NCBI RefSeq assembly: GCF_900104895.1
Contig: NZ_LT629742.1
Coordinates: 1,488,001 to 1,552,000, forward strand
Source of the DNA: Microterricola viridarii
GTDB lineage: Bacteria > Actinomycetota > Actinomycetes > Actinomycetales > Microbacteriaceae
Length of the DNA stretch: 64,000 bases
Direction of reading: 5' to 3'
The notes beneath the pieces were generated by a model. It was not told the DNA's origin, made no database searches, and was given only the letters and a program-made list of their open reading frames with translations. Below are positions 1 to 64,000 of the stretch, in pieces. Position 1 is the stretch's first letter, and each line of letters begins with the position of its first letter. Both the position numbers and the translations under genes were made by a program.

Positions 1-108
1 CTGGCGCGCCTGCGCGAGCTGCCCCCGCTGCTCGCCCGCCGCGACGGCGCGCCGCGGGCGATTCTGATCGACCCGGAGGGCCGGGCGCAGCGGGTGCGGA
101 TCGGGTGA
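1..108 (+). CDS. C-terminal end of an unidentified protein (5' truncated by window edge)
   Basis: An open frame runs from base 1 to a TGA at 106-108 and gives 35 residues ending in ILIDPEGRAQRVRIG. Its GC-rich third positions fit local coding sequence. The start lies outside the window and the fragment is too short to assign a family. It could be a chance open frame, but the strand and codon bias make a gene end plausible. Confidence 0.45.
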   Translation: MARLRELPPLLARRDGAPRAILIDPEGRAQRVRIG

Positions 109-113
109 CGTGC

Positions 114-148
114 AGCGGCCAGCGGCCAGCGGCCAGCGGCTAGCGGCC
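114..148. repeat. Five tandem 7-base units (AGCGGCC)
   Basis: Units at 114-120, 121-127, 128-134, 135-141 and 142-148 read AGCGGCC, with one C-to-T change in the fourth. The array lies between the end of the first gene and the convergent alanine dehydrogenase. It is a simple slippage-prone repeat with no evident function. Confidence 0.75.
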
Positions 149-168
149 GGACGCCGACGCGCGGCGGC

Positions 169-1284
169 TCAGTCCAGGATCGCGGCCAGCTCCCGCACGG
201 GCTGGCCGTGGGCGGCGGCGACGGCGGCGTTGCACAGCTCGCCGTCGTGCGCGTTGAGGCCGCGGGCCAGCGCCGGGTCGGCCTGCATCGCGGCGCGCCA
301 GCCGTGGTTGGCCACCGCGCGCACGTAGGGCAGCGTCGCATTGGTCAGGGCGTACGTCGAGGTGATCGGCACGGCGCCCGGCATGTTCGCGACGCAGTAG
401 AAGATCGAGCCGTGCACCAGGAACGTCGGGTCGGCGTGCGTCGTCGGGCGGCTGTCGGCGAAGCAGCCGCCCTGGTCGATGGCGATGTCCACGAGCACGC
501 TGCCGGGCCGCATCCGGGAGACCAGCTCATTGCTGACCAGCTTGGGAGCTTTGGCGCCGGGGATGAGCACGGACCCGATGACGAGGTCGCTGGCGATCAC
601 CGCGCGCTCCACCTCCAGGGTGCTGGAGGCGATCGTGGTGATGCGCCCGCCGTAGAGGGCATCCAGCTCGCGCAGCCGGAAGAGGTTCGTGTCGAGCACC
701 GTCACCCGGGCGCCCATACCGATCGCGAGCTGCAGGGCGCTGGTGCCGGCGACGCCGCCGCCGAGCACCGTCACGGAGGCGGCCGAGGTGCCCGGCACAC
801 CGGGCACGAGCAGGCCGGGGCCGCCGGCCGGCTTCAGCATGGCGTTGGCGCCCACGATCGGGGCGAGCCGCCCGGCCACCTCGCTCATCGGGGCGAGCAG
901 CGGCAGCGACCGGTTGGCCAGCTGTACCGTCTCGTAGGCGATGGCCGTGACCCCGTGCTCCAGCAGGGCACGCGTGAGGGCGGCCTCCGCGGCCAGGTGC
1001 AGGTAGGTGAAGAGCACGAGCCCCGGCCGGAAGAAGCCGTACTCGCTCCCGGCGGGCTCCTTCACCTTGAGCACGAGCTCGCCCGTCGCCCACGTCTCCG
1101 CCGCGTCGGCGAGGATCCTCGCCCCGGCGGCCGCGTAGTCGGCATCCGAGATGCCGGAGCCGACGCCCGCGCTGGCCTGCACGAAAACCTCGTGGCCGTT
1201 GCTCACCAGGTCGTGCACGCAGCTGGGCGTGATCGCCACCCGGAACTCGTTGTTCTTGACCTCGCGGGGGACTGAGATTCTCAT
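169..1284 (-). CDS. ald: Alanine dehydrogenase
   Basis: This is a 371-residue NAD-dependent L-alanine dehydrogenase, the usual family length. It reversibly deaminates L-alanine to pyruvate and ammonia in the cytoplasm. The N-terminal substrate domain has LKVKEP with K75 and YLHLA with H96. The Rossmann part has VLGGGVAG near 174-180, and D270 lies in DIAIDQGG. These match the catalytic positions known for the mycobacterial enzyme. The gene lies 108 bases downstream of an asparaginase on the same strand, so the pair could feed amino-acid nitrogen and carbon into central metabolism. That link is inference. Confidence 0.95.
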   Translation of the reverse strand: MRISVPREVKNNEFRVAITPSCVHDLVSNGHEVFVQASAGVGSGISDADYAAAGARILADAAETWATGELVLKVKEPAGSEYGFFRPGLVLFTYLHLAAEAALTRALLEHGVTAIAYETVQLANRSLPLLAPMSEVAGRLAPIVGANAMLKPAGGPGLLVPGVPGTSAASVTVLGGGVAGTSALQLAIGMGARVTVLDTNLFRLRELDALYGGRITTIASSTLEVERAVIASDLVIGSVLIPGAKAPKLVSNELVSRMRPGSVLVDIAIDQGGCFADSRPTTHADPTFLVHGSIFYCVANMPGAVPITSTYALTNATLPYVRAVANHGWRAAMQADPALARGLNAHDGELCNAAVAAAHGQPVRELAAILD

Positions 1285-1392
1285 GCCGCTCCTTGCGCTC
1301 GGGGACGTCGTCGTCCTGCACTCGGCAGCCTACTCGCGCAGGTGCCGCCGCCGATATGCCGGGCGAGGGGCGCCCCGGCCCGGCGGCTCGCG

Positions 1393-2394
1393 CTAGATGC
1401 TGACGCGGACCCGCCCGACGATGGCGTCGCCGCCGGAGAGCAGCAGGCCGAGCTCGGAGGTGAGCGACTCGACCGCGGCGCCGTCCACGGCCTCGGCGTC
1501 GGCGAGCAGGCGCAGCGCGACGGCGCTGGCCGCGCGCAGGCTGCCATCGAGGACCTTGAGCGTGACCGTTGTGCCGTTCGGCGCGACCATGGTCATGATG
1601 CCCTCCGCGCCGAACTTGGCGAAGACGCCCAGCCGGTCGATGGCGACGGTGTCCGGCTGGCCGGGGCCGGCGACGACCCAGCCGTTCTCGCGCACGGCCT
1701 CGGCGAGCACGCCGGCCTCACGGAAGATCGCGAACGGGGAGGCGGGAGTCGAGGTGCCGATGCGGTGGATGCCGCGGGCCAGCGCGAGCAGCGAGATCGC
1801 GTGCACGGGGGTGCCGCAGCCGTCGATGCCGGTCGCGACGGGGCGCTCGCCGGTGAAGCGCTCGATCACGTCGAGCACTCGCTTCTGCAGGGGGTGCTCC
1901 GGGTGCAGATAGCTCTCCAGCGGCCAGTCATTGGCGACGCAGGCCAGCAGCATGGCGGCGTGCTTGCCGGAGCAGGTCATCTGGATGCGCTGCTTGCCGG
2001 CGCCAGAGCGCACCGCGGCGTCGCGGGCCTCTGCGTCCTGCGGGTAGGACGGCGGGCAGCCGAGCGCGCTCTCCGGGATCCCCTCCCGAGCGAGCAGGCC
2101 GCGCACCAACTCGACGTGGCGGGCGGTGCCGGAGTGGCTGGCGGTGGCGATGGCGGCATCCTCGCCGCGCAGCGTGACGCCGCTGGTCATCGCGGCGATC
2201 GCTTGGAACGGCTTCAGCGTCGACCGGGGGAAGACCGGCGCGGACGGGTCGCCGAGGCTCCGCAGCACGCTGCCGTCTGGGGCGAGAACGACGGCCGAGC
2301 CGGCGTGCCGGGACTCCACGAAGCCGCTGCGCTCCACGACGGCGAGCTCGACGGCATCCGAGAGGCGGAAGGTCTCGGCCACGATCACCGACAT
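1393..2394 (-). CDS. L-asparaginase II family protein
   Basis: This 333-residue protein belongs to the asparaginase II (Rhizobium-type, PF06089-like) family, which hydrolyses L-asparagine to aspartate and ammonia. Signatures are RSTLKPFQ at 57-64 (an SxxK arrangement), ATASHSGT near 83-90, MTCSGKHAAML, and GIDGCGTPV. These conserved Ser, Lys and Cys positions are characteristic of this family and not of the classical E. coli type. It precedes alanine dehydrogenase on the same strand with a 108-base gap. No signal peptide is visible, so it is probably cytoplasmic. Confidence 0.9.
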   Translation of the reverse strand: MSVIVAETFRLSDAVELAVVERSGFVESRHAGSAVVLAPDGSVLRSLGDPSAPVFPRSTLKPFQAIAAMTSGVTLRGEDAAIATASHSGTARHVELVRGLLAREGIPESALGCPPSYPQDAEARDAAVRSGAGKQRIQMTCSGKHAAMLLACVANDWPLESYLHPEHPLQKRVLDVIERFTGERPVATGIDGCGTPVHAISLLALARGIHRIGTSTPASPFAIFREAGVLAEAVRENGWVVAGPGQPDTVAIDRLGVFAKFGAEGIMTMVAPNGTTVTLKVLDGSLRAASAVALRLLADAEAVDGAAVESLTSELGLLLSGGDAIVGRVRVSI

Positions 2395-2509
2395 TCCTAG
2401 GCCGCCCGCTCGGAGCAGATGCTGGTCACGGGTGCGGGGGCGGCGGAAACGTCAGTCATGATGAAGTCAGCTTATCGCGCGGCCCCGCGCGCAGAAGGAG
2501 GAGCCGGCC

Positions 2510-2980
2510 ATGGTGCACGAGCACAACTACGCCGTCCGCGTCGAGTGGCAGGGAAACCGCGGCACGGGCACGAGCGGCTACCGGGAGTACGGCCGCCAAC
2601 ATGAGGTGAGCGCGGCGGGCAAGCACCCGATCGAGGGCTCGGCCGACCGCACCTTCCACGGCGATCGGGAGCGCTGGAACCCGGAGGAGATGCTGCTGGC
2701 GGCGCTCAGCCAGTGCCACATGCTCTCCTACCTGCACGTGGCGGTGCGGCACGGCGTCGTCGTGCTCGGCTACGAGGACGATGCCGTCGGCACCATGGAG
2801 TCGGATTCCTCCGGGGCGGGCCGCTTCACCTCGGCGACGCTGCGGCCGCGGGTGCTCGTGGCGGATGCCGGGCAGATCGAGCTCGCGGGCTCGCTGCACG
2901 CCGAGGCCTCGCAGCTCTGCTTCATCGCCAACTCGGTGAACTTCCCGGTCGGGCACGAGCCCGTCACGTCCGCCGGCTGA
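2510..2980 (+). CDS. OsmC family protein (peroxide reductase-like)
   Basis: This 156-residue protein has the OsmC/Ohr fold pattern. The segment WNPEEMLLAALSQCHMLSYL carries the first conserved cysteine (C69), and SQLCFIANSVNFPV carries the second (C137). OsmC and Ohr proteins reduce organic hydroperoxides with this cysteine pair. The spacing and length suit the YhfA/OsmC-like branch better than classical Ohr. AAGGAGG lies just ahead of the ATG and supports this start. It stands alone, transcribed away from the asparaginase gene. Confidence 0.88.
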   Translation: MVHEHNYAVRVEWQGNRGTGTSGYREYGRQHEVSAAGKHPIEGSADRTFHGDRERWNPEEMLLAALSQCHMLSYLHVAVRHGVVVLGYEDDAVGTMESDSSGAGRFTSATLRPRVLVADAGQIELAGSLHAEASQLCFIANSVNFPVGHEPVTSAG

Positions 2981-3031
2981 CGTCCCGCTGCCTGGGCCCG
3001 TCGAAACCCCCGGGCGGAGCCGGGGCTCCCG

Positions 3032-4051
3032 CTACTTCGTGCTGAACTCGGCCGGCAGCGGCGCGAGCGGCCAGCGCGGAACGCCGCAGCCGTGGCCGCC
3101 GACGAGGTTCGTGCAGGCGCCGAAGATGGCCGGGAACGGCACGGTCTGCGGGTCGCCGAACCACTTCGAGTAGAGCAGCCAGAAGTTCAGGTTGCCGTGC
3201 GTCGAGCAGCCGTCGCCCTCGCCGGCCAGGTCGCTGGTCGCGGCGCGGTTCGGCTGGTACGGCGTGTAGTTGTAGAGGTTCGCGGTGGCCTGGTTGCGGA
3301 TGTCGACGGCGGAGGAGCCGCAGCCGGCATCCGGGTGGTAGCCCACCTCGACGGTGCCGACCTTGTACTGGCGCTCCGGCTGCTCGGTGTACTGGCGCAT
3401 CTGCCAGGCCGCGTTGAAGACCTGGTTGAAGAAGCCGAAGTACTCGGTGTCGCAGTCGGCCGTGTCCGGGCAGCCGTAGCCCATCGCCCGCGTGTAGCCG
3501 TGCTCGCTCGGCCGGGTGAGCAGCGACTGCTCCTTCTGCAGCAGCACCAGCAGGGCGCGCGGGCTGATTCCGCAGGCCACGGCCACCTTGGCGATGATCC
3601 GGCTGGCCGGCTCGGAGCGGGCGCCGGTGTAGGCGGCACAATGCTGGCCGCCCTCGGCCTTCTGCGAGGTGGTGGTCTGGGTGAAGTCGGCCAGGCAGGA
3701 GACGCCGTCCTTGGCCACGCAGTCCTGCTGCTCGAGGAAGAGCTGGATCTCGGCCTCGCTCATCGCCCGGCTGTCGTAGAAGTTTGCGTCGCTGATGATG
3801 AAGCCGGGGTCGAACTCGCCGTACACGGTCGGCACGAAGTCCCCGTCGGCGGATGCCGAGGCGGGCGCGATTCCGGCGCCGAGTGCGGCGGCGACGGCCG
3901 GCCCGGCCGGCTGGGCCTGCACGGCCTGCGCCGTGATGGTTCCCGTCCCGGCCAGCAGGAGCGCCGAGAGGAGGGCGATCAGCAGGGCGCCGGCTCGCGG
4001 CATCCGTCGGCGCTGGTCGGGGCGGTGGCTCTGGTGTCGGCGAGAAATCAT
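3032..4051 (-). CDS. Secreted protein with a lytic-transglycosylase-like domain
   Basis: This is a 339-residue exported protein. A basic N-terminus is followed by a hydrophobic segment (ALLIALLSALLLAGTG) and an Ala-rich cleavage region, which indicates a signal peptide. The mature part has several cysteines and the stretch ISPRALLVLLQKEQSLL followed by GYGCPDT. An invariant-looking Glu in QKEQS resembles lysozyme/SLT-type catalytic contexts, and similar domains occur in actinobacterial cell-wall proteins. A wall-hydrolase role is inference. The start is uncertain: a GTG at 4075 in the same frame would add eight residues, and neither has a convincing ribosome site. Confidence 0.75.
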   Translation of the reverse strand: MISRRHQSHRPDQRRRMPRAGALLIALLSALLLAGTGTITAQAVQAQPAGPAVAAALGAGIAPASASADGDFVPTVYGEFDPGFIISDANFYDSRAMSEAEIQLFLEQQDCVAKDGVSCLADFTQTTTSQKAEGGQHCAAYTGARSEPASRIIAKVAVACGISPRALLVLLQKEQSLLTRPSEHGYTRAMGYGCPDTADCDTEYFGFFNQVFNAAWQMRQYTEQPERQYKVGTVEVGYHPDAGCGSSAVDIRNQATANLYNYTPYQPNRAATSDLAGEGDGCSTHGNLNFWLLYSKWFGDPQTVPFPAIFGACTNLVGGHGCGVPRWPLAPLPAEFSTK

Positions 4052-4109
4052 CAGGCTCGACCCTAGCCGCTGCACCTCGGAAAAGGCTGCCGACAGGCGC
4101 GGGGCGCGC

Positions 4110-4895
4110 TTACAGGCGCTCCTTGGGGAACACCTTGTCGGCGAGCTTGTGCAGCGTGCCCGACGGCGGGGCTTCGTTGTAGGTGCCGGCGAGCTCCTGC
4201 CCGGTGAGCGCGTGGATGGCCGCCATGATCTCGTCGGTGGCTTGCCGACGCGCCTTGCCGGACGTCGCGGCGCCGTAGTGGGAGAGGTCGAGCGGCTCGC
4301 CGAACTTCACCGTCACCTTGCGCACGCGGGGCACCTTCGAGCCGACCGGCTGGATCTCCTGGGTGCCGATCAAGCCGACAGGAACGACGGTGGCGCCGGT
4401 GGTCAGCGCCAGCCAGGCGATGCCGGTGCGGCCGCGGTAGAGGCGGCCATCGATGGAGCGGGTGCCCTCCGGGTAGAGGGCGAAGGCGTTGCCGCCGTCG
4501 AGGATGCGCTTGCCCTGGTCGAGTGCGTTCTGAGCGGCCTGGCCTGCGCCGCGCTCGACGCCGACGGCACCGATCGCGGTGAAGAAGGAGCGCGACACCC
4601 AGCCCTTGAAGCCGGTGCCGGTGAAGTAGTGCGACTTGGCCAGGAACTGCACGGGGCGCGGCGCCGAGACCGGGATCACGATGCTGTCGATGAAGGAGAG
4701 GTGGTTGCTGGCGAGGATCACCGGGCCGGTCTTCGGCACGTTCTCGCGGCCCGTGATGGTCGGGCGGAAGACGGTCTTGGCGATCACGGAGATGAGCGTG
4801 CGGCCGAGATAGTAGACCGCCCCCGGCGACTTCGTCGGGGCCTCGACACCCTCGTCGTCGATGGGTTCTGCGGGGGTGTTGGCTGCTTCGGTCAC
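4110..4895 (-). CDS. plsC: 1-acyl-sn-glycerol-3-phosphate acyltransferase (PlsC family)
   Basis: This 261-residue membrane-associated acyltransferase transfers an acyl chain to lysophosphatidate in phospholipid synthesis. Block I is NHLSFID at 64-70 (the HX4D catalytic pair), and block III is PEGTRS near 142-147. I chose the GTG at 4895 over an in-frame start at 4934. A TATAAA-like element on this strand (4914-4919) lies between them, so the longer start would fall upstream of the likely transcript. The C-terminal tail is basic. It diverges from dxr across about 100 bases. Confidence 0.88.
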   Translation of the reverse strand: MTEAANTPAEPIDDEGVEAPTKSPGAVYYLGRTLISVIAKTVFRPTITGRENVPKTGPVILASNHLSFIDSIVIPVSAPRPVQFLAKSHYFTGTGFKGWVSRSFFTAIGAVGVERGAGQAAQNALDQGKRILDGGNAFALYPEGTRSIDGRLYRGRTGIAWLALTTGATVVPVGLIGTQEIQPVGSKVPRVRKVTVKFGEPLDLSHYGAATSGKARRQATDEIMAAIHALTGQELAGTYNEAPPSGTLHKLADKVFPKERL

Positions 4896-4913
4896 CTGAC
4901 GACAGTACGCGTA

Positions 4914-4919
4914 TTTATA
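4914..4919 (-). promoter_or_regulatory. Candidate -10 element for plsC
   Basis: Read on the minus strand the bases are TATAAA, in an AT-rich patch that stands out in this GC-rich sequence. It lies about 18 bases upstream of the GTG at 4895, which would leave a short leader. No clear -35 box was identified. Confidence 0.45.
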
Positions 4920-4993
4920 TGCCGCTGTCGGCATTCACATTGGATGATTCCCACAGTCGTGCCCAGAACGCGCCCGCGCCGTAGGCTGAGGGA

Positions 4994-6079
4994 GTGCGCA
5001 AGGTGATCATTCTCGGTTCGACAGGTTCCATTGGAACGCAGGCACTCGACGTGATTCGGGCCAACCCCGACCGCTTCGAGGTAGTGGGGCTGGCCGCGGG
5101 CCGCAACGCCGAGCTGATGGCGGCGCAGGCGGAGGAGTTCTTCGTCGACGACACGGCGCTCGGCGCAGAGGATGCCGAGGCGCTCGTGCGCGGCGTGGAG
5201 GCGGATGTCGTGCTGAACGGCATCACCGGCTCCGTGGGCCTCGGGCCGACGCTGGCAGCGCTGGAGACCGGGCGCACGCTGGCGCTGGCCAACAAGGAGT
5301 CGCTGATCGTCGGCGGCCAGCTGGTGACGGGCCTCGCCGCGCCCGGCCAGATCGTGCCGGTCGACTCTGAGCACTCCGCGATCGCCCAGGCGCTGCGCTC
5401 CGGCGCGGCATCCGAGGTGCGCCGGCTCGTCGTCACGGCATCCGGCGGCCCCTTCCGCGGCCGCAGTGCCGAGTCGCTGGCCGGCGTCACGCCCGCCGAG
5501 GCGCTCGCCCACCCCACGTGGGACATGGGCCGCGTCGTCACGACGAACTCGGCGACCCTTGTCAACAAGGGGCTCGAGGTGATCGAGGCACACCTGCTCT
5601 TCGACGTGCCGTACGACCGCATCGACGTCGTCGTGCACCCGCAGTCGATCGTCCACTCCATGGTGGAGTTCGTCGATGGCTCCACGATCGCCCAAGCCTC
5701 CCCGCCGGACATGAAGCTGCCGATCTCGCTCGGGCTGGACTGGCCGAACCGGGTCGGCGGCGTCGGCGCGCCGCTGGACTGGACCACGGCGCAGAGCTGG
5801 ACCTTCGAGCCGCTGGACGACACGGTGTTCCCCGCCGTCGCGCTGGCCAAGCAGGTGGGCCGGGCCGGCTCGAGCTACCCGGCCGTCTTCAATGCCGCCA
5901 ACGAGCAGGCCGTGCATGCCTTCCACGCCGGCGCGATCGGGTTCACCGACATCGTCGGCACGGTGCGCCGGGTCGTCGACATGCACGAGGCCGATGGCAC
6001 GCTCACCCGCGAGTCGCTGGCCGAAGCTGAGCGCTGGGCGCGGGCGAGTGCAGACAAGCTGATCGCCGGTCTGCGCTGA
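4994..6079 (+). CDS. dxr: 1-deoxy-D-xylulose 5-phosphate reductoisomerase
   Basis: This 361-residue enzyme makes 2-C-methyl-D-erythritol 4-phosphate from DXP with NADPH, the committed step of the MEP isoprenoid pathway. The N-terminus has the nucleotide-binding [22 protein letters not shown] and [11 protein letters not shown] are the family's substrate and metal signatures, and [12 protein letters not shown] follows. The GTG start has GAGGGA just upstream. It is slightly shorter than the E. coli enzyme, mostly in the C-terminal helical domain. An rseP-type protease follows on the same strand, but a minus-strand gene sits between them. Confidence 0.95.
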
Positions 6080-6108
6080 CGACTGCTCTGGACACCGCTC
6101 TGAATGCT

Positions 6109-6144
6109 GCGCCGACCACAGCGCCGACCACAGCGCCGACCACA
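6109..6144. repeat. Three tandem 12-base units (GCGCCGACCACA)
   Basis: Units at 6109-6120, 6121-6132 and 6133-6144 are identical. They sit between the 3' ends of dxr and the convergent epimerase gene. Confidence 0.85.
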
Positions 6145-6176
6145 GCGCTGTCCGGCGACCGCGCCGGCCGCCGGAC

Positions 6177-7091
6177 TCAGCGGTAGGCGTCGGCCGTCGT
6201 CGTCAGGGCCTCCAGCCAGCCCGTCGCGCTCACCCCGAGCAGGCGTTCCGTCTGGGCGGAGTCGATGACGAACGGCATCCGGAACTGATAGCTGGACGCC
6301 TCGATCTCGCGCATCAGCGGGCTCACCGCGGCGAGGGCGCGCAGCACCCACTGCGGGTACCCGGCGACGCGGCCATGCCCGCCGTAGTGTTCGTTCAGCT
6401 GCTCCATGATCACGGTGCGGGCGCGGGGCTGGCCGCTCGGGACATGCCAGACGCGGCCCCACGCGCCCTCGTAGTCTGCGGCGGCGATCAGCGTCGACAC
6501 GATGTCGGGCAGGTAGCTCCAGCTGTGCGGCAGCGCCGGGTCGCCGACGACCCTGGCCGTCTTCGATTTCTCCGCAGCGTGGAAGAAGCTCTCGCCCAGG
6601 TGGGCGGTGCCGGTCGCGCCCGGCCCGAAGTAATCGCTGGCCCGCACCTCGACGGCCCGAATGTCGCCGCGCTCGTGGGCGGCGAGGGCGGCGTGCCAGC
6701 CGGCCAGCCGCACGCGGCCCTTCGTCTCGGTGCTGAGCTCCGGTGAATCCTCCGTCATCGGCCCCTCCGGCGGGCCGTAGCCGTAGAGGTTGCTCATGAT
6801 CACGAGGCCGGCGCCGCTTCTCGTGGCCGCGTCGATCGCCGCAGCGAAGACGGGCGGCCAGTCCGTCGGCCACCGCGTGTACGGCGGGTTCGTGCAGAGG
6901 AAGATCGTGGCCGCGCCGCTCGCCGCGGCGGCGAACGCGTCGGCATCCGTCGCATCGAGGGCGAGCGCTCGGGCGCCGTCCACCGCGGTGCCGTGGCGGG
7001 AGGCGATGACCACGTCGTCGCCGTGAGCCGCGAGGCGGCGTGCAACCCCGCCTCCGATGAGCCCTGCTCCGACGACGAGCTGACGCGACAT
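6177..7091 (-). CDS. NAD-dependent epimerase/dehydratase family (atypical SDR) protein
   Basis: This 304-residue protein begins MSRQLVVGAGLIGGGVARRLA, an N-terminal glycine-rich NAD(P)-binding motif. NLYGYGPPEGP and VRASDYFGPG follow, which match extended/atypical SDR sugar-nucleotide epimerase relatives. The usual YxxxK is not evident, so catalysis may differ from classical epimerases. The substrate cannot be named. The ATG at 7091 is chosen because the protein family starts at the Rossmann strand. The gene lies on the opposite strand between dxr and the site-2 protease, where many actinobacteria have no gene. Confidence 0.8.
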   Translation of the reverse strand: MSRQLVVGAGLIGGGVARRLAAHGDDVVIASRHGTAVDGARALALDATDADAFAAAASGAATIFLCTNPPYTRWPTDWPPVFAAAIDAATRSGAGLVIMSNLYGYGPPEGPMTEDSPELSTETKGRVRLAGWHAALAAHERGDIRAVEVRASDYFGPGATGTAHLGESFFHAAEKSKTARVVGDPALPHSWSYLPDIVSTLIAAADYEGAWGRVWHVPSGQPRARTVIMEQLNEHYGGHGRVAGYPQWVLRALAAVSPLMREIEASSYQFRMPFVIDSAQTERLLGVSATGWLEALTTTADAYR

Positions 7092-7269
7092 GGTGACCCC
7101 ATCCCTGCCGCTTCGGGGCGGCAGGGACATCAAAGCACAGCGGGCCGCGCGGCACACCTGCCGGCGCCGGGAAATGCGCGGGGACGCCGGCCGCGATGGG
7201 CGCCCCGGTGCAGACCCCGTTCAGCTCGACCTCAGCGGGCTCGCAGCGAGGGAGGGCTACGCTGTCGAC

Positions 7270-8601
7270 GTGGATTCCGTGCTTCTCTTCGTTCTGGGTG
7301 TCGTCATTCTGGCGGTCGGCCTCGCTGTCTCGATCGCGTTGCACGAGATCGGGCACCTCGTCCCGGCCAAGCTCTTCGGTGTGAAGGTCACCCAGTACAT
7401 GATCGGCTTCGGCCCGACGCTCTGGTCGCGCCGCAAGGGCGAGACCGAGTACGGCGTCAAGGCGATTCCGTTCGGCGGCTACATCTCGATGATCGGCATG
7501 TTCCCGCCGGCCAAGGACGGCACGGCGGCTCGCAGCGCCAACACCGGCTTCCTCAGCAGCATGGCCAGCGACGCGCGCACCGCCAGCGCCGAGACGATCG
7601 GCGAGGGCGAGGAGCACCGGGCCTTCTACCTGCTGCCGGTGTGGAAGCGCATCATCGTCATGTTCGGCGGGCCGTTCATGAACCTGCTCATCGCCGTCGT
7701 GCTGTTCGCGATTCTGCTGATGGGCTTCGGCGCGGCCCAGGCCAGCACCACGATCGGCAGCGTCTCCGCCTGCGTGCAGACGGCCGGCTCCACCAGCCAG
7801 GAGTGCGGACCGAACGACCCGGCCGCGCCGGGCGCCGCGGCCGGCATCCTGCCCGGCGACCGCCTGGTCAGCATCGACGGCACCGCGGTGACCGACTGGC
7901 AGCAGTCCACCGAGACGATCCGTGCCTCAGCCGGGACCGCGCTCGTCGTCGTCGTCGAGCGCGACGGGGCCGAGAAGACGCTCACCCTCACCCCGCTGCT
8001 CACCGAGCGCCCCGTGTTCGACGAGGCGGGCCAGCCGGTGACGGATGCCGCGGGCAAGGCCGTCACGACCGAGGTCGGTTTCGCCGGCATCGGCCCGGCC
8101 AGCGAACTCGTCCCGCAGCCGGCGACGGCCGTGCTGCCCGCCGTCGGCGACAACATCAGTGGCGTCGCCCACATCATCCTGAACCTGCCGCAGCGCATGG
8201 TCGACGTCGCCCAGGCCGCCTTCGGCCCGGAGGAGCGCGACCCGAATGGCCCGATCAGCGTCGTCGGCGTCGGCCGCGTCGCCGGAGAGATCGCCGCCCT
8301 CGACACCCTCACCGTCGAGAGCAAGGTGGCCAGCCTGATCGGCCTGCTCGCCTCGCTGAACATCGCCCTGTTCGTGTTCAACCTGGTGCCCCTGATGCCG
8401 CTGGACGGCGGGCACATCGCCGGCGCGCTCTGGGAGGGGATCCGGCGCGCGTTCGCCAAGCTGTTCCGCCGCCCCGACCCGGGCCCCGTCGACACCGCGC
8501 GGCTGATGCCGCTCACCATGGCCGTCGTGATCATCTTCGGCGGAATGAGCGCGCTGCTCGTCTACGCCGACATCGTGAAACCGATCAACCTCTTCGGCTA
8601 G
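7270..8601 (+). CDS. rseP: RseP/Rip1-type site-2 intramembrane zinc metalloprotease
   Basis: This 443-residue multi-pass membrane protease cleaves membrane-bound anti-sigma factors and similar substrates. The zinc motif HEIGH is at 25-29 in the first membrane helix, and the second metal-ligand motif LMPLDGGH lies near the C-terminus. Between them is a PDZ domain (AAGILPGDRLVSIDGTAV). I chose the GTG at 7270 with GGGAGGG upstream. In-frame upstream codons up to 7090 would add non-conserved residues ahead of the first helix. It is one gene away from dxr, as expected for actinobacteria. After it comes a long repeat block instead of ispG. Confidence 0.92.
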   Translation: MDSVLLFVLGVVILAVGLAVSIALHEIGHLVPAKLFGVKVTQYMIGFGPTLWSRRKGETEYGVKAIPFGGYISMIGMFPPAKDGTAARSANTGFLSSMASDARTASAETIGEGEEHRAFYLLPVWKRIIVMFGGPFMNLLIAVVLFAILLMGFGAAQASTTIGSVSACVQTAGSTSQECGPNDPAAPGAAAGILPGDRLVSIDGTAVTDWQQSTETIRASAGTALVVVVERDGAEKTLTLTPLLTERPVFDEAGQPVTDAAGKAVTTEVGFAGIGPASELVPQPATAVLPAVGDNISGVAHIILNLPQRMVDVAQAAFGPEERDPNGPISVVGVGRVAGEIAALDTLTVESKVASLIGLLASLNIALFVFNLVPLMPLDGGHIAGALWEGIRRAFAKLFRRPDPGPVDTARLMPLTMAVVIIFGGMSALLVYADIVKPINLFG

Positions 8602-8611
8602 CGGACCAGCT

Positions 8612-8766
8612 CCCTCTCCCGTCGGCGCGAGGGAGCGCCCGGCCCTCTCCCGTTGGCTCGAGGGAGCGGCCGGCCCTCTCCCGTTGGCTCGAGGGAGCGC
8701 CCGGCCCTCTCCCGTTGGCTCGAGGGAGCGTCAGGACCTCTCCCGTTGGCTCGAGGGAGCGCCAGC
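8612..8766. repeat. Five tandem 31-base repeats
   Basis: Units start at 8612, 8643, 8674, 8705 and 8736. The core of each is CTCCCGTTGGCTCGAGGGAG, with short arms CTCCC/GGGAG. The first unit has GTCGGCGC where the others have GTTGGCTC. The last unit runs into the first composite palindrome element. There are no unique spacers, so it is not a CRISPR array. Confidence 0.9.
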
Positions 8767-8816
8767 GACCGAAGCCAACTCCGCCGGTCACGAGGCGTCC
8801 GCCGTGGCATCCGATC

Positions 8817-8886
8817 GGGAGGCAAACGGCGGATCGGGAGGCCGAAGCCGGCCTGAAACTGCCTCCCGATCGTCCTTCGGCCTCCC
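8817..8886. repeat. 70-base double palindrome, copy A
   Basis: GGGAGGC at 8817-8823 and 8836-8842 is followed by GCCTCCC at 8861-8867 and 8880-8886, with spacers of 12, 18 and 12 bases. The inner arms extend to GATCGGGAGGC/GCCTCCCGATC. A 35-base hairpin at 8745-8779 precedes it. Confidence 0.92.
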
Positions 8887-9049
8887 AAACGGGCGCGGCC
8901 GGGCGCGGCCGGGACACAGCCACGGGCGCGGGCACGAGCGCACCCGGCGGGCGCGGATGCCGCGCGAACGCCTTTCCCGTTGGCTCGAGGGAGCGCCAGC
9001 GACCGAAGCCAACCCGCCCGTCACGAGGCGTCCGCCGCGGCATCCGTTT

Positions 9050-9119
9050 GGGAGGCAAACGGCGGATCGGGAGGCCGAAGCCGGCCTGAAGTTGCCTCCC
9101 GATCGTCCGTCGGCCTCCC
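9050..9119. repeat. 70-base double palindrome, copy B
   Basis: The heptamers lie at 9050-9056, 9069-9075, 9094-9100 and 9113-9119, in the same 12/18/12 geometry. The outer arms extend outward to GTTTGGGAGGC/GCCTCCCAAAC. A 35-base hairpin at 8979-9013 precedes it. Confidence 0.92.
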
Positions 9120-9317
9120 AAACCGGCGCGGCCGGGCGCGGCCACGGGCACGGTCGCGGGCACGGGCGCACCCGGCGGGCGCGGCCGGCGGGCGCATCCG
9201 GCGGGCGCACCCGGCGGGCGCGGCTGCCGCGCGAGAGCCTTCCCCGTTGGCTCGAGGGAGCGCCAGCGACCGAAGCCAACTCCGCCGGTCACGAGGTGTC
9301 CGCCGCGGCATCCGTTT

Positions 9318-9387
9318 GGGAGGCAAACGGCGGATCGGGAGGCCGAAGCCGGCCTGAAGCTGCCTCCCGATCGTCCGTCGGCCTCCC
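9318..9387. repeat. 70-base double palindrome, copy C
   Basis: The heptamers lie at 9318-9324, 9337-9343, 9362-9368 and 9381-9387. Its sequence is nearly that of copy B. A 35-base hairpin at 9246-9280 precedes it. Confidence 0.92.
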
Positions 9388-9482
9388 AAACGGGCGCGGT
9401 CGGGCACAGTCGCGGGCGCGGCCGGGCACAGCCACGAGCGCACCCGGCGGGCGCACCCCGGGGCGAGTGGATGCCGGGCGCC

Positions 9483-11042
9483 CTACCGGCGGCGGATGCC
9501 CTTGAGCACGGCGGCCATGACGAGCATCACGCCGCCGAGCTTGGCGAACTCCGCGCCGGTGCGCGGAAGCTGCACCAGGCCCGTCGCGTGCGAGATCGTG
9601 ACCGAGTCCACGAAGCGCAGCAGGCCCTCGCGGCCGTTGCGCCGGCCGACGCCGGACTGCTTGACGCCGCCCATCGGGGCATCGATCGAGCCGAAGCTGG
9701 CCCGGTAGCCCTCGTTCACGTTGACGCTGCCCGCATCGATTGCCCGGGCCAGCCGGAGCCCGCGTGCGGTCGAGCCGCTGAACACGGCGGCGTTCAGTCC
9801 GTAGTCGCTCGCATTGGCGGCGAGGATCGCCTCCTCCTCGCTGTCCACCACGGTGATCGAGACGACGGGGCCGAAGGTCTCCCCGGCGAAGCAGTCCATC
9901 TCGCTCGTCACACCGGTCAGCACGGTCGGCTCGAAGAACAGCGGGCCGAGATCCGGACGGGCCTGTCCGCCGGCGATGACCGTGGCACCCTTGGCCACGG
10001 CATCCGCCACATGCTCCTGCACCCGCGCCAGCTGGGCCGGCGTGGTCAGCGAGCCGACATCGCTGCCGAAGTCGTAGTTCGCGCCCGGCACGAGGGTGCC
10101 GACGCGGGCGGCCATGGCGGCGATGAAGGCCGGGGCCACGGCGCGCTCGACGTAGATTCGCTCGATCGAGACGCAGAGCTGGCCCATCGACGAGAAGCAG
10201 GCGTATGCGGCATCCGCGGCGGCCTTCTCCGGGTCGACGTCGTCCAGCACGATCAGCGGGTTCTTGCCGCCGAGCTCGAGCGAGGCGCCAACCAGGCGGC
10301 GGCCGGCCTTCTCTGCCACGCCGCGGCCGGTCGCGGTCGAGCCGGTGAAGCAGATGTAGTCGGCATGGTCGGTGACGGCCCCGCCGATCTCGGCGCCGGC
10401 GCCGGCGACGACGGCCCAGAGCGCGCGGGGGACACCGGCGTCGATGAAGGCCTGGCGGAGGGCGAGCACGCTGAGCGCGCCCTGGTCATCGGCCTTCTGC
10501 ACGACGCCGCAGCCAGCCGCGAGCGCGGGCACGACATCCATGGCGGCCAGGCTGAGCGGGTAGTTCCACGGCGTGATGACGCCGGCGATGCCCTTGGGCT
10601 TGTAGGCCACCCGGGTGGCGACGACGGTCGGGACGCCGCTGCGGCGGCGCCCGCCGCGCAGCACCGGCCGCGCGGCCAGCGCGTTGTAGCGGGTGACGCT
10701 GAGCACCTGGTAGAGCTCCTCGAAGGCCTGGCCGCGGGTCTTGCCGGTCTCGGACTGCAGCACGTCCAGCAGCATCTCGCGGCGCTCCAGGATGTTGTCG
10801 TGGGCCTGTAGCAGCACGGCGCGGCGGTGCGCGAAACCGGCTCTGGCCCAGGCGAGCTGCGCCAGCCGGGCGCGCGCGAAGGCGTCGGAGACATCGGCGG
10901 GGGTGCTGTGCGGCAGCTCGTGCAGCAGTTCGCCGGTGAACGGCGCCTGTACGGAGCGGGTCGTGCCGGAGGTGGCGACCAGGTCGCGGTCGAGTTCGGC
11001 GATGAACGTCGGGTGCAGCGGAGAGGCAGACATGAGCGCCAT
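9483..11042 (-). CDS. Aldehyde dehydrogenase (annotated-type: succinate-semialdehyde dehydrogenase)
   Basis: This 519-residue NAD(P)-dependent aldehyde dehydrogenase has GVITPWNYPLS for cofactor binding, FTGSTATGR, the catalytic-base segment LELGGKN, and the nucleophile cysteine in MGQLCVSIERIYV. Sequence style fits the GabD2/succinate-semialdehyde group. The C-terminus carries an extra hydrophobic stretch (LGGVMLVMAAVL) and ends KGIRRR, which suggests membrane association. It diverges from an MFS transporter plus a PLP lyase-like gene, with a doubled operator-like site in between, so joint control is likely. An alternative ATG at 11033 would remove three residues. Confidence 0.88.
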   Translation of the reverse strand: MALMSASPLHPTFIAELDRDLVATSGTTRSVQAPFTGELLHELPHSTPADVSDAFARARLAQLAWARAGFAHRRAVLLQAHDNILERREMLLDVLQSETGKTRGQAFEELYQVLSVTRYNALAARPVLRGGRRRSGVPTVVATRVAYKPKGIAGVITPWNYPLSLAAMDVVPALAAGCGVVQKADDQGALSVLALRQAFIDAGVPRALWAVVAGAGAEIGGAVTDHADYICFTGSTATGRGVAEKAGRRLVGASLELGGKNPLIVLDDVDPEKAAADAAYACFSSMGQLCVSIERIYVERAVAPAFIAAMAARVGTLVPGANYDFGSDVGSLTTPAQLARVQEHVADAVAKGATVIAGGQARPDLGPLFFEPTVLTGVTSEMDCFAGETFGPVVSITVVDSEEEAILAANASDYGLNAAVFSGSTARGLRLARAIDAGSVNVNEGYRASFGSIDAPMGGVKQSGVGRRNGREGLLRFVDSVTISHATGLVQLPRTGAEFAKLGGVMLVMAAVLKGIRRR

Positions 11043-11044
11043 TC

Positions 11045-11078
11045 TAGGTCAGCTGACACCGAATTAGGTCAGTTGACC
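11045..11078. promoter_or_regulatory. Two operator-like palindromes between divergent genes
   Basis: Site 1 contains GTCAGCTGAC, a perfect palindrome at 11048-11057. Site 2 contains GGTCAGTTGACC, a near-perfect one at 11067-11078. Both are preceded by TAG in TAGGTCAG. Their centres are exactly 20 bases apart, about two helical turns. They sit between the aldehyde dehydrogenase start and the transporter start. A dimeric repressor of TetR or GntR type is plausible. No regulator gene lies next to them in this window. Confidence 0.65.
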
Positions 11079-11111
11079 CAGTTCTCGTCGGCGGCTCGCT
11101 ACACTGCCGGA

Positions 11112-12482
11112 ATGACCGCAACGGAGCGTGCACTTCCTGTCAAGACGATCGTCGGCTATGCCCTGGGATCCCTGGGCACCGGCGGCTTCGCCACGCTGCC
11201 CGGGCTGGTGCTGGTGTTCTACCTGACCGACACCCTCGGGGTGACCGCGCTGCTGGCCGGGGTGCTCGTGACGGCGGCCAAGATCTGGGACGTGCTGATC
11301 GACCCGGTGATCGGTGCCCGGAGCGACCGGGCGCTGGCCCGCCACGGCTCCCGGCGCGGTTTCATGCGGGCGGGCGCCCTGCTGCTGCCCGTGTTCTTCG
11401 TGCTCACGTTCGCCGTGCCGGCCGGGCTGGAGCCCGCGGCATCCGGCCTCTGGGTACTCGTCGCGTTCATGCTCACGGCCACGGCGTTCAGCCTCTTCCA
11501 GGTGCCGTACATCGCGCTGCCGGCCGAGCTCGCCGACGGCTACGACCAGCGCACCCGGCTGCTCACCTGGCGGGTCGTGGTTCTGACCGCCGCGATCCTG
11601 CTGTTCGGCGCCGGCGGCCCGATGCTGCGCCGTCTGGGCGGCGAGAACGAGTACCTCGGCTACCTGATCATGGCCGTCGTCGCCGGCGTGGTGATCGGGG
11701 GCGGGATGCTGCTGGCCTCCCGCGTCGCGCCGCGGGGCGTCGGGGCGCACGCGGCCGCTTCAGGCGGGCACCCCGGCGGCGGCATCCGCGAGCACTACAA
11801 GGCCGGACTGGCTGTGCTGCGTCGCTCGCAGTCGTTCCGCGCCCTGCTGCTCACGTTCATGCTGCAGGGTCTCGCGACCGGCGTCATGCTGGCCGGCGCC
11901 AATTACGTCGCCGTCTGGGTGCTGCACTCGGAGGCCGCACTCGAACTGTTGTTCGTGGCGCTGATCGCCCCTGCGCTGTTCTGCGCACCGCTCTGGGGTG
12001 TGATCGCCCGGCGCGTGGGCAAGGAACGCGGCTTCGTGCTGGCCAGCGTGCTGTTCGGCGTCGCCGCGCTCTCGCTCACCGCGATGCTGTGGGCACCGGG
12101 GGCATGGGTGTACCTGCCCGTCGCCCTCGCCGGCGCCGGCTACGCGGGCATGCAGTCGCTGCCGATGGCGATGCTGCCCGACGTCATCTCGCACGACGCC
12201 GCCGAGCACGGCGACGGCCAGGCCGGCACCTTCAGCGGCGTCTGGACGGCGGGGGAGACCACCGGCATGGCCCTCGGCGCCACCGCGCTGACCCTGATGC
12301 TCGCCGCCACCGGCTACATCGAGAGCGTCGGCGCGACGGCCGTCGAGCAGAGCGACGCCGCGGTGATGGGTATCGTTCTGAGCTTCAGCGCCCTGCCAGC
12401 CGCCCTCATCGCGGTCAGCCTGCTGAGCCTGCGGCGCTACACCCTCCGCAAATCCGACATCGACAGGAAGGTGCTCGTGTGA
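11112..12482 (+). CDS. MFS transporter, MelB/GPH-like
   Basis: This 456-residue protein has about twelve hydrophobic segments and GPH (melibiose-carrier-like) features. KIWDVLIDPVIGARSD in the first cytoplasmic loop is typical of that group, and QVPYIALPAEL occurs in the fourth/fifth helix region. Substrates of this family range from sugars to lysophospholipids, and the sequence alone does not decide. The start is the ATG at 11112. The last codons overlap the GTG of the following PLP enzyme (GTGTGA), so the two are translationally coupled. The operator-like pair upstream suggests substrate induction. Confidence 0.87.
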   Translation: MTATERALPVKTIVGYALGSLGTGGFATLPGLVLVFYLTDTLGVTALLAGVLVTAAKIWDVLIDPVIGARSDRALARHGSRRGFMRAGALLLPVFFVLTFAVPAGLEPAASGLWVLVAFMLTATAFSLFQVPYIALPAELADGYDQRTRLLTWRVVVLTAAILLFGAGGPMLRRLGGENEYLGYLIMAVVAGVVIGGGMLLASRVAPRGVGAHAAASGGHPGGGIREHYKAGLAVLRRSQSFRALLLTFMLQGLATGVMLAGANYVAVWVLHSEAALELLFVALIAPALFCAPLWGVIARRVGKERGFVLASVLFGVAALSLTAMLWAPGAWVYLPVALAGAGYAGMQSLPMAMLPDVISHDAAEHGDGQAGTFSGVWTAGETTGMALGATALTLMLAATGYIESVGATAVEQSDAAVMGIVLSFSALPAALIAVSLLSLRRYTLRKSDIDRKVLV

Positions 12483-14017
12483 GCGCACACTTCGAGCAGA
12501 ACCCGGCAGATGTGCTGGCCCGGCTGGGCGCGCTGCGGGAGGGCGACGCGCCCACCCACGGCGGCCGCGTGCTCTCTTACGTCTACGACTCCGGCGTCGC
12601 CGAGCTCGACGAGCTGGCCGCGAGCGCGATCCGCGCCGTGCAGCCGGTAAACGCGCTGGACCCGACCACCTTCACCTCCGTCGCCGCGATGGAGCGTGAG
12701 GTCATCGGCTTCGCCCGCGCGGTCTTCCACGGCGACGAGCAGGTCGTCGGCACCGTCACGAGCGGCGGCACCGAGAGCTGCCTGCTCGCGATCAAGACGG
12801 CGCGGGAGCTGTGGCGGGCGGATGCCGCGCGCCGCGGCATACCGGCAGACACCGTGGTGCCCCGCATCCTGGCCCCCAGCACCGTGCATGCCGCGTTCCA
12901 CAAGGCGGCCGACTACTTCGGGCTGCGCCTCGAGCTGGTTCCGGTGGACCCGGATTCCGGCCTGCCCGTGGCCGCGGACTTCGCCGCGCGCCTGGCGGAT
13001 GCCGACGACGTGGCGCTCGTCGTGCTGAGCGCCCCCGCCTACCCGCACGGCGTGCTCGACCCGATCGCGGAGGTGTCGGCGCTGGCCGCGGCGGCCGGCG
13101 TCAGCTGCCACGTGGACGCCTGCTTCGGCGGTTTCGTGCTGCCGTGGTGGCCGGGCCTCGACGCAGCCAGCTGGGACCTGCAGCTGCCCGGCGTCACGAG
13201 CCTCTCCGCCGACCTGCACAAGTACGGCTACGCGCCGAAGGGGGCCTCCGTGCTGTTGCAGCGCGGCCGGGACCGGCAGCGGCAGCAGTACTTCGCGACG
13301 ACCGGCTGGCCCGGCTACCCGGTCGTCAACTCCACCCTGCTCGGTTCCAAGTCGGCGGCGGCCCTCGCCGCGGCGTGGGCGATCACGCAGACCCTCGGCG
13401 GGAGCGGCTTCGCCCGGCTGACGGAGAGCTGCGCGCGGGCCACTGCGGCGCTCGCAGATGCCATCGCGGGGATCGACGGCCTCCGCGTCGTCGGGCACCC
13501 GACCGGCCCAGCCATCGCCGTCGCGGCGGACGAGTCTGTGCCGGCCGAACGCCGCGTCGACCCGCACCACTGGGCGGACCAAGCGCGCGCCCACGGCTGG
13601 CAGCTGCAGCTGCAGCCGGGCTTCACGCAGTCCGACGGCACACGGCTGCCCGCGACGGCGCACCTGACCGTCACCCCGGTGACCGAGTCCCGGCTGGCCG
13701 AACTGACGACCGCCCTCGTGGCGGCCGCGGACGAGGTGCGCGGCGTGCCCGCCGTCGACGTCACGCCGCTTCTGGCCTCGCTCGGCGGGGCGTTCGGCGG
13801 GGCGCTGCCCGCCGCGCTGGACGCGGCGTCGGCGTTCGCCGTGTTGCAGGCGATCGGGCTGGCCCCGGATGCCGAGGGCAGTCCCGGTGAAGGGCCGGCC
13901 GACGCGGCGCTGCCCGAGCGGCTCGCGCCGTTCCTCGCCCTGGTCGAGGCGCTGCCGCCGGCCGTGGCCGAACCGCTGCTCACCGAGCTGATCGCGCGGC
14001 TGGTCGAGCCGGCCTAG
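12479..14017 (+). CDS. PLP-dependent sphingosine-1-phosphate-lyase-like / group II decarboxylase family enzyme
   Basis: This is a 512-residue fold-type I PLP enzyme. SGGTES at 95-100 binds the phosphate, HVDACFGGF includes the ring-contacting D213, and SADLHKYGYAPKG holds the Schiff-base lysine K248. The last two blocks closely resemble eukaryotic sphingosine-1-phosphate lyase, and TTGWPGY further on matches that branch too. Databases often label such proteins aspartate aminotransferase family. It starts at a GTG overlapping the transporter stop. No N-terminal membrane anchor is present. The real substrate is unknown; an aldehyde-yielding lyase or decarboxylase reaction would suit the divergent aldehyde dehydrogenase. 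Confidence 0.82.
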   Translation: MSAHFEQNPADVLARLGALREGDAPTHGGRVLSYVYDSGVAELDELAASAIRAVQPVNALDPTTFTSVAAMEREVIGFARAVFHGDEQVVGTVTSGGTESCLLAIKTARELWRADAARRGIPADTVVPRILAPSTVHAAFHKAADYFGLRLELVPVDPDSGLPVAADFAARLADADDVALVVLSAPAYPHGVLDPIAEVSALAAAAGVSCHVDACFGGFVLPWWPGLDAASWDLQLPGVTSLSADLHKYGYAPKGASVLLQRGRDRQRQQYFATTGWPGYPVVNSTLLGSKSAAALAAAWAITQTLGGSGFARLTESCARATAALADAIAGIDGLRVVGHPTGPAIAVAADESVPAERRVDPHHWADQARAHGWQLQLQPGFTQSDGTRLPATAHLTVTPVTESRLAELTTALVAAADEVRGVPAVDVTPLLASLGGAFGGALPAALDAASAFAVLQAIGLAPDAEGSPGEGPADAALPERLAPFLALVEALPPAVAEPLLTELIARLVEPA

Positions 14018-14124
14018 CGGGCATCGCCCGTGCCGGGCGCGTGCGCACTCGCTGCGCGCGCCCGGTAGACGGCAGCTGCACCGTGGCTCTAGCGCTGGCG
14101 AGCGCGCGCTGCCATGATCGCTCC

Positions 14125-15069
14125 ATGGCCACTCTCGTCAATGTAGACAATTTCGCCCTCGCCGAGACTCACCGCATGATGCGGGACCTCCAAGCCAATG
14201 CCGGAGGCGTCAACCGCTTCCAGCACAATCGCGAGCCAGCCGCGATCGACAACCAGACCGTGATCCGACTGAACCGCGACACGCTGTACAGCTTCGCGGT
14301 CGTCGACGTCAGCGCCGGCGCCACCCTGAGCATCCCGGAGCACGGCGAGCGGTACCTCTCCGCCATGGTCGTCAACGAGCACCACTACGTCGACGCGATC
14401 TTCCACGACGCCGGTCGCTACGAGCTGACCCAGGAGCAGTTCGGCACGCCGCACGTCGTGGTGGCGGTGCGCATCCTGGTCGACCCCGCCGACCCGGCGG
14501 ATGCCGCGGCGGTCGCGGTACTGCAGGACCAGCTCGAGTTGACTGCCGCCGCGGCGGCGCCCTTCGAGATGCCCGACTACGACACAACCAGCTTCGACGA
14601 GACGCGCACCGCGCTGCTCTCGCTGGCGCGCAACCTGACCGACTTCGAGCGCATGTTCGGCACGAAGGAGGAGGTCGACCCCGTCCGCCACCTGATCGGA
14701 ACCGCGGCCGGCTGGGGCGGGCTTCCCTCCGCCGAGGCGAGCTACATCGGCGTCGAGCCGCGCCTGCCGGTGGGCGAGTACGAGCTGACGGTCGGCCCGG
14801 TGCCCGTCGACGGCTTCTGGTCCATCTCCGTCTACAACGCCGGCGGCTACTTCGAGCCGAACGAGCAGGGCGCGTACACGATCAACAACATCACCGGCGT
14901 GCCGAACGACGACGGCACCATCACCGTCCGCTTCGGCGACACCTCTCCCGGAGCGGTGAACGCGCTGCCGCTCACGGACGGCTGGAACTACCTGGTGCGG
15001 ATGTACCGGCCGCGCGCGGAGATCCTCAACGGCGAGTGGACCTTCCCGACGCTCAGCAGCCAGCACTGA
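14125..15069 (+). CDS. DUF1254/DUF1214 domain protein
   Basis: This 314-residue protein has the DUF1254 pattern in its N-terminal half (QTVIRLNRDTLYSFAVVDVSAG, then ERYLSAMVVNEHHY). Its C-terminal half has DUF1214 features (YELTVGPVPVDGFWSISVYNAGGYF and NYLVRMYRPR). The function of these paired domains is not established. No signal peptide is seen, unlike many relatives that are exported. The ATG at 14125 begins the conserved part. It follows the PLP enzyme by about 100 bases and may or may not be cotranscribed. Confidence 0.8.
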   Translation: MATLVNVDNFALAETHRMMRDLQANAGGVNRFQHNREPAAIDNQTVIRLNRDTLYSFAVVDVSAGATLSIPEHGERYLSAMVVNEHHYVDAIFHDAGRYELTQEQFGTPHVVVAVRILVDPADPADAAAVAVLQDQLELTAAAAAPFEMPDYDTTSFDETRTALLSLARNLTDFERMFGTKEEVDPVRHLIGTAAGWGGLPSAEASYIGVEPRLPVGEYELTVGPVPVDGFWSISVYNAGGYFEPNEQGAYTINNITGVPNDDGTITVRFGDTSPGAVNALPLTDGWNYLVRMYRPRAEILNGEWTFPTLSSQH

Positions 15070-15075
15070 CCATCA

Positions 15076-15123
15076 GGACCGGGGCGCCGGGGCGCCCTCT
15101 GCGGCCCAACGGCGCCCCGGTCC
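15076..15123. terminator. Bidirectional terminator-like hairpin between convergent genes
   Basis: A 13-base perfect inverted repeat pairs GGACCGGGGCGCC (15076-15088) with its complement at 15111-15123. It lies between the ends of the DUF1254 gene and mrp. It has no T-run, which is common in high-GC genomes. Confidence 0.6.
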
Positions 15124-15150
15124 CGGAAGCGCGAGCAACGAGGCCGCGGG

Positions 15151-16302
15151 CTAGGCGAAGCTGAGCGGCAGCGGCCGACCGGCCAAGCCTCGGCCCGTGC
15201 CGGCGAGGGCATCCGCGACGCCCAGGATGGCCGCGGCGGCCGCGTCATCCGGTTCGCTCAACACGATGGGGGAGCCGGCGTCGCCGCCCTCGCGCAACGG
15301 CACGCTGAGCGGGATGCGGGCCAGCAGCGGCACGCCCAGCCGACTGGCCACCTCGGCGCCGCCGCCGGAGCCGAACAGCTCCAGCACGGTGCCGTCCGGC
15401 TGCGCCAGCCCGGCCATGTTCTCGATCACGCCGAACACGCTCTGCCCGGTCTGCCGGGCAACGACCCCGCTGCGCTCCGCGACGTCGGCGGCCGCCGGCT
15501 GCGGGGTGGTGACCACGAGCACCTCGGCGTGCGGCAGCAGCTGGCCGATCGAGATGGCGACGTCGCCGGTGCCGGGCGGAAGGTCGAGCAGCAGCACGTC
15601 GAGGTCGCCGAAGTAGACGTCGGTCAGGAACTGGTTGATGGTGCGGTGCAGCATGGGGCCGCGCCAGGCGACGGCCGCGGAACCAGATCCGGATGAATCC
15701 GTATCGAGGAACATGCCGATCGAGATCACCTTCACGCCGAACGCGACCGGCGGCAGGATCATCTCGCCGACCCGGGTCGGCTTCACCCCGGCCAGGCCGA
15801 GCAGGCCGGGGATCGAGAAACCGTGCACATCGGCGTCGAGCAGCCCGACGCGGAGGCCCCGCGCGGCGAGCGCGACCGCCAGGTTGGCGGTGAGCGTCGA
15901 CTTGCCGACTCCGCCCTTGCCGCTCGTGACGGCGATGACGCGGGTCAGGGAATCGGGTGTGAAGGGCATCGTGCGGGTGCCCGTGCCCTGCAGCTTCGCG
16001 GTGAGCGCCTTGCGCTCCTCGACGCTCATGACGGTCATCGCCAGCTCGACGTTGCCGGCCCCGACGACGCCCTCCAGGGCGGCGCGGGAGTCGTCCTCGA
16101 TGCGGCGGGCGGCCGGGCAGCCGATGATGGTCAGCTTGATGACGGCGTGCGCGCGCCCGGCGTCATCGAGGGAGAGCTCGCCGACCATGTCGAGCTCGGT
16201 GATCGGCCGGCGGATCTCGGGGTCGATGACGCGGGCGAGGGCCTGGTGCAGCGCCTCGATGCCGGCCGGTCGGATGCCGGCAGGCTCAGGGCTTGCCGAC
16301 AT
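15151..16302 (-). CDS. mrp: Mrp/ApbC-family P-loop ATPase
   Basis: This 383-residue protein has an N-terminal MIP18/DUF59-like domain (residues about 10-95, including IIGCPAARRIED). A deviant Walker A P-loop ATPase follows (SGKGGVGKST at 127-136), with LLDADVHGFSIPG and DLPPGTGDVAISIGQLLP. Mrp proteins carry and insert Fe-S clusters. The CxxC that many family members use to bind a cluster is absent here: after IENMAG the sequence reads LAQPDGTVLELFG. The ATG at 16302 overlaps the upstream DUF1003 gene by 17 bases. The order MgtE-like / DUF1003 / mrp is conserved in actinobacteria. Confidence 0.92.
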   Translation of the reverse strand: MSASPEPAGIRPAGIEALHQALARVIDPEIRRPITELDMVGELSLDDAGRAHAVIKLTIIGCPAARRIEDDSRAALEGVVGAGNVELAMTVMSVEERKALTAKLQGTGTRTMPFTPDSLTRVIAVTSGKGGVGKSTLTANLAVALAARGLRVGLLDADVHGFSIPGLLGLAGVKPTRVGEMILPPVAFGVKVISIGMFLDTDSSGSGSAAVAWRGPMLHRTINQFLTDVYFGDLDVLLLDLPPGTGDVAISIGQLLPHAEVLVVTTPQPAAADVAERSGVVARQTGQSVFGVIENMAGLAQPDGTVLELFGSGGGAEVASRLGVPLLARIPLSVPLREGGDAGSPIVLSEPDDAAAAAILGVADALAGTGRGLAGRPLPLSFA

Positions 16303-16840
16303 CCGCCGCCCCGTTCTCATACTCGGCCTTCGCCGCCGCTGACTCGCGCTCGTCCAGCTGCTCGAGCAGGCTGCGCAGCTCGGAGCGGATGAAGTCCTTC
16401 GAGGCCATGTCCGAGATGGACAGACGCAGGGCGACGACCTCCCTGGCGAGGTACTCGGTGTCGGCGAGGTTGCGCTCCGCCCGCTGGCGGTCCTGCTCGA
16501 TCTGCACCCGGTCGCGGTCGTCCTGGCGGTTCTGCGCGAGCAGGATCATCGGGGCGGCGTAGGAGGCCTGCAGCGAGAGGATCAGGGTCAGCGCCGTGAA
16601 GCCGATCGCCGCGGAGTCGAAACGCCACTCCTCCGGTCCCCAGGTGTTGAATGCGAGCCAGAACAGGCAGAACAGCGAGAGCCCGACGAGGAAGCCGGGC
16701 GTGCCCATGCCACGGGCGATCGCCTCGGTGAACCGGCCGAAGCGGTCACGGCTGGCGGCCTTGTCGCGCGCCGAGATGGCGGGCCCGCGCAGCCCGCGCG
16801 GGGAGTCCAGGCGGATGTCGCTCTTGTTAGCTCGTGCCAT
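16286..16840 (-). CDS. DUF1003 membrane protein
   Basis: This 184-residue protein has two central hydrophobic helices (LVGLSLFCLFWLAFNTW and IGFTALTLILSLQASYAAPMI). A charged helical C-terminus follows (AQNRQDDRDRVQIEQDRQRAERN), which is the DUF1003 pattern. The start at 16840 has GGAGGACC upstream. A longer start at 16867 would overlap the preceding gene more. It overlaps both neighbours by 14 to 17 bases, so the three genes form a tight operon. A role with the soluble MgtE-like neighbour in divalent-cation handling is inferred from context only. Confidence 0.88.
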   Translation of the reverse strand: MARANKSDIRLDSPRGLRGPAISARDKAASRDRFGRFTEAIARGMGTPGFLVGLSLFCLFWLAFNTWGPEEWRFDSAAIGFTALTLILSLQASYAAPMILLAQNRQDDRDRVQIEQDRQRAERNLADTEYLAREVVALRLSISDMASKDFIRSELRSLLEQLDERESAAAKAEYENGAADVGKP

Positions 16841-18179
16841 TGCCGGTCCTCCGCCCTGTGCTGTCATTCCCGATCAGCGGGATGCTGCCTGTCTCTTGTT
16901 GCGCGCGCGCCGCGGCACGCGCGGCGATATCGTCATCCTCGTCGGGATGACTTCGCCAGTCAGCGGGCAGAAGATAGTCGAGAACATCGTCAATAGTCAC
17001 CACCCCGACGAGTCGGTGGTGCTCATCGACGACGGGGACGGAGACCAGGTCGTAGCTGGCCAGGATGCGGCTGACCTCGGCCGCGGAGGTGTTCGCCGTC
17101 ACGGGCTCGAGGCCCTGGTCGAGCAGGGTGCCCAGACGCTCATGCGGCGGGTAGCGCAGCATCCGCTGGAAGTGCACCATGCCGAGGAAGCGGCCGGTCG
17201 GCGGCTCGTACGGCGGCAGCGTCACACAGATCGCGGCGCCGAGCGCGGGGGCGAGGTCGTGCCGGCGGATGAGCGCCAGCCCCTCGGCGACGGTGGCGTC
17301 GGCGGAGACGATGATCGGCTCCGGGGTCATCAGGCCGCCGGCGGTGTCCGGGGCGTAGGAGAGCAGGAAGCGCACATCGTCGGCCTCCTCCGGCTCCATC
17401 AGCTCGAGCAGCTGCTCGCCGCGCTCCTCTGGCAGCTGGGCGATCAGGTCGGCCGCGTCATCCGGCTGCATGTGGTCGAGCACGTCGGCGGCGCGGGCAT
17501 CGCCCAGGCTGGCCAGGATGCCGACCTGCTCGACCTCCGGCATCTCCTCCAGCACATCGGCGAGGCGGTCGTCGGAGAGCTCGCCGGCCACCTCGAGCAT
17601 GCGCTCGGTGGGCAGGTCGAGCAGGGTGGAGGCCAGGTCGGCGGGATTGAGCTCGGAGAAGGTGGCGATGAGGTGCTCGGCTGACTGCGCCTCTCCGGCG
17701 GTGACCGTCTCGCGCACCTCGGCCCAGTCGGCGAAAACCGTCTGGCCCTTGGCGAACGGCGACGGGCTGGTCTTGGGGCGGCGCACGAAGAGCTGGCTGA
17801 TGGCCCACTCGCTCTGGTCCTGGCCCTGCTCCTCGATGGCGACATCCTCGATGGTCGCCTCGCCGGAGCCGTCGACGAAGCTCACCTTGCGGCCGAGCAT
17901 CTCGGCGATGACGCGCACCTCGCCGCCGCGCTGCTCGAAGCGGCGCACGTTGATGAGTCCGTCGGTGATGATCTGGCCGCTGCCGATGCTGGTCACCCGG
18001 CCGATCGACATGAACACGCGGCGCCGGCCGGGGATCTCCACGATCAGGCCGACAACGCGGGGCGGATCCGATTTGCGGTACACAACCAGAACGTCGCGCA
18101 CCTTGCCCACGCGGTCGCCCGCGGGGTCGAAGACGGTGCACCCTGCCAGACGGGCGACGAAGACTCTGTTGGCACTCAC
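16827..18179 (-). CDS. MgtE-like cytoplasmic sensor protein (PRC-barrel, MgtE_N, CBS pair) without transport domain
   Basis: This 450-residue protein starts with a PRC-barrel-like region (CTVFDPAGDRVGKVRDVLVVYR). An MgtE N-domain superhelix (about 160-290, LNPADLASTLLDLPTERM ... LEEMPEVEQVGILASL) and a CBS pair (about 300-410, ending YDLVSVPVVDEHHRLVGVVTIDDVLDYLLP) follow. In true MgtE channels these domains sense magnesium and gate a membrane pore. Here the pore is missing and the protein ends in a short polar tail. The next gene encodes the membrane protein DUF1003. The GTG start has GAAGGG just upstream. Confidence 0.88.
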   Translation of the reverse strand: MSANRVFVARLAGCTVFDPAGDRVGKVRDVLVVYRKSDPPRVVGLIVEIPGRRRVFMSIGRVTSIGSGQIITDGLINVRRFEQRGGEVRVIAEMLGRKVSFVDGSGEATIEDVAIEEQGQDQSEWAISQLFVRRPKTSPSPFAKGQTVFADWAEVRETVTAGEAQSAEHLIATFSELNPADLASTLLDLPTERMLEVAGELSDDRLADVLEEMPEVEQVGILASLGDARAADVLDHMQPDDAADLIAQLPEERGEQLLELMEPEEADDVRFLLSYAPDTAGGLMTPEPIIVSADATVAEGLALIRRHDLAPALGAAICVTLPPYEPPTGRFLGMVHFQRMLRYPPHERLGTLLDQGLEPVTANTSAAEVSRILASYDLVSVPVVDEHHRLVGVVTIDDVLDYLLPADWRSHPDEDDDIAARAAARAQQETGSIPLIGNDSTGRRTGNGTS

Positions 18180-18234
18180 CCTTCAAATCTAGGCCACTCA
18201 CACCGTTTTCAGGCCCACATGGGAGAATGGCCGC

Positions 18235-18780
18235 ATGAGTGCCCAGAACCCCTTCTCTGCCCGCAACACCACGCGATACCCGGTGTTGCCGCAGGGAGAG
18301 GCCGTCGAGAACTACGCCAGCTACGCCGAGGCGCAGAGCGCGGTCGACGTCCTGGCACGCGCCGACTTCCCGGTGAAGCAGCTGGCGATCATCGGCAACG
18401 ACCTGAAGAGCGTCGAACTGGTGACCGGCAAGATGAGCTACGGCCGTGCGGCGCTCGGCGGCGCGGCGTCCGGGGCCTGGCTCGGAATCTTCCTCGGCCT
18501 GATCCTGTTCATCTTCGCGCCGAGCGGGGCGAGCATGCCGATGATCTTTGCGGCGCTGCTGATCGGTGCCGGCTTCGGCATGCTGTTCGGCATCGTCAGC
18601 TACTCGGTCAAGCGCAAGCGCCGCGACTTCAGCTCGGTGATGCAGCTCATCGCCGTCAGCTACACCGTGCAGGCGCCCAGCGAGCTGGTGCACAAGGCCC
18701 GCAACATCCTGCACGGCGAGCCCGTTCCCGCTGGGGCGGATGCCGCAGAACAGACGCCGCCCGCGCCGCCCGCCGCCTGA
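18235..18780 (+). CDS. Small membrane protein of the general-stress GSP17M-like group
   Basis: This 181-residue protein has a cytoplasmic alpha/beta region (SYAEAQSAVDVLARADFPVKQLAIIGNDLKSV, written here in part as motif 28-60). Two glycine-rich membrane helices follow (GAASGAWLGIFLGLILFIF and ALLIGAGFGMLFGIV). This arrangement is seen in general stress protein 17M-like families. It diverges from the MgtE-like gene with a 55-base gap, the same neighbourhood as in mycobacteria as I recall. The Ala/Pro-rich tail is not conserved. Its molecular function is unknown. Confidence 0.8.
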   Translation: MSAQNPFSARNTTRYPVLPQGEAVENYASYAEAQSAVDVLARADFPVKQLAIIGNDLKSVELVTGKMSYGRAALGGAASGAWLGIFLGLILFIFAPSGASMPMIFAALLIGAGFGMLFGIVSYSVKRKRRDFSSVMQLIAVSYTVQAPSELVHKARNILHGEPVPAGADAAEQTPPAPPAA

Positions 18781-18801
18781 CAACGGCCGGGCGCTCCCCG
18801 C

Positions 18802-19413
18802 TCACCAGATCTCGTTCGCGGTCTCCGAGAGGGTGAAACCGTGCCCGCTCTGCGTGTGCGCGCAGGAGATGCCGGCATCCGTCGACGCGCAGATGACGTC
18901 CCCGTAGGCGATCGCCGAGCCGACCGGGAGCGCGACAGTGCTTTCGCTGTACTCGCTCTCGAACGCCACATCGCCGCGCTTGCGCGGGTGCGGCTGCTCG
19001 CTGCCCACCGCCTCGATGCCGTGCCCGCAGGGAACCTGCGCGTCGAAGCAGTAGTCCTCGGGCTGAGCGGTGGGGAACTCCCACTGCTTGTCGTCGATGG
19101 CGCAGCCCCAGACGGCGTTGCCGGGGTCGTTGTCCAGCGTCAGGATGCCGCACGCGAGGTTGCGCGACGGGGAGGTGAAGACGACCCCCGTCCCGAAATC
19201 GACGGGGGCGAAGTCGGCCGGGTCCACCAGGGTCGGCGCCGCGCTCGGGGTGGCCGTGGCAGCCGGAGCCTCTGACGGCTGAGGCGTCTGAGCGGGCTGC
19301 AGCGCATCCGCGCTCGGGACCGGGACGACGGGTGCGGTCGCGGGTGCGGCGCATCCGCTCAGGCCGAAGCTCAGGAGCACGGCGGCGGTGAGGATCCAGC
19401 GCTGTCTGGTCAT
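18802..19413 (-). CDS. Putative lipoprotein
   Basis: This 203-residue protein has a type II signal: TRQR, a hydrophobic stretch, then LSGC with the acylated cysteine at position 21. A Thr/Pro/Ala-rich linker leads to a compact domain with four more cysteines (LACGILTL, WGCAIDD, YCFDAQVPCG, DVICASTDAGISCAHT). These probably form disulfides outside the membrane. I do not recognise a named family. It is the first gene downstream of a strong terminator that closes the pepP transcript, so it probably has its own promoter in 19414-19470. Confidence 0.82.
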   Translation of the reverse strand: MTRQRWILTAAVLLSFGLSGCAAPATAPVVPVPSADALQPAQTPQPSEAPAATATPSAAPTLVDPADFAPVDFGTGVVFTSPSRNLACGILTLDNDPGNAVWGCAIDDKQWEFPTAQPEDYCFDAQVPCGHGIEAVGSEQPHPRKRGDVAFESEYSESTVALPVGSAIAYGDVICASTDAGISCAHTQSGHGFTLSETANEIW

Positions 19414-19471
19414 GGCGACACCCTAGTGCGTGGCCGGTCGGATGCGTGGGACTTGGGTCTCGACAGGACGC

Positions 19472-19537
19472 AAAAAACAGGAGGAGAGTCTCGCCGACCG
19501 CATATGCGGCCCCGCGAGGCTCTCCTCCTGTTTTTTT
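19472..19537. terminator. Strong rho-independent terminator, symmetrical
   Basis: An A6 run and CAGGAGGAGAG (19472-19488) pair with CTCTCCTCCTG and a T-run (19520-19537). An inner CTCGC/GCGAG stem extends the pairing, and the loop contains the palindrome CCGCATATGCGG. It lies just downstream of pepP on the minus strand and could work in both directions. Confidence 0.92.
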
Positions 19538-19593
19538 AGCGCGCACAGTGTGCGGGTCCGGCCGGTCGCTGCCGCCGGGCCGGGCGCGAGAGC

Positions 19594-21153
19594 TTAGCTC
19601 CAGCCGCCGGAGCGCACCCACGCCTCGACGTCGGACGCCGTGCGCGGGATGCCGATGGACAGGTTCTCCGCACCGTCGGCGGTCACCAGGATGTCGTCCT
19701 CGATGCGCACGCCGATGCCGCGGAACTCGGCCGGAACCGTCTCGTCGTCGCTCTGGAAGTACAGCCCGGGCTCGATCGTGAAGACCATGCCCTCCTCGAC
19801 GATGCCGTCGATGTACATCTCACGGCGCGCCTGGGCGCAGTCGTGCACGTCGATGCCGAGGTGGTGGCTGGTGCCGTGCACCATGTAGCGGCGGTGGTAC
19901 TGCTTATCGGCCTCGAGGGACTCGGCGGCCGAGACGGGCAGGAAGCCCCACTCCGCGGTGCGCTCGGCGATGACGGCCATGGCCGCCGCGTGCACCTCGC
20001 GGAACACGATGCCCGGCTTGACCACGGCCAGCGCGGCATCCGCGGCGTCCAGGACGGCGTCGTAGATCATCCGCTGCACCGGGCTGAAGGTGCCGTTGAT
20101 CGGCAGGGTGCGCGTGACGTCGGCGGTGTAGAGGCTGTCGACCTCGACGCCGGCGTCGAGCAGCATCAGCTCGCCGGGGCGCACGGGGCCGTCGTTGCGG
20201 GTCCAGTGCAGGATCGTGGCGTGGGCGCCGGATGCCGCGATGGTGTCGTAGCCGAGGGCGTTGCCGTCCAGGCGGGCCCGGGTGTAGAACACGCCGTCGA
20301 CGATGCGCTCGCCGCGCGGGCTGGCCGAGATCCGCGGGAAGTCGGCGATGACGTCGTTGAAGCCGCGCTCGGTGGCGTCGACGGCGAGGCGCATCTGGGC
20401 GATCTCGTAGGAGTCCTTGACGAGGCGCATCTCGCTGAGCACGACGTGCAGCTCGGCGTCCGGCTCGTGCTCGGCTCCGATCTCGAGGCTGAACGGCGAG
20501 TCCTGGGCGTTGTCGCGCAGCGCCTCCTCTGCGGCGAAGCGCAGCCGGGCGGAGTCGACGGCCTCGGTGACGGCCGGGTCGGCCTCGCGCAGGACGAGCG
20601 TGGTGGAGTCGACCGCGCCGTAGACGGCGTCGAGGTCGGCGATGCCGCGGGTGTAGATGCCGAGGTCGGCGGCGACCTGGGCGATGGAGGGGCGCGGGCC
20701 GATCCAGAACTCACCGATTGCGGGGTTGTGGTAGAACTCCTCCGAGTCGCGGCCGGCGCGCTCGCGGAAGTACAGGGTTGCCTCGTGCCCGGCGGCGGTG
20801 GGCTCGAAGACGAGAACCGCCTCCGGCTCTGCGTCGGCGCCCCAGCCGGTCAGGTACACGAAGGCGCTGTGCGCGCGGAACGGGTAGTCGGTGTCGTTGG
20901 AGCGCTGCTTCGGGCTGCCGGCCGGCACGATCAGGCGCTGGCCGGGGAAGCGGGCGGAGACGGCGTCGCGGCGTGCCGCGGCGAAGCTCGCCTGCTCACG
21001 TGCGGCGGGGAGGGTGTCCTCCCTGTGCGCCCAACCGGTGCTGATGTAGGACTTGAATACATCGGATTTCGGCGTCGTCGAGCGGCTGGCGTTCGGGTCC
21101 GTCTCCGGGGCAGCGGTCAGGATGTCGGTGGTGGCGTCGGCGGTGTTGTCCAT
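19594..21153 (-). CDS. pepP: Xaa-Pro aminopeptidase (aminopeptidase P, M24B)
   Basis: This 519-residue cytoplasmic metallopeptidase releases the N-terminal residue ahead of proline. The N-terminal creatinase-like domain runs to about 250, with the typical YLTGWGADAEPEAVLVF. The catalytic pita-bread domain supplies the two-metal site: LLDAGVEVDSLYTADVTRT (two Asp), HGTSHHLGIDVHD (His), TIEPGLYF (Glu) and RIEDDILVT (Glu). The length is normal for actinobacterial PepP, which has an extended N-terminus. It is monocistronic, with a strong terminator directly downstream. Confidence 0.95.
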   Translation of the reverse strand: MDNTADATTDILTAAPETDPNASRSTTPKSDVFKSYISTGWAHREDTLPAAREQASFAAARRDAVSARFPGQRLIVPAGSPKQRSNDTDYPFRAHSAFVYLTGWGADAEPEAVLVFEPTAAGHEATLYFRERAGRDSEEFYHNPAIGEFWIGPRPSIAQVAADLGIYTRGIADLDAVYGAVDSTTLVLREADPAVTEAVDSARLRFAAEEALRDNAQDSPFSLEIGAEHEPDAELHVVLSEMRLVKDSYEIAQMRLAVDATERGFNDVIADFPRISASPRGERIVDGVFYTRARLDGNALGYDTIAASGAHATILHWTRNDGPVRPGELMLLDAGVEVDSLYTADVTRTLPINGTFSPVQRMIYDAVLDAADAALAVVKPGIVFREVHAAAMAVIAERTAEWGFLPVSAAESLEADKQYHRRYMVHGTSHHLGIDVHDCAQARREMYIDGIVEEGMVFTIEPGLYFQSDDETVPAEFRGIGVRIEDDILVTADGAENLSIGIPRTASDVEAWVRSGGWS

Positions 21154-21198
21154 GCCCCCATTCTCGCACCGCGAGACGGGAGCCGCCTGTGCCCGCGC

Positions 21199-22233
21199 TC
21201 AGCCGTCGGCTGGCAGGTAGCGGGTCAGCAGCGGCCGGTGGTCGCTGCCGGAGTCGTCGACCTCGTCGAGCACGCGAAAGGCGTCGACGCGCCAGTTGTC
21301 GGTGGCCAGGACGTGGTCGATCGGGGCGCCGAGCAGGGGTGGGACGGCGGTCGGCCAGGTGCCGAGCGCCGCGCTGCCGGCGGAGAGGGCGGCATCCGCG
21401 CAACGCCCCAGCGCAGCCCCGTCGATGCCGCGCCCGGCCATGTGGTCCAGCGTGGCGTTGAAGTCACCGGCCATGATCACGTTGGGGGCGTCGCACTGCT
21501 CGGCCAGCCAGTCCAGGTCGCTCCGCCAGTCGCTCATGGCGCCCTCGGTCGGGGCGCCGGCGTGCACTGCGATGATCGTCGGGCCGTCCCCGTTTACCGG
21601 TGTCGCGACGACGGTGGGGGAGATGTTGGTGTTGCCGGGCGGTCCGCTGCCCGCGGCGGAGGCGAGCGTGTACTCGCCGAGATCGGGGCTGATCAGCAGC
21701 GCGGTGGAGCGCGCCTTGTAGACGTCGTTGAAGTTGAGCGTCCACACCCACATCGGCCGGCCGCCCTCCTTCATGGCGACGGCCACCTCGGTGCCGAGCT
21801 CGTCGGTGGTCTCCGGCAGCGACACGATGTCGGCGCCGCTCTCCAGGGCCAGCTTCACGATCGCGTCGACGCCGGGCTCCTCGCCGCGCGTGTTCCAGCT
21901 GAGCACGGTGATCGAGTCGTCCGCGCCGTTCGTGGCGAGCGAGACGTCGCCGTTGGCGGCGCCGCGCAGCGCGAGGATCCCGCTCGTGGCCACCGCGAAG
22001 ACCAGCACGAGCACGGCCAGGGTGCCGGTGATGCGGCGGAACGGGCGGAGGATTCCGATGACCATCAGCAGCACGATTCCGACGGCGGATGCCGCGACGA
22101 GCACGCCCCGGAACGACACGAGCTGCGCGATCATCCACGTGTTCTGCAGCCCGAACAGCTGTGGCCAGGCCAGCACGAGCAGCCCGACGGCGGCGCCGAG
22201 CGCGATGAGGGAGCTGAGGATGCGGCTGAACAT
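21199..22233 (-). CDS. Membrane-anchored endonuclease/exonuclease/phosphatase (EEP) family protein
   Basis: This is a 344-residue protein. Three hydrophobic segments in the first 95 residues (ILSSLIALGAAVGLLVLAW, FRGVLVAASAVGIVLLMVIGIL, TGTLAVLVLVFAVATSGILAL) anchor an EEP domain, probably on the outer face. Catalytic features are VLSWNTRGEEPG, SLPETTDE, AGDFNATLDH and the terminal GSDHRPLL. Relatives act on phosphodiesters such as nucleic acids, phospholipids or inositol phosphates. The substrate is not evident. The ATG at 22233 is chosen because upstream in-frame sequence reads into the divergent PHP gene's promoter region. Confidence 0.87.
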   Translation of the reverse strand: MFSRILSSLIALGAAVGLLVLAWPQLFGLQNTWMIAQLVSFRGVLVAASAVGIVLLMVIGILRPFRRITGTLAVLVLVFAVATSGILALRGAANGDVSLATNGADDSITVLSWNTRGEEPGVDAIVKLALESGADIVSLPETTDELGTEVAVAMKEGGRPMWVWTLNFNDVYKARSTALLISPDLGEYTLASAAGSGPPGNTNISPTVVATPVNGDGPTIIAVHAGAPTEGAMSDWRSDLDWLAEQCDAPNVIMAGDFNATLDHMAGRGIDGAALGRCADAALSAGSAALGTWPTAVPPLLGAPIDHVLATDNWRVDAFRVLDEVDDSGSDHRPLLTRYLPADG

Positions 22234-22313
22234 TGCTTGATCACCATATGCGACGCGGCCACACGGGAGCCGCCTCGCCGCGTCGGGCGCGCGGCCAGAA
22301 CTAGCATGGGGGG

Positions 22314-23183
22314 ATGGACTCTCGGCGTTTTCACGGCCCCATCGACCTGCACGCGCACTCGAGCGTGTCGGACGGGACCGAGACGCCGGGCGAGCTGGTG
22401 CAGGCCGCCGCGGCCGCCGGGCTCGGCACGATCGCGCTGACCGACCACGACTCGACGGCCGGCTGGGCCGCCGCGGCATCCGCCGCGCGCACCGCGGGCG
22501 TGACGCTGATCCCCGGGATGGAGCTCTCCACCCGCCTGCAGCACTCCAGCGTGCACCTGCTGGCCTACCTCTTCGACCCCGCCGACCCGGCGCTGCTGGC
22601 CGAGACAACCCGCATCCGCGATGCCCGGATGTCGCGGGCCGAGGAGATCGTGGAGCACATCGGCCGCGACTACGCGCTGAGCTGGGACGACGTGCTGGCG
22701 CAGTCCACGGAGGGGGCCACCATCGGCCGGCCGCACATCGCCGACGCGCTCGTCGCCCGGGGCCACGAGCCGAACCGCTCCGCGGCCTTCGAGGGGATCC
22801 TGCACTGGCGCAGCGGCTACGTGAAGCCGCACTACGCCCCGGACCCGGTCACCGGCGTGCGCCTGGTGCGAGCGGCGGGGGGAGTGCCCGTGCTCGCCCA
22901 CCCCGGCACCCGCGGCGCCATGAACGTGCTCTCGGAGTCCGAGCTGAAGCGGCTCGTCGAGGCCGGCCTGTTCGGCCTGGAGATCGAGCACCGCGAGAAC
23001 CTGTCGGATGCCAAGGAGCGGCTGCGTGTGCTCGCCGACCGGTTCGGCCTCGCCGTCACCGGCTCCAGCGACTACCACGGCGCCGGCAAGCCGAACCGGC
23101 TCGGCGAGAACACGACCGCCCCGGAGGTGCTGGAGGCTCTCATCGCCGAGGCGCGCGGCAGCGAACCCGTCTACGCCGGCTAG
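22314..23183 (+). CDS. PHP-domain phosphatase (nucleoside 3',5'-bisphosphate phosphatase / RNase AM-like)
   Basis: This 289-residue PHP superfamily metallophosphoesterase has IDLHAHSSVSDGTETP (HxH plus D), LTDHDST, PGMELST, AHPGTRG and GSSDYHGAGKPN, which provide the trinuclear metal ligands. The closest known group is E. coli YciV (RNase AM) and related enzymes that dephosphorylate 3',5'-nucleotides or trim oligoribonucleotides. It diverges from the EEP gene with an 80-base gap, so two phosphoesterases share one promoter region. The gene ends near a copy of the 70-base palindrome. Confidence 0.88.
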   Translation: MDSRRFHGPIDLHAHSSVSDGTETPGELVQAAAAAGLGTIALTDHDSTAGWAAAASAARTAGVTLIPGMELSTRLQHSSVHLLAYLFDPADPALLAETTRIRDARMSRAEEIVEHIGRDYALSWDDVLAQSTEGATIGRPHIADALVARGHEPNRSAAFEGILHWRSGYVKPHYAPDPVTGVRLVRAAGGVPVLAHPGTRGAMNVLSESELKRLVEAGLFGLEIEHRENLSDAKERLRVLADRFGLAVTGSSDYHGAGKPNRLGENTTAPEVLEALIAEARGSEPVYAG

Positions 23184-23229
23184 GGGTAGCGCTCCCCGCC
23201 GCCCCTCCGCGCTACCCGACCAACGGGTT

Positions 23230-23299
23230 GGGAGGCAGGCGGACGATCGGGAGGCCGTTCGGGTCGAAAAGTGGCCTCCCGATCCGCCGGATGCCTCCC
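23230..23299. repeat. 70-base double palindrome, copy D
   Basis: GGGAGGC at 23230-23236 and 23249-23255 is followed by GCCTCCC at 23274-23280 and 23293-23299. The 12/18/12 spacing matches copies A-C while most spacer bases differ. Its right spacer (GATCCGCC...) matches the complement of the left spacer of A-C, so this copy is in inverted orientation. It lies between the 3' ends of the PHP and DEAD-box genes. Confidence 0.92.
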
Positions 23300-23367
23300 G
23301 AACTGACGTGGCCGGCGATGCGGTTTCGGCAGGCCCAAGCGGCGGGTTGGTCACACCTGCACCACGC

Positions 23368-23406
23368 AGAAGTGGCCCAACACCGTGTCGGTGTTGGGCC
23401 ACTTCT
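23368..23406. terminator. Bidirectional terminator hairpin
   Basis: AGAAGTGGCCCAACACC (23368-23384) pairs perfectly over 17 bases with its complement at 23390-23406 around a 5-base loop. It sits between the convergent PHP and DEAD-box genes, 18 bases from the helicase stop. Confidence 0.88.
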
Positions 23407-23423
23407 GTGCTGCGAAGAGAGTG

Positions 23424-24983
23424 CTACTCGGCGCTGGGCGCGCTGCGGCGCGAGCGGTTGCGGTTGCGGCGGCGCGGGGCGCTGTTGCCGTCGTGGTGCT
23501 CGGGTCCGCCGCCGTCGTGGGCCCCGGATGCCGGGTGGCCCGGTGCCTGGAACGGGTCGGTGATCGTCGCCACGGCCGGGGCCGCGCCCGTCGCGTCTGC
23601 GGCCGGAGCCGCAGCAGCGGCCTCGGAGCCGGCGCCACCGCGGGTGCGGGTGCGGCTGCGCGAGCGGCTGCGCGAGGAGCCCTCGCCGGCTGCCGCCCCG
23701 GTGCCGTCGGCGGAGCGGGATCCGCCGCGGCCGCCTTCACGCCCGCCACGGCCGGCATCCGCCGACTGCTCGCGCGGGGCGCGCTCCTTGATGGGCGTCG
23801 GCTTCAGGCGGCCCTTCGAGCCGGCCGGGATGTCGAGGTCGGAGTAGAGGTGCGGCGACGAGGAGTACGTCTCCACCGGCTCCGGCTGGTTCATCTCAAG
23901 CGCCTTGTTGATGAGCGCCCACTTGTGCAGGTCGTCCCAGTCGACGAAGGTGACGGCGATGCCGGTCTTGCCCGCGCGGCCGGTGCGGCCGGCACGGTGC
24001 AGGTAGGTGTCGTGGTCGTCGGGAACCGTGTGGTTGATGACGTGGGTGACGTCGTTGACGTCGATGCCGCGCGCTGCGACATCCGTGGCGATGAGGATGT
24101 CCTTCTTGCCGGCCTTGAACGCGGCCATGGCGCGCTCGCGCTGGTCCTGGTTCAGGTCGCCATGCACAGCGGCGGCGTTGAAGCCGCGGTCGTTCAGCTC
24201 CTCGACGAGCTTGGCCGCTGCACGCTTGGTGCGGGTGAAGACGACGGTCTTGCCGCGGCCCTCTGCCTGCAGGATGCGGGCGACGACCTCGTCCTTGTCG
24301 AGCGAGTGAGCCCGGTAGACGACGTGCTTGATGTTCGCCTGGGTGAGCCCCTCGTTGGGGTCGGTCGCGCGGATGTGGATCGGCTTGCTCATGAAGCGGC
24401 GGGCCAGGGCCACGATCGGGCCGGGCATCGTCGCGGAGAACAGCATGGTGTGGCGGTCGGCCGGGGTCTTGGCGAAGAGCTTCTCGATGTCGGCGAGGAA
24501 GCCGAGGTCGAGCATCTTGTCGGCCTCGTCGAGGACCATCTCGCGCACCTTGCCGAGGTCGAGCAGTCGCTGCGAGGCGAGGTCGAGCAGGCGCCCGGGG
24601 GTGCCGACGACGATCTGCGCGCCGGCCTTGATCTCCTCGATCTGGCCCTCGTAGGCCTTGCCGCCGTAGATCGCGACGATGTTGGTCGCGCGGTTGGACG
24701 TCGCCAGCTCGAGGTCCTGGGCAACCTGCACGCAGAGCTCGCGGGTCGGCACGACGATGAGTGCCTGCACGCCGGGCTCCGGGTTCAGGCCGAGGCGCTG
24801 GATCAGCGGGAGGCCGAAGCCGAAGGTCTTGCCGGTGCCGGTCTTGGCCTGGCCGATGATGTCCTGGCCGGTCAGGGCCAGCGGGATCGTCTGCTCCTGA
24901 ATGGGGAACGGCTCGATGATGCCCTTCGAAGCGAGGGCGTCGACCATGTCTTGTTCAATGGTCAGATCTGAAAATGTAGTCAC
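23424..24983 (-). CDS. DEAD-box ATP-dependent RNA helicase (RhlE-like)
   Basis: This 519-residue RNA helicase carries the Q-motif region EPFPIQEQTIP, Walker A AKTGTGKT, VPTRELCVQVA, DEAD in LDEADKMLDLGF, SATMPG, and HRAGRTGRAGK. The last 115 residues are Arg/Gly/Ser/Ala-rich and basic, a disordered RNA-binding tail common in actinobacterial homologues. GTG at 24983 begins VTTFSDL, where the family starts; an upstream start would add a non-conserved leader. The ferritin-like gene nearby matches the mycobacterial rhlE neighbourhood. A roughly 200-base leader precedes it, which may hold temperature-responsive control. Confidence 0.93.
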   Translation of the reverse strand: MTTFSDLTIEQDMVDALASKGIIEPFPIQEQTIPLALTGQDIIGQAKTGTGKTFGFGLPLIQRLGLNPEPGVQALIVVPTRELCVQVAQDLELATSNRATNIVAIYGGKAYEGQIEEIKAGAQIVVGTPGRLLDLASQRLLDLGKVREMVLDEADKMLDLGFLADIEKLFAKTPADRHTMLFSATMPGPIVALARRFMSKPIHIRATDPNEGLTQANIKHVVYRAHSLDKDEVVARILQAEGRGKTVVFTRTKRAAAKLVEELNDRGFNAAAVHGDLNQDQRERAMAAFKAGKKDILIATDVAARGIDVNDVTHVINHTVPDDHDTYLHRAGRTGRAGKTGIAVTFVDWDDLHKWALINKALEMNQPEPVETYSSSPHLYSDLDIPAGSKGRLKPTPIKERAPREQSADAGRGGREGGRGGSRSADGTGAAAGEGSSRSRSRSRTRTRGGAGSEAAAAAPAADATGAAPAVATITDPFQAPGHPASGAHDGGGPEHHDGNSAPRRRNRNRSRRSAPSAE

Positions 24984-25181
24984 GTGTTTTAGGCCTGTCG
25001 TACTGCGTTCACTGAGGATGCGCCCTTGTGTCATCAGGCGCACGGCCGCGGATCCATCGCCCGCGGGATGCCTCCAGCCTAGCGCGGCGTGTCTGGGTGG
25101 CCGCTTGACGCCGCGCGGGCGGGAGGCAAATGCCGGGCCATGGCATTCCGAGCCTGGCCCTCTGCGTGCGGATGCCGCGGC

Positions 25182-25544
25182 TCACGCCTTCGCGTAGTTG
25201 CTGTAGCCGTTCCAATCGAGGAACACGCACGGCTCGTCGCCGAGCGTCCACGCGTCGTGCCCCGGGGCCATGCTGGCGAAGTCGCCGGGGCCGTACTCCA
25301 TCTCCTCCCCGTCCTCCATGACGACCTTCATCCGACCGGACAAGACGTAGCCGACGTGCGCCGTCTGGCAGCTGTCGGTCTTGGCGATCGGCTTCACGTG
25401 CTCTGACCAGCGCCAGCCGGGCTGGAAGGTGGCGCGGCCGACGCCGCCCGTCGTGGCCTCGACGAGCTGGAGCTGGCCGGCGCCGGCCTCGAATTTCCGC
25501 GTCTCGTCGGGCGAATCAAGACTCTTGCGCACGAGGCTTGACAT
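25182..25544 (-). CDS. Small cupin-domain protein
   Basis: This 120-residue single-domain cupin has motif 1 in WSEHVKPIAKTDSCQTAHVGYVLSG and motif 2 in YGPGDFASMAPGHDAW. Metal-ligand His residues are present in both. AAGGAGG seven bases ahead of the ATG supports the start. Function cannot be read from sequence: such proteins include small-molecule dioxygenases, isomerases and sensor domains. It is flanked by the DEAD-box gene and a 288-base gap. Confidence 0.82.
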   Translation of the reverse strand: MSSLVRKSLDSPDETRKFEAGAGQLQLVEATTGGVGRATFQPGWRWSEHVKPIAKTDSCQTAHVGYVLSGRMKVVMEDGEEMEYGPGDFASMAPGHDAWTLGDEPCVFLDWNGYSNYAKA

Positions 25545-25832
25545 GATGACCTCCTTGATCGGTTTTTCTCAGCACGCCCTGGATGGGCGTGGCTCTGGCA
25601 CGCGTCGGAGATCGCACAAGGCTTCGGGAGGGCTGGCGGTTCGGCGGTGGACAGCCGGTGGCGCGACGGGGACGGCATCGTCCCGGCCGCTGTGAGCGCA
25701 GTCTACGCCCGGCCTTTCGCCCTGTCACCCGGTGCGGGGGAGCCCCGCCGTCGACGGTGCGCGGCGCCCGTTCCGGGTCGGCGACGGGCTGTTCCCGGCA
25801 CGCTCGCCCCGCGCACGCCCTAAGCTGAACTC
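25545..25832. other. Intergenic region without a recognisable gene
   Basis: This stretch lies between divergent genes (cupin and ferritin-like). It is GC-rich, and its short open frames lack ribosome sites and conservation cues. It probably holds both promoters, but no convincing -10/-35 pair was found. Confidence 0.5.
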
Positions 25833-26561
25833 GTGGTCTCATGGTTCGGTCGGAGCAACATCCGCGTGGAGATCCCGCGGCTCAAGGCCCGCGGGGAGTC
25901 TTCGGCGACGAAGGTCGACTTCGCCGAGTACACCCCCGAGCTGCTGCCGTTCCTCGGCCAGGCCGCGGCCGTGCACCTCGAGGTCGCCGAGAACCTGGCC
26001 CGCGCGCTCGCCGCGGCGCCCAGCCTCGAGACCAAACAGGGCATCAGCTACGCGGCCTCCCAGGTGCTCGCCACCCAGCACAAGCTGGTGGCGGAGATCC
26101 GGGCGCTGCACGCCGACCCCGACGCGCTCATGCGCCCCTTCGCCGAGGCCCTGGAGCGCTACCGCACGCTGGCGACCGGCAGCGACTGGCGTGAGCTGCT
26201 GCTCACCTGCTACCTGAGCGCCGGCATGCTCGGCGACTTCTTCGAGCAGCTCGCCCGCGGCATCGGCGGCGACGTCGGCAAGCGCGTCGCCACCCTGCTA
26301 GCCGCGGATGCCGGGGCCGAGGAGCTACGCCAGCTGCTGCAGAGCGCCATCAACGCCGACCCCCAGCTCACCTCCAGCCTGGCCATGTGGGGCCGCCGGC
26401 TGGTGGGGGACACCCTCCTCGTCGCCCGCTCGGCCCTGGCCAACGTCGACTCACCCGGAAGCGCGGCGCACCACGCCGCAGAGGCGAACATTGAACCCGT
26501 CTTCACCGAGCTCATCGCCGCGCACACCCGCCGCATGGACGGCCTCGGCCTCACAGCCTGA
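25833..26561 (+). CDS. Ferritin-like-fold protein (MiaE-like, actinobacterial)
   Basis: This 242-residue mostly helical protein has regularly placed acidic and His residues (VHLEVAENLAR, QHKLVAEIRAL, GDFFEQLARG, AHHAAEANIEP, AAHTRRMDGLG). They suit a ferritin-like four-helix di-metal fold. Actinobacterial proteins of this type sit beside the rhlE-type helicase, as here. Some relatives are annotated as tRNA-hydroxylase-like. The function is not established and metal binding is an inference. The GTG start at 25833 has no strong ribosome site. The acyl-CoA ligase follows 31 bases later. Confidence 0.75.
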   Translation: MVSWFGRSNIRVEIPRLKARGESSATKVDFAEYTPELLPFLGQAAAVHLEVAENLARALAAAPSLETKQGISYAASQVLATQHKLVAEIRALHADPDALMRPFAEALERYRTLATGSDWRELLLTCYLSAGMLGDFFEQLARGIGGDVGKRVATLLAADAGAEELRQLLQSAINADPQLTSSLAMWGRRLVGDTLLVARSALANVDSPGSAAHHAAEANIEPVFTELIAAHTRRMDGLGLTA

Positions 26562-26592
26562 GCCCGCCGCGGCAGATTTGAGAGAGGTCGTC

Positions 26593-28311
26593 ATGACCGC
26601 AGCATCCGTCTTCTCGAGCCGCCCCTGGCTGAGCGCGTACGCGCCGGGAGTCCCGTTTGACATCACGCCGCCGAAGGAGAGCCTCGTCGACATGATCGAG
26701 GCCGCGGTGCGCTCGTACCGGGCATCCGTCGCCCTGGAGTTCTTCGGCGAGACCACGACGTACGCCGAGATGGGGGAGCAGATCCTCCGGGTCGCCAACG
26801 CCCTGCGCAAGCTCGGCGTGCGCGCGGGCGACCGGGTGGCGCTCGTGCTGCCCAACTGCCCGCAGCACATCGTGGCCTTCTACGCGGTGCTCCGGCTCGG
26901 CGCGATCGCCGTCGAGCACAACCCGCTGTACACGCCGAGCGAGCTGCGGCACCAGTTCGAGGACCACGGTGCCACGACAGCCATCGTCTGGGACAAGGTG
27001 CACGACACCGTCATGGACTTCCCGGACGACATGGGGGTCGCCCACGTCGTCGCCGTCGACCTGACCCGGGCGATGCCGCTGATGAAGCGCCTCGCACTGC
27101 GGCTGCCGGTGAAGAAGGCCAAGGACGCCCGGTCGGCGCTGACCGCGCAACCGCGGGCCAAGAACGCGCTGCGCTGGGAGGACCTGCTCGAGACCCGCAA
27201 GCTGAAGAAGTCGCACCCGCGCCCGGCGCCTGCCGACACCGCGGTGCTGCAGTACACGAGCGGCACGACCGGGGCGCCGAAGGGCGCGATCCTCAGCCAC
27301 GCGAACCTCCGCGCGAACGCGCTGCAGGGTGAGGCGTGGGTGCAGGGGCTCCGCCCGGGCAAGGAGGTCGTCTACGCGGTCCTGCCGATGTTCCACGCCT
27401 ACGGGCTGACCCTCTGCCTCACCTTCGCGATGAGCACGGGCTCCCGCCTGGTGCTGTTCCCGAAGTTCGACGAGGGCCTGGTCCTGGATGCCGTGCGCAC
27501 CAGCCCGCCCACCTTCCTGCCCGCCGTGCCGCCGATCTACGAGCGGCTGGCGAAGGCGGCGGCGAAGCGCGGGGTCAGCCTGAGCAGCATCCGTTTCGCC
27601 ATCTCGGGGGCGATGAACCTGCCGCTCGCGACCGTCGAGGCGTGGGAGAAGTCGACCGGCGGCCAGCTGGTGGAGGGCTACGGGATGACGGAGACCTCGC
27701 CGGTCGCGGCCGGCAACCCGTTCAGCACCGCCCGGCGGGCGGGCACCGTCGGGGTGCCGTTCCCCAGCACCGAGATCCGCGTCGTCGACCCGGAGAACCC
27801 GCACATCGACCGCGGCTTCGACGAGGAGGGCGAGCTGCTGCTGCGCGGCCCACAGGTGTTCTCCGGTTACTGGAACCGGCCGGAGGAGTCCCTCGCCGTG
27901 TTGCAGCCCGCCGGTGACGGCGGCGGCCAGTGGCTGCGCACCGGCGACATCGTCTCCGTTTCGCCCGACGGCTTCATCACCATCGTCGACCGGATGAAGG
28001 AGCTCATCATCACGGGCGGCTTCAACGTCGCGCCGAGCGAGGTCGAGGACGCCCTGCTCTCGCACGAGTCGGTGGCCGACGCCGCCGTCGTCGGACTGCC
28101 GGCGTCGGGCGGCGGCGAGACCGTCACGGCCGCCGTCGTGCTGCAGCCAGGGGCCACCCTCGACGTCGAGGCCCTGCGCGAGCACTGCCGCGGCCGTCTG
28201 AGCGCCTACAAGGTGCCCAGGCAGATCGTGGCCGTCGAGGAGCTGCCCCGCTCGATGATCGGCAAGGTGCTGCGCCGCCAGGTGCGGGCGCAGCTGAGCG
28301 CGCTGCTCTAG
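26593..28311 (+). CDS. fadD: Long-chain fatty-acid--CoA ligase (AMP-forming)
   Basis: This 572-residue ANL-family enzyme activates fatty acids to acyl-CoA through an acyl-adenylate. The P-loop is YTSGTTGAPKGAIL, followed by GYGMTETSPVAAGNP, WLRTGDIVSVSPDG, and the hinge/lysine region MKELIITGGFNVAPSEVE with the terminal catalytic GKVLRR. Length and motifs are normal. The start at 26593 is preceded by GAGAGAGG. It lies 31 bases after the ferritin-like gene and may be cotranscribed. Substrate chain length cannot be told from the sequence. Confidence 0.92.
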   Translation: MTAASVFSSRPWLSAYAPGVPFDITPPKESLVDMIEAAVRSYRASVALEFFGETTTYAEMGEQILRVANALRKLGVRAGDRVALVLPNCPQHIVAFYAVLRLGAIAVEHNPLYTPSELRHQFEDHGATTAIVWDKVHDTVMDFPDDMGVAHVVAVDLTRAMPLMKRLALRLPVKKAKDARSALTAQPRAKNALRWEDLLETRKLKKSHPRPAPADTAVLQYTSGTTGAPKGAILSHANLRANALQGEAWVQGLRPGKEVVYAVLPMFHAYGLTLCLTFAMSTGSRLVLFPKFDEGLVLDAVRTSPPTFLPAVPPIYERLAKAAAKRGVSLSSIRFAISGAMNLPLATVEAWEKSTGGQLVEGYGMTETSPVAAGNPFSTARRAGTVGVPFPSTEIRVVDPENPHIDRGFDEEGELLLRGPQVFSGYWNRPEESLAVLQPAGDGGGQWLRTGDIVSVSPDGFITIVDRMKELIITGGFNVAPSEVEDALLSHESVADAAVVGLPASGGGETVTAAVVLQPGATLDVEALREHCRGRLSAYKVPRQIVAVEELPRSMIGKVLRRQVRAQLSALL

Positions 28312-28350
28312 CCCCGCGGCATCCGCCTGCCTCGCGCCGCCCGCGCAATG

Positions 28351-28404
28351 GACTCGCCAGAAAACGTGCCACGGCCCGAGTTTTGGGACGATTCTTGGCG
28401 AGTC
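28351..28404. repeat. 54-base palindromic element, copy 1
   Basis: Outer arms GACTCGCCA and TGGCGAGTC frame an internal segment with a looser AAAAC/GTTTT pairing. It is identical to copy 2 at 29466-29519 except for one base. It lies between the fadD stop and the DUF559 gene stop. Confidence 0.92.
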
Positions 28405-28441
28405 GATCGTGTGGCAGGGGCGTGGATGCCGCGGGCGGCCT

Positions 28442-29377
28442 TCACAGGTGCCAGCCCGCCTCGCTCAAGGCGGTGTGCACCCGCGCGACCGTGAGGTCTG
28501 GGCGCACGAACAGCCCGTGCTTGCGCACAGTGACCACTGTCCAGCCCGCACGGCGGATGCCTTCGAGCCTGCTCAGGTCGCGCTCGTATTGAGTGGTGCT
28601 CGTGCGGTGTTGGTCGCCGTCGTACTCCACGACCAGCCGCCACTCCGGGTAGACCATGTCGACGCGACCGAGGAAGCGCCCCGCAGGGTCTCTCAGCACC
28701 TGGTTGAGCAGCGGCTCGGGCAGCCCGGCATCCACGAGGAGCAAGCGCAACAATGTCTCCGGCCGTGACTCGGCACCAGCGCGCACGCGGGCGAGCGCGC
28801 GCAGGGCCACGCGTTTCCCCCGTCCGCCGTAGCCGGCCAGCCGCTCGGCGAGCTCGTCGACGGACGTGAACGGGCGCGGGTCGACAGGGTCGAGCAGCGC
28901 TGGGTTGAGCACGAGGTGATCGCCGACCACCACGAGCTCGTTGGCGGGGAGGAGCCCGGCCAGTTGAACCCAGCTCGAGGCTGCGCTGCTGACCGGAAGC
29001 CCGTGGCGCAGAACGAGCGGCGCCGACCCCGGCGGGAGTTCATGCCCGATCACCCCGCGGGTGCGCGGCGGGCGGTGCGGCGCGAAGCTGGCGACGTGGA
29101 GCTTCTCCTCGGGGCCGAAGGCCGCGGGAAGGGGCGCACCCCATATCCGGGCGGCGGTCAGGTGGCTGAAGAACTGCCCCGGTCGCATCCGCGTGGCGTA
29201 GGCGCGGCAACGATCGAGCAGAGCGCCGCCGTCCGGGGCGGCGACGCGCACTCCGTGGAAGGGACTGGTCAAGTCGCCGCCGCGCAGCCGCTCCGGGCTC
29301 AGACCCGCGTCGCGTGCCTCATCGACGGTGAACGCGCGCCCGGTGAAGCCGGGTGGCAGCGGAACGCGACGGGGCAT
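28442..29377 (-). CDS. DUF559 (VSR-like) nuclease-fold protein with an AbiEi-like N-terminal region
   Basis: This 311-residue protein has two parts. The N-terminal region (FTVDEARDAGLSPERLRGGDL, then FSHLTAARIWGAPLP) resembles the AbiEi-type antitoxin winged-helix proteins. The C-terminal region holds GRVDMVYPEWRLVVEYDGDQH, a DUF559/VSR-type endonuclease core with acidic residues and Gln/His. Such proteins are very common and variable in actinobacteria, and their role is unresolved. No partner AbiEii-type toxin gene lies next to it. Copies of a 54-base palindrome flank it on both sides, which hints that the segment was mobile or is recombination-prone. Confidence 0.8.
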   Translation of the reverse strand: MPRRVPLPPGFTGRAFTVDEARDAGLSPERLRGGDLTSPFHGVRVAAPDGGALLDRCRAYATRMRPGQFFSHLTAARIWGAPLPAAFGPEEKLHVASFAPHRPPRTRGVIGHELPPGSAPLVLRHGLPVSSAASSWVQLAGLLPANELVVVGDHLVLNPALLDPVDPRPFTSVDELAERLAGYGGRGKRVALRALARVRAGAESRPETLLRLLLVDAGLPEPLLNQVLRDPAGRFLGRVDMVYPEWRLVVEYDGDQHRTSTTQYERDLSRLEGIRRAGWTVVTVRKHGLFVRPDLTVARVHTALSEAGWHL

Positions 29378-29465
29378 GCCTCATCATGCCGCGAAGCGCC
29401 CACTCCTTGCAGAAGTTATCCACAGCCCGGTGCCAGGCTGGAGCCTGCCCGGCATCCGCGCAATC

Positions 29466-29519
29466 GACTCGCCAGAAAACGTGCCAAGGCCCGAGTTTTG
29501 GGACGATTCTTGGCGAGTC
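29466..29519. repeat. 54-base palindromic element, copy 2
   Basis: This is the same element as at 28351-28404 with one substitution (A for C) in the centre. Flanking bases extend the arms here to ATCGACTCGCCA/TGGCGAGTCGAT (29463-29522). It lies upstream of the DUF559 gene and downstream of the VOC gene. Confidence 0.92.
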
Positions 29520-29550
29520 GATGCGGATGCGGCGGGCACGGGCCGCGGGC

Positions 29551-29961
29551 TCAGGCGGCGGGCGCCTGCGCGATGCGGACGGTGTTGCCGGACGGGTCGC
29601 GGAAGGCGCAGTCGCGCGGGCCCCACTGCTGGTCCATCGGCTCCTGCAGCACCTCGGCGCCGGACGCGCGCACCGTCTCATAGAGGCCGTCGAGGTCGTC
29701 GGTGCGGAACACGAGCATCGGCAGCACGCCCTTGGTGAGTAGCTCCTGCAGCGCGTCGCCGTCGGCTTGGGAGCGGCCGGCGTGCGGCTCGGAGAGCACG
29801 ATGCCGAGGCCGGGCTGCGCGGGGGTGGCGAGCGTGACCCAGCGGTGCCCGCCGGAGCCGACGTCGTTCTGCACGTCGAGGCCGAGTGCGCCACTGTAGA
29901 AGGCGATCGACTCGTCGACGTCGTTGACCGTTACGTTGGTGAACTGGAGTGAGAGTGTCAT
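29551..29961 (-). CDS. VOC (glyoxalase/bleomycin-resistance fold) family protein
   Basis: This 136-residue protein has two beta-alpha-beta-beta-beta halves: LQFTNVTVNDVDESIAFYSGALG, then LPMLVFRTDDLDGLYETVRASG and CAFRDPSGNTVRIAQ. The Glu/His metal positions are only partly conserved, so it may not be a true lyase. Family roles include methylglyoxal detoxification, dioxygenation and drug binding. It starts 10 bases after the AraC-type regulator stop, so the two form an operon and the regulator probably controls it. Confidence 0.87.
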   Translation of the reverse strand: MTLSLQFTNVTVNDVDESIAFYSGALGLDVQNDVGSGGHRWVTLATPAQPGLGIVLSEPHAGRSQADGDALQELLTKGVLPMLVFRTDDLDGLYETVRASGAEVLQEPMDQQWGPRDCAFRDPSGNTVRIAQAPAA

Positions 29962-29971
29962 GTCCGCGACA

Positions 29972-30439
29972 CTACGCCGCGGCCGATCCGCCCGCTTCTT
30001 CGATCCTGCTCGATTCGCGCGTCGATTCTCGCGCGGGCCGAGCGGCCCGCACCGGGCGCGTGTGCGCCTGGGCGATGCAGCTGGGCATGGCGCGCACCGC
30101 GCTGTGCTCGCGGCGGCGGTACGCGGATGGCGTCTCACCGGTGATCTCGGTGAAGCTCGAGCTGAACGAGCCGAGCGAGGTGGCGCCGACGGCGAGGCAG
30201 GCGTCGGTGACGCTGGCCCCGTCCCGGAGCAGCGCCATGGCACGCTCGATCCTGCGGGTCATGAGGTAGCTGTACGGCGTCTCGCCGTAGGCGGCGCGGA
30301 AGCGCCGGGAGAAGTGCGCGGGCGACATCAGCGCCCGCGCCGCCATCGTCGGCACGTCCAGGGGCCGCGCGTACTCCCGGTCAATCAGGTCGCGGGCGCG
30401 GCGCAGGTGTGCCAGGTTCTCCAGCTCCTGCGGGGTCAT
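29972..30439 (-). CDS. AraC/XylS-type transcriptional regulator (DNA-binding domain only)
   Basis: This 155-residue protein consists of a single AraC DNA-binding domain with two helix-turn-helix units: MAARALMSPAHFSRRFRAAYG and the second around LAVGATSLGSFSSSF, ending TGETPSAYRRR. There is no N-terminal sensor domain. The last 40 residues are basic and disordered. It is the first gene of a pair with the VOC protein. Similar short AraC proteins commonly regulate an adjacent glyoxalase-type gene. Confidence 0.88.
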   Translation of the reverse strand: MTPQELENLAHLRRARDLIDREYARPLDVPTMAARALMSPAHFSRRFRAAYGETPYSYLMTRRIERAMALLRDGASVTDACLAVGATSLGSFSSSFTEITGETPSAYRRREHSAVRAMPSCIAQAHTRPVRAARPARESTRESSRIEEAGGSAAA

Positions 30440-30448
30440 CGCCGGGCC

Positions 30449-30751
30449 TCAGGCCGTGGCTGTTCCGGAGCTGAGCGTGGCGAGCAGGCGCTCGTCGGAT
30501 GCCGCACGGGTGCGTCCGATCAGCAGTGCAGCGCCGGCGGAGACCGCGGCAGCGCCGACGAGCGTGATCAGCCAGATCCAGCCGCTGTCCCATGCCATGC
30601 CGAGCCAGGTCAGTGCAACCCAGAGGATCGCCGCGGTGGCGGTGCCGATCGCCGGCACCACAACCACGCCGTACTCGGCGCGGCGCGGCAGGGTGTACCG
30701 GGCTGCGATGCCAAGGATCGCCCCGCCGAGCGCCACGAAGAGCAGCTCCAT
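30449..30751 (-). CDS. Small conserved membrane protein
   Basis: This 100-residue protein has three hydrophobic segments (LLFVALGGAILGIAARY, YGVVVVPAIGTATAAILWVALTWLGMAW, and GWIWLITLVGAAAVSAGAALLIG) and a short polar tail. Its ATG lies two bases after the DUF3107 stop, so it is the second gene of that operon. The family is known in actinobacteria next to DUF3107, but I know of no assigned function. Confidence 0.78.
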   Translation of the reverse strand: MELLFVALGGAILGIAARYTLPRRAEYGVVVVPAIGTATAAILWVALTWLGMAWDSGWIWLITLVGAAAVSAGAALLIGRTRAASDERLLATLSSGTATA

Positions 30752-30753
30752 GG

Positions 30754-30978
30754 TTAGCCCACGAATCCGATGCGACGGCTCTCTTCGGTGCCGATCTCGA
30801 TGTACGCGAAGGTCGCGGAGGGCACGATGTAGGTGTTGCCCTTGTCGTCGCCGAGCTTCAGGTAACCGGTCTCCCCGGCGAGCAGCGCGGCAACGGCGGT
30901 CTCGATGTCGGCGACCGGCTGGGAAGTCTCGAAGTTGATCTCGCGAGGAGAGTTCTGGATGCCAATGCGAATGTCCAC
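30754..30978 (-). CDS. DUF3107 family protein (TB9.4-like)
   Basis: This 74-residue protein begins MDIRIGIQNSPREINFE and contains GYLKLGDDKGNTYIVPSATFAYIEIG, the DUF3107 pattern of the mycobacterial TB9.4 (Rv3208A) group. It is a compact soluble protein of unknown function. The ATG at 30978 has GGAAAGG about ten bases upstream. It diverges from adnA, as part of a block whose order resembles the mycobacterial chromosome. Confidence 0.9.
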   Translation of the reverse strand: MDIRIGIQNSPREINFETSQPVADIETAVAALLAGETGYLKLGDDKGNTYIVPSATFAYIEIGTEESRRIGFVG

Positions 30979-31130
30979 CGGGTGTGCCTTTCCTTTGCCC
31001 TGACGCCAGGGCGTTCCTGTCAGAGTATTCCAGATCGGGCGCCGCTCGCTTCCCGTTCACTGTTGGCGCAACCGCGCGCGCACGGCGTTGTCGCGGGGGC
31101 CTGTCAGTGCCGGGCGCTACCGTGGGAGAC

Positions 31131-34100
31131 GTGGCCAGAACAGAGCAGAATCCGGCGCCAGCAGGGCGCGCCTTCGTGCCCCGTGCCGGAGCGGGGCATC
31201 CCGTCGGCGCCGCGGTGCTTGATGACGCGCAGCGAGCCGTGCTGGAGCTGCCGCTGACCGCGACGGCCGCCGTGCTCGGCGCCCCGGGCAGCGGCAAGAC
31301 GCTCACCCTCGTCGAGCTGATCGCCGACCGGGTGCTGAACCACGGCCTCGCCCCTGAGCAGGTGCTCGTGCTGGCCCCGAACCGCCTCGCGGCCACCCGG
31401 CTGCGCGACCGGCTGGCGGTGCGCCTCGGCGTGCCGAGCGCCGGCCCGATCGCACGCACGGCGAACTCGGTCGCGTTCCAGGTCGTGCGGGCGGCATCCG
31501 AGCAGCCCGTCACCCTGCTCACCGGCGGCGAGCAGGACTCGATCATGTCCGAGCTGCTCCTCGGCGACATCCTCGACCAGGCCGGCCCTGACTGGCCGCA
31601 CCCGCTCGGCGAGGAGGTGCGCCAGATGCGCGGGTTCCGCACCGAGCTGCGCGAGCTCAGCATGCGCTGCGCGGAGCACGGGGTGTCGATGCCGCGGCTG
31701 GCCGAACTCGGCCGCGCCCACGACCACCCGGAGTGGGTGGCGGCCGCCGAGTTCCTCGACGGCTACGCAGACAACAAAGAGCAGGCCCGGCCCGGCCAGT
31801 ACGACTCGGCCGAGCTCTCCACCGAGGCCGCCGTGTATGTGGCGCGCGCCGAGCCCGGCGCCGCCGGGGCGGCCACCCTCGGGCCGCTGGCCGGGGTGCG
31901 CCTGATCGCCGTCGACGACGCGCAAGACGCCACCGGTTCGACGATCGCGCTGTTGCAGGCCTTCGCCGCCCGCGGCGTCGCCATCGTCGCCTTCGGTGAC
32001 CCGGATGTCGCGAGCACGGCGTTCCGCGGGGCCCGCTCGGAGGTGCTCGGCCGGCTGGGGGAGGCGCTCGGCGTGCCCGGAACGGCTCGACTCGTGCTCT
32101 CCACCGTCTACCGCGGCCGGCCGGAGCTGCGCGAGCTGGTCGGCGCCGTCGTCGGCCACATCGGCACCGCGCTCGCCGGGCTGCAACGGCGCGCCGAGCT
32201 GGCGCCGTCGGCGTTCGCCGGCCCCGCGACGGGCGAGACCGCCGTCGCGGCGGATGCCGGAGCCCCGGATGCCGGCGCATCGACTCCTGCAGCGCCGAGC
32301 GCCGCCGAACGGATCGGGTACGCCGCGACCGTGCGCATCGAGGCCAGCTCGCACGCCGCCGAGTGCGGGGAGCTCGCCCGGCTGCTGCGCGAGCACCACC
32401 TGCTCCGCGGGATGCCGTGGGCGCGCATGGCGGTCGTCGTGCGCTCCGGCGCCGACATCGCCGGGCTGGAGCGCGGGCTCTCCCTCAGCGACGTGCCCAC
32501 CCGGGCCGCCACGGCCAGGCGGGCGCTCCGCGACGACCCGGCCGCCGCCCAGCTGCTGGCCGCGGCATCCGTCGCCATCGGCGTCAGGGAGCTGACCGCC
32601 CCGGCCGCCGTGGAGATCCTGACCGGCCCGCTCGGCCGGCTCGACGCCATCGCGCTTCGCCGGCTCCGGCTGAGCCTCCGCCAGCAGGAGCTCGCTGGCG
32701 ACGGCACCCGCACCAGCGACGAGCTGCTCGTCGAGGCCATGCGCGTGCCGGGCGGCTTCGGCACGATCGACTCCGGGCCGGCCGCGCGGGCCGGGCGAGC
32801 AGCCGCGAACGTGGCGGAGGCCGCACGCGTCGCCGCAGCGGGCGGCTCGATCGAGGAGGTGCTCTGGCAGCTCTGGCAGGGCGCCGGCCTCGGCACGGAG
32901 TGGGGCAAGCAGGCCAGGGGCACCGGCGTGCTCGCCGACGAGGCGAACCGAGCGCTTGACGGCGCCGTCGCGCTGTTCGCCGCCGCCCAGCGCTTCGTCG
33001 AGCGCACCCCGGAGCTTCCGCCCGCGCAGTTCATCGCCGACGTGCTGGCCAGCGACCTGCCGGAGGACTCCCTCGCCCCGCAGAGCGAGGGCGACGCCGT
33101 GCTGATCTGCACGCCGCCCGGGGTCGTGGGGCAAGACTTCGACGTCGTCGTGCTGGCCGGCCTGCAGGAGGGCGTCTGGCCGAACCTCAAACCGCGCGGC
33201 TCCCTGCTGCACCCGGAGCTCGTGGAAGACCTCGCCGGCCTCGGCGACGAGCCGGCAGCAGCCGGGGTGAACGACGAGCGGGCGGCCGTCCGCAGCGACG
33301 AGCTGCGCATGTTCGCCCTCGCCGCCTCCCGGGCACACCGCCAGCTCGTGCTCAGCTGCACCAGCAACGACGACGAGCAGCCGAGCACGTTCATGGGCTT
33401 CGTGCCCGACCTGACGCCGCTACACCGCGGGCGCCCGCTGCACCTGCGCGGGCTCGTCGGGAGCCTGCGCCGCGAGCTCGTCGAGCGGGGAACGCCCGCC
33501 GCGGCATCCGCCCTGGCCCTGTTGGCCAGCGAGGAGATCCCCGGCGCGCACCCGGCGAGCTGGTACGGGATGCGCCCGCCGTCGACGCTGGAACCGCTCG
33601 TCGACCTGGAGGCGGAGGGCGCCGTCGTCGCGGTGTCGCCCTCCCAAATCGAGAAGGCCGAGAAGTCGGCGCTGGCCTGGTTCGTCGACACCGTCGCGGC
33701 CAGCCCGGGCGGGCTCGCCGCCTCCATCGGCACCATCGTGCACGCGGTCATGGAGACGGCGAGCACGAAGCCGGACGCCGACCTCAGCGTCGACGGGCTC
33801 TGGGCCGAGGCCGCGGAGCGCTGGAAGCAGCTGCGCTTCGAGGCGCCGTGGCTGGCCGAGCGCGAGAGGCGGGGCGCGGAGCGGCTGCTCGGCGGCCTGA
33901 GCGAGTACCTCGGCGACTTCGCCGACGACGGCAAGACGCTGCTGCAGGCGGAGGGCCGGTTCACGGTCGACTTCGAACACGTGAGCCTGCACGGCAGCGT
34001 CGACCGGGTCGAGCGCACCGCCGACGGCACCACGGTCATCGTCGACCTGAAGACGGGGTCGCGGATGCCGACGCAATCCGGCATGGCCGAGCACCCGCAG

Positions 34101-34406
34101 TTGGCCGCCTACCAGCTCGGGATGGCCAGCGGGGCGATCCCCACCGGCACCGGCGAGGGCGATGAGGGCACGATCGGCGGCGCGAAGCTGGTCTTCGTGT
34201 CCTCCGGCGTGCGCGGCAAGAGTTACAGCGAGAGGACCCAACAGCCCATGGACGAGGCGGCGCTCGAGGCGTTCCGGCAACGACTGCTCACGGTCTCCCG
34301 CGCCATCTCCGGCGCGAGTTTCGCCGGGCCGCTGCAGCTGGACTTCAACGACCCGCTGGCCCGCTGGGAGTACCGCATCCACCTGGTGCCGGCGGTGTCC
34401 GCATGA
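31131..34406 (+). CDS. adnA: AdnA-like subunit of the AdnAB helicase-nuclease
   Basis: This 1091-residue protein has an SF1A helicase region and a C-terminal RecB-like nuclease domain. Walker A is GAPGSGKT at 50-57. Motif II reads AVDDAQD instead of DExxQ, and motif III is FGDPDVASTAFRGA without the usual Gln. The motor therefore looks degenerate, as known for AdnA. The nuclease has SVDRVERTADGTTVIVDLKTG and LAAYQLG. AdnAB resects double-strand breaks for recombination in actinobacteria. The GTG at 31131 has GGGAG upstream. It overlaps adnB by ATGA. Confidence 0.9.
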   Translation: MARTEQNPAPAGRAFVPRAGAGHPVGAAVLDDAQRAVLELPLTATAAVLGAPGSGKTLTLVELIADRVLNHGLAPEQVLVLAPNRLAATRLRDRLAVRLGVPSAGPIARTANSVAFQVVRAASEQPVTLLTGGEQDSIMSELLLGDILDQAGPDWPHPLGEEVRQMRGFRTELRELSMRCAEHGVSMPRLAELGRAHDHPEWVAAAEFLDGYADNKEQARPGQYDSAELSTEAAVYVARAEPGAAGAATLGPLAGVRLIAVDDAQDATGSTIALLQAFAARGVAIVAFGDPDVASTAFRGARSEVLGRLGEALGVPGTARLVLSTVYRGRPELRELVGAVVGHIGTALAGLQRRAELAPSAFAGPATGETAVAADAGAPDAGASTPAAPSAAERIGYAATVRIEASSHAAECGELARLLREHHLLRGMPWARMAVVVRSGADIAGLERGLSLSDVPTRAATARRALRDDPAAAQLLAAASVAIGVRELTAPAAVEILTGPLGRLDAIALRRLRLSLRQQELAGDGTRTSDELLVEAMRVPGGFGTIDSGPAARAGRAAANVAEAARVAAAGGSIEEVLWQLWQGAGLGTEWGKQARGTGVLADEANRALDGAVALFAAAQRFVERTPELPPAQFIADVLASDLPEDSLAPQSEGDAVLICTPPGVVGQDFDVVVLAGLQEGVWPNLKPRGSLLHPELVEDLAGLGDEPAAAGVNDERAAVRSDELRMFALAASRAHRQLVLSCTSNDDEQPSTFMGFVPDLTPLHRGRPLHLRGLVGSLRRELVERGTPAAASALALLASEEIPGAHPASWYGMRPPSTLEPLVDLEAEGAVVAVSPSQIEKAEKSALAWFVDTVAASPGGLAASIGTIVHAVMETASTKPDADLSVDGLWAEAAERWKQLRFEAPWLAERERRGAERLLGGLSEYLGDFADDGKTLLQAEGRFTVDFEHVSLHGSVDRVERTADGTTVIVDLKTGSRMPTQSGMAEHPQLAAYQLGMASGAIPTGTGEGDEGTIGGAKLVFVSSGVRGKSYSERTQQPMDEAALEAFRQRLLTVSRAISGASFAGPLQLDFNDPLARWEYRIHLVPAVSA

Positions 34407-37400
34407 GCGGCGCGATCGACGCCGTGCTCGAACCCGTGCTCCCGGCGAACGCCGACGCCACCCCCGGCGCGGGCATCGGCGCGGCCGCGCTGGCCCTGGC
34501 GCTCGAGCTGCCGCCGCCCACGCCCGAGCAGATCGCCGTCATCGAGGCGCCGCCCGGCGGGCAGGCCATCGTCGTCGCCGGGGCCGGCAGCGGCAAGACC
34601 GAGACCATGGCCAACCGGGTCGTCTGGCTGCTCGCCAACGGCCACGCCGCGGTGCCGGAGGTGCTCGGCCTCACCTTCACCCGCAAGGCGGCCGGGGAGC
34701 TGGCCGTGCGCATCCGGGAACGGGTGGAGCAGCTCGTGCAGGCCGGCATCGCCGACGTCTCCATCGACATCTTCGAGGCGGCATCCGTGTCGACCTACAA
34801 CTCCTTCGCCAGCGCCATCTACCGCGAGAACGCGATGCTGATCGGCCGGGAGCCCGACGCGGTCGTGCTCGGCGAGGCCTCCGCTTGGCAGCTGGCCCGG
34901 CAGGTGGTCAGCGACACCGCCGACCCCCGGCTGGTCGAGATCGACAAGCGGCTCGACGCCGTCACCGGCGGCGTGCTCACGCTGAGCCGGGCGCTCGCCG
35001 AGAACGTCGTCGACGTGCGCGACGTGCAGGCAATGGTGCGCGATTTCACCGGGATGGCCGACCTGCCGATCGGCGGCACGGGGCGCAAGAAGACGCCGCA
35101 CGCCAGCTTCACCGGCGCGCTCGAGGCGGTGGGCTCGCTGCCGCCGCTGCTCGAGCTGGCCGAGCGCTTCCAGGCCGAGAAGCGCCGCCGCGGCTACGTC
35201 GAGTTCTCGGACCAGGTCGCCCTCGCCCTCGAGGTGTGCGAGCGCAATCCGGCGGTCACCGCCGGCTACCGCGAGCGGTACAAGGCCGTGCTGCTCGACG
35301 AGTACCAGGACACCAGCGTCGTGCAGACCCGCCTGCTGGCCGCCCTCTTCGGCGGGCACGGCGTCATGGCCGTCGGCGATCCCGACCAGTCGATCTACGG
35401 ATGGCGCGGCGCCAGTGCCGCGAACCTGGCCCGCTTCTCGCGCGACTTCCGCGGGGCCGGCCCCCAGGCAGACGGATCGGCGGCGCCGGAGGCGGAGCGC
35501 TTCGAGCTCTCGATCAGCTGGCGCAACCCGCGCGCGGTGCTGGCCGCCGCGAACGAGATCGTCCGGCCATTCACCGAGCAGACCGGGGAGGCGGGGGAGG
35601 CCCCGCCGAAGAGCCCGCTCACGGCGCCGAGCTTCGCCTCCGACGGCCTGCTCGACGTCAGCTTCACCGAGACCGTCGAAGACGAGGCCGCCGCCGTGGC
35701 CGAGTGGTTCGCCCAGCGGCTGGGCCCGGGGGCGGCCAAACCGGACGGCTCCAAACGCTCCGCCGCGATGCTCTGCCGCAGCCTCGGCAAGATCACCGTG
35801 TTCACCGAGGCGCTCCGCGAGCGCGGCGTCCCATTCCACGTGCTGGGCCTGGCCGGGCTGCTCGACCAGCCCGTCATCGTCGACCTGGTCTCCGCGCTGC
35901 GCGTGCTGCACGACCCCAGCCGGGGCTCAGAGCTGCTGCGGGTGCTGGCCGGCGCGCGCTGGAACATCGGCCCGAAAGACCTGCACGCGCTCGGCAAGCT
36001 GGCCGGCGAGCTCGCCGCCCGCGACCACAGCCTGGCCAAGCTCAGCGACGAGGTGCGCGCCCGGCTGCGCGGCAGCGTCGCCGAGGACGAGGGCCGCTCG
36101 ATCGTCGACGCCCTCGACTTCCTCGTCTCCGCCCGCGACGGCCATGGTCTCGTGCGCGGCTTCAGCGAGGTCGGCCTGCAGCGGCTGAAGGAGGCGGGCG
36201 ACCAGCTGATCGCGCTGCGCCGCCGCGCCGGGCTGGAACTGCTCGACCTCGTCACCCTGGTGCAGCAGGAGCTGCTGCTCGACATCGAGGTCGCGGCCAA
36301 CGGCATCCGCCCGCTCGGCGCCGCCAGCCTGGAGGCCTTCGACGAGCTGGTCAGCGGCTTCCTCGCCGCGAGCGAGCACAGCACGCTCGGCGCCTTCCTC
36401 GGCTGGCTGGAGGAGGCCGAGCAGCGCGACCGCCTGGCCCCGCGGCAGGAGGAGCCGGAGCCCGGCACCGTGCAGATCCTCACCATCCACGGCTCCAAGG
36501 GGCTCGAGTGGGATGTCGTCGCCGTTCCGCGCATGGTCGTCGACGAGATGCCGGGCAAACCGCGCAGCACCCTCGGCTGGCTCGCCTTCGCCGAGCTGCC
36601 ATTCGAGTTCAAGGGCGACGCGGCCGAGCTGCCGGAACTCGCCTGGCGCGGGGTGCACGACCAGACCCAGTTCGACGAGTCCGTCACCGATTTCAAGGAG
36701 CAGAACGCGGCCCACTACGCGGCGGAGCAGCGCCGGCTGGCCTACGTGGCCGTGACCCGCACCAAGAGCGACCTGCTGCTCAGCGGCTCCTGGTGGTGGA
36801 GCCAGAAGGGCGCGCGCGGGCCGAGCGTGTTCCTGCGCGAGCTCGCCGTCGCCGGCCTGATCGACCCGGAGCTGTTGCCCGGCTCCCCGCAGGAGGCCGA
36901 GAACCCGCGCTCCGAGAACAGCGTGCCGCCCGAGTGGCCGCTGCACCCGCTCGGCGTGCGCGGGGCCGCCGTGCTGCAGGCCGCGAGCCTCACCCAGGGC
37001 GCGATCGACAGCGGGGCCGGCGCGCCCATCCCGGAGCGGCTGCGCGCCGAGATCGACGCGCTGCTCGAGGAGCGGCGGCGTCGGATGCAGGGGAGGGCGG
37101 CGCTCGCGTTGCCGACACGCATCCCGGCCTCCCGGTTCAAGGACTTCATCGACGACCCGTCCGCCGTCGCCGAGCAGCTGCGCCGCCCGATGCCGCAGCG
37201 ACCGTACCGGGCAACCCGGCTCGGCACGCTCTTCCACAGCTGGGTCGAGCAGCGTTCCAACACGGTCGCCGGCGGAGACCGGGTCGACGCCGGGCTGTTC
37301 GAGCTGGAGGGTTTCGACGTCGACAGCTTCGACGCTGACAGGTTCGACTCTGACGGCCTCGCTGTGGGCCAGGGCGGAGCCGCGGGTGAGGGCGCTGGAC

Positions 37401-37810
37401 TGGACGGCGCCGACTTGGACGACACGGAGGCCGCGCAATTCGCCCGGCTGCGCGCCACCTTCGAGGCGTCGCCCTGGGCCGGACTCGCCCCGGAGGACGT
37501 CGAGGTGGAGATCCACCTGGTGCTCGACGCGCAGGTGTTCATCTGCAAGCTGGATGCCGTCTACCGCACAGAGCGGGGCTACCAGATCGTGGACTGGAAG
37601 ACGGGCAAGGCGCCGAAGAACGCGGCCGACCTGGCGCTCAAGCAGACCCAGCTGGCGCTCTACCGCCTCGCCTACTCGCGGTGGAAGGGCGTGCCGGTGG
37701 AGCAGATCGACGCCGTGTTCTACTTCGTCGCCGACGACACCGTCATCGCGCCGGAGCGCCTCGCCGGCGAGGAGGAGCTGCTCGCGCTCTGGGCCGGCGT
37801 CACCGCCTAG
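34403..37810 (+). CDS. adnB: AdnB-like helicase-nuclease subunit
   Basis: This 1135-residue UvrD/RecB-like protein has intact motor motifs: GAGSGKTE at 60-67, LTFTRKAAGELAVRIRE, VLLDEYQDTS, VGDPDQSIYGWRGA, ILTIHGSKGLEWD and LAYVAVTRTK. A C-terminal PD-(D/E)XK nuclease follows (KLDAVYRTERGYQIVDWKTGK, QTQLALYRLAY). This fits AdnB as the main ATP-driven motor of the AdnAB break-resection complex. The ATG overlaps the adnA stop, which indicates coupled synthesis of equal amounts. A repetitive acidic stretch (FDVDSFDADRFDSDGLAVG) lies just before the nuclease domain. Confidence 0.93.
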   Translation: MSGAIDAVLEPVLPANADATPGAGIGAAALALALELPPPTPEQIAVIEAPPGGQAIVVAGAGSGKTETMANRVVWLLANGHAAVPEVLGLTFTRKAAGELAVRIRERVEQLVQAGIADVSIDIFEAASVSTYNSFASAIYRENAMLIGREPDAVVLGEASAWQLARQVVSDTADPRLVEIDKRLDAVTGGVLTLSRALAENVVDVRDVQAMVRDFTGMADLPIGGTGRKKTPHASFTGALEAVGSLPPLLELAERFQAEKRRRGYVEFSDQVALALEVCERNPAVTAGYRERYKAVLLDEYQDTSVVQTRLLAALFGGHGVMAVGDPDQSIYGWRGASAANLARFSRDFRGAGPQADGSAAPEAERFELSISWRNPRAVLAAANEIVRPFTEQTGEAGEAPPKSPLTAPSFASDGLLDVSFTETVEDEAAAVAEWFAQRLGPGAAKPDGSKRSAAMLCRSLGKITVFTEALRERGVPFHVLGLAGLLDQPVIVDLVSALRVLHDPSRGSELLRVLAGARWNIGPKDLHALGKLAGELAARDHSLAKLSDEVRARLRGSVAEDEGRSIVDALDFLVSARDGHGLVRGFSEVGLQRLKEAGDQLIALRRRAGLELLDLVTLVQQELLLDIEVAANGIRPLGAASLEAFDELVSGFLAASEHSTLGAFLGWLEEAEQRDRLAPRQEEPEPGTVQILTIHGSKGLEWDVVAVPRMVVDEMPGKPRSTLGWLAFAELPFEFKGDAAELPELAWRGVHDQTQFDESVTDFKEQNAAHYAAEQRRLAYVAVTRTKSDLLLSGSWWWSQKGARGPSVFLRELAVAGLIDPELLPGSPQEAENPRSENSVPPEWPLHPLGVRGAAVLQAASLTQGAIDSGAGAPIPERLRAEIDALLEERRRRMQGRAALALPTRIPASRFKDFIDDPSAVAEQLRRPMPQRPYRATRLGTLFHSWVEQRSNTVAGGDRVDAGLFELEGFDVDSFDADRFDSDGLAVGQGGAAGEGAGLDGADLDDTEAAQFARLRATFEASPWAGLAPEDVEVEIHLVLDAQVFICKLDAVYRTERGYQIVDWKTGKAPKNAADLALKQTQLALYRLAYSRWKGVPVEQIDAVFYFVADDTVIAPERLAGEEELLALWAGVTA

Positions 37811-38171
37811 CCGGGCCCGGCAGCGCTGCGCCGATCGCGCCTGCTGATCGCGCCTGCTGATCGCACCTGACGATCGCGCTGGGCGTTTGCGGCGGGCGAT
37901 CCCGGCCGGCGTTTGCGCCCGCGGCCTTGCGCCCGCGGCCCTCGTTGTGTCTCGCGGCCCCCGTTATACCGAGGGCCGCGAGACACAACGAGGGCCGCGA
38001 GAGCGCGCGTCGCTCGCGTGCGGCCTCGGCGGCCACACGTGCAGGCCGACGACGCGGCAGCTCGCAGGCGAAGGACCCGGGTCAGGCTTGCGGCCGACGG
38101 CTTGGCGCCGCCGGCTTGGCGGCAGCCGGCTCGGCACCGACGGCGCGGCGCCGACGGCTTGGAGCCGCGGG
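37811..38171. other. Intergenic region with a very long hairpin
   Basis: This 361-base gap lies between the convergent adnB and phosphotransferase genes. It starts with short repeats around GATCGCGCCTGCT. It contains a 26-base perfect inverted repeat (37935-37998) and ends with low-complexity GCCGACGGCTTGG-type repeats (38090-38165). No gene is supported. Confidence 0.8.
37935..37998. terminator. 26-base perfect inverted repeat (possible terminator or cruciform)
   Basis: Arm 1 (37935-37960) and arm 2 (37973-37998) are exact reverse complements over 26 bases around a 12-base loop containing GTTATAC. Each arm contains the word GCGGCCC or its complement twice, so the structure is nested. It lacks a T-run. 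It is downstream of both adnB and the convergent phosphotransferase. Confidence 0.85.
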
Positions 38172-39380
38172 CTAGCGCCCGGGCAGCTCGATCGGGCCGG
38201 TGTCGAGGTCGTCCGAGACGGCCACAGAACCGGTGCCCGTGCCGGGCTCACCCGTGGCCTGCTCCGCCTCGTCGGCGGAGTCGAACCCGGAGTCGAACGC
38301 TGTGCCGAGCTCCGACTCCGACTCGAACGCGGACACGTCGTAGCTGTCGGTGTGCAGGGCGCCGTGGCCCTCCTGCGGTGTCGCCGAGGAGCGGGGCGTC
38401 TGCGCGAGCAGCTCCTCCACGTCGTCGACGGCGAGCACCGGGCCCACCGCCTGCGTCAGCGGGTTCATGCGCTGGCTGTGCACGCTCTCGACCAGGGCGT
38501 CGAGCATCTGCACGGCATCCTCGACGATCGCCTCGCTGCGCGTCGCGACGCCGTGCAGCAGCCAGCGGGCGAGCTCCAGCTCCGCGTAGAGCAGTGCGCG
38601 CTGGGTGAGCAGCCGGTCGATGCCGCCGCTGCGGGCCGCCGTGTACGCGGCGAGCGTCGTCTCACCGGCGTCGCCGGGGGCGGCGAGCACCCAGTGTAGG
38701 TCGCGGGCCGCATCGCCGACACACAGCTCGGACCAGCCGAGCACCGCCGAGACGGCGTAGCCGTCGACGAGGAACGAGTCGGCGGTGAGCTTGCCGTTGA
38801 TGACGGAGGGGGCGAACTGCCAGAGCGCGGCATCGTCGGTGGCCTGCTCCCAGCGCTGCAGCAGCGCGGCCGGCAGCTTGCCCGTCTCGGCCGCGCGCGC
38901 GATCAGCGCGGCGGTCGCGGCACGGGAATCCTCGGCGGTCTGCTGCGGCAGCCCGGCGTCGCCGATGAAGGCGGTCGGCAGCGAGTGCACGGCGGCGATC
39001 GAGCGGCCGATGGAGTGGGCGAGATCCGGGTTGTACTCGAGCATCGACGTGTCGGCCGGCAGGCCGTCGAGGTAGCCGTAGACGATGGCGCGGGTGGGCC
39101 CGACGGGCGCCTGGCCGACGAAATCGGCGATGTGGAACGGCAGCCGGCTGCGCACGCCGGTGCTCAGCGCGCGCAGTGCGAGGAGGTCGGCGGACTGCTC
39201 TGTCTCGGCCGCCTGGTTGCGGGGCACCCGCACGATCAGCTCGATGCCGTCACGGAGGCTCAACACGGCCGCATCGAAATCGCCGGCCACCTGCCGGCTG
39301 TGGGTGCGCGTGGCGACCACGTCGAGCTCGGGCACGGCCGAGGTGGCCAACGCAGCTAAAGTGAGAGGGGATCTGGCCAT
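38172..39380 (-). CDS. Phosphotransferase-family (aminoglycoside/macrolide kinase-like) protein
   Basis: This 402-residue protein matches the APH/ChoK-like kinase fold in part. IELIVRVPRNQAAETEQSADLLALRAL covers the ATP-lobe region, AIVYGYLDG the hinge, and VGDAARDLHWVLAAPG the region after the metal site. The catalytic-loop HGDLxxxN is altered (VINGKLTADSFLV), so classical kinase activity is doubtful. The last 90 residues are acidic and disordered. The ATG at 39380 has TTGGAGGC directly upstream. It diverges from nudC with an 88-base gap. A role in the repair block is not evident. Confidence 0.75.
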   Translation of the reverse strand: MARSPLTLAALATSAVPELDVVATRTHSRQVAGDFDAAVLSLRDGIELIVRVPRNQAAETEQSADLLALRALSTGVRSRLPFHIADFVGQAPVGPTRAIVYGYLDGLPADTSMLEYNPDLAHSIGRSIAAVHSLPTAFIGDAGLPQQTAEDSRAATAALIARAAETGKLPAALLQRWEQATDDAALWQFAPSVINGKLTADSFLVDGYAVSAVLGWSELCVGDAARDLHWVLAAPGDAGETTLAAYTAARSGGIDRLLTQRALLYAELELARWLLHGVATRSEAIVEDAVQMLDALVESVHSQRMNPLTQAVGPVLAVDDVEELLAQTPRSSATPQEGHGALHTDSYDVSAFESESELGTAFDSGFDSADEAEQATGEPGTGTGSVAVSDDLDTGPIELPGR

Positions 39381-39468
39381 GCCTCCAAGGTTAGGTCGAA
39401 AAGAGCCTCCTCGCCTACGCGCCACGCCCCTGACGGCGGCGCGGCGAGCCGTTCCGAAAGGGTCAACC

Positions 39469-40410
39469 GTGCTGACTGACGCGCTTCCGCTCGCCCGCCA
39501 CCGGCTCGAGCGCGACGCGACGGCCCGCGCCGACCCCGAGCTGGTGCGGCGGCTGCGTGCCGACGCCGGCACCCGCGTGCTCGTGCTGAGCGCCGGCTCC
39601 GCGCTTCGCGCCCTGCAGGTCGATGGCGCCGCGCCGGCGCTGGCCTGGCTCAGCCCGGCCGAGGTCCCGGATGCCGCCGGCTGGCTCTACCTCGGGCGCG
39701 AGGCCGTCGCCGGCAGCGTGACCGCGCAGCCGCTGCTGGCCGCCCTCCTCACCGTGGAGCAGGCCGAGGCGCTGCAGCCGGAGCGGCTGCGCTGGGCCGG
39801 GCTCCGCGCCCTGGCGCCTGTGCTCGGCGACGTCGAGAACGCCCTGTTCACCGAGGCCATCGCCGTGGCGAACTGGCACGACTCGCACGGCTTCTGCCCG
39901 CGCTGCGGCACCGCCACCGTGGTGGAGCAGGCCGGCTGGGTGCGGCGCTGCCCGGCCGAGAACACCGAGGTGTTCCCGCGCACCGACGCCGCCGTGATCG
40001 TGCGCATCACCGACGCCGAGGACCGCATCCTGCTCGGCTCCAACGCGCTCTGGGAGCAGAACCGCTTCTCGCTGCTGGCCGGCTTCGTCGAGCCGGGGGA
40101 GTCGCTCGAGGACGCCGTGCGCCGCGAGGTGCTCGAGGAGTCCGGCCTGCGCGTCGCGCACCCCGGCTACCTCGGCTCCCAGCCGTGGCCGTTCCCCGCC
40201 TCGCTGATGCTGGGCTTCGCCGCGACGCTCGCGGCCGGGCAGAGCCCGCAGGGCACCATCCCGGACGGCGAAGAGATCATCGAACTGCGCTGGTTCAGCC
40301 GCGCCGAGCTCCGGGCGGCCGGCGACGACATCCTGTTGCCCGGCCCCATCTCCATCGCCGGCGCCATCATCCGCGAGTGGCTGGAGAACCCGGAGCCCGT
40401 GACGCCGTGA
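39469..40410 (+). CDS. nudC: NAD(+) diphosphatase / NAD-decapping Nudix hydrolase
   Basis: This 313-residue NudC enzyme hydrolyses NADH or NAD, including 5'-NAD caps on RNA. The Nudix box spans 205-227 (GFVEPGE ... REVLEESGL), followed by the NudC signature SQPWPFP at 237-243. The zinc-ribbon region has C143, C146 and C161 but the fourth position is not cysteine (CPAEN). Structural zinc may therefore be weak or use another ligand. The GTG start at 39469 has GAAAGGG upstream. The stop overlaps the uvrD2 GTG (GTGA), giving a coupled pair as in mycobacteria. Confidence 0.93.
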   Translation: MLTDALPLARHRLERDATARADPELVRRLRADAGTRVLVLSAGSALRALQVDGAAPALAWLSPAEVPDAAGWLYLGREAVAGSVTAQPLLAALLTVEQAEALQPERLRWAGLRALAPVLGDVENALFTEAIAVANWHDSHGFCPRCGTATVVEQAGWVRRCPAENTEVFPRTDAAVIVRITDAEDRILLGSNALWEQNRFSLLAGFVEPGESLEDAVRREVLEESGLRVAHPGYLGSQPWPFPASLMLGFAATLAAGQSPQGTIPDGEEIIELRWFSRAELRAAGDDILLPGPISIAGAIIREWLENPEPVTP

Positions 40411-42146
40411 TCCCTTCCGCAGACGCCCTGCTCGCGGGGCTGGACGAGCAGCAGCGCGTCGCCGCCGAGGCCCTCGTCGGCCCCGTCTGCATGCTCGCCG
40501 GCGCCGGCACCGGCAAGACGCGCGCCATCACCCACCGCATCGCGTACGGCGTGGCCACCGGGGCCTACACGCCGAGCCGCGTGATGGCGCTCACCTTCAC
40601 CACGCGTGCCGCCGCCGAACTCCGCGGCCGGCTGCGCGAGCTCGGTGCGGGTGGGGTCGCCGCGCGCACCTTCCACTCCGCGGCGCTCTCCCAGCTGAAC
40701 TTCTTCTGGCCACAGGTGGTCGGCGGCCAGACCCCGAGCCTGCTCGACGGCAAGGCGCGGCTGCTCGGCCACGTCGCCGAACGGCTCAAGCTCAAGCTCG
40801 ACACCGCGACTCTGCGCGACGTCGCGGGCGAGATCGAGTGGCGCAAGGTCTCCGGGATCGGCTTCGACGCCTACGCCCGCTCGCTCGAGGAGCGAGGCCT
40901 CCCCGGCCGGCTCACCGCCGAGCAGGCCGTGGAGCTGCAGCAGGGCTACGAGAGGCTGAAGGACGAGCGGCACCAGATCGACTTCGAAGACGTTCTGCTC
41001 ACCGTGGCCGGCATGATCGAGCAGGAACCCTCCGTCGCCATGCAGGTGCGCGAACAGTACCGCTTCTTCGTCGTCGACGAGTACCAGGACGTCTCGCCGC
41101 TGCAGCACCAGCTCCTCAAACTCTGGTTGGGAGGCCGGCACGAGATCTGCGTCGTCGGCGACGCCAGCCAGACTATCTACTCCTTTGCCGGCGCGCGGGC
41201 CGAGTACCTGCTCGAGTTCCCCAGCCGGCATCCGGACGCCACGGTGGTGCGCCTCGAGCAGAACTACCGCTCGACGCAGACCATCATCGACGCCGCCAAC
41301 CGGCTGATGCGCGGCCGGGCCGGCGCGCTCATGCTGCACGCCGCCGCGAGCGAGGCGCCCTCCAAGGCCCCGATCACGGTCACCGCCCACCCGAACGACA
41401 TGGCCGAGGCGCGCGGCGTGGCCCAGAAGATCCTCGAGCTCATCGCCGCCGGCGCACGCCCGGAGGACATCGCCGTCCTGTACCGCATCAACGTGCAGGC
41501 GGCCGCGCTGGAGACGGCGCTCACCGAGGCGGGCATCAGCTATCAGATCCGCGGCTCCAAGCGATTCTTCGAGCTGCCAGAGGTCAAGCAGGCCGTCATG
41601 TCGCTGCGCGCGGCGTCGGTGTCGATCTCGGGGGAGCCGCTGTTCAAATCCGTCAGCGACGTGATGCGCGGCCTCGGCTGGAGCCAGAGCCCACCGGAGA
41701 CGCGCGGCGCCGTGCGCGAGCGCTGGGAGTCGTTGAACGCCCTGATGGGCCTCGTCGACCAGGCGGTGCCCGGCACCACCTTCCGCGCCTTCACCGACGA
41801 GCTGATGGAGCGCCAGGCCAGCCAGCACGAGCCCACCGTCGCCGCCGTCACCCTCGCCACGCTGCACTCGGCGAAGGGCCTGGAGTGGGACAACGTCTAC
41901 ATCGTCGGAGCCAGCGAGGGGCTGGTGCCCATCAACTACGCGAAGACCCCGGAGCAGATTGACGAGGAGCGCCGGCTGCTCTACGTCGGCGTCACCCGGG
42001 CGCGACTGCGCCTCGCCCTCAGCTGGGCGGAGACGGGAGCCGGGGCGCGTGCCCCGCGGGAGCGTTCCCGCTTCCTCGCCGAGATGGAGCGCCCGGCAGC
42101 CCCCGGCAGCCGCACTCCGGGTGCGGGGAGTGCAGCGCGGAGCTGA
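40407..42146 (+). CDS. uvrD2: UvrD2-like SF1 DNA helicase, short form
   Basis: This 579-residue 3'-5' SF1A helicase has AGAGTGKT at 31-38, MALTFTTRAAAELRGRL, RTFHSAALSQL, VVDEYQDVSPLQ, VVGDASQTIYSFAGA, VRLEQNYRSTQTI, LATLHSAKGLEWD and LLYVGVTRAR. The order next to nudC identifies it as UvrD2. It stops soon after motif VI: the tetracysteine and HRDC regions present in mycobacterial UvrD2 are missing. Its last 128 bases overlap the convergent ThiF-like gene. Unwinding in the absence of the HRDC domain is plausible because that domain is dispensable in mycobacterial work as I recall. Confidence 0.9.
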   Translation: MIPSADALLAGLDEQQRVAAEALVGPVCMLAGAGTGKTRAITHRIAYGVATGAYTPSRVMALTFTTRAAAELRGRLRELGAGGVAARTFHSAALSQLNFFWPQVVGGQTPSLLDGKARLLGHVAERLKLKLDTATLRDVAGEIEWRKVSGIGFDAYARSLEERGLPGRLTAEQAVELQQGYERLKDERHQIDFEDVLLTVAGMIEQEPSVAMQVREQYRFFVVDEYQDVSPLQHQLLKLWLGGRHEICVVGDASQTIYSFAGARAEYLLEFPSRHPDATVVRLEQNYRSTQTIIDAANRLMRGRAGALMLHAAASEAPSKAPITVTAHPNDMAEARGVAQKILELIAAGARPEDIAVLYRINVQAAALETALTEAGISYQIRGSKRFFELPEVKQAVMSLRAASVSISGEPLFKSVSDVMRGLGWSQSPPETRGAVRERWESLNALMGLVDQAVPGTTFRAFTDELMERQASQHEPTVAAVTLATLHSAKGLEWDNVYIVGASEGLVPINYAKTPEQIDEERRLLYVGVTRARLRLALSWAETGAGARAPRERSRFLAEMERPAAPGSRTPGAGSAARS

Positions 42147-42927
42147 TCCAGCCGTCCAGCCCGATGTGCACGGATGCCGCCGACCACGGTTCCGGCACGA
42201 TGAGCGCGGCGGGCGCGCCCGAGCAGGCGAGGATCAGCCCGCAGGCCGTCGTCGCGGCCAGCCGGGAGGTCTGCTCCGTCGCCCCGGGCGCCCGCCGGTG
42301 CACCAGCTGGCTGGCCAGCGCCGGCCAGGCGGCATCCCGGTCGGTGCGCTCCAGGTCGAGGCAGAACAGGCAGGGCCCGGCGCCGGGCTGCACGAGCGGG
42401 CCCACCCGCACGCCGCTGTCTCCGAACACGATCGGCAGGTGTGCAACGTCGGCGCGCAGCCAATGCCCGTACCGAGCGGGCGGAACGGCGTAGCGGGCGA
42501 TCAACACGACCAGCTCCGGTTCGCCGCCCCGCGGCGCGGAGCCCGCGAGCGGGTCGGAGACCGAGGCGGTCACGCCGGCATCCAGCAGCGCGTCGAGCAG
42601 CAGCTCGGCGCAGCGGCCCTCACCGTCGATGAGCACGCGCGGCACGCTCGGCTGGGGCCGGCCCAGGCCGTGCTGCAGCACCGGCTCGAGCCGGTCCAGC
42701 CGCGCCTCGAGCTCTGCGGCATCCGCGCCGGAGCGCTTCGCGACGGCGAGCAGATCCTCCCGCTGTGCGCCCGCGCGGAGCGCCGCGACCAGCGCCTCGT
42801 CCAGGGCGTCGACCACGTCCAGCACCAGCCGCGGGCTGTCCACGCCGAACTGCAGCGAGCTCGGCGAGCGCCACACCACCGGCGCGGCGGGGTCCAGTCG
42901 CAGGATCATGCCGACAGCCTGCCCCAT
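42019..42927 (-). CDS. ThiF/cyclodehydratase-like zinc protein of unknown role
   Basis: This 302-residue protein resembles the leader-binding/E1-like proteins often labelled TOMM cyclodehydratase-like. An N-terminal winged-helix-like part (VDSPRLVLDVVDALDEALVAAL) is followed by a Rossmann-like part (VPRVLIDGEGRCAELLLDALLDAG). Paired cysteines CLFC and CGC could bind zinc. No YcaO gene or precursor peptide is nearby, and the same gene type sits beside DUF2342 proteins in actinobacteria. The last 28 residues after CGC are low-complexity and overlap uvrD2. Start could be 42927 or 42909. Confidence 0.75.
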   Translation of the reverse strand: MGQAVGMILRLDPAAPVVWRSPSSLQFGVDSPRLVLDVVDALDEALVAALRAGAQREDLLAVAKRSGADAAELEARLDRLEPVLQHGLGRPQPSVPRVLIDGEGRCAELLLDALLDAGVTASVSDPLAGSAPRGGEPELVVLIARYAVPPARYGHWLRADVAHLPIVFGDSGVRVGPLVQPGAGPCLFCLDLERTDRDAAWPALASQLVHRRAPGATEQTSRLAATTACGLILACSGAPAALIVPEPWSAASVHIGLDGWISSALHSPHPECGCRGLPGAPSRRGSGNAPAGHAPRLPSPPS

Positions 42928-43030
42928 CTGGCCAGCGAGCGTCGGAAGTTATCCACAGGCGCGACGCGAAGCGTCGCGACAGGCGGCAGCCCTCAATCAG
43001 GAAACCCCGAAAACCGCATGCGATGCTCGT

Positions 43031-43095
43031 GCGGTTTCGACAAGCTCAACCAACGGGCTCGACCAACGAGCTGAACCAACCGGCTGTGCCAGCGG
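43031..43095. repeat. TTTCGACAAGCTCAACCAAC-type dispersed repeat fragment
   Basis: GTTTCGACAAGCTCAACCAA is followed by related CTCGACCAACGAGCTGAACCAA words. This kind of sequence is a familiar intergenic repeat in Microbacteriaceae and related genomes. It lies between the ThiF-like start and the DUF2342 stop. Confidence 0.55.
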
Positions 43096-43127
43096 AGTGT
43101 GCCATCGCTTCAGCCCGGGGCTGAGGC

Positions 43128-44540
43128 CTAGGCGGGCGGGTCGTTCGGGTCGAGCGGGCGCTCGGGCCCGTCGCCGCGCAGCAGCGCCTCGAGTGCCTGG
43201 TCGATCTCGTCCAGCTCCGGCTCGACGCCGGAGGCCTTCGCCACCAGGCGTGCCACCAGGCTCGCCGGGTCGTCGAGGTCGGCGGAGGTCGGCAGGATGT
43301 CGGGGTGAGCCCAGAGCGCGTCACGGGCGTCGTTGCCGACGGCATCCGTCACGGCCTGCCACATGGCGGCCGCCTCGCGCTGGCGCCGGGGGCGCAGCTC
43401 GAGGCCGACGAGCGTGGCGAAGGCCGACTCGGCCGGCCCGCCCGCGGCACGGCGGCGGCGCACCATCTCGGCGATCGAGACGCTGCCGGGCAGGCGGCCG
43501 GTCGCCTCGGCGGTGACGACGTTGACCCAGCCCTCGATGAGGGCGAGCATCGTCTCCAGCTGGGCGAGCGCGGCCAGCTGGGCCTCGCTCTTCGGCGGGA
43601 TGAGCGAGCCGTCGACCATGGCCTGGCGCAGCTCCTCGGGGTTGGACGGGTCGAAGCCGGATGCCAGCTCCTCGAGCTTGCCGGCGTCCACGCTGATGCC
43701 CTGCGCGAACGACCGGATCGCGCTGATCAGGTGCAGGCGCAGCCAGCGGGCGTGCCGGAACAGGCGGGCGTGGGCGAGCTCGCGCACGGCGAGGTAGATC
43801 TGCACCTGGTCGGGGCCGACGTCCAGGCCCTCGGAGAAGGCCATCACGTTCTGCGGCAGCAGCGCGGCGTGCTGCTCGGCGAGCAGCGGGATGCCGATGT
43901 CCCCGCCCGAGATGACCTCAGTGGCGAGTTCGCCGACCACCTCACCCAGCTGCATGGCGAAGAGGGTGCCGCTCAGCGAGCGCATCATCGGCATGGCCTG
44001 GGCGAGCATGCCGCGCATCTCCTCCGGCAGTTGGTCGCCCAGCGCCCCGGTGAGGGTGTCGGCGATGCTGGTGGCGACGGGCTCGGCGAGCTGCGTCCAC
44101 AGCGGCATGGACTGCGCGACCCACTGCCTGCGGGTGATCAGCGACGGCACCACGGTGATCTCGCTGATGGCGATGACCTCGTCGAGCCAGAGCGCGGCGA
44201 TGTTGAACGCCTGGTCGAACTGGGCACGCTGCTCGGGCGTCACCTGCTCCTGCCCGGCCGCGGCCTTCTCCTCGGCCCGGCGCAGGGCGAGGTCCCAGTT
44301 GATGCCGTCGCCGGCGCTGCTCATGGCGCCGCGCAGCTGGTTCATCAGCGCGGCGATGCTCGCCGGGTCGTTCGGCAGGCCGGCCGCTCCCGCCAATTGG
44401 GCAGGATCGAAGGAGGCACCGCCGTCGGGGAAGTTGCCGGAGAGGATGTCTCGGAGCATCCTCTGCAGGTCATCGTCGGGGGTGTTGTCGTCGGGGCCCA
44501 GATTGTCACCGGGCTGGGCGTTGTCGGCCACTTCAGCCAC
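43128..44540 (-). CDS. DUF2342 family (putative zinc-dependent metalloprotease-like) protein
   Basis: This 470-residue protein matches the actinobacterial DUF2342/coenzyme F420-biosynthesis-associated family, equivalent to mycobacterial Rv3195 by position. A helix carries VRELAHARLF, a variant of HExxH with the first His replaced by Arg. Later comes ALIEGWVNVV, which resembles the third-ligand region. Classical zinc protease activity is therefore doubtful. N- and C-termini are acidic and disordered. It diverges from the Lon/PDZ gene, with both promoters in a 113-base gap. Confidence 0.85.
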   Translation of the reverse strand: MAEVADNAQPGDNLGPDDNTPDDDLQRMLRDILSGNFPDGGASFDPAQLAGAAGLPNDPASIAALMNQLRGAMSSAGDGINWDLALRRAEEKAAAGQEQVTPEQRAQFDQAFNIAALWLDEVIAISEITVVPSLITRRQWVAQSMPLWTQLAEPVATSIADTLTGALGDQLPEEMRGMLAQAMPMMRSLSGTLFAMQLGEVVGELATEVISGGDIGIPLLAEQHAALLPQNVMAFSEGLDVGPDQVQIYLAVRELAHARLFRHARWLRLHLISAIRSFAQGISVDAGKLEELASGFDPSNPEELRQAMVDGSLIPPKSEAQLAALAQLETMLALIEGWVNVVTAEATGRLPGSVSIAEMVRRRRAAGGPAESAFATLVGLELRPRRQREAAAMWQAVTDAVGNDARDALWAHPDILPTSADLDDPASLVARLVAKASGVEPELDEIDQALEALLRGDGPERPLDPNDPPA

Positions 44541-44653
44541 CTCTCAGTCGCGTGCTTCTACGCTAGTGCGAGATCCTGCGGCTTCGTTGGGAAATACCCT
44601 AGGCTGGGGTGCTCCGCTGTCCGCCTGTCGCGAACACCGGGGAGTGAGAAGGG

Positions 44654-45805
44654 ATGCCCGTGGCACTGTTCAGCGAAGGCCAACCGGGCACCGAGACCGG
44701 CGGCTCCCGCGCCGGGGCCGCCCGCAGCCGCGAAGAGCGCCGTGTGCGCCGCGGCTGGTACTTTCTCGCCATCGCGCTGGCCTGCGGCCTCGTTCTCGGC
44801 CTGGTTCCCTCTCCCTATGTGATCGAGAAGCCGGGCCCGGTCTTCGACACGCTCGGCACCGCCGAGCATGACGGCACAGAGCGCCCGCTCATCAACATCC
44901 CGGACGAGCCCATCTTCCCCACCGACGGCGAGCTGAACCTGCTCACCGTCTCCGTGGTCGGCAACAGGGAGACGCGGCCCAACTGGTTCGAGGTGCTGGG
45001 CGCCTGGGCCAGCCCCGAGCAGGCGGTGCTGCCGCTGGACGCCGTCTTCCCGCCGAACGTGTCCACCGCCGACCGCGAGCAGGCGAACCAGGTAGCCATG
45101 GTCAACTCGCAGCAGGACGCCATCGCCGCGGCGCTGATCGAGCTCGACTACCCGGTGGAGCGCACGCTCGTCGTCAACTCGCTCTCGGCGAACTCGCCGG
45201 CCGAGGGCGTGCTGCAGGCCGACGACGAGATCGTCGCCGTCAACGGTGACCCAGCCGAGGACCTCGCCGATCTGCGGGCCACGGTGCAGCTGAACGGCGC
45301 GGAGAAGCCTGCATCCGTCACGATCGTGCGGGCGGGGCAGACCCTCGAGGTCGAGGTCACGCCGATCATGGTCGGCGACACCGCCGTGCTCGGCGTCAAC
45401 ATCGCCACCGACTACCAGTTCCCGATCGAGGTGCAGATCCAGCTCGACAACGTCGGCGGCCCGAGCGCCGGCATGATGTTCGCGCTCGGCATCATCGACA
45501 AGCTCACCCCGGGCCCGCTGACCGCCGGCAAGGACTGGGCGGGCACCGGCACCATCGACGCGGACGGCGTGGTCGGCCCCATCGGCGGCATCCGCCAGAA
45601 GATGTTCGGCGCCGTGGATGCCGGGGCGAAATGGTTCCTCGCACCGCAGACAAACTGCACCGAGGTGGTCGGGCATGTGCCGGACGGCCTCACCGTGTTC
45701 GCCGTGGACACCCTCGACCAGGCCCTGACCGCGATTGAGACTGTCAGCGACGGCGGGGACACCTCGCAGTTGCCCTCCTGCACACTCTCAGGTTCGGCTC
45801 CATAG
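44654..45805 (+). CDS. Membrane-anchored PDZ/Lon (S16-like) serine protease, YlbL family
   Basis: This 383-residue protein has one N-terminal membrane anchor (GWYFLAIALACGLVLGLVPS) and an extracytoplasmic PDZ domain (ANSPAEGVLQADDEIVAVNGDPA). A C-terminal Lon-type protease domain follows. The Ser-Lys dyad is visible as DNVGGPSAGMMFAL and IGGIRQKMFGA. Relatives such as B. subtilis YlbL take part in membrane protein quality control and damage-checkpoint recovery. It precedes the UPF0182 gene by 64 bases. The order matches mycobacterial Rv3194c-Rv3193c. Confidence 0.92.
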   Translation: MPVALFSEGQPGTETGGSRAGAARSREERRVRRGWYFLAIALACGLVLGLVPSPYVIEKPGPVFDTLGTAEHDGTERPLINIPDEPIFPTDGELNLLTVSVVGNRETRPNWFEVLGAWASPEQAVLPLDAVFPPNVSTADREQANQVAMVNSQQDAIAAALIELDYPVERTLVVNSLSANSPAEGVLQADDEIVAVNGDPAEDLADLRATVQLNGAEKPASVTIVRAGQTLEVEVTPIMVGDTAVLGVNIATDYQFPIEVQIQLDNVGGPSAGMMFALGIIDKLTPGPLTAGKDWAGTGTIDADGVVGPIGGIRQKMFGAVDAGAKWFLAPQTNCTEVVGHVPDGLTVFAVDTLDQALTAIETVSDGGDTSQLPSCTLSGSAP

Positions 45806-45869
45806 GATAGAACCAGCACCACCAGAGTCTTTGCACTTCGAGACCCCACACACCGAGCATTGAGGCCAC

Positions 45870-48809
45870 GTGACTTCCCCTGCAGCTGACGCACCCGCCC
45901 GCCCAAACCGAGCGCCGCTCGCCATCACAGTGGCCGTCGTGGCCGGACTTGTGATGGCGTTCTTCGCATTCGCCAGCCTCTACGCCGATGTGCTCTGGTT
46001 CGACCAGCTCGGCTTCCTGAACGTGTTGACCACGCAGTGGGTCGCCAGCACCGTGCTGTTCCTCATCGGCTTCGTCGCCATGGCGGTGCCGGTCTGGGTC
46101 GCGATCCAGATCGCCTACCGCTCGCGCCCGGTCTACGCCAAGCTCAACGCCCAGCTCGACCGCTACCAGCAGGTCATCGAGCCGCTGCGCCGCCTCGCGA
46201 TGTACGGCGTCCCCGCCCTGCTCGGCCTGTTCGCCGGTGTCTCGGCCGCCTCGCGCTGGGAGACCACCCTCATGTGGCTCAACCGCACCCCGAGTGGCAC
46301 CAAGGACCCGCAGTTCGGCCTTGACGTGTCGTTCTACCTCTTCGACCTGCCGTTCCTGCACTCGGTGCTCGGCTTCGCCTCCGCCGTGCTGCTGATCGCG
46401 CTCATCCTCTCCGCCGCCACCGCGTACCTCTACGGGGCGATCCGGGTGAGCGGTCGCGAGGTCATCATCTCCAAGGCCGCGCGCGTGCAGATCGCCGTGA
46501 TGGCCGCGCTCTACCTGCTGCTGCAGGCCGCCAGCCTCTGGCTCGACCAGTACACCACCCTCACCGACAGCAGCGCCTACGTCATGTCCGGCGCCGGCTA
46601 CACCGACGTCAACGCGACCATCCCGGGCCGTGCGATCCTCGCCGGTATCGCCGCCGTCGTCGCCATCCTCTTCCTCGTCACCGCGATCATGGGGCGCTGG
46701 CGCCTGCCGATCGTCGGAACCGTGCTGCTGATCATCTCCAGCCTGCTGATCGGCTCGCTCTACCCCTGGGTTGTGCAGCGCTTCCAGGTGGTCCCGAGCG
46801 CGAAGACGCTGGAGGCCCCGTATATTCAGCGCAACATCGACGAGACGCGGGCGGCCTTCGGCCTCTCCGGCGTCGAGGAGATCCCCTACAACGCGACCAC
46901 CGAGGCCGAGCCCGGCGCGCTGCGCGAGGATGCCGAGACCACCGCGAACATCCGCATCCTCGACCCCGCGATCGTCAGCGACTCGTTCGAGCAGCTCGAG
47001 CAGTTCCGCCAGTACTACCAGTTCCCCGACCACCTCGACGTGGACCGCTACAACATCGACGGCAAGTCCCAGGACACCGTGGTCGCCGTGCGCGACCTGC
47101 GCCTGAGCGGTCTGAGCGACGCCCCGGACTGGGTCAACCGCACCCTCGTCTACACCCACGGCTACGGCATGGTGGCCGCCTACGGCAACCAGCGCTCCGC
47201 CGACGGCCAGCCGGTCTTCCTCGAGTCCGGCATTCCCAGCACCGGCGCGCTCGGCGACTTCGAGCCGCGCGTGTACTTCGGTGAGGACTCGCCCGCCTAC
47301 TCCATCGTCGGCGCGCCCGAGGGTGCCAAGCCGGTCGAGCTGGACTACCCGGCCGGCGGCGACGGAACCGAGCAGACCTACACCAGCTTTGCCGGCGACG
47401 GCGGGCCCAAGCTCGACAACATCTTCAAGAAGCTGGTCTTCGCCCTGAAGTTCCAGAGCGAGCAGATCTTCCTCTCCGACTCCGTCACCGACTCGTCGCA
47501 GATCCTCTACGACCGCTCTCCGCTGGAGCGCGTGCAGAAGGTGGCGCCGTACCTCAAGCTCGACTCCGACCCGTACCCCTCGGTCATCGACGGCAAGATC
47601 GTCTGGATCGTCGACGGCTACACGACGAGCGCGGACTACCCGTACTCAACCAAGGTCGGCTGGAGCGGCGCCATCAACGACGCGCAGACCGCGGCGCAGA
47701 GCTTCGCGCTCGATGACGTCAACTACGTGCGCAACTCGGTCAAGGCCACGGTCGACGCCTACGACGGCACCGTCACGCTCTACGCGTGGGACGACCAGGA
47801 CCCGCTGCTGGCCACCTGGCAGAAGATCTTCCCGTCGACCGTGAAGCCGCTCAGCGACATCTCCGGCGAGCTGATGAGCCACGTGCGCTACCCGGCCGAC
47901 CTGTTCAAGGTGCAGCGCGCCATCATGGGCCAGTACCACGTGACGGATGCCGGCTCGTTCTACTCGAGCGACGATGCCTGGACCACCCCGAAGGAGCCCA
48001 CGCTCCCCGCGGACAACAAGACGCTCCAGCCGCCGTACTACCTGACCATGCAGATGCCCGGGCAGAACTCGCCCGCCTTCTCGCTGTACTCCACGTTCAT
48101 CCCCGACCAGAAGGGCGACAGCACGCGTGACGTGCTGACCGGCTACCTGGCCGTTGACGCGGATGCCGGCAACAAGGCCGGTGTGCGAGCCGACACCTAT
48201 GGAAAGCTCCGCCTGCTGACGCTGCCGAACGACCGGATCCCCGGCCCCGGCCAGGTGCAGAACTCGTTCGACTCCGACCCCGCCGTCTCGCAGGTGCTCA
48301 ACCTGCTCAAGCAGGGCCAGTCGAAGGTGCGCAACGGCAACCTGCTGACGCTGCCCGTCGGTGGCGGTCTGCTCTACGTGCAGCCCGTGTACGTGCAGTC
48401 GACCGGTGGCACCAGCTTCCCGCTCCTGCAGAAGGTGCTGGTCGGCTTCGGCAACCAGATCGCCTTCGAGAACACCCTCGACGAGGCGCTGAACGTGCTC
48501 TTCGGCGGCGACTCCGGCGCGACCGCCGGCGACACCGCGACGCCGGGCGGAGGGGTCACCGTGACCCCGACGCCGGAGCCGACGACGCCGCCCACCGACG
48601 GCTCGACCACGCCGCCGACGACCGAGCCGACGACGCCGCCGACCAGCGGCACCGCCGACGAGCAGGCCAAGGCGCTGCTCGAAGTCGCCAAGCAGGCCCT
48701 GCAGGACAAGCAGAAGGCCATGGCCGACGGTGACTGGGCCGCCTACGGCGCAGCCGACAAGAAGCTGGCCGACACGCTCTCCGCACTGATGCTGGTGCTC
48801 GGCGAGTAG
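45870..48809 (+). CDS. UPF0182 family large membrane protein
   Basis: This 979-residue protein has about seven membrane helices in the first 310 residues (for example LAITVAVVAGLVMAFFAFAS and STVLFLIGFVAMAVPVWVAI). A very large extracytoplasmic domain with many Tyr/Asp residues follows (YIQRNIDETRAAFGL, YGMVAAYGNQRS). Near 905-935 is a Thr/Pro linker (TPTPEPTTPPTDGSTTPP) before a short charged helical tail. The family is widespread in actinobacteria and cyanobacteria, and its function is not settled. GTG at 45870 starts the conserved region. A strong terminator follows the stop. Confidence 0.93.
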   Translation: MTSPAADAPARPNRAPLAITVAVVAGLVMAFFAFASLYADVLWFDQLGFLNVLTTQWVASTVLFLIGFVAMAVPVWVAIQIAYRSRPVYAKLNAQLDRYQQVIEPLRRLAMYGVPALLGLFAGVSAASRWETTLMWLNRTPSGTKDPQFGLDVSFYLFDLPFLHSVLGFASAVLLIALILSAATAYLYGAIRVSGREVIISKAARVQIAVMAALYLLLQAASLWLDQYTTLTDSSAYVMSGAGYTDVNATIPGRAILAGIAAVVAILFLVTAIMGRWRLPIVGTVLLIISSLLIGSLYPWVVQRFQVVPSAKTLEAPYIQRNIDETRAAFGLSGVEEIPYNATTEAEPGALREDAETTANIRILDPAIVSDSFEQLEQFRQYYQFPDHLDVDRYNIDGKSQDTVVAVRDLRLSGLSDAPDWVNRTLVYTHGYGMVAAYGNQRSADGQPVFLESGIPSTGALGDFEPRVYFGEDSPAYSIVGAPEGAKPVELDYPAGGDGTEQTYTSFAGDGGPKLDNIFKKLVFALKFQSEQIFLSDSVTDSSQILYDRSPLERVQKVAPYLKLDSDPYPSVIDGKIVWIVDGYTTSADYPYSTKVGWSGAINDAQTAAQSFALDDVNYVRNSVKATVDAYDGTVTLYAWDDQDPLLATWQKIFPSTVKPLSDISGELMSHVRYPADLFKVQRAIMGQYHVTDAGSFYSSDDAWTTPKEPTLPADNKTLQPPYYLTMQMPGQNSPAFSLYSTFIPDQKGDSTRDVLTGYLAVDADAGNKAGVRADTYGKLRLLTLPNDRIPGPGQVQNSFDSDPAVSQVLNLLKQGQSKVRNGNLLTLPVGGGLLYVQPVYVQSTGGTSFPLLQKVLVGFGNQIAFENTLDEALNVLFGGDSGATAGDTATPGGGVTVTPTPEPTTPPTDGSTTPPTTEPTTPPTSGTADEQAKALLEVAKQALQDKQKAMADGDWAAYGAADKKLADTLSALMLVLGE

Positions 48810-48824
48810 TACCCCGCACGACTG

Positions 48825-48869
48825 GCGCATCCCTCCCGGAGCTCACGCTCCTGGAGGGATGCGCTTTTT
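48825..48869 (+). terminator. Rho-independent terminator of the UPF0182 gene
   Basis: GCGCATCCCTCC (48825-48836) pairs perfectly with its complement at 48853-48864. An inner GGAG/CTCC stem extends it, and TTTTT follows at 48865-48869. Confidence 0.92.
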
Positions 48870-49036
48870 CGTGCCGTCGTGCCGCAGTACCACAGTGGGG
48901 GAGCGGCCGATCGTCCGCCTCCCACGTCGGCTGAGCAAGGAACGAGCGACTCTCCCCACGTCGGCTGAACGAGGAACGAGCGAAGCCCTGATAGCCCGCG
49001 GACGCCGCAGCCGGCGGCATCCGCGGAGAGCCACTC

Positions 49037-49106
49037 GGGAGGCAACAATGACTTAGGGAGGCCGTTTGTGCACCAGTTCGGCCTCCCGATCCGCCTTTCG
49101 CCTCCC
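49037..49106. repeat. 70-base double palindrome, copy E
   Basis: The heptamers lie at 49037-49043, 49056-49062, 49081-49087 and 49100-49106 with 12/18/12 spacing. The right spacer begins GATCCGCC as in copy D. Confidence 0.92.
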
Positions 49107-49319
49107 CGCATGCCCCCGCGGGGGAGCGGCCGCCGGCGCACCCCGCCCCGCGCTGGCTGCGCGGCCCTCCCCGCGTCGGCTGAACGACTTACCGACCGTC
49201 GGCTGAGCGACCCGCCCCACGTCGGCTGAGCGACCCGCCCCACGTCGGCTGAGCGAGGAACGAGCGAAGCCCTGACAGCCCGCGGACACCGCAGCCGTTG
49301 GCATCCGCGGAGAGCGCTC

Positions 49320-49389
49320 GGGAGGAAACAACGAGTTAGGGAGGCCGTTTGTGCACCAGTTCGGTCTCCCGATCCGCCTTTCGCCTCCC
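49320..49389. repeat. 70-base double palindrome, copy F (two decayed heptamers)
   Basis: The heptamer positions are 49320-49326 (GGGAGGA), 49339-49345 (GGGAGGC), 49364-49370 (GTCTCCC) and 49383-49389 (GCCTCCC). Spacing is still exactly 12/18/12 although two heptamers each carry one change. Confidence 0.9.
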
Positions 49390-49515
49390 CACATGCCCAG
49401 CGGGCACCGCAGCCACCGGCGTTCGAGGGTCGTTCGAGGCGACCTGAGAATGTGGGCGGCGCGCCCGAGAACGCACGGAAACGGCCCTCGATTCGTCGCC
49501 TCCCAGCGCGTCTGG

Positions 49516-49521
49516 TAATCT
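49516..49521 (+). promoter_or_regulatory. Candidate -10 of the first tRNA-fMet gene
   Basis: TAATCT lies 12 bases before the tRNA 5' end. The second tRNA gene has TAGTAT (49699-49704) at the same distance, which supports both assignments. No clear -35 was found. Confidence 0.55.
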
Positions 49522-49532
49522 AATTCTTGTGA

Positions 49533-49606
49533 CGCGGGGTGGAGCAGCTCGGTAGCTCGCTGGGCTCATAACCCAGAGGTCGCAGGTTCAAATCCTGTCC
49601 CCGCAA
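49533..49606 (+). tRNA. Initiator tRNA-Met (CAT)
   Basis: A 74-base cloverleaf starts C1 GCGGGG and ends CCCCGC-A72-A73, with no encoded CCA. The C1:A72 mismatch and the three G:C pairs in the anticodon stem around CTCATAA are hallmarks of the initiator tRNA. The T-arm GTTCAAATC is intact. Confidence 0.97.
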
Positions 49607-49612
49607 CAGAAA

Positions 49613-49649
49613 CAGAAGGCTCGGAATCGTCAAGGTTCCGGGCCTTCTG
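49613..49649 (+). terminator. Terminator after first tRNA-fMet
   Basis: CAGAAGGCTCGGAA (49613-49626) pairs with TTCCGGGCCTTCTG (49636-49649), with one G:U pair and a 9-base loop, followed by TGTTT. Confidence 0.88.
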
Positions 49650-49698
49650 TGTTTAACGCGGACGCCGGGCAGTGAACATGCGCACCCAAAACGTGGGG

Positions 49699-49704
49699 TA
49701 GTAT
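49699..49704 (+). promoter_or_regulatory. Candidate -10 of the second tRNA-fMet gene
   Basis: TAGTAT fits TANNNT and lies 12 bases before the tRNA, the same position as the -10 of the first copy. Confidence 0.55.
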
Positions 49705-49715
49705 TGATCTTGTAG

Positions 49716-49789
49716 CGCGGGGTGGAGCAGCTCGGTAGCTCGCTGGGCTCATAACCCAGAGGTCGCAGGTTCAAATCCTGTCCCCGCAA
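49716..49789 (+). tRNA. Initiator tRNA-Met (CAT), second identical copy
   Basis: All 74 bases match the copy at 49533-49606, including the initiator hallmarks. Its last bases form the left edge of a direct repeat that recurs at 53627. Confidence 0.97.
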
Positions 49790-49840
49790 CAGAAGGTAGT
49801 TCCAGGAACTGCCGCCAGAATCGCCCTCGAGGAAACTCGG
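49787..49840. repeat. Left 54-base direct repeat bounding the island
   Basis: Forty bases (49787-49826) are identical to 53627-53666, then one mismatch, then 13 more identical bases. It starts with the last three bases of the tRNA gene. It contains the mini-palindrome AGTTCCAGGAACT and the left arm of the tRNA terminator. Confidence 0.93.
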
Positions 49841-49851
49841 GGGCGATTTTG
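49816..49851 (+). terminator. Terminator after second tRNA-fMet
   Basis: CAGAATCGCCC (49816-49826) pairs with GGGCGATTTTG (49841-49851). The inner stem CGAG-GAAA-CTCG has a GNRA loop, and the 3' arm supplies TTTT. Confidence 0.85.
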
Positions 49852-50089
49852 AGTTTCCGGGACCTTTTCGCCGCCGGTGCCGGCCTCCGCCGCAGCGATG
49901 GGCCGCTGGGCACCGAATCTGCGCTCCCGTTAACGACTTTCAGGCTCGCGGAACAGATCGGTGAGCCTGGGTGTGTGCCCTCTCGGGCGGTATCGGGTGC
50001 CGGTTGTGCGGCTAGGTGCGCAGGGGTGGCCCGCCGGTATCGTCCGACGGCGCGGGTCTGGCTTTGTCGGGCCGTTCTACGCCGGCCGG
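49852..50089. other. Gap between tRNA terminator and transposase remnant
   Basis: This is GC-rich sequence with no supportable gene in any frame. It may be decayed 3' sequence of the transposase unit or the left end of the island. Confidence 0.5.
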
Positions 50090-50608
50090 CTAGGTGTCGG
50101 TGCAGGGGTTGCGGAACTCGCAGTCGCGGCGGGGGATCAGTCGCGGCTTCGCGGGCTGGCCGGCGGCGGCGCGCATGTCTTCTTTGATCTTGTCGCTGAG
50201 GAAGGCGGCGATCTTGCGCAGGTTGAAGTTGGTGAGCAGGATCGTGACGATGATTTGCGCCGCGCCCATACCGCGGACGCGACGCCTGTTCGCGGACTGG
50301 ATGTCTTCGGTGCCGCCTGCCTTGATCTGGGCGTTCAGGGACTCGATCGAGTTGCGGGCATGGGTGTGTATAGCGTCCCACTCTGGGGTGCCGTAGTCGA
50401 AGGCCTGCTGGTGTCGGCGCATGTCGGCCTCGTCGAATGACGCCGAGTGCCGCTGGCAGATCTTGCCTGCGAACTCGGGCAGGTCGGCGGCGTCCACGGC
50501 CGGCCGCTCTTTGTCGGCGATCTTCCGTGTCTTCAGCAGTTCGCGCAGCGGGCGGGTGACGGTCGGGCTGGGGCCGAGCGCGGGGCCGAGCGCGGGGCAG
50601 AACAGCAT
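50090..50608 (-). pseudogene. Probable transposase remnant (C-terminal DDE part)
   Basis: This 172-codon frame contains FDYGTPEWDAIHTHARNSIESL, then NAQIKAGG and a basic segment RRRVRGMGAAQIIVTILLTNFNLRKIAAFL. The SIESLNAQIK block resembles the last acidic residue and helix of IS-type DDE transposases. The first 30 residues are low-complexity (LGPALGPSP), and the upstream catalytic Asp residues are absent, so the 5' part is lost. I am not certain of the IS family. It is GC-rich, unlike the following island genes. Confidence 0.55.
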
Positions 50609-50713
50609 GGTTCGTCCTGTGGGGTCTGCTTGCTCTGGTCATAGTTCGGAAGCGAGATGACCGAACCCGCACTCGCGCTCAGCGCCCAAGCCATCACGTC
50701 GAAGGACACCGCG

Positions 50714-51277
50714 CTAGATCAGTCCCCGGGGCTTGATCCCCTGGGCTGACGAGGAAATCAGAATGTCCAATCTCTTTTGCCTCGTTTCTTCTTTCTTCGC
50801 GCTCATGACCCACCAGACTGCATCGCGCCTATATGACGGTGCGAATACCGAAAACCTCTCCCAAGCGGTCTGATGTCCCTTGAACCTCTGCTCATATGCG
50901 GCGTCTAGCTGCACTTTTCGTGTTTCAGGTGAGTAGCCTTGAGTGTCCTTTCGACTGTTGAACAGTTCCAGCCCTTCTGGCCGCAGCTTGCCCAACTGCA
51001 TCAACGCTTCAGCTTTTTTGACGTTGACGGAACTCCACACGCTATTCCGTTTGCGGGGTGTGAAACGCACTTTGTAACTGTCGCTGTCGACACTTTTTCT
51101 GAGCCCATCAATCCACCCAAAGCACAGTGCCACATCGACAGCTTCAGGCCATGTCTGGCTCACTCTCCCTGAGTTCTTCTTATGAAACAGTACCCACGCT
51201 TCAAACGTCTCACGGTGGTGTGCTTCGAGCCACTCGCTGAAAGCCTCAGCGTCGCTGAAGAATAGCGTGTCGACCAT
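50714..51277 (-). CDS. YdeI/OmpD-associated family protein
   Basis: This 187-residue protein has the YdeI pattern: WLEAHHRETFEAWVLFHKK, EAVDVALCFGWIDGLRK, VRFTPRKRNSVWSSVNVKKAEAL, and a Lys/Arg-rich C-terminus. YdeI proteins are small cytoplasmic bacteriocin-resistance or stress-associated proteins whose biochemistry is unclear. TAGGAG eight bases before the ATG overlaps the stop of the hydrolase gene, so the two are cotranscribed. Its base composition is clearly less GC-rich than the chromosome around it, consistent with transfer. Confidence 0.87.
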   Translation of the reverse strand: MVDTLFFSDAEAFSEWLEAHHRETFEAWVLFHKKNSGRVSQTWPEAVDVALCFGWIDGLRKSVDSDSYKVRFTPRKRNSVWSSVNVKKAEALMQLGKLRPEGLELFNSRKDTQGYSPETRKVQLDAAYEQRFKGHQTAWERFSVFAPSYRRDAVWWVMSAKKEETRQKRLDILISSSAQGIKPRGLI

Positions 51278-51286
51278 TTTCGTCTC

Positions 51287-52240
51287 CTAGCTGGCTGGGT
51301 TCCGGCCCAACCACTCGAGGATCGCATTCGTTGTTTCGCTGCGGCGTTCCTGCTGTACCCAGTGGCCGCTGTCAAAGCTGAGCTCTTCGACATTCGGAAC
51401 GAACGCAGATAGCTGCTCTGAACGGGCGATAGCGTCGCGAAGACCGTAGATCATGAGAGCGGGTTGGTGGATGATGGGGTCGGCGTCTGCGAGCAAGTGC
51501 CAGTTGCGATTGAGGTTGCGGTACCAGTTGATGCCACCCGTAAACCCTGAATGTTTGAACGCGGATTCGTAGACTGCCAGTTCATTCTCACTGAGCAGAG
51601 GTTCGCCAAGAGGAGCGGTATCTCTGGCAATTTCGATCAGCGCCATGCCCGGTTTCGGGGGCATGAGCGGCTCGTCCCTGCGGTAGAGGTTGTTGATAAA
51701 GCGTGCGGGCTCTGCGTCGAATACCGCATCAGCAACACCCGGCTGCTTGTTGAAGTGTACGAAGTAGTAGTCGCTTCCTAGCACCGCCTCCATGAAATCG
51801 AGCCACGGCATTTCGCCACGTGCGAGGTACGGCAAGCTGAGCGCCACGACCCTGTCGACACGGTGTGGGTACAGCAGCGTGAAGCTCCACACGACAAACG
51901 CACCCCAGTCGTGACCGATGAAGGTTGCGCGCTCATAGCCGAAGTGGTCAAGCAGTGCCGCGAGGTCGCCCGTCAGGTGCTCGATATCGTAATCGACGAT
52001 CTCTTCCGGCCTCGTTGAATTACCAAATCCGCGCTGGTTAGGAGCGATCACATGGTAGCCGGCTGCGACAAGGGCCGGGATCTGAAAACGCCACGTGTAT
52101 GCAAGGTCCGGCCATCCGTGACAGAGCACAATCGGGTTTCCTGCGTTCTCTTGGCCAGCCTCGAAGACTTCAAGATCAACACCATTCACGGTGATCACGG
52201 TGGCGTCAGGAAAGGGAATTTCATGCGTAGATGTGTTCAT
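51287..52240 (-). CDS. Alpha/beta hydrolase, epoxide-hydrolase-like
   Basis: This 317-residue alpha/beta hydrolase has HGWPD at 41-45 forming the oxyanion site and GHDWGA with the nucleophile Asp111. The catalytic His is in DSGHWVQQE near 296. An Asp nucleophile points to epoxide hydrolase or dehalogenase chemistry and not to an esterase. Start is taken as ATG 52240; an in-frame GTG at 52270 lies inside the likely promoter. It diverges from the WYL regulator across an AT-rich gap with an inverted repeat, so the regulator probably controls it. It belongs to the lower-GC island. Confidence 0.87.
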   Translation of the reverse strand: MNTSTHEIPFPDATVITVNGVDLEVFEAGQENAGNPIVLCHGWPDLAYTWRFQIPALVAAGYHVIAPNQRGFGNSTRPEEIVDYDIEHLTGDLAALLDHFGYERATFIGHDWGAFVVWSFTLLYPHRVDRVVALSLPYLARGEMPWLDFMEAVLGSDYYFVHFNKQPGVADAVFDAEPARFINNLYRRDEPLMPPKPGMALIEIARDTAPLGEPLLSENELAVYESAFKHSGFTGGINWYRNLNRNWHLLADADPIIHQPALMIYGLRDAIARSEQLSAFVPNVEELSFDSGHWVQQERRSETTNAILEWLGRNPAS

Positions 52241-52260
52241 GTTTTGAAGGTAACGACATA

Positions 52261-52275
52261 AATAGGCCACCTATT
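52261..52275. promoter_or_regulatory. Operator-like inverted repeat between hydrolase and WYL regulator
   Basis: AATAGG and CCTATT are exact complements around CCA. The site lies in the 63-base divergent gap and could be the binding site of the regulator. Confidence 0.6.
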
Positions 52276-52303
52276 GACCGGTTTTTCTGGGAACATACAC
52301 ATC

Positions 52304-53302
52304 ATGAAATCTGATCGTTTGGTGGCCATCCTCCTTTTGCTGCAGCGGCGTGAGCAGGTCACGGCTGCAGAGGTCGCAAAAGAACTGGAGATTTCTGAAC
52401 GCACCGCGCGCCGCGATCTCGATGCCCTGGGTGTGGCAGGCATCCCCGTCTACTCGATTCAGGGTCGTTCTGGCGGGTGGCGTCTCCTGGGGGGTGGGCG
52501 CACTGACCTCTCAGGGCTCACCGCGAGCGAGGCTCGCGCCCTGTTTCTCGTTGCTGGACCAGCGGCAGCCGCGGAGGCCGCAGCGCCAGAGCTGAAGGCA
52601 TCGCTTCGAAAACTCGTCCGAGCCTTGCCTGAGACGTTTCGTACACAGGCCGAGTCGGCGGCGTCTTCCATGATCGTGGATTCGCAACCGTGGGGTGCAA
52701 CGGGGGCCGCAAAACCGCCGCCACCATTCATTGACGTTCTGCAAGACGCAGTCATCCGCGGCGTGCAGGCGCAGCTCAGTTACGTTGATAGCGCTGGCAA
52801 AGAGTCCGAGCGAATCGTGCATCCCCTGGGGCTAGTGGTGAAGGACTCGCGCTGGTATCTCGTTGCTCATGCTGACGCAGGTCGGCGTACCTTCCGCCTG
52901 GACCGTGTTACTGCCGTGGTCCCAAGCGAGACACTCGTTCACCGAGCGGAAGACTTCGATCTCACGAAAAGCTGGCGCGACCTCACCGCCGAAGCTGAGC
53001 GCCACCGTACAGTCGTCGACGTGCACGCGAACTGTGCCCCCGAAGGGCTTGGCTTTCTCCAAATCGCAGTCGGTGACAACCTCGAAATCGGGCCAGCTGC
53101 AAGCGATGGCCGCATCCCTGTAGTGATCCACGCGCCTAGCGAGTACGGGATCGCCGGCCATCTCGCAGGGCTCGTCGAGTGGCTTGAGATTACGAGCCCA
53201 CAAGGTGTGCGCAACCACTTGGCAGTGATCGGCGCAGCACTTACGCGCCGGTACGGCCAAAGCGTCATGACGGATACCGCGACCGACCTCGGTGGCGCGT
53301 GA
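52304..53302 (+). CDS. YafY-type transcriptional regulator (HTH-11 plus WYL domain)
   Basis: This 332-residue regulator begins MKSDRLVAILLLLQRREQVTAAEVA, a DeoR-like winged helix (RTARRDLDAL). A central WYL domain follows (IVHPLGLVVKDSRWYLVAHADAG and RTFRLDRVTAV), and then a WCX-like C-terminal region. WYL domains bind nucleic acids or small ligands and control nearby genes. The ATG at 52304 starts the helix-turn-helix; the listed upstream residues would be unconserved. It diverges from the hydrolase/YdeI pair, the natural target. The next short frame overlaps its stop by GTGA. Confidence 0.9.
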   Translation: MKSDRLVAILLLLQRREQVTAAEVAKELEISERTARRDLDALGVAGIPVYSIQGRSGGWRLLGGGRTDLSGLTASEARALFLVAGPAAAAEAAAPELKASLRKLVRALPETFRTQAESAASSMIVDSQPWGATGAAKPPPPFIDVLQDAVIRGVQAQLSYVDSAGKESERIVHPLGLVVKDSRWYLVAHADAGRRTFRLDRVTAVVPSETLVHRAEDFDLTKSWRDLTAEAERHRTVVDVHANCAPEGLGFLQIAVGDNLEIGPAASDGRIPVVIHAPSEYGIAGHLAGLVEWLEITSPQGVRNHLAVIGAALTRRYGQSVMTDTATDLGGA

Positions 53303-53529
53303 CGTCTCGGTCATCACTACCCGGGTACGTCGAGAGAATCGCGCCGCGCTCGGTGTATGTGCGGCATGCTGGTGCGTTGCTCACACTGAGGTGGTCAGGA
53401 GCCAACGGGAACACGGTGACTGTCTGGCTCGCTGGCGCAGAAACGTTGCGAGGGACTGCTGCAGCTTCGGTTGACTCCTGGCCCGCGGTGATCGATCACC
53501 ATTGTCGGCAGTTCCTGCCGTCTGAGTGA
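53299..53529 (+). CDS. Possible small protein of unknown function
   Basis: A 76-residue frame starts at a GTG overlapping the WYL stop (GTGA). It contains SVYVRHAGALLTLRWSGANG and ends near the right direct repeat. The overlap suggests translational coupling, but no family is recognised and codon use is not decisive. It could be a degraded gene at the island edge. Confidence 0.35.
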   Translation: MTSRSSLPGYVERIAPRSVYVRHAGALLTLRWSGANGNTVTVWLAGAETLRGTAAASVDSWPAVIDHHCRQFLPSE

Positions 53530-53626
53530 ATCCTCGACAGATGTGGAGGAAAAGGACGATGGATGTGGAGGAAAGCTCGTTTGGTGGCGGCTTGAGATGC
53601 GCGCCGCGGCGGGTTTCGCGAACAGC

Positions 53627-53680
53627 CAACAGAAGGTAGTTCCAGGAACTGCCGCCAGAATCGCCCACGAGGAAACTCGG
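53627..53680. repeat. Right 54-base direct repeat bounding the island
   Basis: It matches the left repeat at 49787-49840 with one mismatch (A at 53667 for T). With the next bases it forms a perfect 11-base hairpin CAGAATCGCCC/GGGCGATTCTG (53656-53690). Upstream bases no longer resemble a tRNA. Confidence 0.93.
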
Positions 53681-53727
53681 GGCGATTCTGTGTTTCCGGA
53701 GGATTCTGCCGTTGTCCCGGCACAGCC

Positions 53728-55443
53728 TCAGCCGCTCGACTCGGACGGCGGGTCCGACGACTCACGCTGGGCCAGCACCGCCGTGGCGACGTTGCCGTGG
53801 ATGTTGGCCGCGCCGATGCGCTCGAGCACGCCGTCCCGTTCGAGCGTGGCCCGGACGGTTGGCTTCAGGCGGGCCAGGCGCAGCGTGATGCCGGCATCCT
53901 GGGCGAGGTCGACGACATCACGCATCGTCGCGGCGCCCTGCGAGTCGATGAAGTTCATGCCCGCACAGTCGAGAACGATGCCGGTCAGGCCGGGGTGCGA
54001 GTGGATGACGTCGCGCAGCCGGTCCTCCAAGGCATCCGAGGTGGCGAAGAAGAGTCCGCCGTCCATCCGCAGCACTACGACACCGGGGTCCAGCTCGTCC
54101 TCCGGGTGCTCGCTCAGCTCGCGGAAGACGTCGGTCTTGGCCTTCCGGGCGAGGACGGGGATGTGCGGGTGTGTGGCGACCCCGATCAGCCAGAGCAGCG
54201 ACAGGCCGATGCCGATCAGCACGCCGGCCAGGACCCCGAAAGCGAGGGTGCCGGCGATGGCGGCGATTGCAACCCAGAAGTCGAAGGGCTGCACGCGGGC
54301 GAGTCGCCGCATCTCGGGGAGGTTGATCATGCCCATGACGACGGCCTCGATGATCAGCGCGGCCAGGACCGGCTTGGGCAGCGAGGAGAACAGCGGGGCC
54401 AGCACGAGCAGCGTCAGGAGCACCATGACGCCAGAGGTGAGCGAGGCCAGCCCGGTGCGGGCGCCGGAGTGGTCGTTGAGCGAGCTCGCCGACAGGCTGG
54501 TGGAGACCGGCATGCCCTGGAACAGCCCGGCGCCGGTGTTCGCCAGCCCCTGCGCGACCGATTCCTGGTCGATGTCGACCTGGTAGCCGTGCTTGGCGGC
54601 GAAGGCGCGGGCGTCGCCGGCGGTCTGGGAGAACCCGATCAGCACCAGCGCGATGGCGGCGATCGCCACGGTGCCCGCGTGATCCCACATCAGCCCGACA
54701 TCCGGCAGCGCCACGGCGGGCAGGCCGCGCGGCACGTCCCCGACGAGCGCCACGCCGCGGTCGCCGAGCTGGAAGATCCAGGACGCGAGCAGTCCGCCGA
54801 CGACCAACACCAGCGCGCCCGGGACCTGCGGGGCGATCCGCCTGAGCCCGAAGACGACGAGCAGCGAGATGCCGCCGACGATCGCGGTCGCCTGGTTCCA
54901 CTCACCCGCCGTCCCCAGCCACGACCACAGCTCCTGGAACGAGTTGCTGCCGCTGGCCGGGCTGCCGGTGAGCTTGGGAAGCTCCCCGATGACGACATCG
55001 ATCGCCGCCCCGAACAGGAACCCGGTCACCACGGCGCGGGAGAGGAACTGCGCGATCCAACCCATCTTGAGCACGGCCAGGAGCAGGAAGAGCACCCCGG
55101 ATGCCAGGGTGATGCCCGCCACGAAGGAGGCGACGTCCACCTGCTCGGTGATGCCGGCGGCGACCACCGCGCTGGCGGCCACGGCGGCCAGCCCCGAGCT
55201 CGGGCCCATCGAGATCTGCCGGCTGGTGCCGAAGATCGCGTAGATGATGGCTCCGGCGGCCGCGGCGTAGAGGCCGTTCTGCAGCGGGAGCCCGGCGATG
55301 CCGGCATAGCCGAGGTTCTTCGGGACGATCAGCGCCGCCACCGTCAAGCCGGCGATCAGATCGCCGCGCAGCCAGCTCCGGTCGTAGCCGCGGATCCACC
55401 CCAGCATCGGAACCAGGCCGGCGATGCGCTGTCGGGTGCTCAT
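53728..55443 (-). CDS. SulP family anion transporter with STAS domain
   Basis: This 571-residue SLC26/SulP transporter has ten or more hydrophobic segments. The entry signature is YDRSWLRGDLIAGLTVAALIVPKNLGYAGIAGLP, quoted here in part as 18-50. QTAGDARAFAAKHGY and NTGAGLFQGMPVSTSLSASS also fit. A cytoplasmic STAS domain covers about 450-560 (VVVLRMDGGLFFATSD, IVLDCAGMNFIDSQGA). Substrates may be sulfate, bicarbonate or other anions, and the sequence does not say which. The ATG at 55443 starts the conserved region. It ends 38 bases from the right island repeat. Confidence 0.92.
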   Translation of the reverse strand: MSTRQRIAGLVPMLGWIRGYDRSWLRGDLIAGLTVAALIVPKNLGYAGIAGLPLQNGLYAAAAGAIIYAIFGTSRQISMGPSSGLAAVAASAVVAAGITEQVDVASFVAGITLASGVLFLLLAVLKMGWIAQFLSRAVVTGFLFGAAIDVVIGELPKLTGSPASGSNSFQELWSWLGTAGEWNQATAIVGGISLLVVFGLRRIAPQVPGALVLVVGGLLASWIFQLGDRGVALVGDVPRGLPAVALPDVGLMWDHAGTVAIAAIALVLIGFSQTAGDARAFAAKHGYQVDIDQESVAQGLANTGAGLFQGMPVSTSLSASSLNDHSGARTGLASLTSGVMVLLTLLVLAPLFSSLPKPVLAALIIEAVVMGMINLPEMRRLARVQPFDFWVAIAAIAGTLAFGVLAGVLIGIGLSLLWLIGVATHPHIPVLARKAKTDVFRELSEHPEDELDPGVVVLRMDGGLFFATSDALEDRLRDVIHSHPGLTGIVLDCAGMNFIDSQGAATMRDVVDLAQDAGITLRLARLKPTVRATLERDGVLERIGAANIHGNVATAVLAQRESSDPPSESSG

Positions 55444-55658
55444 GGCGTGGGGTCGAGCATCGACATGGTGGCCAGCTTTCAGCGAGTGGCTCTGGAGGAG
55501 CCGCTGCCGAGCGGTGCTCGGCCTGCGTGGATGCTCCGAGGGTTTCCATGGTGACAGCAAAAGGCGGCTCGTGCCAGAGGAATCCGGAGCCTCCGACCGG
55601 GTCGCGGTAGCGTGGTCGAAACCCGGTGAACCCCTCGCCGGGAGGGGGAGGCATCCGC

Positions 55659-56663
55659 GTGAGCACAGAGCAGCCGCAGCGCATCGGGCAACGAGACGAC
55701 CCGGGGATGCCGCGCTTCGCCGGCCCGGCGACGTTCGCGCTGCTGCCGCGGAGCGAGGACATCGAGCACGCCGACATCGCCGTGCTCGGCATCCCCTTCG
55801 ACGCGGGCACCAGCTTCCGGCCTGGGGCGCGCTTCGGGCCGGGGCACATCCGCGAGGCCTCGCGGCAGCTGCACCCGTACCACCAGATCCACGACGTCTA
55901 CCCCTTCGCCGTGAACCAGGTGGCGGATGCCGGCGACCTCGGCGTCACCCCGTACGACCTGGCCGCCGCGGTGGCCAGCATCGAGGCGGCCGCCGACCGC
56001 TTCGCCGAGGCCGGCACGACGCTGATGACGCTCGGCGGCGACCACACCATCGCCCTCCCGCTGCTGCGCGCGGTGGCGAGGAAGCACGGGCCTGTCGCCG
56101 TGCTGCACTTCGACGCCCACCTGGACACCTGGGACACGAACTTCGGCGCGCCGATCTGGCACGGGTCGCCGTTCCGCCGCGCCTCGGAGGAGGGGCTGCT
56201 CGACCTGGCCCGCTGCCAGCACGTCGGCATCCGGGGCGGCGTCTACGACCGCTCCGAGCTCGATGACGACGCGGCGCTCGGCTTCCAGATCATCCGCAGC
56301 GAGGACTACCAGGTGCGGCCGGTCGCGGACATCGTCCGGCAAATCCGCGACCGCCTCGGCGGCGGACCCGTGTACATCTCGATCGACATCGACGTGCTCG
56401 ACCCCGCGCACGCACCGGGCACGGGGACGCCGGAGGTGGCGGGCCTCACCACGCGGGAGCTGTTCACGACGCTCCGCGGCCTCGCCGGGCTCACCATCGT
56501 CGGCGCGGATGTCGTCGAGGTGCTGCCGGCCTACGACCACGCCGCGCTGACCGGCCTGGCCGCCGCCCACACCGCCTGGGAGCTGATCGCCCTGATGGCG
56601 CTCACCCCGTCGGCGACGGCGGGCGCCGAGGCGCAGGCGGGGCCGGCTCTGCCTCATAGGTGA
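55659..56663 (+). CDS. speB: Agmatinase (ureohydrolase family)
   Basis: This 334-residue arginase-superfamily enzyme, probably agmatinase, would give putrescine and urea. The dinuclear manganese ligands are in GGDHTIALP, HFDAHLDTWD and SIDIDVLDPAHAPGTGTPE. IPFDAGTSFRPGARFGP near the N-terminus supports agmatinase or guanidinobutyrase over arginase. The GTG at 55659 is preferred because GGGAGGGGGAGG lies eight bases upstream; an in-frame GTG at 55626 precedes that site. The 3' end overlaps the convergent GNAT gene by 62 bases. Confidence 0.88.
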   Translation: MSTEQPQRIGQRDDPGMPRFAGPATFALLPRSEDIEHADIAVLGIPFDAGTSFRPGARFGPGHIREASRQLHPYHQIHDVYPFAVNQVADAGDLGVTPYDLAAAVASIEAAADRFAEAGTTLMTLGGDHTIALPLLRAVARKHGPVAVLHFDAHLDTWDTNFGAPIWHGSPFRRASEEGLLDLARCQHVGIRGGVYDRSELDDDAALGFQIIRSEDYQVRPVADIVRQIRDRLGGGPVYISIDIDVLDPAHAPGTGTPEVAGLTTRELFTTLRGLAGLTIVGADVVEVLPAYDHAALTGLAAAHTAWELIALMALTPSATAGAEAQAGPALPHR

Positions 56664-57096
56664 CCCAGCTCGTCCGCGTCGCAAGCGTGTCGTAGAGCGC
56701 TTGAGCCTGGAAGTTGTCTGCGGCAGTCTCCCACTGCACCACCGAGCGTCCCTCGGCCGCGGCCATCTCGGTGAGGCGGCCGATCAGGGCGCGCCCGACA
56801 CCCCGGCCGCGCGCTGCGGGGTCGGTGAAGAGGTCGTCGAGGAAGAGGCCGGTGGTGCCGTCGTAGGGGGAGGAGAAGCGCCGGAGGTGGGCGAATCCCA
56901 CGACCTCGCCGTCCACCTCGGCGACGAGCGCCTCGCACTCGTGTCGGGGGTCCATCAGCCAGCCCCAGACCCGGGAGACGACCTCCTCGGACTCCGGCAG
57001 CTCATAGAACTCGCGGTAGGCCCGGAAGAGCGCGCGCCAGCGGTGCTCGTCGGCGGGGGAGAACGGCCGGATCGTCGGGGCGGTCTTCTCTGGCAT
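56602..57096 (-). CDS. GNAT-family N-acetyltransferase
   Basis: This 164-residue acetyltransferase has an N-terminal strand-helix (TIRPFSPADEHRWRALFRAYREFY) and the acetyl-CoA-binding motif A LFTDPAARGRGVGRALIGRL. VVQWETAADNFQAQALYD follows. The acceptor is unknown. The last 20 codons overlap the agmatinase 3' end and encode a proline-rich tail (PAPPAPRRPPSP), probably an extension after loss of an earlier stop. Confidence 0.88.
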   Translation of the reverse strand: MPEKTAPTIRPFSPADEHRWRALFRAYREFYELPESEEVVSRVWGWLMDPRHECEALVAEVDGEVVGFAHLRRFSSPYDGTTGLFLDDLFTDPAARGRGVGRALIGRLTEMAAAEGRSVVQWETAADNFQAQALYDTLATRTSWVTYEAEPAPPAPRRPPSPTG

Positions 57097-57257
57097 CGGG
57101 TGCTCCCGTCGGTGCGGAGTTCAGAATGTGAGGCGCGCTGGGACATCGCGGGATGCAGCGCCCACGCTGTAGGGAATCAGAGCAGGGACCTCACCGCAAG
57201 GGCCGGGAGGCGCGGCCTAGGATGGCCGGGGCTCACCACACCATCAGGAGGACCCCG

Positions 57258-57716
57258 ATGATCAGCATCGTCATACCGGCCATCGGGCTCGTGCTGGCCG
57301 GCATCCTGGCCGGTGAGGAGTTCATCGTGCGCTGGGGCGTGCAGCCCGCGCTGTCCCGGCTGAGTGACCGCGCCCACCTCGAGGCGCGGATCGCGCTCGT
57401 CAAACGGCTGAAAGTCGTCGTGCCCGCCATCATGGTGCCGACGGCGCTGCTCGCGGTGGCCACCCTCGTCGTGGCCGGGCCGGAGGGTCTCGCCTGGCGC
57501 TGGGCCGGCATGGCCGCGCTCGTCGCCTTCCTGCTGTTCTCCTTCCTCGGCACCGTCCCGATCAACATCAAGGTCAACGACTGGGCGCTGGGCGCCCCGC
57601 CGGCCGACTGGAAGACCGTGGTCCGCCGCTGGGAGGCCATCGACGTGTACCGCTCGACGGCGGCGGTCCTGGCCTTCGTCTGCTTCACGGTCGCCTTCGC
57701 GCTGCAATCCCGCTGA
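57258..57716 (+). CDS. DUF1772 (anthrone-oxygenase-like) membrane protein
   Basis: This 152-residue protein has four hydrophobic helices: ISIVIPAIGLVLAGILAG, VVVPAIMVPTALLAVATLVVAG, MAALVAFLLFSFLGTVPIN and STAAVLAFVCFTVAFAL. It also has PINIKVNDWALGAPPADW, the DUF1772 signature. Members are usually called anthrone-oxygenase family, but most have no tested function. CAGGAGG eight bases ahead of the ATG supports the start. It precedes the omega-amidase-like gene by 48 bases on the same strand. Confidence 0.82.
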   Translation: MISIVIPAIGLVLAGILAGEEFIVRWGVQPALSRLSDRAHLEARIALVKRLKVVVPAIMVPTALLAVATLVVAGPEGLAWRWAGMAALVAFLLFSFLGTVPINIKVNDWALGAPPADWKTVVRRWEAIDVYRSTAAVLAFVCFTVAFALQSR

Positions 57717-57764
57717 CGCCGCCCCGGCGGCCTCCGGCTCGGGGCGCCGCAGTAGGCTGTGGCC

Positions 57765-58586
57765 ATGAGTGCAGAGATCGCGGTGGCCGTCGCCCAGTTC
57801 GCGCCCGGGGCCGACACGGCGGCGAATCTGGCCGAGATCGAGCGGATGACGCGGCTCGCCGCCTCCCGCGGGGCCAGCCTCGTCGTCTTCCCCGAGTACT
57901 CCAGCTTCTTCACCCCGACCATGGGCCCCGAGTGGGTGGCCGCGGCCGAGCCGCTCGACGGACCCTTCGTGCGGGCGCTCGCCGCCCTGGCCGCCGACAC
58001 TGGCTGCCACATCGTGGCCGGGCTCGTCGAGACAGGCAGCGAGGCGACGGCCAGTGCGCACGGCCGCGTGCGCAACACCGTCGTCGCGCTCGCGCCGAAC
58101 GCCGGCCTCGTCGCCCGCTACCGCAAACTGCACCTCTACGACGCCTTCGGCATGCGCGAATCCGACTGGGTCGAGGCCGGAGTCATCACCGAGCCCGAGC
58201 TGTTCGAGCTCGGCGGGCTGCGCGTCGGCCTGCAGACCTGTTACGACGTCCGCTTCCCCGAGGTGACCCGCCGCCTCGTCGACGCCGGCGCCGAGCTGGT
58301 GCTCGTGCCAGCCGAGTGGGTGCGCGGCCCGCTCAAGGAGGCGCACTGGCGCACCCTCTGTACGGCGCGCGCCCTCGAGAACACGGTCTACCTGGCCGCA
58401 GCCGACCACGCCCCGCCCGTCGGCGTCGGCAACAGCTTCGTCATCGACCCGATGGGCGTCGAGCTGGCGACGATCGGCGAGTCGACGGATGTCGCCCTCG
58501 CCTGGATCAGCCGGGAGCGCCTGGAGTCCGTGCGCCGCCTGAACCCGGCGCTCGAGCTCCGCCGCTTCGCCGTCAGCGCGCGCTGA
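57765..58586 (+). CDS. Carbon-nitrogen hydrolase (omega-amidase/Nit-like)
   Basis: This 273-residue nitrilase-superfamily amidase has an intact triad: E44 (FPEYSSF), K121 (YRKLHLYDAFG) and C159 (LQTCYDVRFPE). The sequence fits the Nit1/Nit2/omega-amidase branch, which hydrolyses alpha-ketoglutaramate and related 2-oxo amides or repairs deaminated glutathione. It ends in a 14-base overlap with a convergent aminotransferase of the glutamine/methionine transaminase type. That is the enzyme that would make such substrates. The functional link is inference from families and position. Confidence 0.88.
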   Translation: MSAEIAVAVAQFAPGADTAANLAEIERMTRLAASRGASLVVFPEYSSFFTPTMGPEWVAAAEPLDGPFVRALAALAADTGCHIVAGLVETGSEATASAHGRVRNTVVALAPNAGLVARYRKLHLYDAFGMRESDWVEAGVITEPELFELGGLRVGLQTCYDVRFPEVTRRLVDAGAELVLVPAEWVRGPLKEAHWRTLCTARALENTVYLAAADHAPPVGVGNSFVIDPMGVELATIGESTDVALAWISRERLESVRRLNPALELRRFAVSAR

Positions 58587-59772
58587 GCCCGCTCAGCTGC
58601 ACCGCGGCCCGCTCCAACAGGTCGAACTTCTTGCAGTAGGCGAAGCGCAGCAGCGAGGAGTAGCCGGCTCGGCGCTCCGCGTGCACGAACGCGGTGATCG
58701 GAACGGCGACGACCCCGACGAGCCCCGGCAGCGCTCGGCAGAGCTCGGCGCCGTCGTCGAAACCGAGCGGCGCGGCATCCGCCACCACGAAATATCCGCC
58801 CGCCGGCCGGGACACGGTGAAGCCCGCCCGCAGCAGCCCGGCCGAGAGCACGTCGCGCTTGGCGGCCAACGTCGCCGCGATGCCGGTGAAGAAGGCGTCC
58901 GGCAGGCCGAGCCCGACGGCGACGGCCGGCTGAAACGGCGCGCCGTTGACATAGGTGAGGAACTGCTTGACGGCCAGGATCGCCGTGATGTGCTCGGCGG
59001 ATGCGCTCACCCAGCCGATCTTCCAGCCGGTCGTGTTGAACGTCTTGCCGGCCGAGCCGATGCTGATGGTGCGCTCGCGGGCCCCCGGCAGCGTCGCGAT
59101 CGGCAGGTGCGGCGTCTCGAAGGTGAGGTGCTCATACACCTCGTCGGTGACGATCAGCGCGTCGTGGGTGTGCGCGAGCTCGACGATCAGCTCGAGCGTC
59201 TCCCGCGGCAGCACGGCGCCGGTCGGGTTGTGCGGCGTGTTCACGAGGATGATCCGCGTGCGCTCGTTGACCGCGTCGCGCAGCTCGTCCAGGTCGGGCT
59301 GGAAGTCGGGGGAGCGCAGCGGCACCGTCGTGTGCACGCCGCCGGCCAGGGCGATCGTGGCCGCGTAGGAGTCGTAGAACGGCTCGAGGGTGAGCACCTC
59401 GTCGCCGGGCCGTACGTAGGCGAGGATGGTCGCCGCGATGGCCTCGGTGGCGCCCGCCGTCACGAGCACCTCCCGCTCGGGGTCGAGGCGGATGCCGTAG
59501 AAGCGGTTCTGGTGTTCGGCGATGGCCTCGAGCAGCACCCGCTGGCCGCGGCCGGGCGGGTACTGGTTCACGCCGTCGCTGATCGCGCGCCGCGCCGCCT
59601 CGAGGACCTCCTCCGGCCCGTCCTCGTCGGGGAAGCCCTGGCCGAGGTTGATGGCGCCGGTGCGCTGGGCCAGCGCGCTCATCTCGGCGAAGATCGTCGC
59701 CGCGACGCTGCCGTCTGCGGCGAGGAGTCCTGCACCGGCAGCGGTGCGCTGCCACGGGGCGAGTGCGCTCAT
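58573..59772 (-). CDS. Class I/II PLP aminotransferase (glutamine/methionine transaminase-like)
   Basis: This 399-residue fold-type I aminotransferase has INLGQGFPDEDGP near 41-53, NTPHNPTGAVL, VTDEVYEHLTFE, and the Schiff-base lysine K243 in SIGSAGKTFNTTGWKIGW. The GQGFPD entry is typical of kynurenine/glutamine transaminase K and YbdL-like enzymes; DapC-type annotation is also common. The facing omega-amidase-like gene supports a glutamine-dependent transaminase, because that pair pulls 2-oxo acid amination forward. The start at 59772 fits the family length. Confidence 0.88.
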   Translation of the reverse strand: MSALAPWQRTAAGAGLLAADGSVAATIFAEMSALAQRTGAINLGQGFPDEDGPEEVLEAARRAISDGVNQYPPGRGQRVLLEAIAEHQNRFYGIRLDPEREVLVTAGATEAIAATILAYVRPGDEVLTLEPFYDSYAATIALAGGVHTTVPLRSPDFQPDLDELRDAVNERTRIILVNTPHNPTGAVLPRETLELIVELAHTHDALIVTDEVYEHLTFETPHLPIATLPGARERTISIGSAGKTFNTTGWKIGWVSASAEHITAILAVKQFLTYVNGAPFQPAVAVGLGLPDAFFTGIAATLAAKRDVLSAGLLRAGFTVSRPAGGYFVVADAAPLGFDDGAELCRALPGLVGVVAVPITAFVHAERRAGYSSLLRFAYCKKFDLLERAAVQLSGLSAR

Positions 59773-59977
59773 CGGAATCCTGTCTGCTCAGTCTGCTCAC
59801 GCTCACTGCGGTTGCGCAGTCCCATCAGAGTACGCTGGCGAGTGGCATGAGTAGGCGAATCCCATCGTCGCGACTGCTCGGCCAAGCCTCAACCGATCCC
59901 AAGGTGGCTCTCAGCTTTCCCATAAAGATTGCACAGGGGCCGGGTGGATGCTTGAGCTTGCTTGGAAGGAGCAACCC

Positions 59978-61762
<1,785 letters not shown>

Positions 61763-61783
61763 CCCGCGCACCGCTCCTTCCCG

Positions 61784-61817
61784 CATCGCCGTCCGGCCTC
61801 TTGGCCGGGCGGCGATG
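61784..61817 (+). terminator. Terminator-like hairpin after the HtrA gene
   Basis: CATCGCCGTCCGGCC (61784-61798) pairs with GGCCGGGCGGCGATG (61803-61817), with one G:U pair and a TCTT loop. It lies 22 bases after the protease stop. Confidence 0.82.
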
Positions 61818-61872
61818 TTCGCGTTCGGCTCGCCTGATAAGCTCGCAAGTCCAGTTTCAACGAGTGGGAGAG

Positions 61873-62928
61873 ATGATCGACACGGTGTCGAATGACGCAG
61901 TCGCTGCGCTTCCCGGTGTTTCCTATGTGATGCCGGTGCTCAATGAAGTGACCCATGTGCGGGCTGCCGTCGACAGCCTGCTCAACCAGGACTACGCCGG
62001 CCCCTTCGAGGTGGCGCTGGCCCTCGGGCCGAGCATCGACGGCACCACGGAGCTGGTCGAGGACATGGCGCGGGTCGACCCGCGCATCCGCGTCGTGCAG
62101 AACGAGGTCGGCTCGACCCCGTCCGGCTTGAACGTCGCCATCCGCGCCTCCCAGTACCCCATCATCATCCGCGTCGACGCGCACTCCGTGCTGCCGCCCG
62201 ACTACGCGCGCATCGCCGTCGAGACGCTGCAGCGCACCGGGGCCGCCAACGTCGGCGGCATCATGGACGCCCGCGGCGAGAGCCCGTTCCAGCGCGCCGT
62301 CGCCCGGGCCTACGGCTCCCGGGTGGGTCTCGGCGGATCCTCCTTCCACATCGGCGGCGAGGAGGGGCCGGCAGAGACCGTCTACCTCGGCTGCTTCCGG
62401 CGAGAGGCCATCGAGGCGGTCGGGCTCTTCGACGAGCACATCAAGCGCGGGCAGGACTGGGAGCTCAACCGCCGGCTGCGGAAGGCCGGCGGCGTCGTCT
62501 GGTTCACCCCGAAGCTGAGGGTCACCTACCGGCCTCGGCCGAGCGTGAAGCGCCTGGTCAAGCAGATGCTCTCCACCGGGCTGTGGCGCGGCGAACTCGC
62601 CCGCCGCTTCCCCGACAGCAACGGCATCCGCTATTTCATCCCGCCGGTGATGGTCGTCGGCGTCGTCGTGGGCCTGCTGCTGGGCCTCGGCGGACTCGTT
62701 CAGGCGCTCGTGGGCGCCTGGCCCTGGCTGCTCTTCGGCCTGGCCGCCCCCGCCACCTACGCGCTGTTCGTGCTCGTGGCCGCGCTCGGCAACCTGCGTG
62801 TGCTCGGATTACGCAGCACGCTCTGGTTTCTCCTAGTGTTGCCGTGCATCCACTTTTCGTGGGGCATCGGATTCCTGCTCGGCTACCTCAAGCTGACCAG
62901 CAACATCACGGCACACAACGGAAGGTGA
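61873..62928 (+). CDS. Family 2 glycosyltransferase (ExoA-like), membrane-bound
   Basis: This 351-residue GT2 enzyme has SYVMPVLNEVTHVRAAVDSLL and the metal-binding IIRVDAHSVLPPDY (DxH instead of DxD). FRREAIEAVGLFDE and RGQDWELNRRLRKAGG follow. Two or three hydrophobic helices (VMVVGVVVGLLLGLGGLV, LFGLAAPATYALFVLVAAL, and IHFSWGIGFLLGYL) anchor the C-terminus. The type resembles succinoglycan ExoA. GTGGGAGAG precedes the ATG. It starts a run of three same-strand genes that looks like a surface glycopolymer cluster. Confidence 0.9.
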   Translation: MIDTVSNDAVAALPGVSYVMPVLNEVTHVRAAVDSLLNQDYAGPFEVALALGPSIDGTTELVEDMARVDPRIRVVQNEVGSTPSGLNVAIRASQYPIIIRVDAHSVLPPDYARIAVETLQRTGAANVGGIMDARGESPFQRAVARAYGSRVGLGGSSFHIGGEEGPAETVYLGCFRREAIEAVGLFDEHIKRGQDWELNRRLRKAGGVVWFTPKLRVTYRPRPSVKRLVKQMLSTGLWRGELARRFPDSNGIRYFIPPVMVVGVVVGLLLGLGGLVQALVGAWPWLLFGLAAPATYALFVLVAALGNLRVLGLRSTLWFLLVLPCIHFSWGIGFLLGYLKLTSNITAHNGR

Positions 62929-62930
62929 CC

Positions 62931-63743
62931 ATGGCGCAGGCAACACCCAGACAGGGGCGCCCCTCGTCGATCGCCGAACTGCGCGCCGTGGCCCAGCCGC
63001 CCGAGGTGCGCTCGCGCCGCAACGCGGAGCACTGGACGGCGTCCCTCTACCTCCGCGACATCTCCCCGTACCTGACCTGGATGCTGCTGAAGACGCGCAT
63101 CTCGGCGAACGGCGTGACCGGGCTGATGATCCTCGTCGGCTGGTCGACGGCCGCTGCCCTCCTCATCCCCGGCATCTGGGGGGCCGCGCTCGCGCTGCTT
63201 CTCGGCCAGCTGCAGATGCTCGTCGACTGCTCAGACGGTGAGGTCGCGCGCTGGCGCGGTACATCCTCCCCGGCCGGCGTCTTCCTCGACAAGGTGGGCC
63301 ACTACTCGACCGAGGCGCTGATCCCGCTCGCCCTCGGCATCCGCGCCGCCGCCTACCCGTTCGAGACGCCGGAGGACTTCCTCTGGACCACCCTCGCCGG
63401 GCTGCTGGCGCTCATCATCGTGCTGAACAAGGCACTCAACGACATGGTGCACGTCGCCCGCGCCAACGCCGGCCTGCCCAAGCTCGCCGACACGCACGGC
63501 GAGTCGGCCCCGACCGGCGGGCTCGTGGCCACGCTGCGCAAGATCGCCCGCTTCGTGCCGTTCCACCGGCTCTACCACTCGGTCGAGCTCACCATGCTGA
63601 TCTTCGTCGCCGCGCTGGTGGGGCTCATCGCCGGCCAGCCGATCACCGACCGGGTGCTGCTCATCGCCCTCGTGCCGCTGTCGTTGCTCGCCCTGTTCGG
63701 GCACTTCCTCGCGATCATGGCGTCCAAGCGTGTCCGCTCCTAG
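62931..63743 (+). CDS. CDP-alcohol phosphotransferase family membrane enzyme
   Basis: This 270-residue integral membrane protein has the CDP-alcohol phosphotransferase signature at 99-124: D99, D102-G103, A106-R107, G116 and D120 at the canonical spacings. At the last position, where the family has the catalytic Asp, it has H124 (DKVGHY). Several hydrophobic helices follow. The family joins a CDP-linked alcohol to a second alcohol, as in phospholipid or glycopolymer synthesis. It starts two bases after the GT2 stop, and its own stop overlaps the next GT2 gene by 14 bases, so it is cotranscribed with them. Confidence 0.87.
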   Translation: MAQATPRQGRPSSIAELRAVAQPPEVRSRRNAEHWTASLYLRDISPYLTWMLLKTRISANGVTGLMILVGWSTAAALLIPGIWGAALALLLGQLQMLVDCSDGEVARWRGTSSPAGVFLDKVGHYSTEALIPLALGIRAAAYPFETPEDFLWTTLAGLLALIIVLNKALNDMVHVARANAGLPKLADTHGESAPTGGLVATLRKIARFVPFHRLYHSVELTMLIFVAALVGLIAGQPITDRVLLIALVPLSLLALFGHFLAIMASKRVRS

Positions 63744-64000
63744 CCTGCCCACCGTCGGCGTCGTCGTCCTGACCCAGGGCACGCGCCCAGCCGATCTGGA
63801 CCGGGGCCTCCGCAGCATCCTGGCCCAGCAGGGCGTCGTGCTCGACGTCGTCTGCGTCGGCAACGGCTGGCAGCCCACCGGCCTGCCGGAGGGCGTCAAG
63901 GCGCTCGGCCTGCCGGAGAACCTCGGCATCCCGGCCGGCCGCAACCGGGGCGTGCCGGAGGTGTCCGGCGAGTACCTGTTCTTCCTCGACGACGACGCCA
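63730..64000 (+). CDS. Family 2 glycosyltransferase, 5' part (cut by window end)
   Basis: A GTG at 63730 opens a frame continuing to the window edge (90 residues). It begins VSAPSLPTVGVVVLTQGTRP and contains VCVGNGWQP, ENLGIPAGRNRGV and LFFLDDDA, which are nucleotide-binding and DxD features of GT2 enzymes. The gene overlaps the CDP-alcohol phosphotransferase stop by 14 bases. The 3' part lies beyond the window, so length and acceptor are unknown. Confidence 0.88.
   Translation, partial: MSAPSLPTVGVVVLTQGTRPADLDRGLRSILAQQGVVLDVVCVGNGWQPTGLPEGVKALGLPENLGIPAGRNRGVPEVSGEYLFFLDDDA

Follow-up and report, generated by a model that had tools for sequence, protein, structure and literature searches.

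The window, a stretch of 64,000 nucleotides from the genome of Microterricola viridarii (G000, the source genome, genus Microterricola), carries six palindromic elements, A to F (Table 1). Each contains the box GGGAGGC and its complement GCCTCCC, both twice, in the spacing 7-12-7-18-7-12-7; a sequence-only reading of the window had described these copies, and their places and spacing were confirmed. Elements A–E match every box base and F matches 26 of the 28, its mismatches being GGGAGGa and GtCTCCC. Elements A–C lie near one another as local copies, at intervals of 233 and 268 nt. When 46 copies were oriented without supervision, which supplied the strands of the elements in Table 1, A–C and D–F came out with the opposite polarity noticed in the same reading. 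As single-stranded DNA, A–E fold more strongly than their shuffles (z −2.8 to −7.8) and F folds no better than its shuffles. An Rfam scan of the window found two tRNAs only and no known RNA family at the palindromes. The window also holds a second cassette (28341–29522), in which a DUF559 gene lies between two palindromes of another family. The version of this cassette in a related genome, G230, has decayed to one palindrome and gene pieces.

Table 1. Palindromic elements and associated features in the window (positions are those of the window).
Feature	Position	Strand	Remarks
Element A, N18 subtype	8817–8886	−	28/28 box bases; DNA fold z −3.2
Element B, N18 subtype	9050–9119	−	28/28 box bases; DNA fold z −6.3
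Element C, N18 subtype	9318–9387	−	28/28 box bases; fold z −7.8
Element D, N18 subtype	23230–23299	+	between convergent genes; 28/28 box bases
Left palindrome of second cassette, other palindrome family	28341–28407	.	97% identical to 29456–29522; self-complementary
DUF559 gene, 311 aa, VEYDG motif form	28442–29377	−	PF04480 match G000:1516466-1516663; alignment
Right palindrome of second cassette	29456–29522	.	97% identical to left copy; self-complementary
Intrinsic terminator between upstream gene and element E	48825–48869	+	read by eye
Element E, N18 subtype	49037–49106	+	past intrinsic terminator, upstream of two tRNA genes; 28/28
Element F, N18 subtype, degenerate	49320–49389	+	2 box mismatches; fold z −0.6

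The six copies belong to a real family, as had been proposed: a pattern search of the whole genome (3,837,721 bases) found 23 places at ≤ 3 mismatches, each on both strands. The pattern read backwards gave 0 places in G000, and a chance origin was rejected on this basis. The single exact spacing that had been claimed describes the six window copies and does not extend to the whole family, in which the apical spacer is either 18 or 17 nt long (the N18 and N17 subtypes) and the arms are 7-12-7. A scan for GGGAGGC-N3..33-GCCTCCC, which tests the middle spacer alone, found 21 places in G000 (16 N18, 4 N17 and 1 N9, tallied by eye) against 3 for its reversed control. When arm and apical lengths were left free among the loci then in hand, 72 of 77 matches read 12-17/18-12; of the remainder, four are known elements read in a shifted register and one (L083) has a spacer read as 13. 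Because those loci came from queries with 12-nt spacers, the N3..33 scan is the less biased of the two. Within the limits of both searches, free spacing was rejected. Half elements on their own, with a pair of boxes at 19 nt and no inverted partner half, were rejected as well, since all 38 exact matches in G000 fall, by eye, on the coordinates of full elements. Some half-element matches in G230 and G129 are part of other tandem repeats.

Hairpin pairing is clear in the N17 subtype, which has compensatory base pairs and a stem that covaries at positions 17–19 and 31. It is weak in the window's N18 subtype, where pairing at spacer positions 8, 9 and 14 falls below chance (per-position P values, uncorrected for the number of positions). 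The subtype tabulation behind the pairing and N18 counts left out the copies from G025, a single copy whose locus bore no genome label, repeated identical sequences and any copy with 2 core mismatches. Across 19 orthologous pairs, in which L001 figures three times and L009 twice, we counted 11 changes in 532 box positions and 125 in 798 spacer positions, a difference that is partly built in because the copies were found by their boxes.

Gene contexts were derived with our own codon-usage gene caller rather than a published annotation. The elements had been placed 3′ of genes, which is so for A–D; E and F lie between the intrinsic terminator of a gene and two tRNA genes. Their avoidance of divergent gaps extends to the family, with 2 of 45 copies in such gaps compared with 13 of 47 gene pairs in the window (p = 0.004), and one of the two is the bracket copy upstream of the N18 gene of G000. 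Convergent genes surround 22 of the 45 copies, and the nearest stop codon is a median of 44.5 nt away (44 of 46 copies scorable). Polarity has, by eye, no evident tie to gene direction, which led us to reject an RNA of fixed strand. Element D is missing at the orthologous site in all four relatives, and so is a further copy, L014. A comparison of these two sites by eye showed no clean target duplication: D has an 8-base direct repeat at its flanks, but the extra DNA there includes about 50 bases beyond the element, and no such repeat was seen at L014. Movement of an element was not observed.

What places the family is an association that the sequence-only reading missed, namely that a gene of the DUF559 (Vsr-like nuclease) family lies between copies of these elements. 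Both subtypes, N18 and N17, flank such a gene on both sides. Repeat pairs surround 22 of 30 DUF559 loci, a subset of 41 matches in six genomes, and both copies are palindromic in 15; three of the pairs are weak, at 64–66% identity (L134, L135 and L143), and the other 8 loci have no pair. For comparison, 46 of the 48 called window genes were scored; the sole match was the window's own DUF559 gene, leaving bracketing in 0 of 45 other genes (Fisher 1e-12 versus the DUF559 loci). Among class-wide DUF559 loci, best matches only and after two short loci of 29 were dropped, only 8 of 27 are bracketed, 2 of them strictly. In the fetched loci, each gene has flanks that match a particular class of solo copies: N18 solos for the N18 paralog, N17 solos for the N17 paralog, GGGAGGA solos for a third paralog in G129 and G025 solos for the G025 gene. 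Repeats flanking the enzyme gene and a separate repeat class for each paralog are both features of REPtrons (RAYT/TnpA-REP with REP/REPIN), and both were found here with DUF559 as the gene. Fetched loci contain 23 N18 copies in G000, 18 in G182 and 17 in G230, all of which have the N18 gene, as compared with 1 in G063 and 0 in G129, where only other DUF559 members were found. Whole-genome counts at ≤ 2 mismatches are 21, 17, 16, 1 and 0 in the same order; the link between copy number and gene is drawn from these five genomes.

All four proteins searched match PF04480 at 31.3–33.7 bits (cut-off 20.6). A match to PF18741 is under its cut-off, AbiEi_4 matches one of the four weakly and under its cut-off (E 0.019), and an NCBIfam search gave no match close to a cut-off. 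The best sequence match among solved structures is 3hrl, an 'Endonuclease-Like Protein' (E 0.044). The gene has a low dN/dS, 0.12–0.28. Proteins bracketed by these elements form a single clade with nine members (support 1.0), one of them a frame-shifted G063 copy without brackets; the accompanying search covered loci for 30 places, and the start codons used for L131, L133 and L135 are probably too far upstream. In the ExDG motif, all nine clade members have Q (LQ(I/L)DG) and the 22 other aligned DUF559 proteins have E. We take this acidic residue to be catalytic in DUF559 proteins, so the nuclease of the element clade may be altered or dead. Across the class, 50 of the 79 sampled genomes contain DUF559, and relatives are scarce among plasmids (2 in 72,556 records) and phages (1 in 50,697).

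The association recurs in other Microbacteriaceae. Relatives are bracketed by palindromes of their own in 7 of the 10 other genera sampled; 16 of 24 loci are bracketed, 13 with both copies palindromic, and 8 have no pair. The box differs in these genera and the 19-nt spacing is the same: a box recurs at lag 19 in 39 of the 64 arms and at 14 of the 16 loci, counts that are not independent because loci of the same genus are related. The next-best lag scored 6, and single-base shuffles averaged 1.2 with a maximum of 5. Two bracketed loci, L210 and L212, have no lag-19 box. Other DUF559 clades show lag 19 in 5 of 60, inside the shuffled range.

The palindromes are a REP-like family, dispersed, non-autonomous and mostly extragenic. 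A REP- or MITE-like non-autonomous element was among the earlier proposals, and its character stands, as do the conserved boxes, hairpin pairing and mostly 3′ extragenic position. The RAYT partner did not turn up: none of the 6 genomes had a PF01797 match at E ≤ 0.001, with 5 of 14 control genomes positive. We favor, with a probability of roughly 0.6, a REPtron-like system in which a DUF559 protein replaces RAYT. The partner would have a DUF559 C-terminus (PD-(D/E)XK, Vsr-like), perhaps with an AbiEi-like N-terminus, and be encoded between two copies of its own element subtype. Every arm bears the recognition box twice, at a 19-nt interval, and the arms can pair as a hairpin of ~70 nt. In the proposed model the cognate protein recognises this doubled box, whether the element is folded or double-stranded, and nicks or processes the element, after which repair or copying may spread and maintain the solo copies. 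The association with the gene is demonstrated, as are the subtype-specific pairing and the differences in presence between species; that the protein binds, cuts and disperses the elements is inferred.

Known systems resemble this arrangement in part. In the accounts of REPtrons drawn on here, the repeats are likewise short extragenic palindromes, the enzyme gene likewise lies beside or is bracketed by its own repeats, and several paralogs likewise have one repeat class apiece; further likenesses are a single-copy enzyme that is not self-mobile and the coevolution of enzyme and repeat (PMC3116915, PMC8266576, PMC3733652). The REPtron enzyme, however, is an HUH Y1 transposase and the protein here is DUF559, and the present elements differ in their length of ~70 nt, their boxes doubled at 19-nt spacing, their low copy number and their occurrence in Actinomycetota. 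REPs usually exceed 100 per genome (PMC2817692), beside which ~23 copies is low. REPs tagged with CGTC are likewise dispersed palindromes without a dedicated RAYT; they have no known partner gene, whereas the present elements bracket a gene and lack the CGTC tag (PMC3733652). By eye, neither GTAG nor CGTC is present in the consensus of 38 copies with 10-nt flanks. VsrA of Caulobacter, a Vsr-like nuclease, likewise has a DUF559 domain of the PD-(D/E)XK superfamily but is described with a cytosine methyltransferase, and the main text of that paper uses 'palindrom' 0 times (PMC12907096). The literature searched, to which subscription papers and bioRxiv did not belong, yielded no link between DUF559 and palindromic repeats, which may be described elsewhere. 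The attC sites of integrons also lie 3′ of genes, form an imperfect palindrome with four short boxes and are read in the form of a folded strand. They differ from the present elements in box sequence, spacing and recombinase.

The solo copies could instead be regulatory or architectural sites, with the DUF559 protein autoregulating through its flanking palindromes and binding solos elsewhere, which would need no present mobility. Conserved, rigidly spaced boxes do resemble protein sites, the three poorly pairing N18 spacer positions and the change from E to Q point the same way, and AbiEi-type antitoxins bind inverted repeats near their own genes (PMC7319586). We nevertheless consider this unlikely, because copies stand at both ends of the gene and not at the promoter alone, divergent gaps are avoided, the N17 stem covaries and some copies occur in one species only.

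Alternatively, solos could be footprints of lost palindrome–gene–palindrome cassettes, comparable to solo LTRs, the gene having been deleted after a move. Paired direct copies could recombine, and the decayed second cassette in G230 has this appearance. When five DUF559 proteins served as tblastn queries (E ≤ 1e-3) against the fetched GGGAGG loci, mostly with 1–2 kb flanks, matches fell on bracketed loci only and no DUF559 remnant appeared at solo loci; solos are, moreover, far more numerous than cassettes, and we give this explanation little credence. Transcribed hairpins, acting as bidirectional terminators or as stabilisers of mRNA 3′ ends, seem to us very improbable too. The short distance to stop codons, the convergent neighbors and the strong folding of five of the six window copies would suit them, but by eye no T-run follows A–F, D adjoins another hairpin and polarity is not visibly tied to gene direction. 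E and F lie past a classic terminator, so that a transcript-end role fits poorly, and termination needs neither an exact 19-nt box spacing nor a cognate gene. That the elements are MITEs of an ordinary DDE transposon, bracketing DUF559 incidentally, is the least credible reading: it accords with terminal inverted arms, species-specific presence and intergenic location, but the bracketing is specific, subtype-matched and recurrent in other genera, and the two sites examined showed no clean target duplication.

The repeats and DUF559 together look like a second version of the REP/transposase partnership, unrelated to the first. More broadly, and tentatively, at somewhat less than even odds, the partner enzymes so far missing for palindromic repeats in actinobacteria may be DUF559 proteins. 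The pairing would be a new kind of genomic parasite or a domesticated partnership, in which one clade reads its box at an exact 19-nt interval per arm, with enzyme and box coevolving by genus and the ruler length fixed. If true, many an orphan DUF559 gene would belong to a REPtron-like system with an origin separate from that of HUH transposases. DUF559 is widespread and still of unknown function in Pfam, and the palindrome link provides a role for it that can be tested; immediate binding predictions follow from the 19-nt rule and the boxes specific to each genus. The link could account for intergenic palindromes where high-GC Gram-positive genomes have no RAYT, and could represent a second origin of the REP-type partnership, from a nuclease fold unrelated to HUH transposases.

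All six palindromes lie where the sequence-only reading had placed them and share the spacing 7-12-7-18-7-12-7; the boxes match at 28 of 28 bases in five of them and at 26 of 28 in F. We scanned the whole genome of M. viridarii (3.84 Mb, one contig) and found 23 copies with ≤3 mismatches, versus none for a reversed-pattern control, which places the pattern above chance. The spacing, taken to be fixed, holds for all six window copies and not for the family, in which a covariance model trained on 38 copies revealed a second subtype with an apical spacer of 17 (N17, as opposed to N18). An exact scan with 26 fixed bases across 84,980 species genomes, which may omit records of the window's own genome, matched only Microterricola pindariensis PON 10 (seven loci). 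At ≤2 mismatches the pattern occurs in five of 299 Microbacteriaceae genomes: M. viridarii (G000), G182 of the same genus, G230, G063, and G025, the one from another genus.

Positions of the palindromes and of associated genes in the window
Feature	Position	Remarks
Palindrome A	8817-8886
Palindrome B	9050-9119
Palindrome C	9318-9387
Palindrome D	23230-23299
Palindrome E	49037-49106
Palindrome F	49320-49389
DUF559 gene of the window's own cassette	28442-29377	between palindromes 28341-28407 and 29456-29522, 97% identical
Two tRNA genes	49533-49606 and 49716-49789	183 nt apart, equal Rfam scores, directly after E and F

We gathered 50 distinct copies, 46 of them from the genus. Conservation is highest in the boxes. 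Other conserved bases are a GATC that directly adjoins the inner box on its outside, the CG of positions 11-12 and the T of position -2. Pairing at spacer positions 8, 9 and 14 is rarer than expected, so the element consists of two unlike halves. The outer box of N17 ends in C, T or A. In this subtype (25 copies), pairing at positions 17, 18, 19 and 31 is far more frequent than after shuffling (0 of 2000 shuffles) and involves several Watson-Crick types, and positions 8-12 have no such excess; in N18 (51 copies) covariation is weak, at 17-19 and 32. Thus, either the inner hairpin is selected or palindromy is maintained by template switching, and the boxes are preserved as sequence.

Gene context was taken from our own simple codon-usage gene caller. 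Among 45 scorable copies, 22 lie in convergent, 21 in tandem and two in divergent gaps, compared with 12, 22 and 13 of 47 window gene pairs. The nearest stop codon is at a median distance of 44.5 nt (44 of 46 copies), and E and F lie past an intrinsic terminator, 5' of the two tRNA genes. The gaps of A-C and E-F also hold tandem short repeats (8612-8766 and 48916-49256), with 31-nt units containing CTCCCGTTGGCTCGAGGGAG and 23-nt units containing CACGTCGGCTGAGCGA.

Many copies are common to two to four species at orthologous sites, with boxes almost constant and spacers and flanks diverged. Changes in 19 orthologous pairs number 11 of 532 in boxes versus 125 of 798 in spacers, a contrast that is partly built in because boxes were used to find the copies. 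D and the copy at L014 are specific to G000, the element being absent from four relatives at both sites. No mobility was seen, and insertion junctions were not clean. At the site of D, a different stretch of ~2 kb, which includes an open frame, takes the element's place in G182 (C15:9397-11452). Locus L014 (1140-1460, near 852.4 kb of G000) also carries a high-copy repeat with GGTCTCGATACGG and CTACTCGACC or similar words, on which most of the listed L014-query matches land (totals: 60 in G182, 55 in G230).

The sequence-only reading had suggested looking for a RAYT-type transposase gene; the RAYT family PF01797 was not found in six genomes. Instead, when loci were grouped by homology, two paralogous sites emerged at which a pair of elements encloses a ~1 kb gene. 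The N18-bracketed paralog is present in G000, G182 and G230, and the N17-bracketed one in G000, G230 and G129, with the G182 copy divided between two contigs. The product is a DUF559 protein of the Vsr-like nuclease family (PF04480 above cut-off; REase_MTES_1575 under cut-off; AbiEi_4 weak, in one of four proteins). For the N18 gene we obtained dN/dS values of 0.154 and 0.283, and for the N17 gene a value of 0.12. A third paralog, flanked on both sides by GGGAGGA-type copies, is present in G129, and the best DUF559 gene of G025 is bracketed by that genome's own elements. When 31 DUF559 proteins were placed in a tree, all that are bracketed by GGAGG-type elements fell within a single clade of nine (support 1.0), whose sole unbracketed member, from G063, has a reading-frame change. 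This clade carries Q where the 22 other proteins carry E, so the DUF559 protein may instead be a binding-only regulator, the main rival explanation.

We assessed the specificity of the bracketing. A repeat pair, one copy per gene side, was detected at 22 of 30 DUF559 loci (three pairs weak), representing 30 of the 41 DUF559 matches in six genomes; both copies are palindromic at 15. Among controls, all from the single 64-kb window, one of 46 genes had a pair, and this was the DUF559 gene at 28442-29377. When sampling was extended to the whole class, 8 of 27 loci passed, two strictly. The flank similarity of bracketed genes tracks subtype. The link between the number of N18 copies and the presence of the N18 gene is based on five genomes. 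L122 (G182), L123 (G000) and L138 (G230) are DUF559 genes without a matching pair; L122 has unlike palindromes, one per side.

Of the 299 Microbacteriaceae genomes, 119 encode relatives of the N18 protein (E ≤1e-25). In ten other genera, bracketing applies to 16 of 24 loci, 13 of which have two palindromic copies, and their arms repeat a short box at exactly 19 nt, with varying sequence (CAGGA, GAAGG, GGGAACAC, CCGGA, CAGGCC and others). At lag 19, 39 of 64 arms and 14 of 16 loci show runs of ≥5 (shuffle mean 1.2; the next-best lag has such runs in 6 arms); L210 and L212 are bracketed yet lack the lag-19 box. Palindromes of other DUF559 clades do not follow the rule (5 of 60; shuffle mean 1.9, maximum 6). 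Bracketing and lag-19 box were found together in seven of the ten genera, and in the other three no repeat pair was seen. Separately, G230:C1:3462643-3462724 holds tandem 19-bp units (GGGAGGGAGCTCAACCAGC), a period equal to the box spacing.

The window's own DUF559 cassette (28341-29522) is of a second, different kind, with 67-bp palindromes resembling others at G000:3177814, at G182 C11:13970 and at four places in G230. Although decay of this cassette type at the syntenic place in G230 has left one palindrome with fragments of the gene, solo copies of our elements do not look like ruins of cassettes, since no gene remnant was found at the fetched solo loci.

The association resembles RAYT/REP systems as described in three accounts (PMC3116915, PMC3733652, PMC8266576): an enzyme-like gene under purifying selection is held by two repeats, several paralogs each have their own repeat class, and solo repeats lie mostly 3' of genes. 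The enzyme family differs, being DUF559 here. This likeness, with a different enzyme, leads us to propose a REPtron-like system, that is, one comparable to a RAYT transposase gene with its REP repeats, in which the DUF559 protein would recognize two boxes 19 apart and, we infer, would bind, process and disperse the elements.
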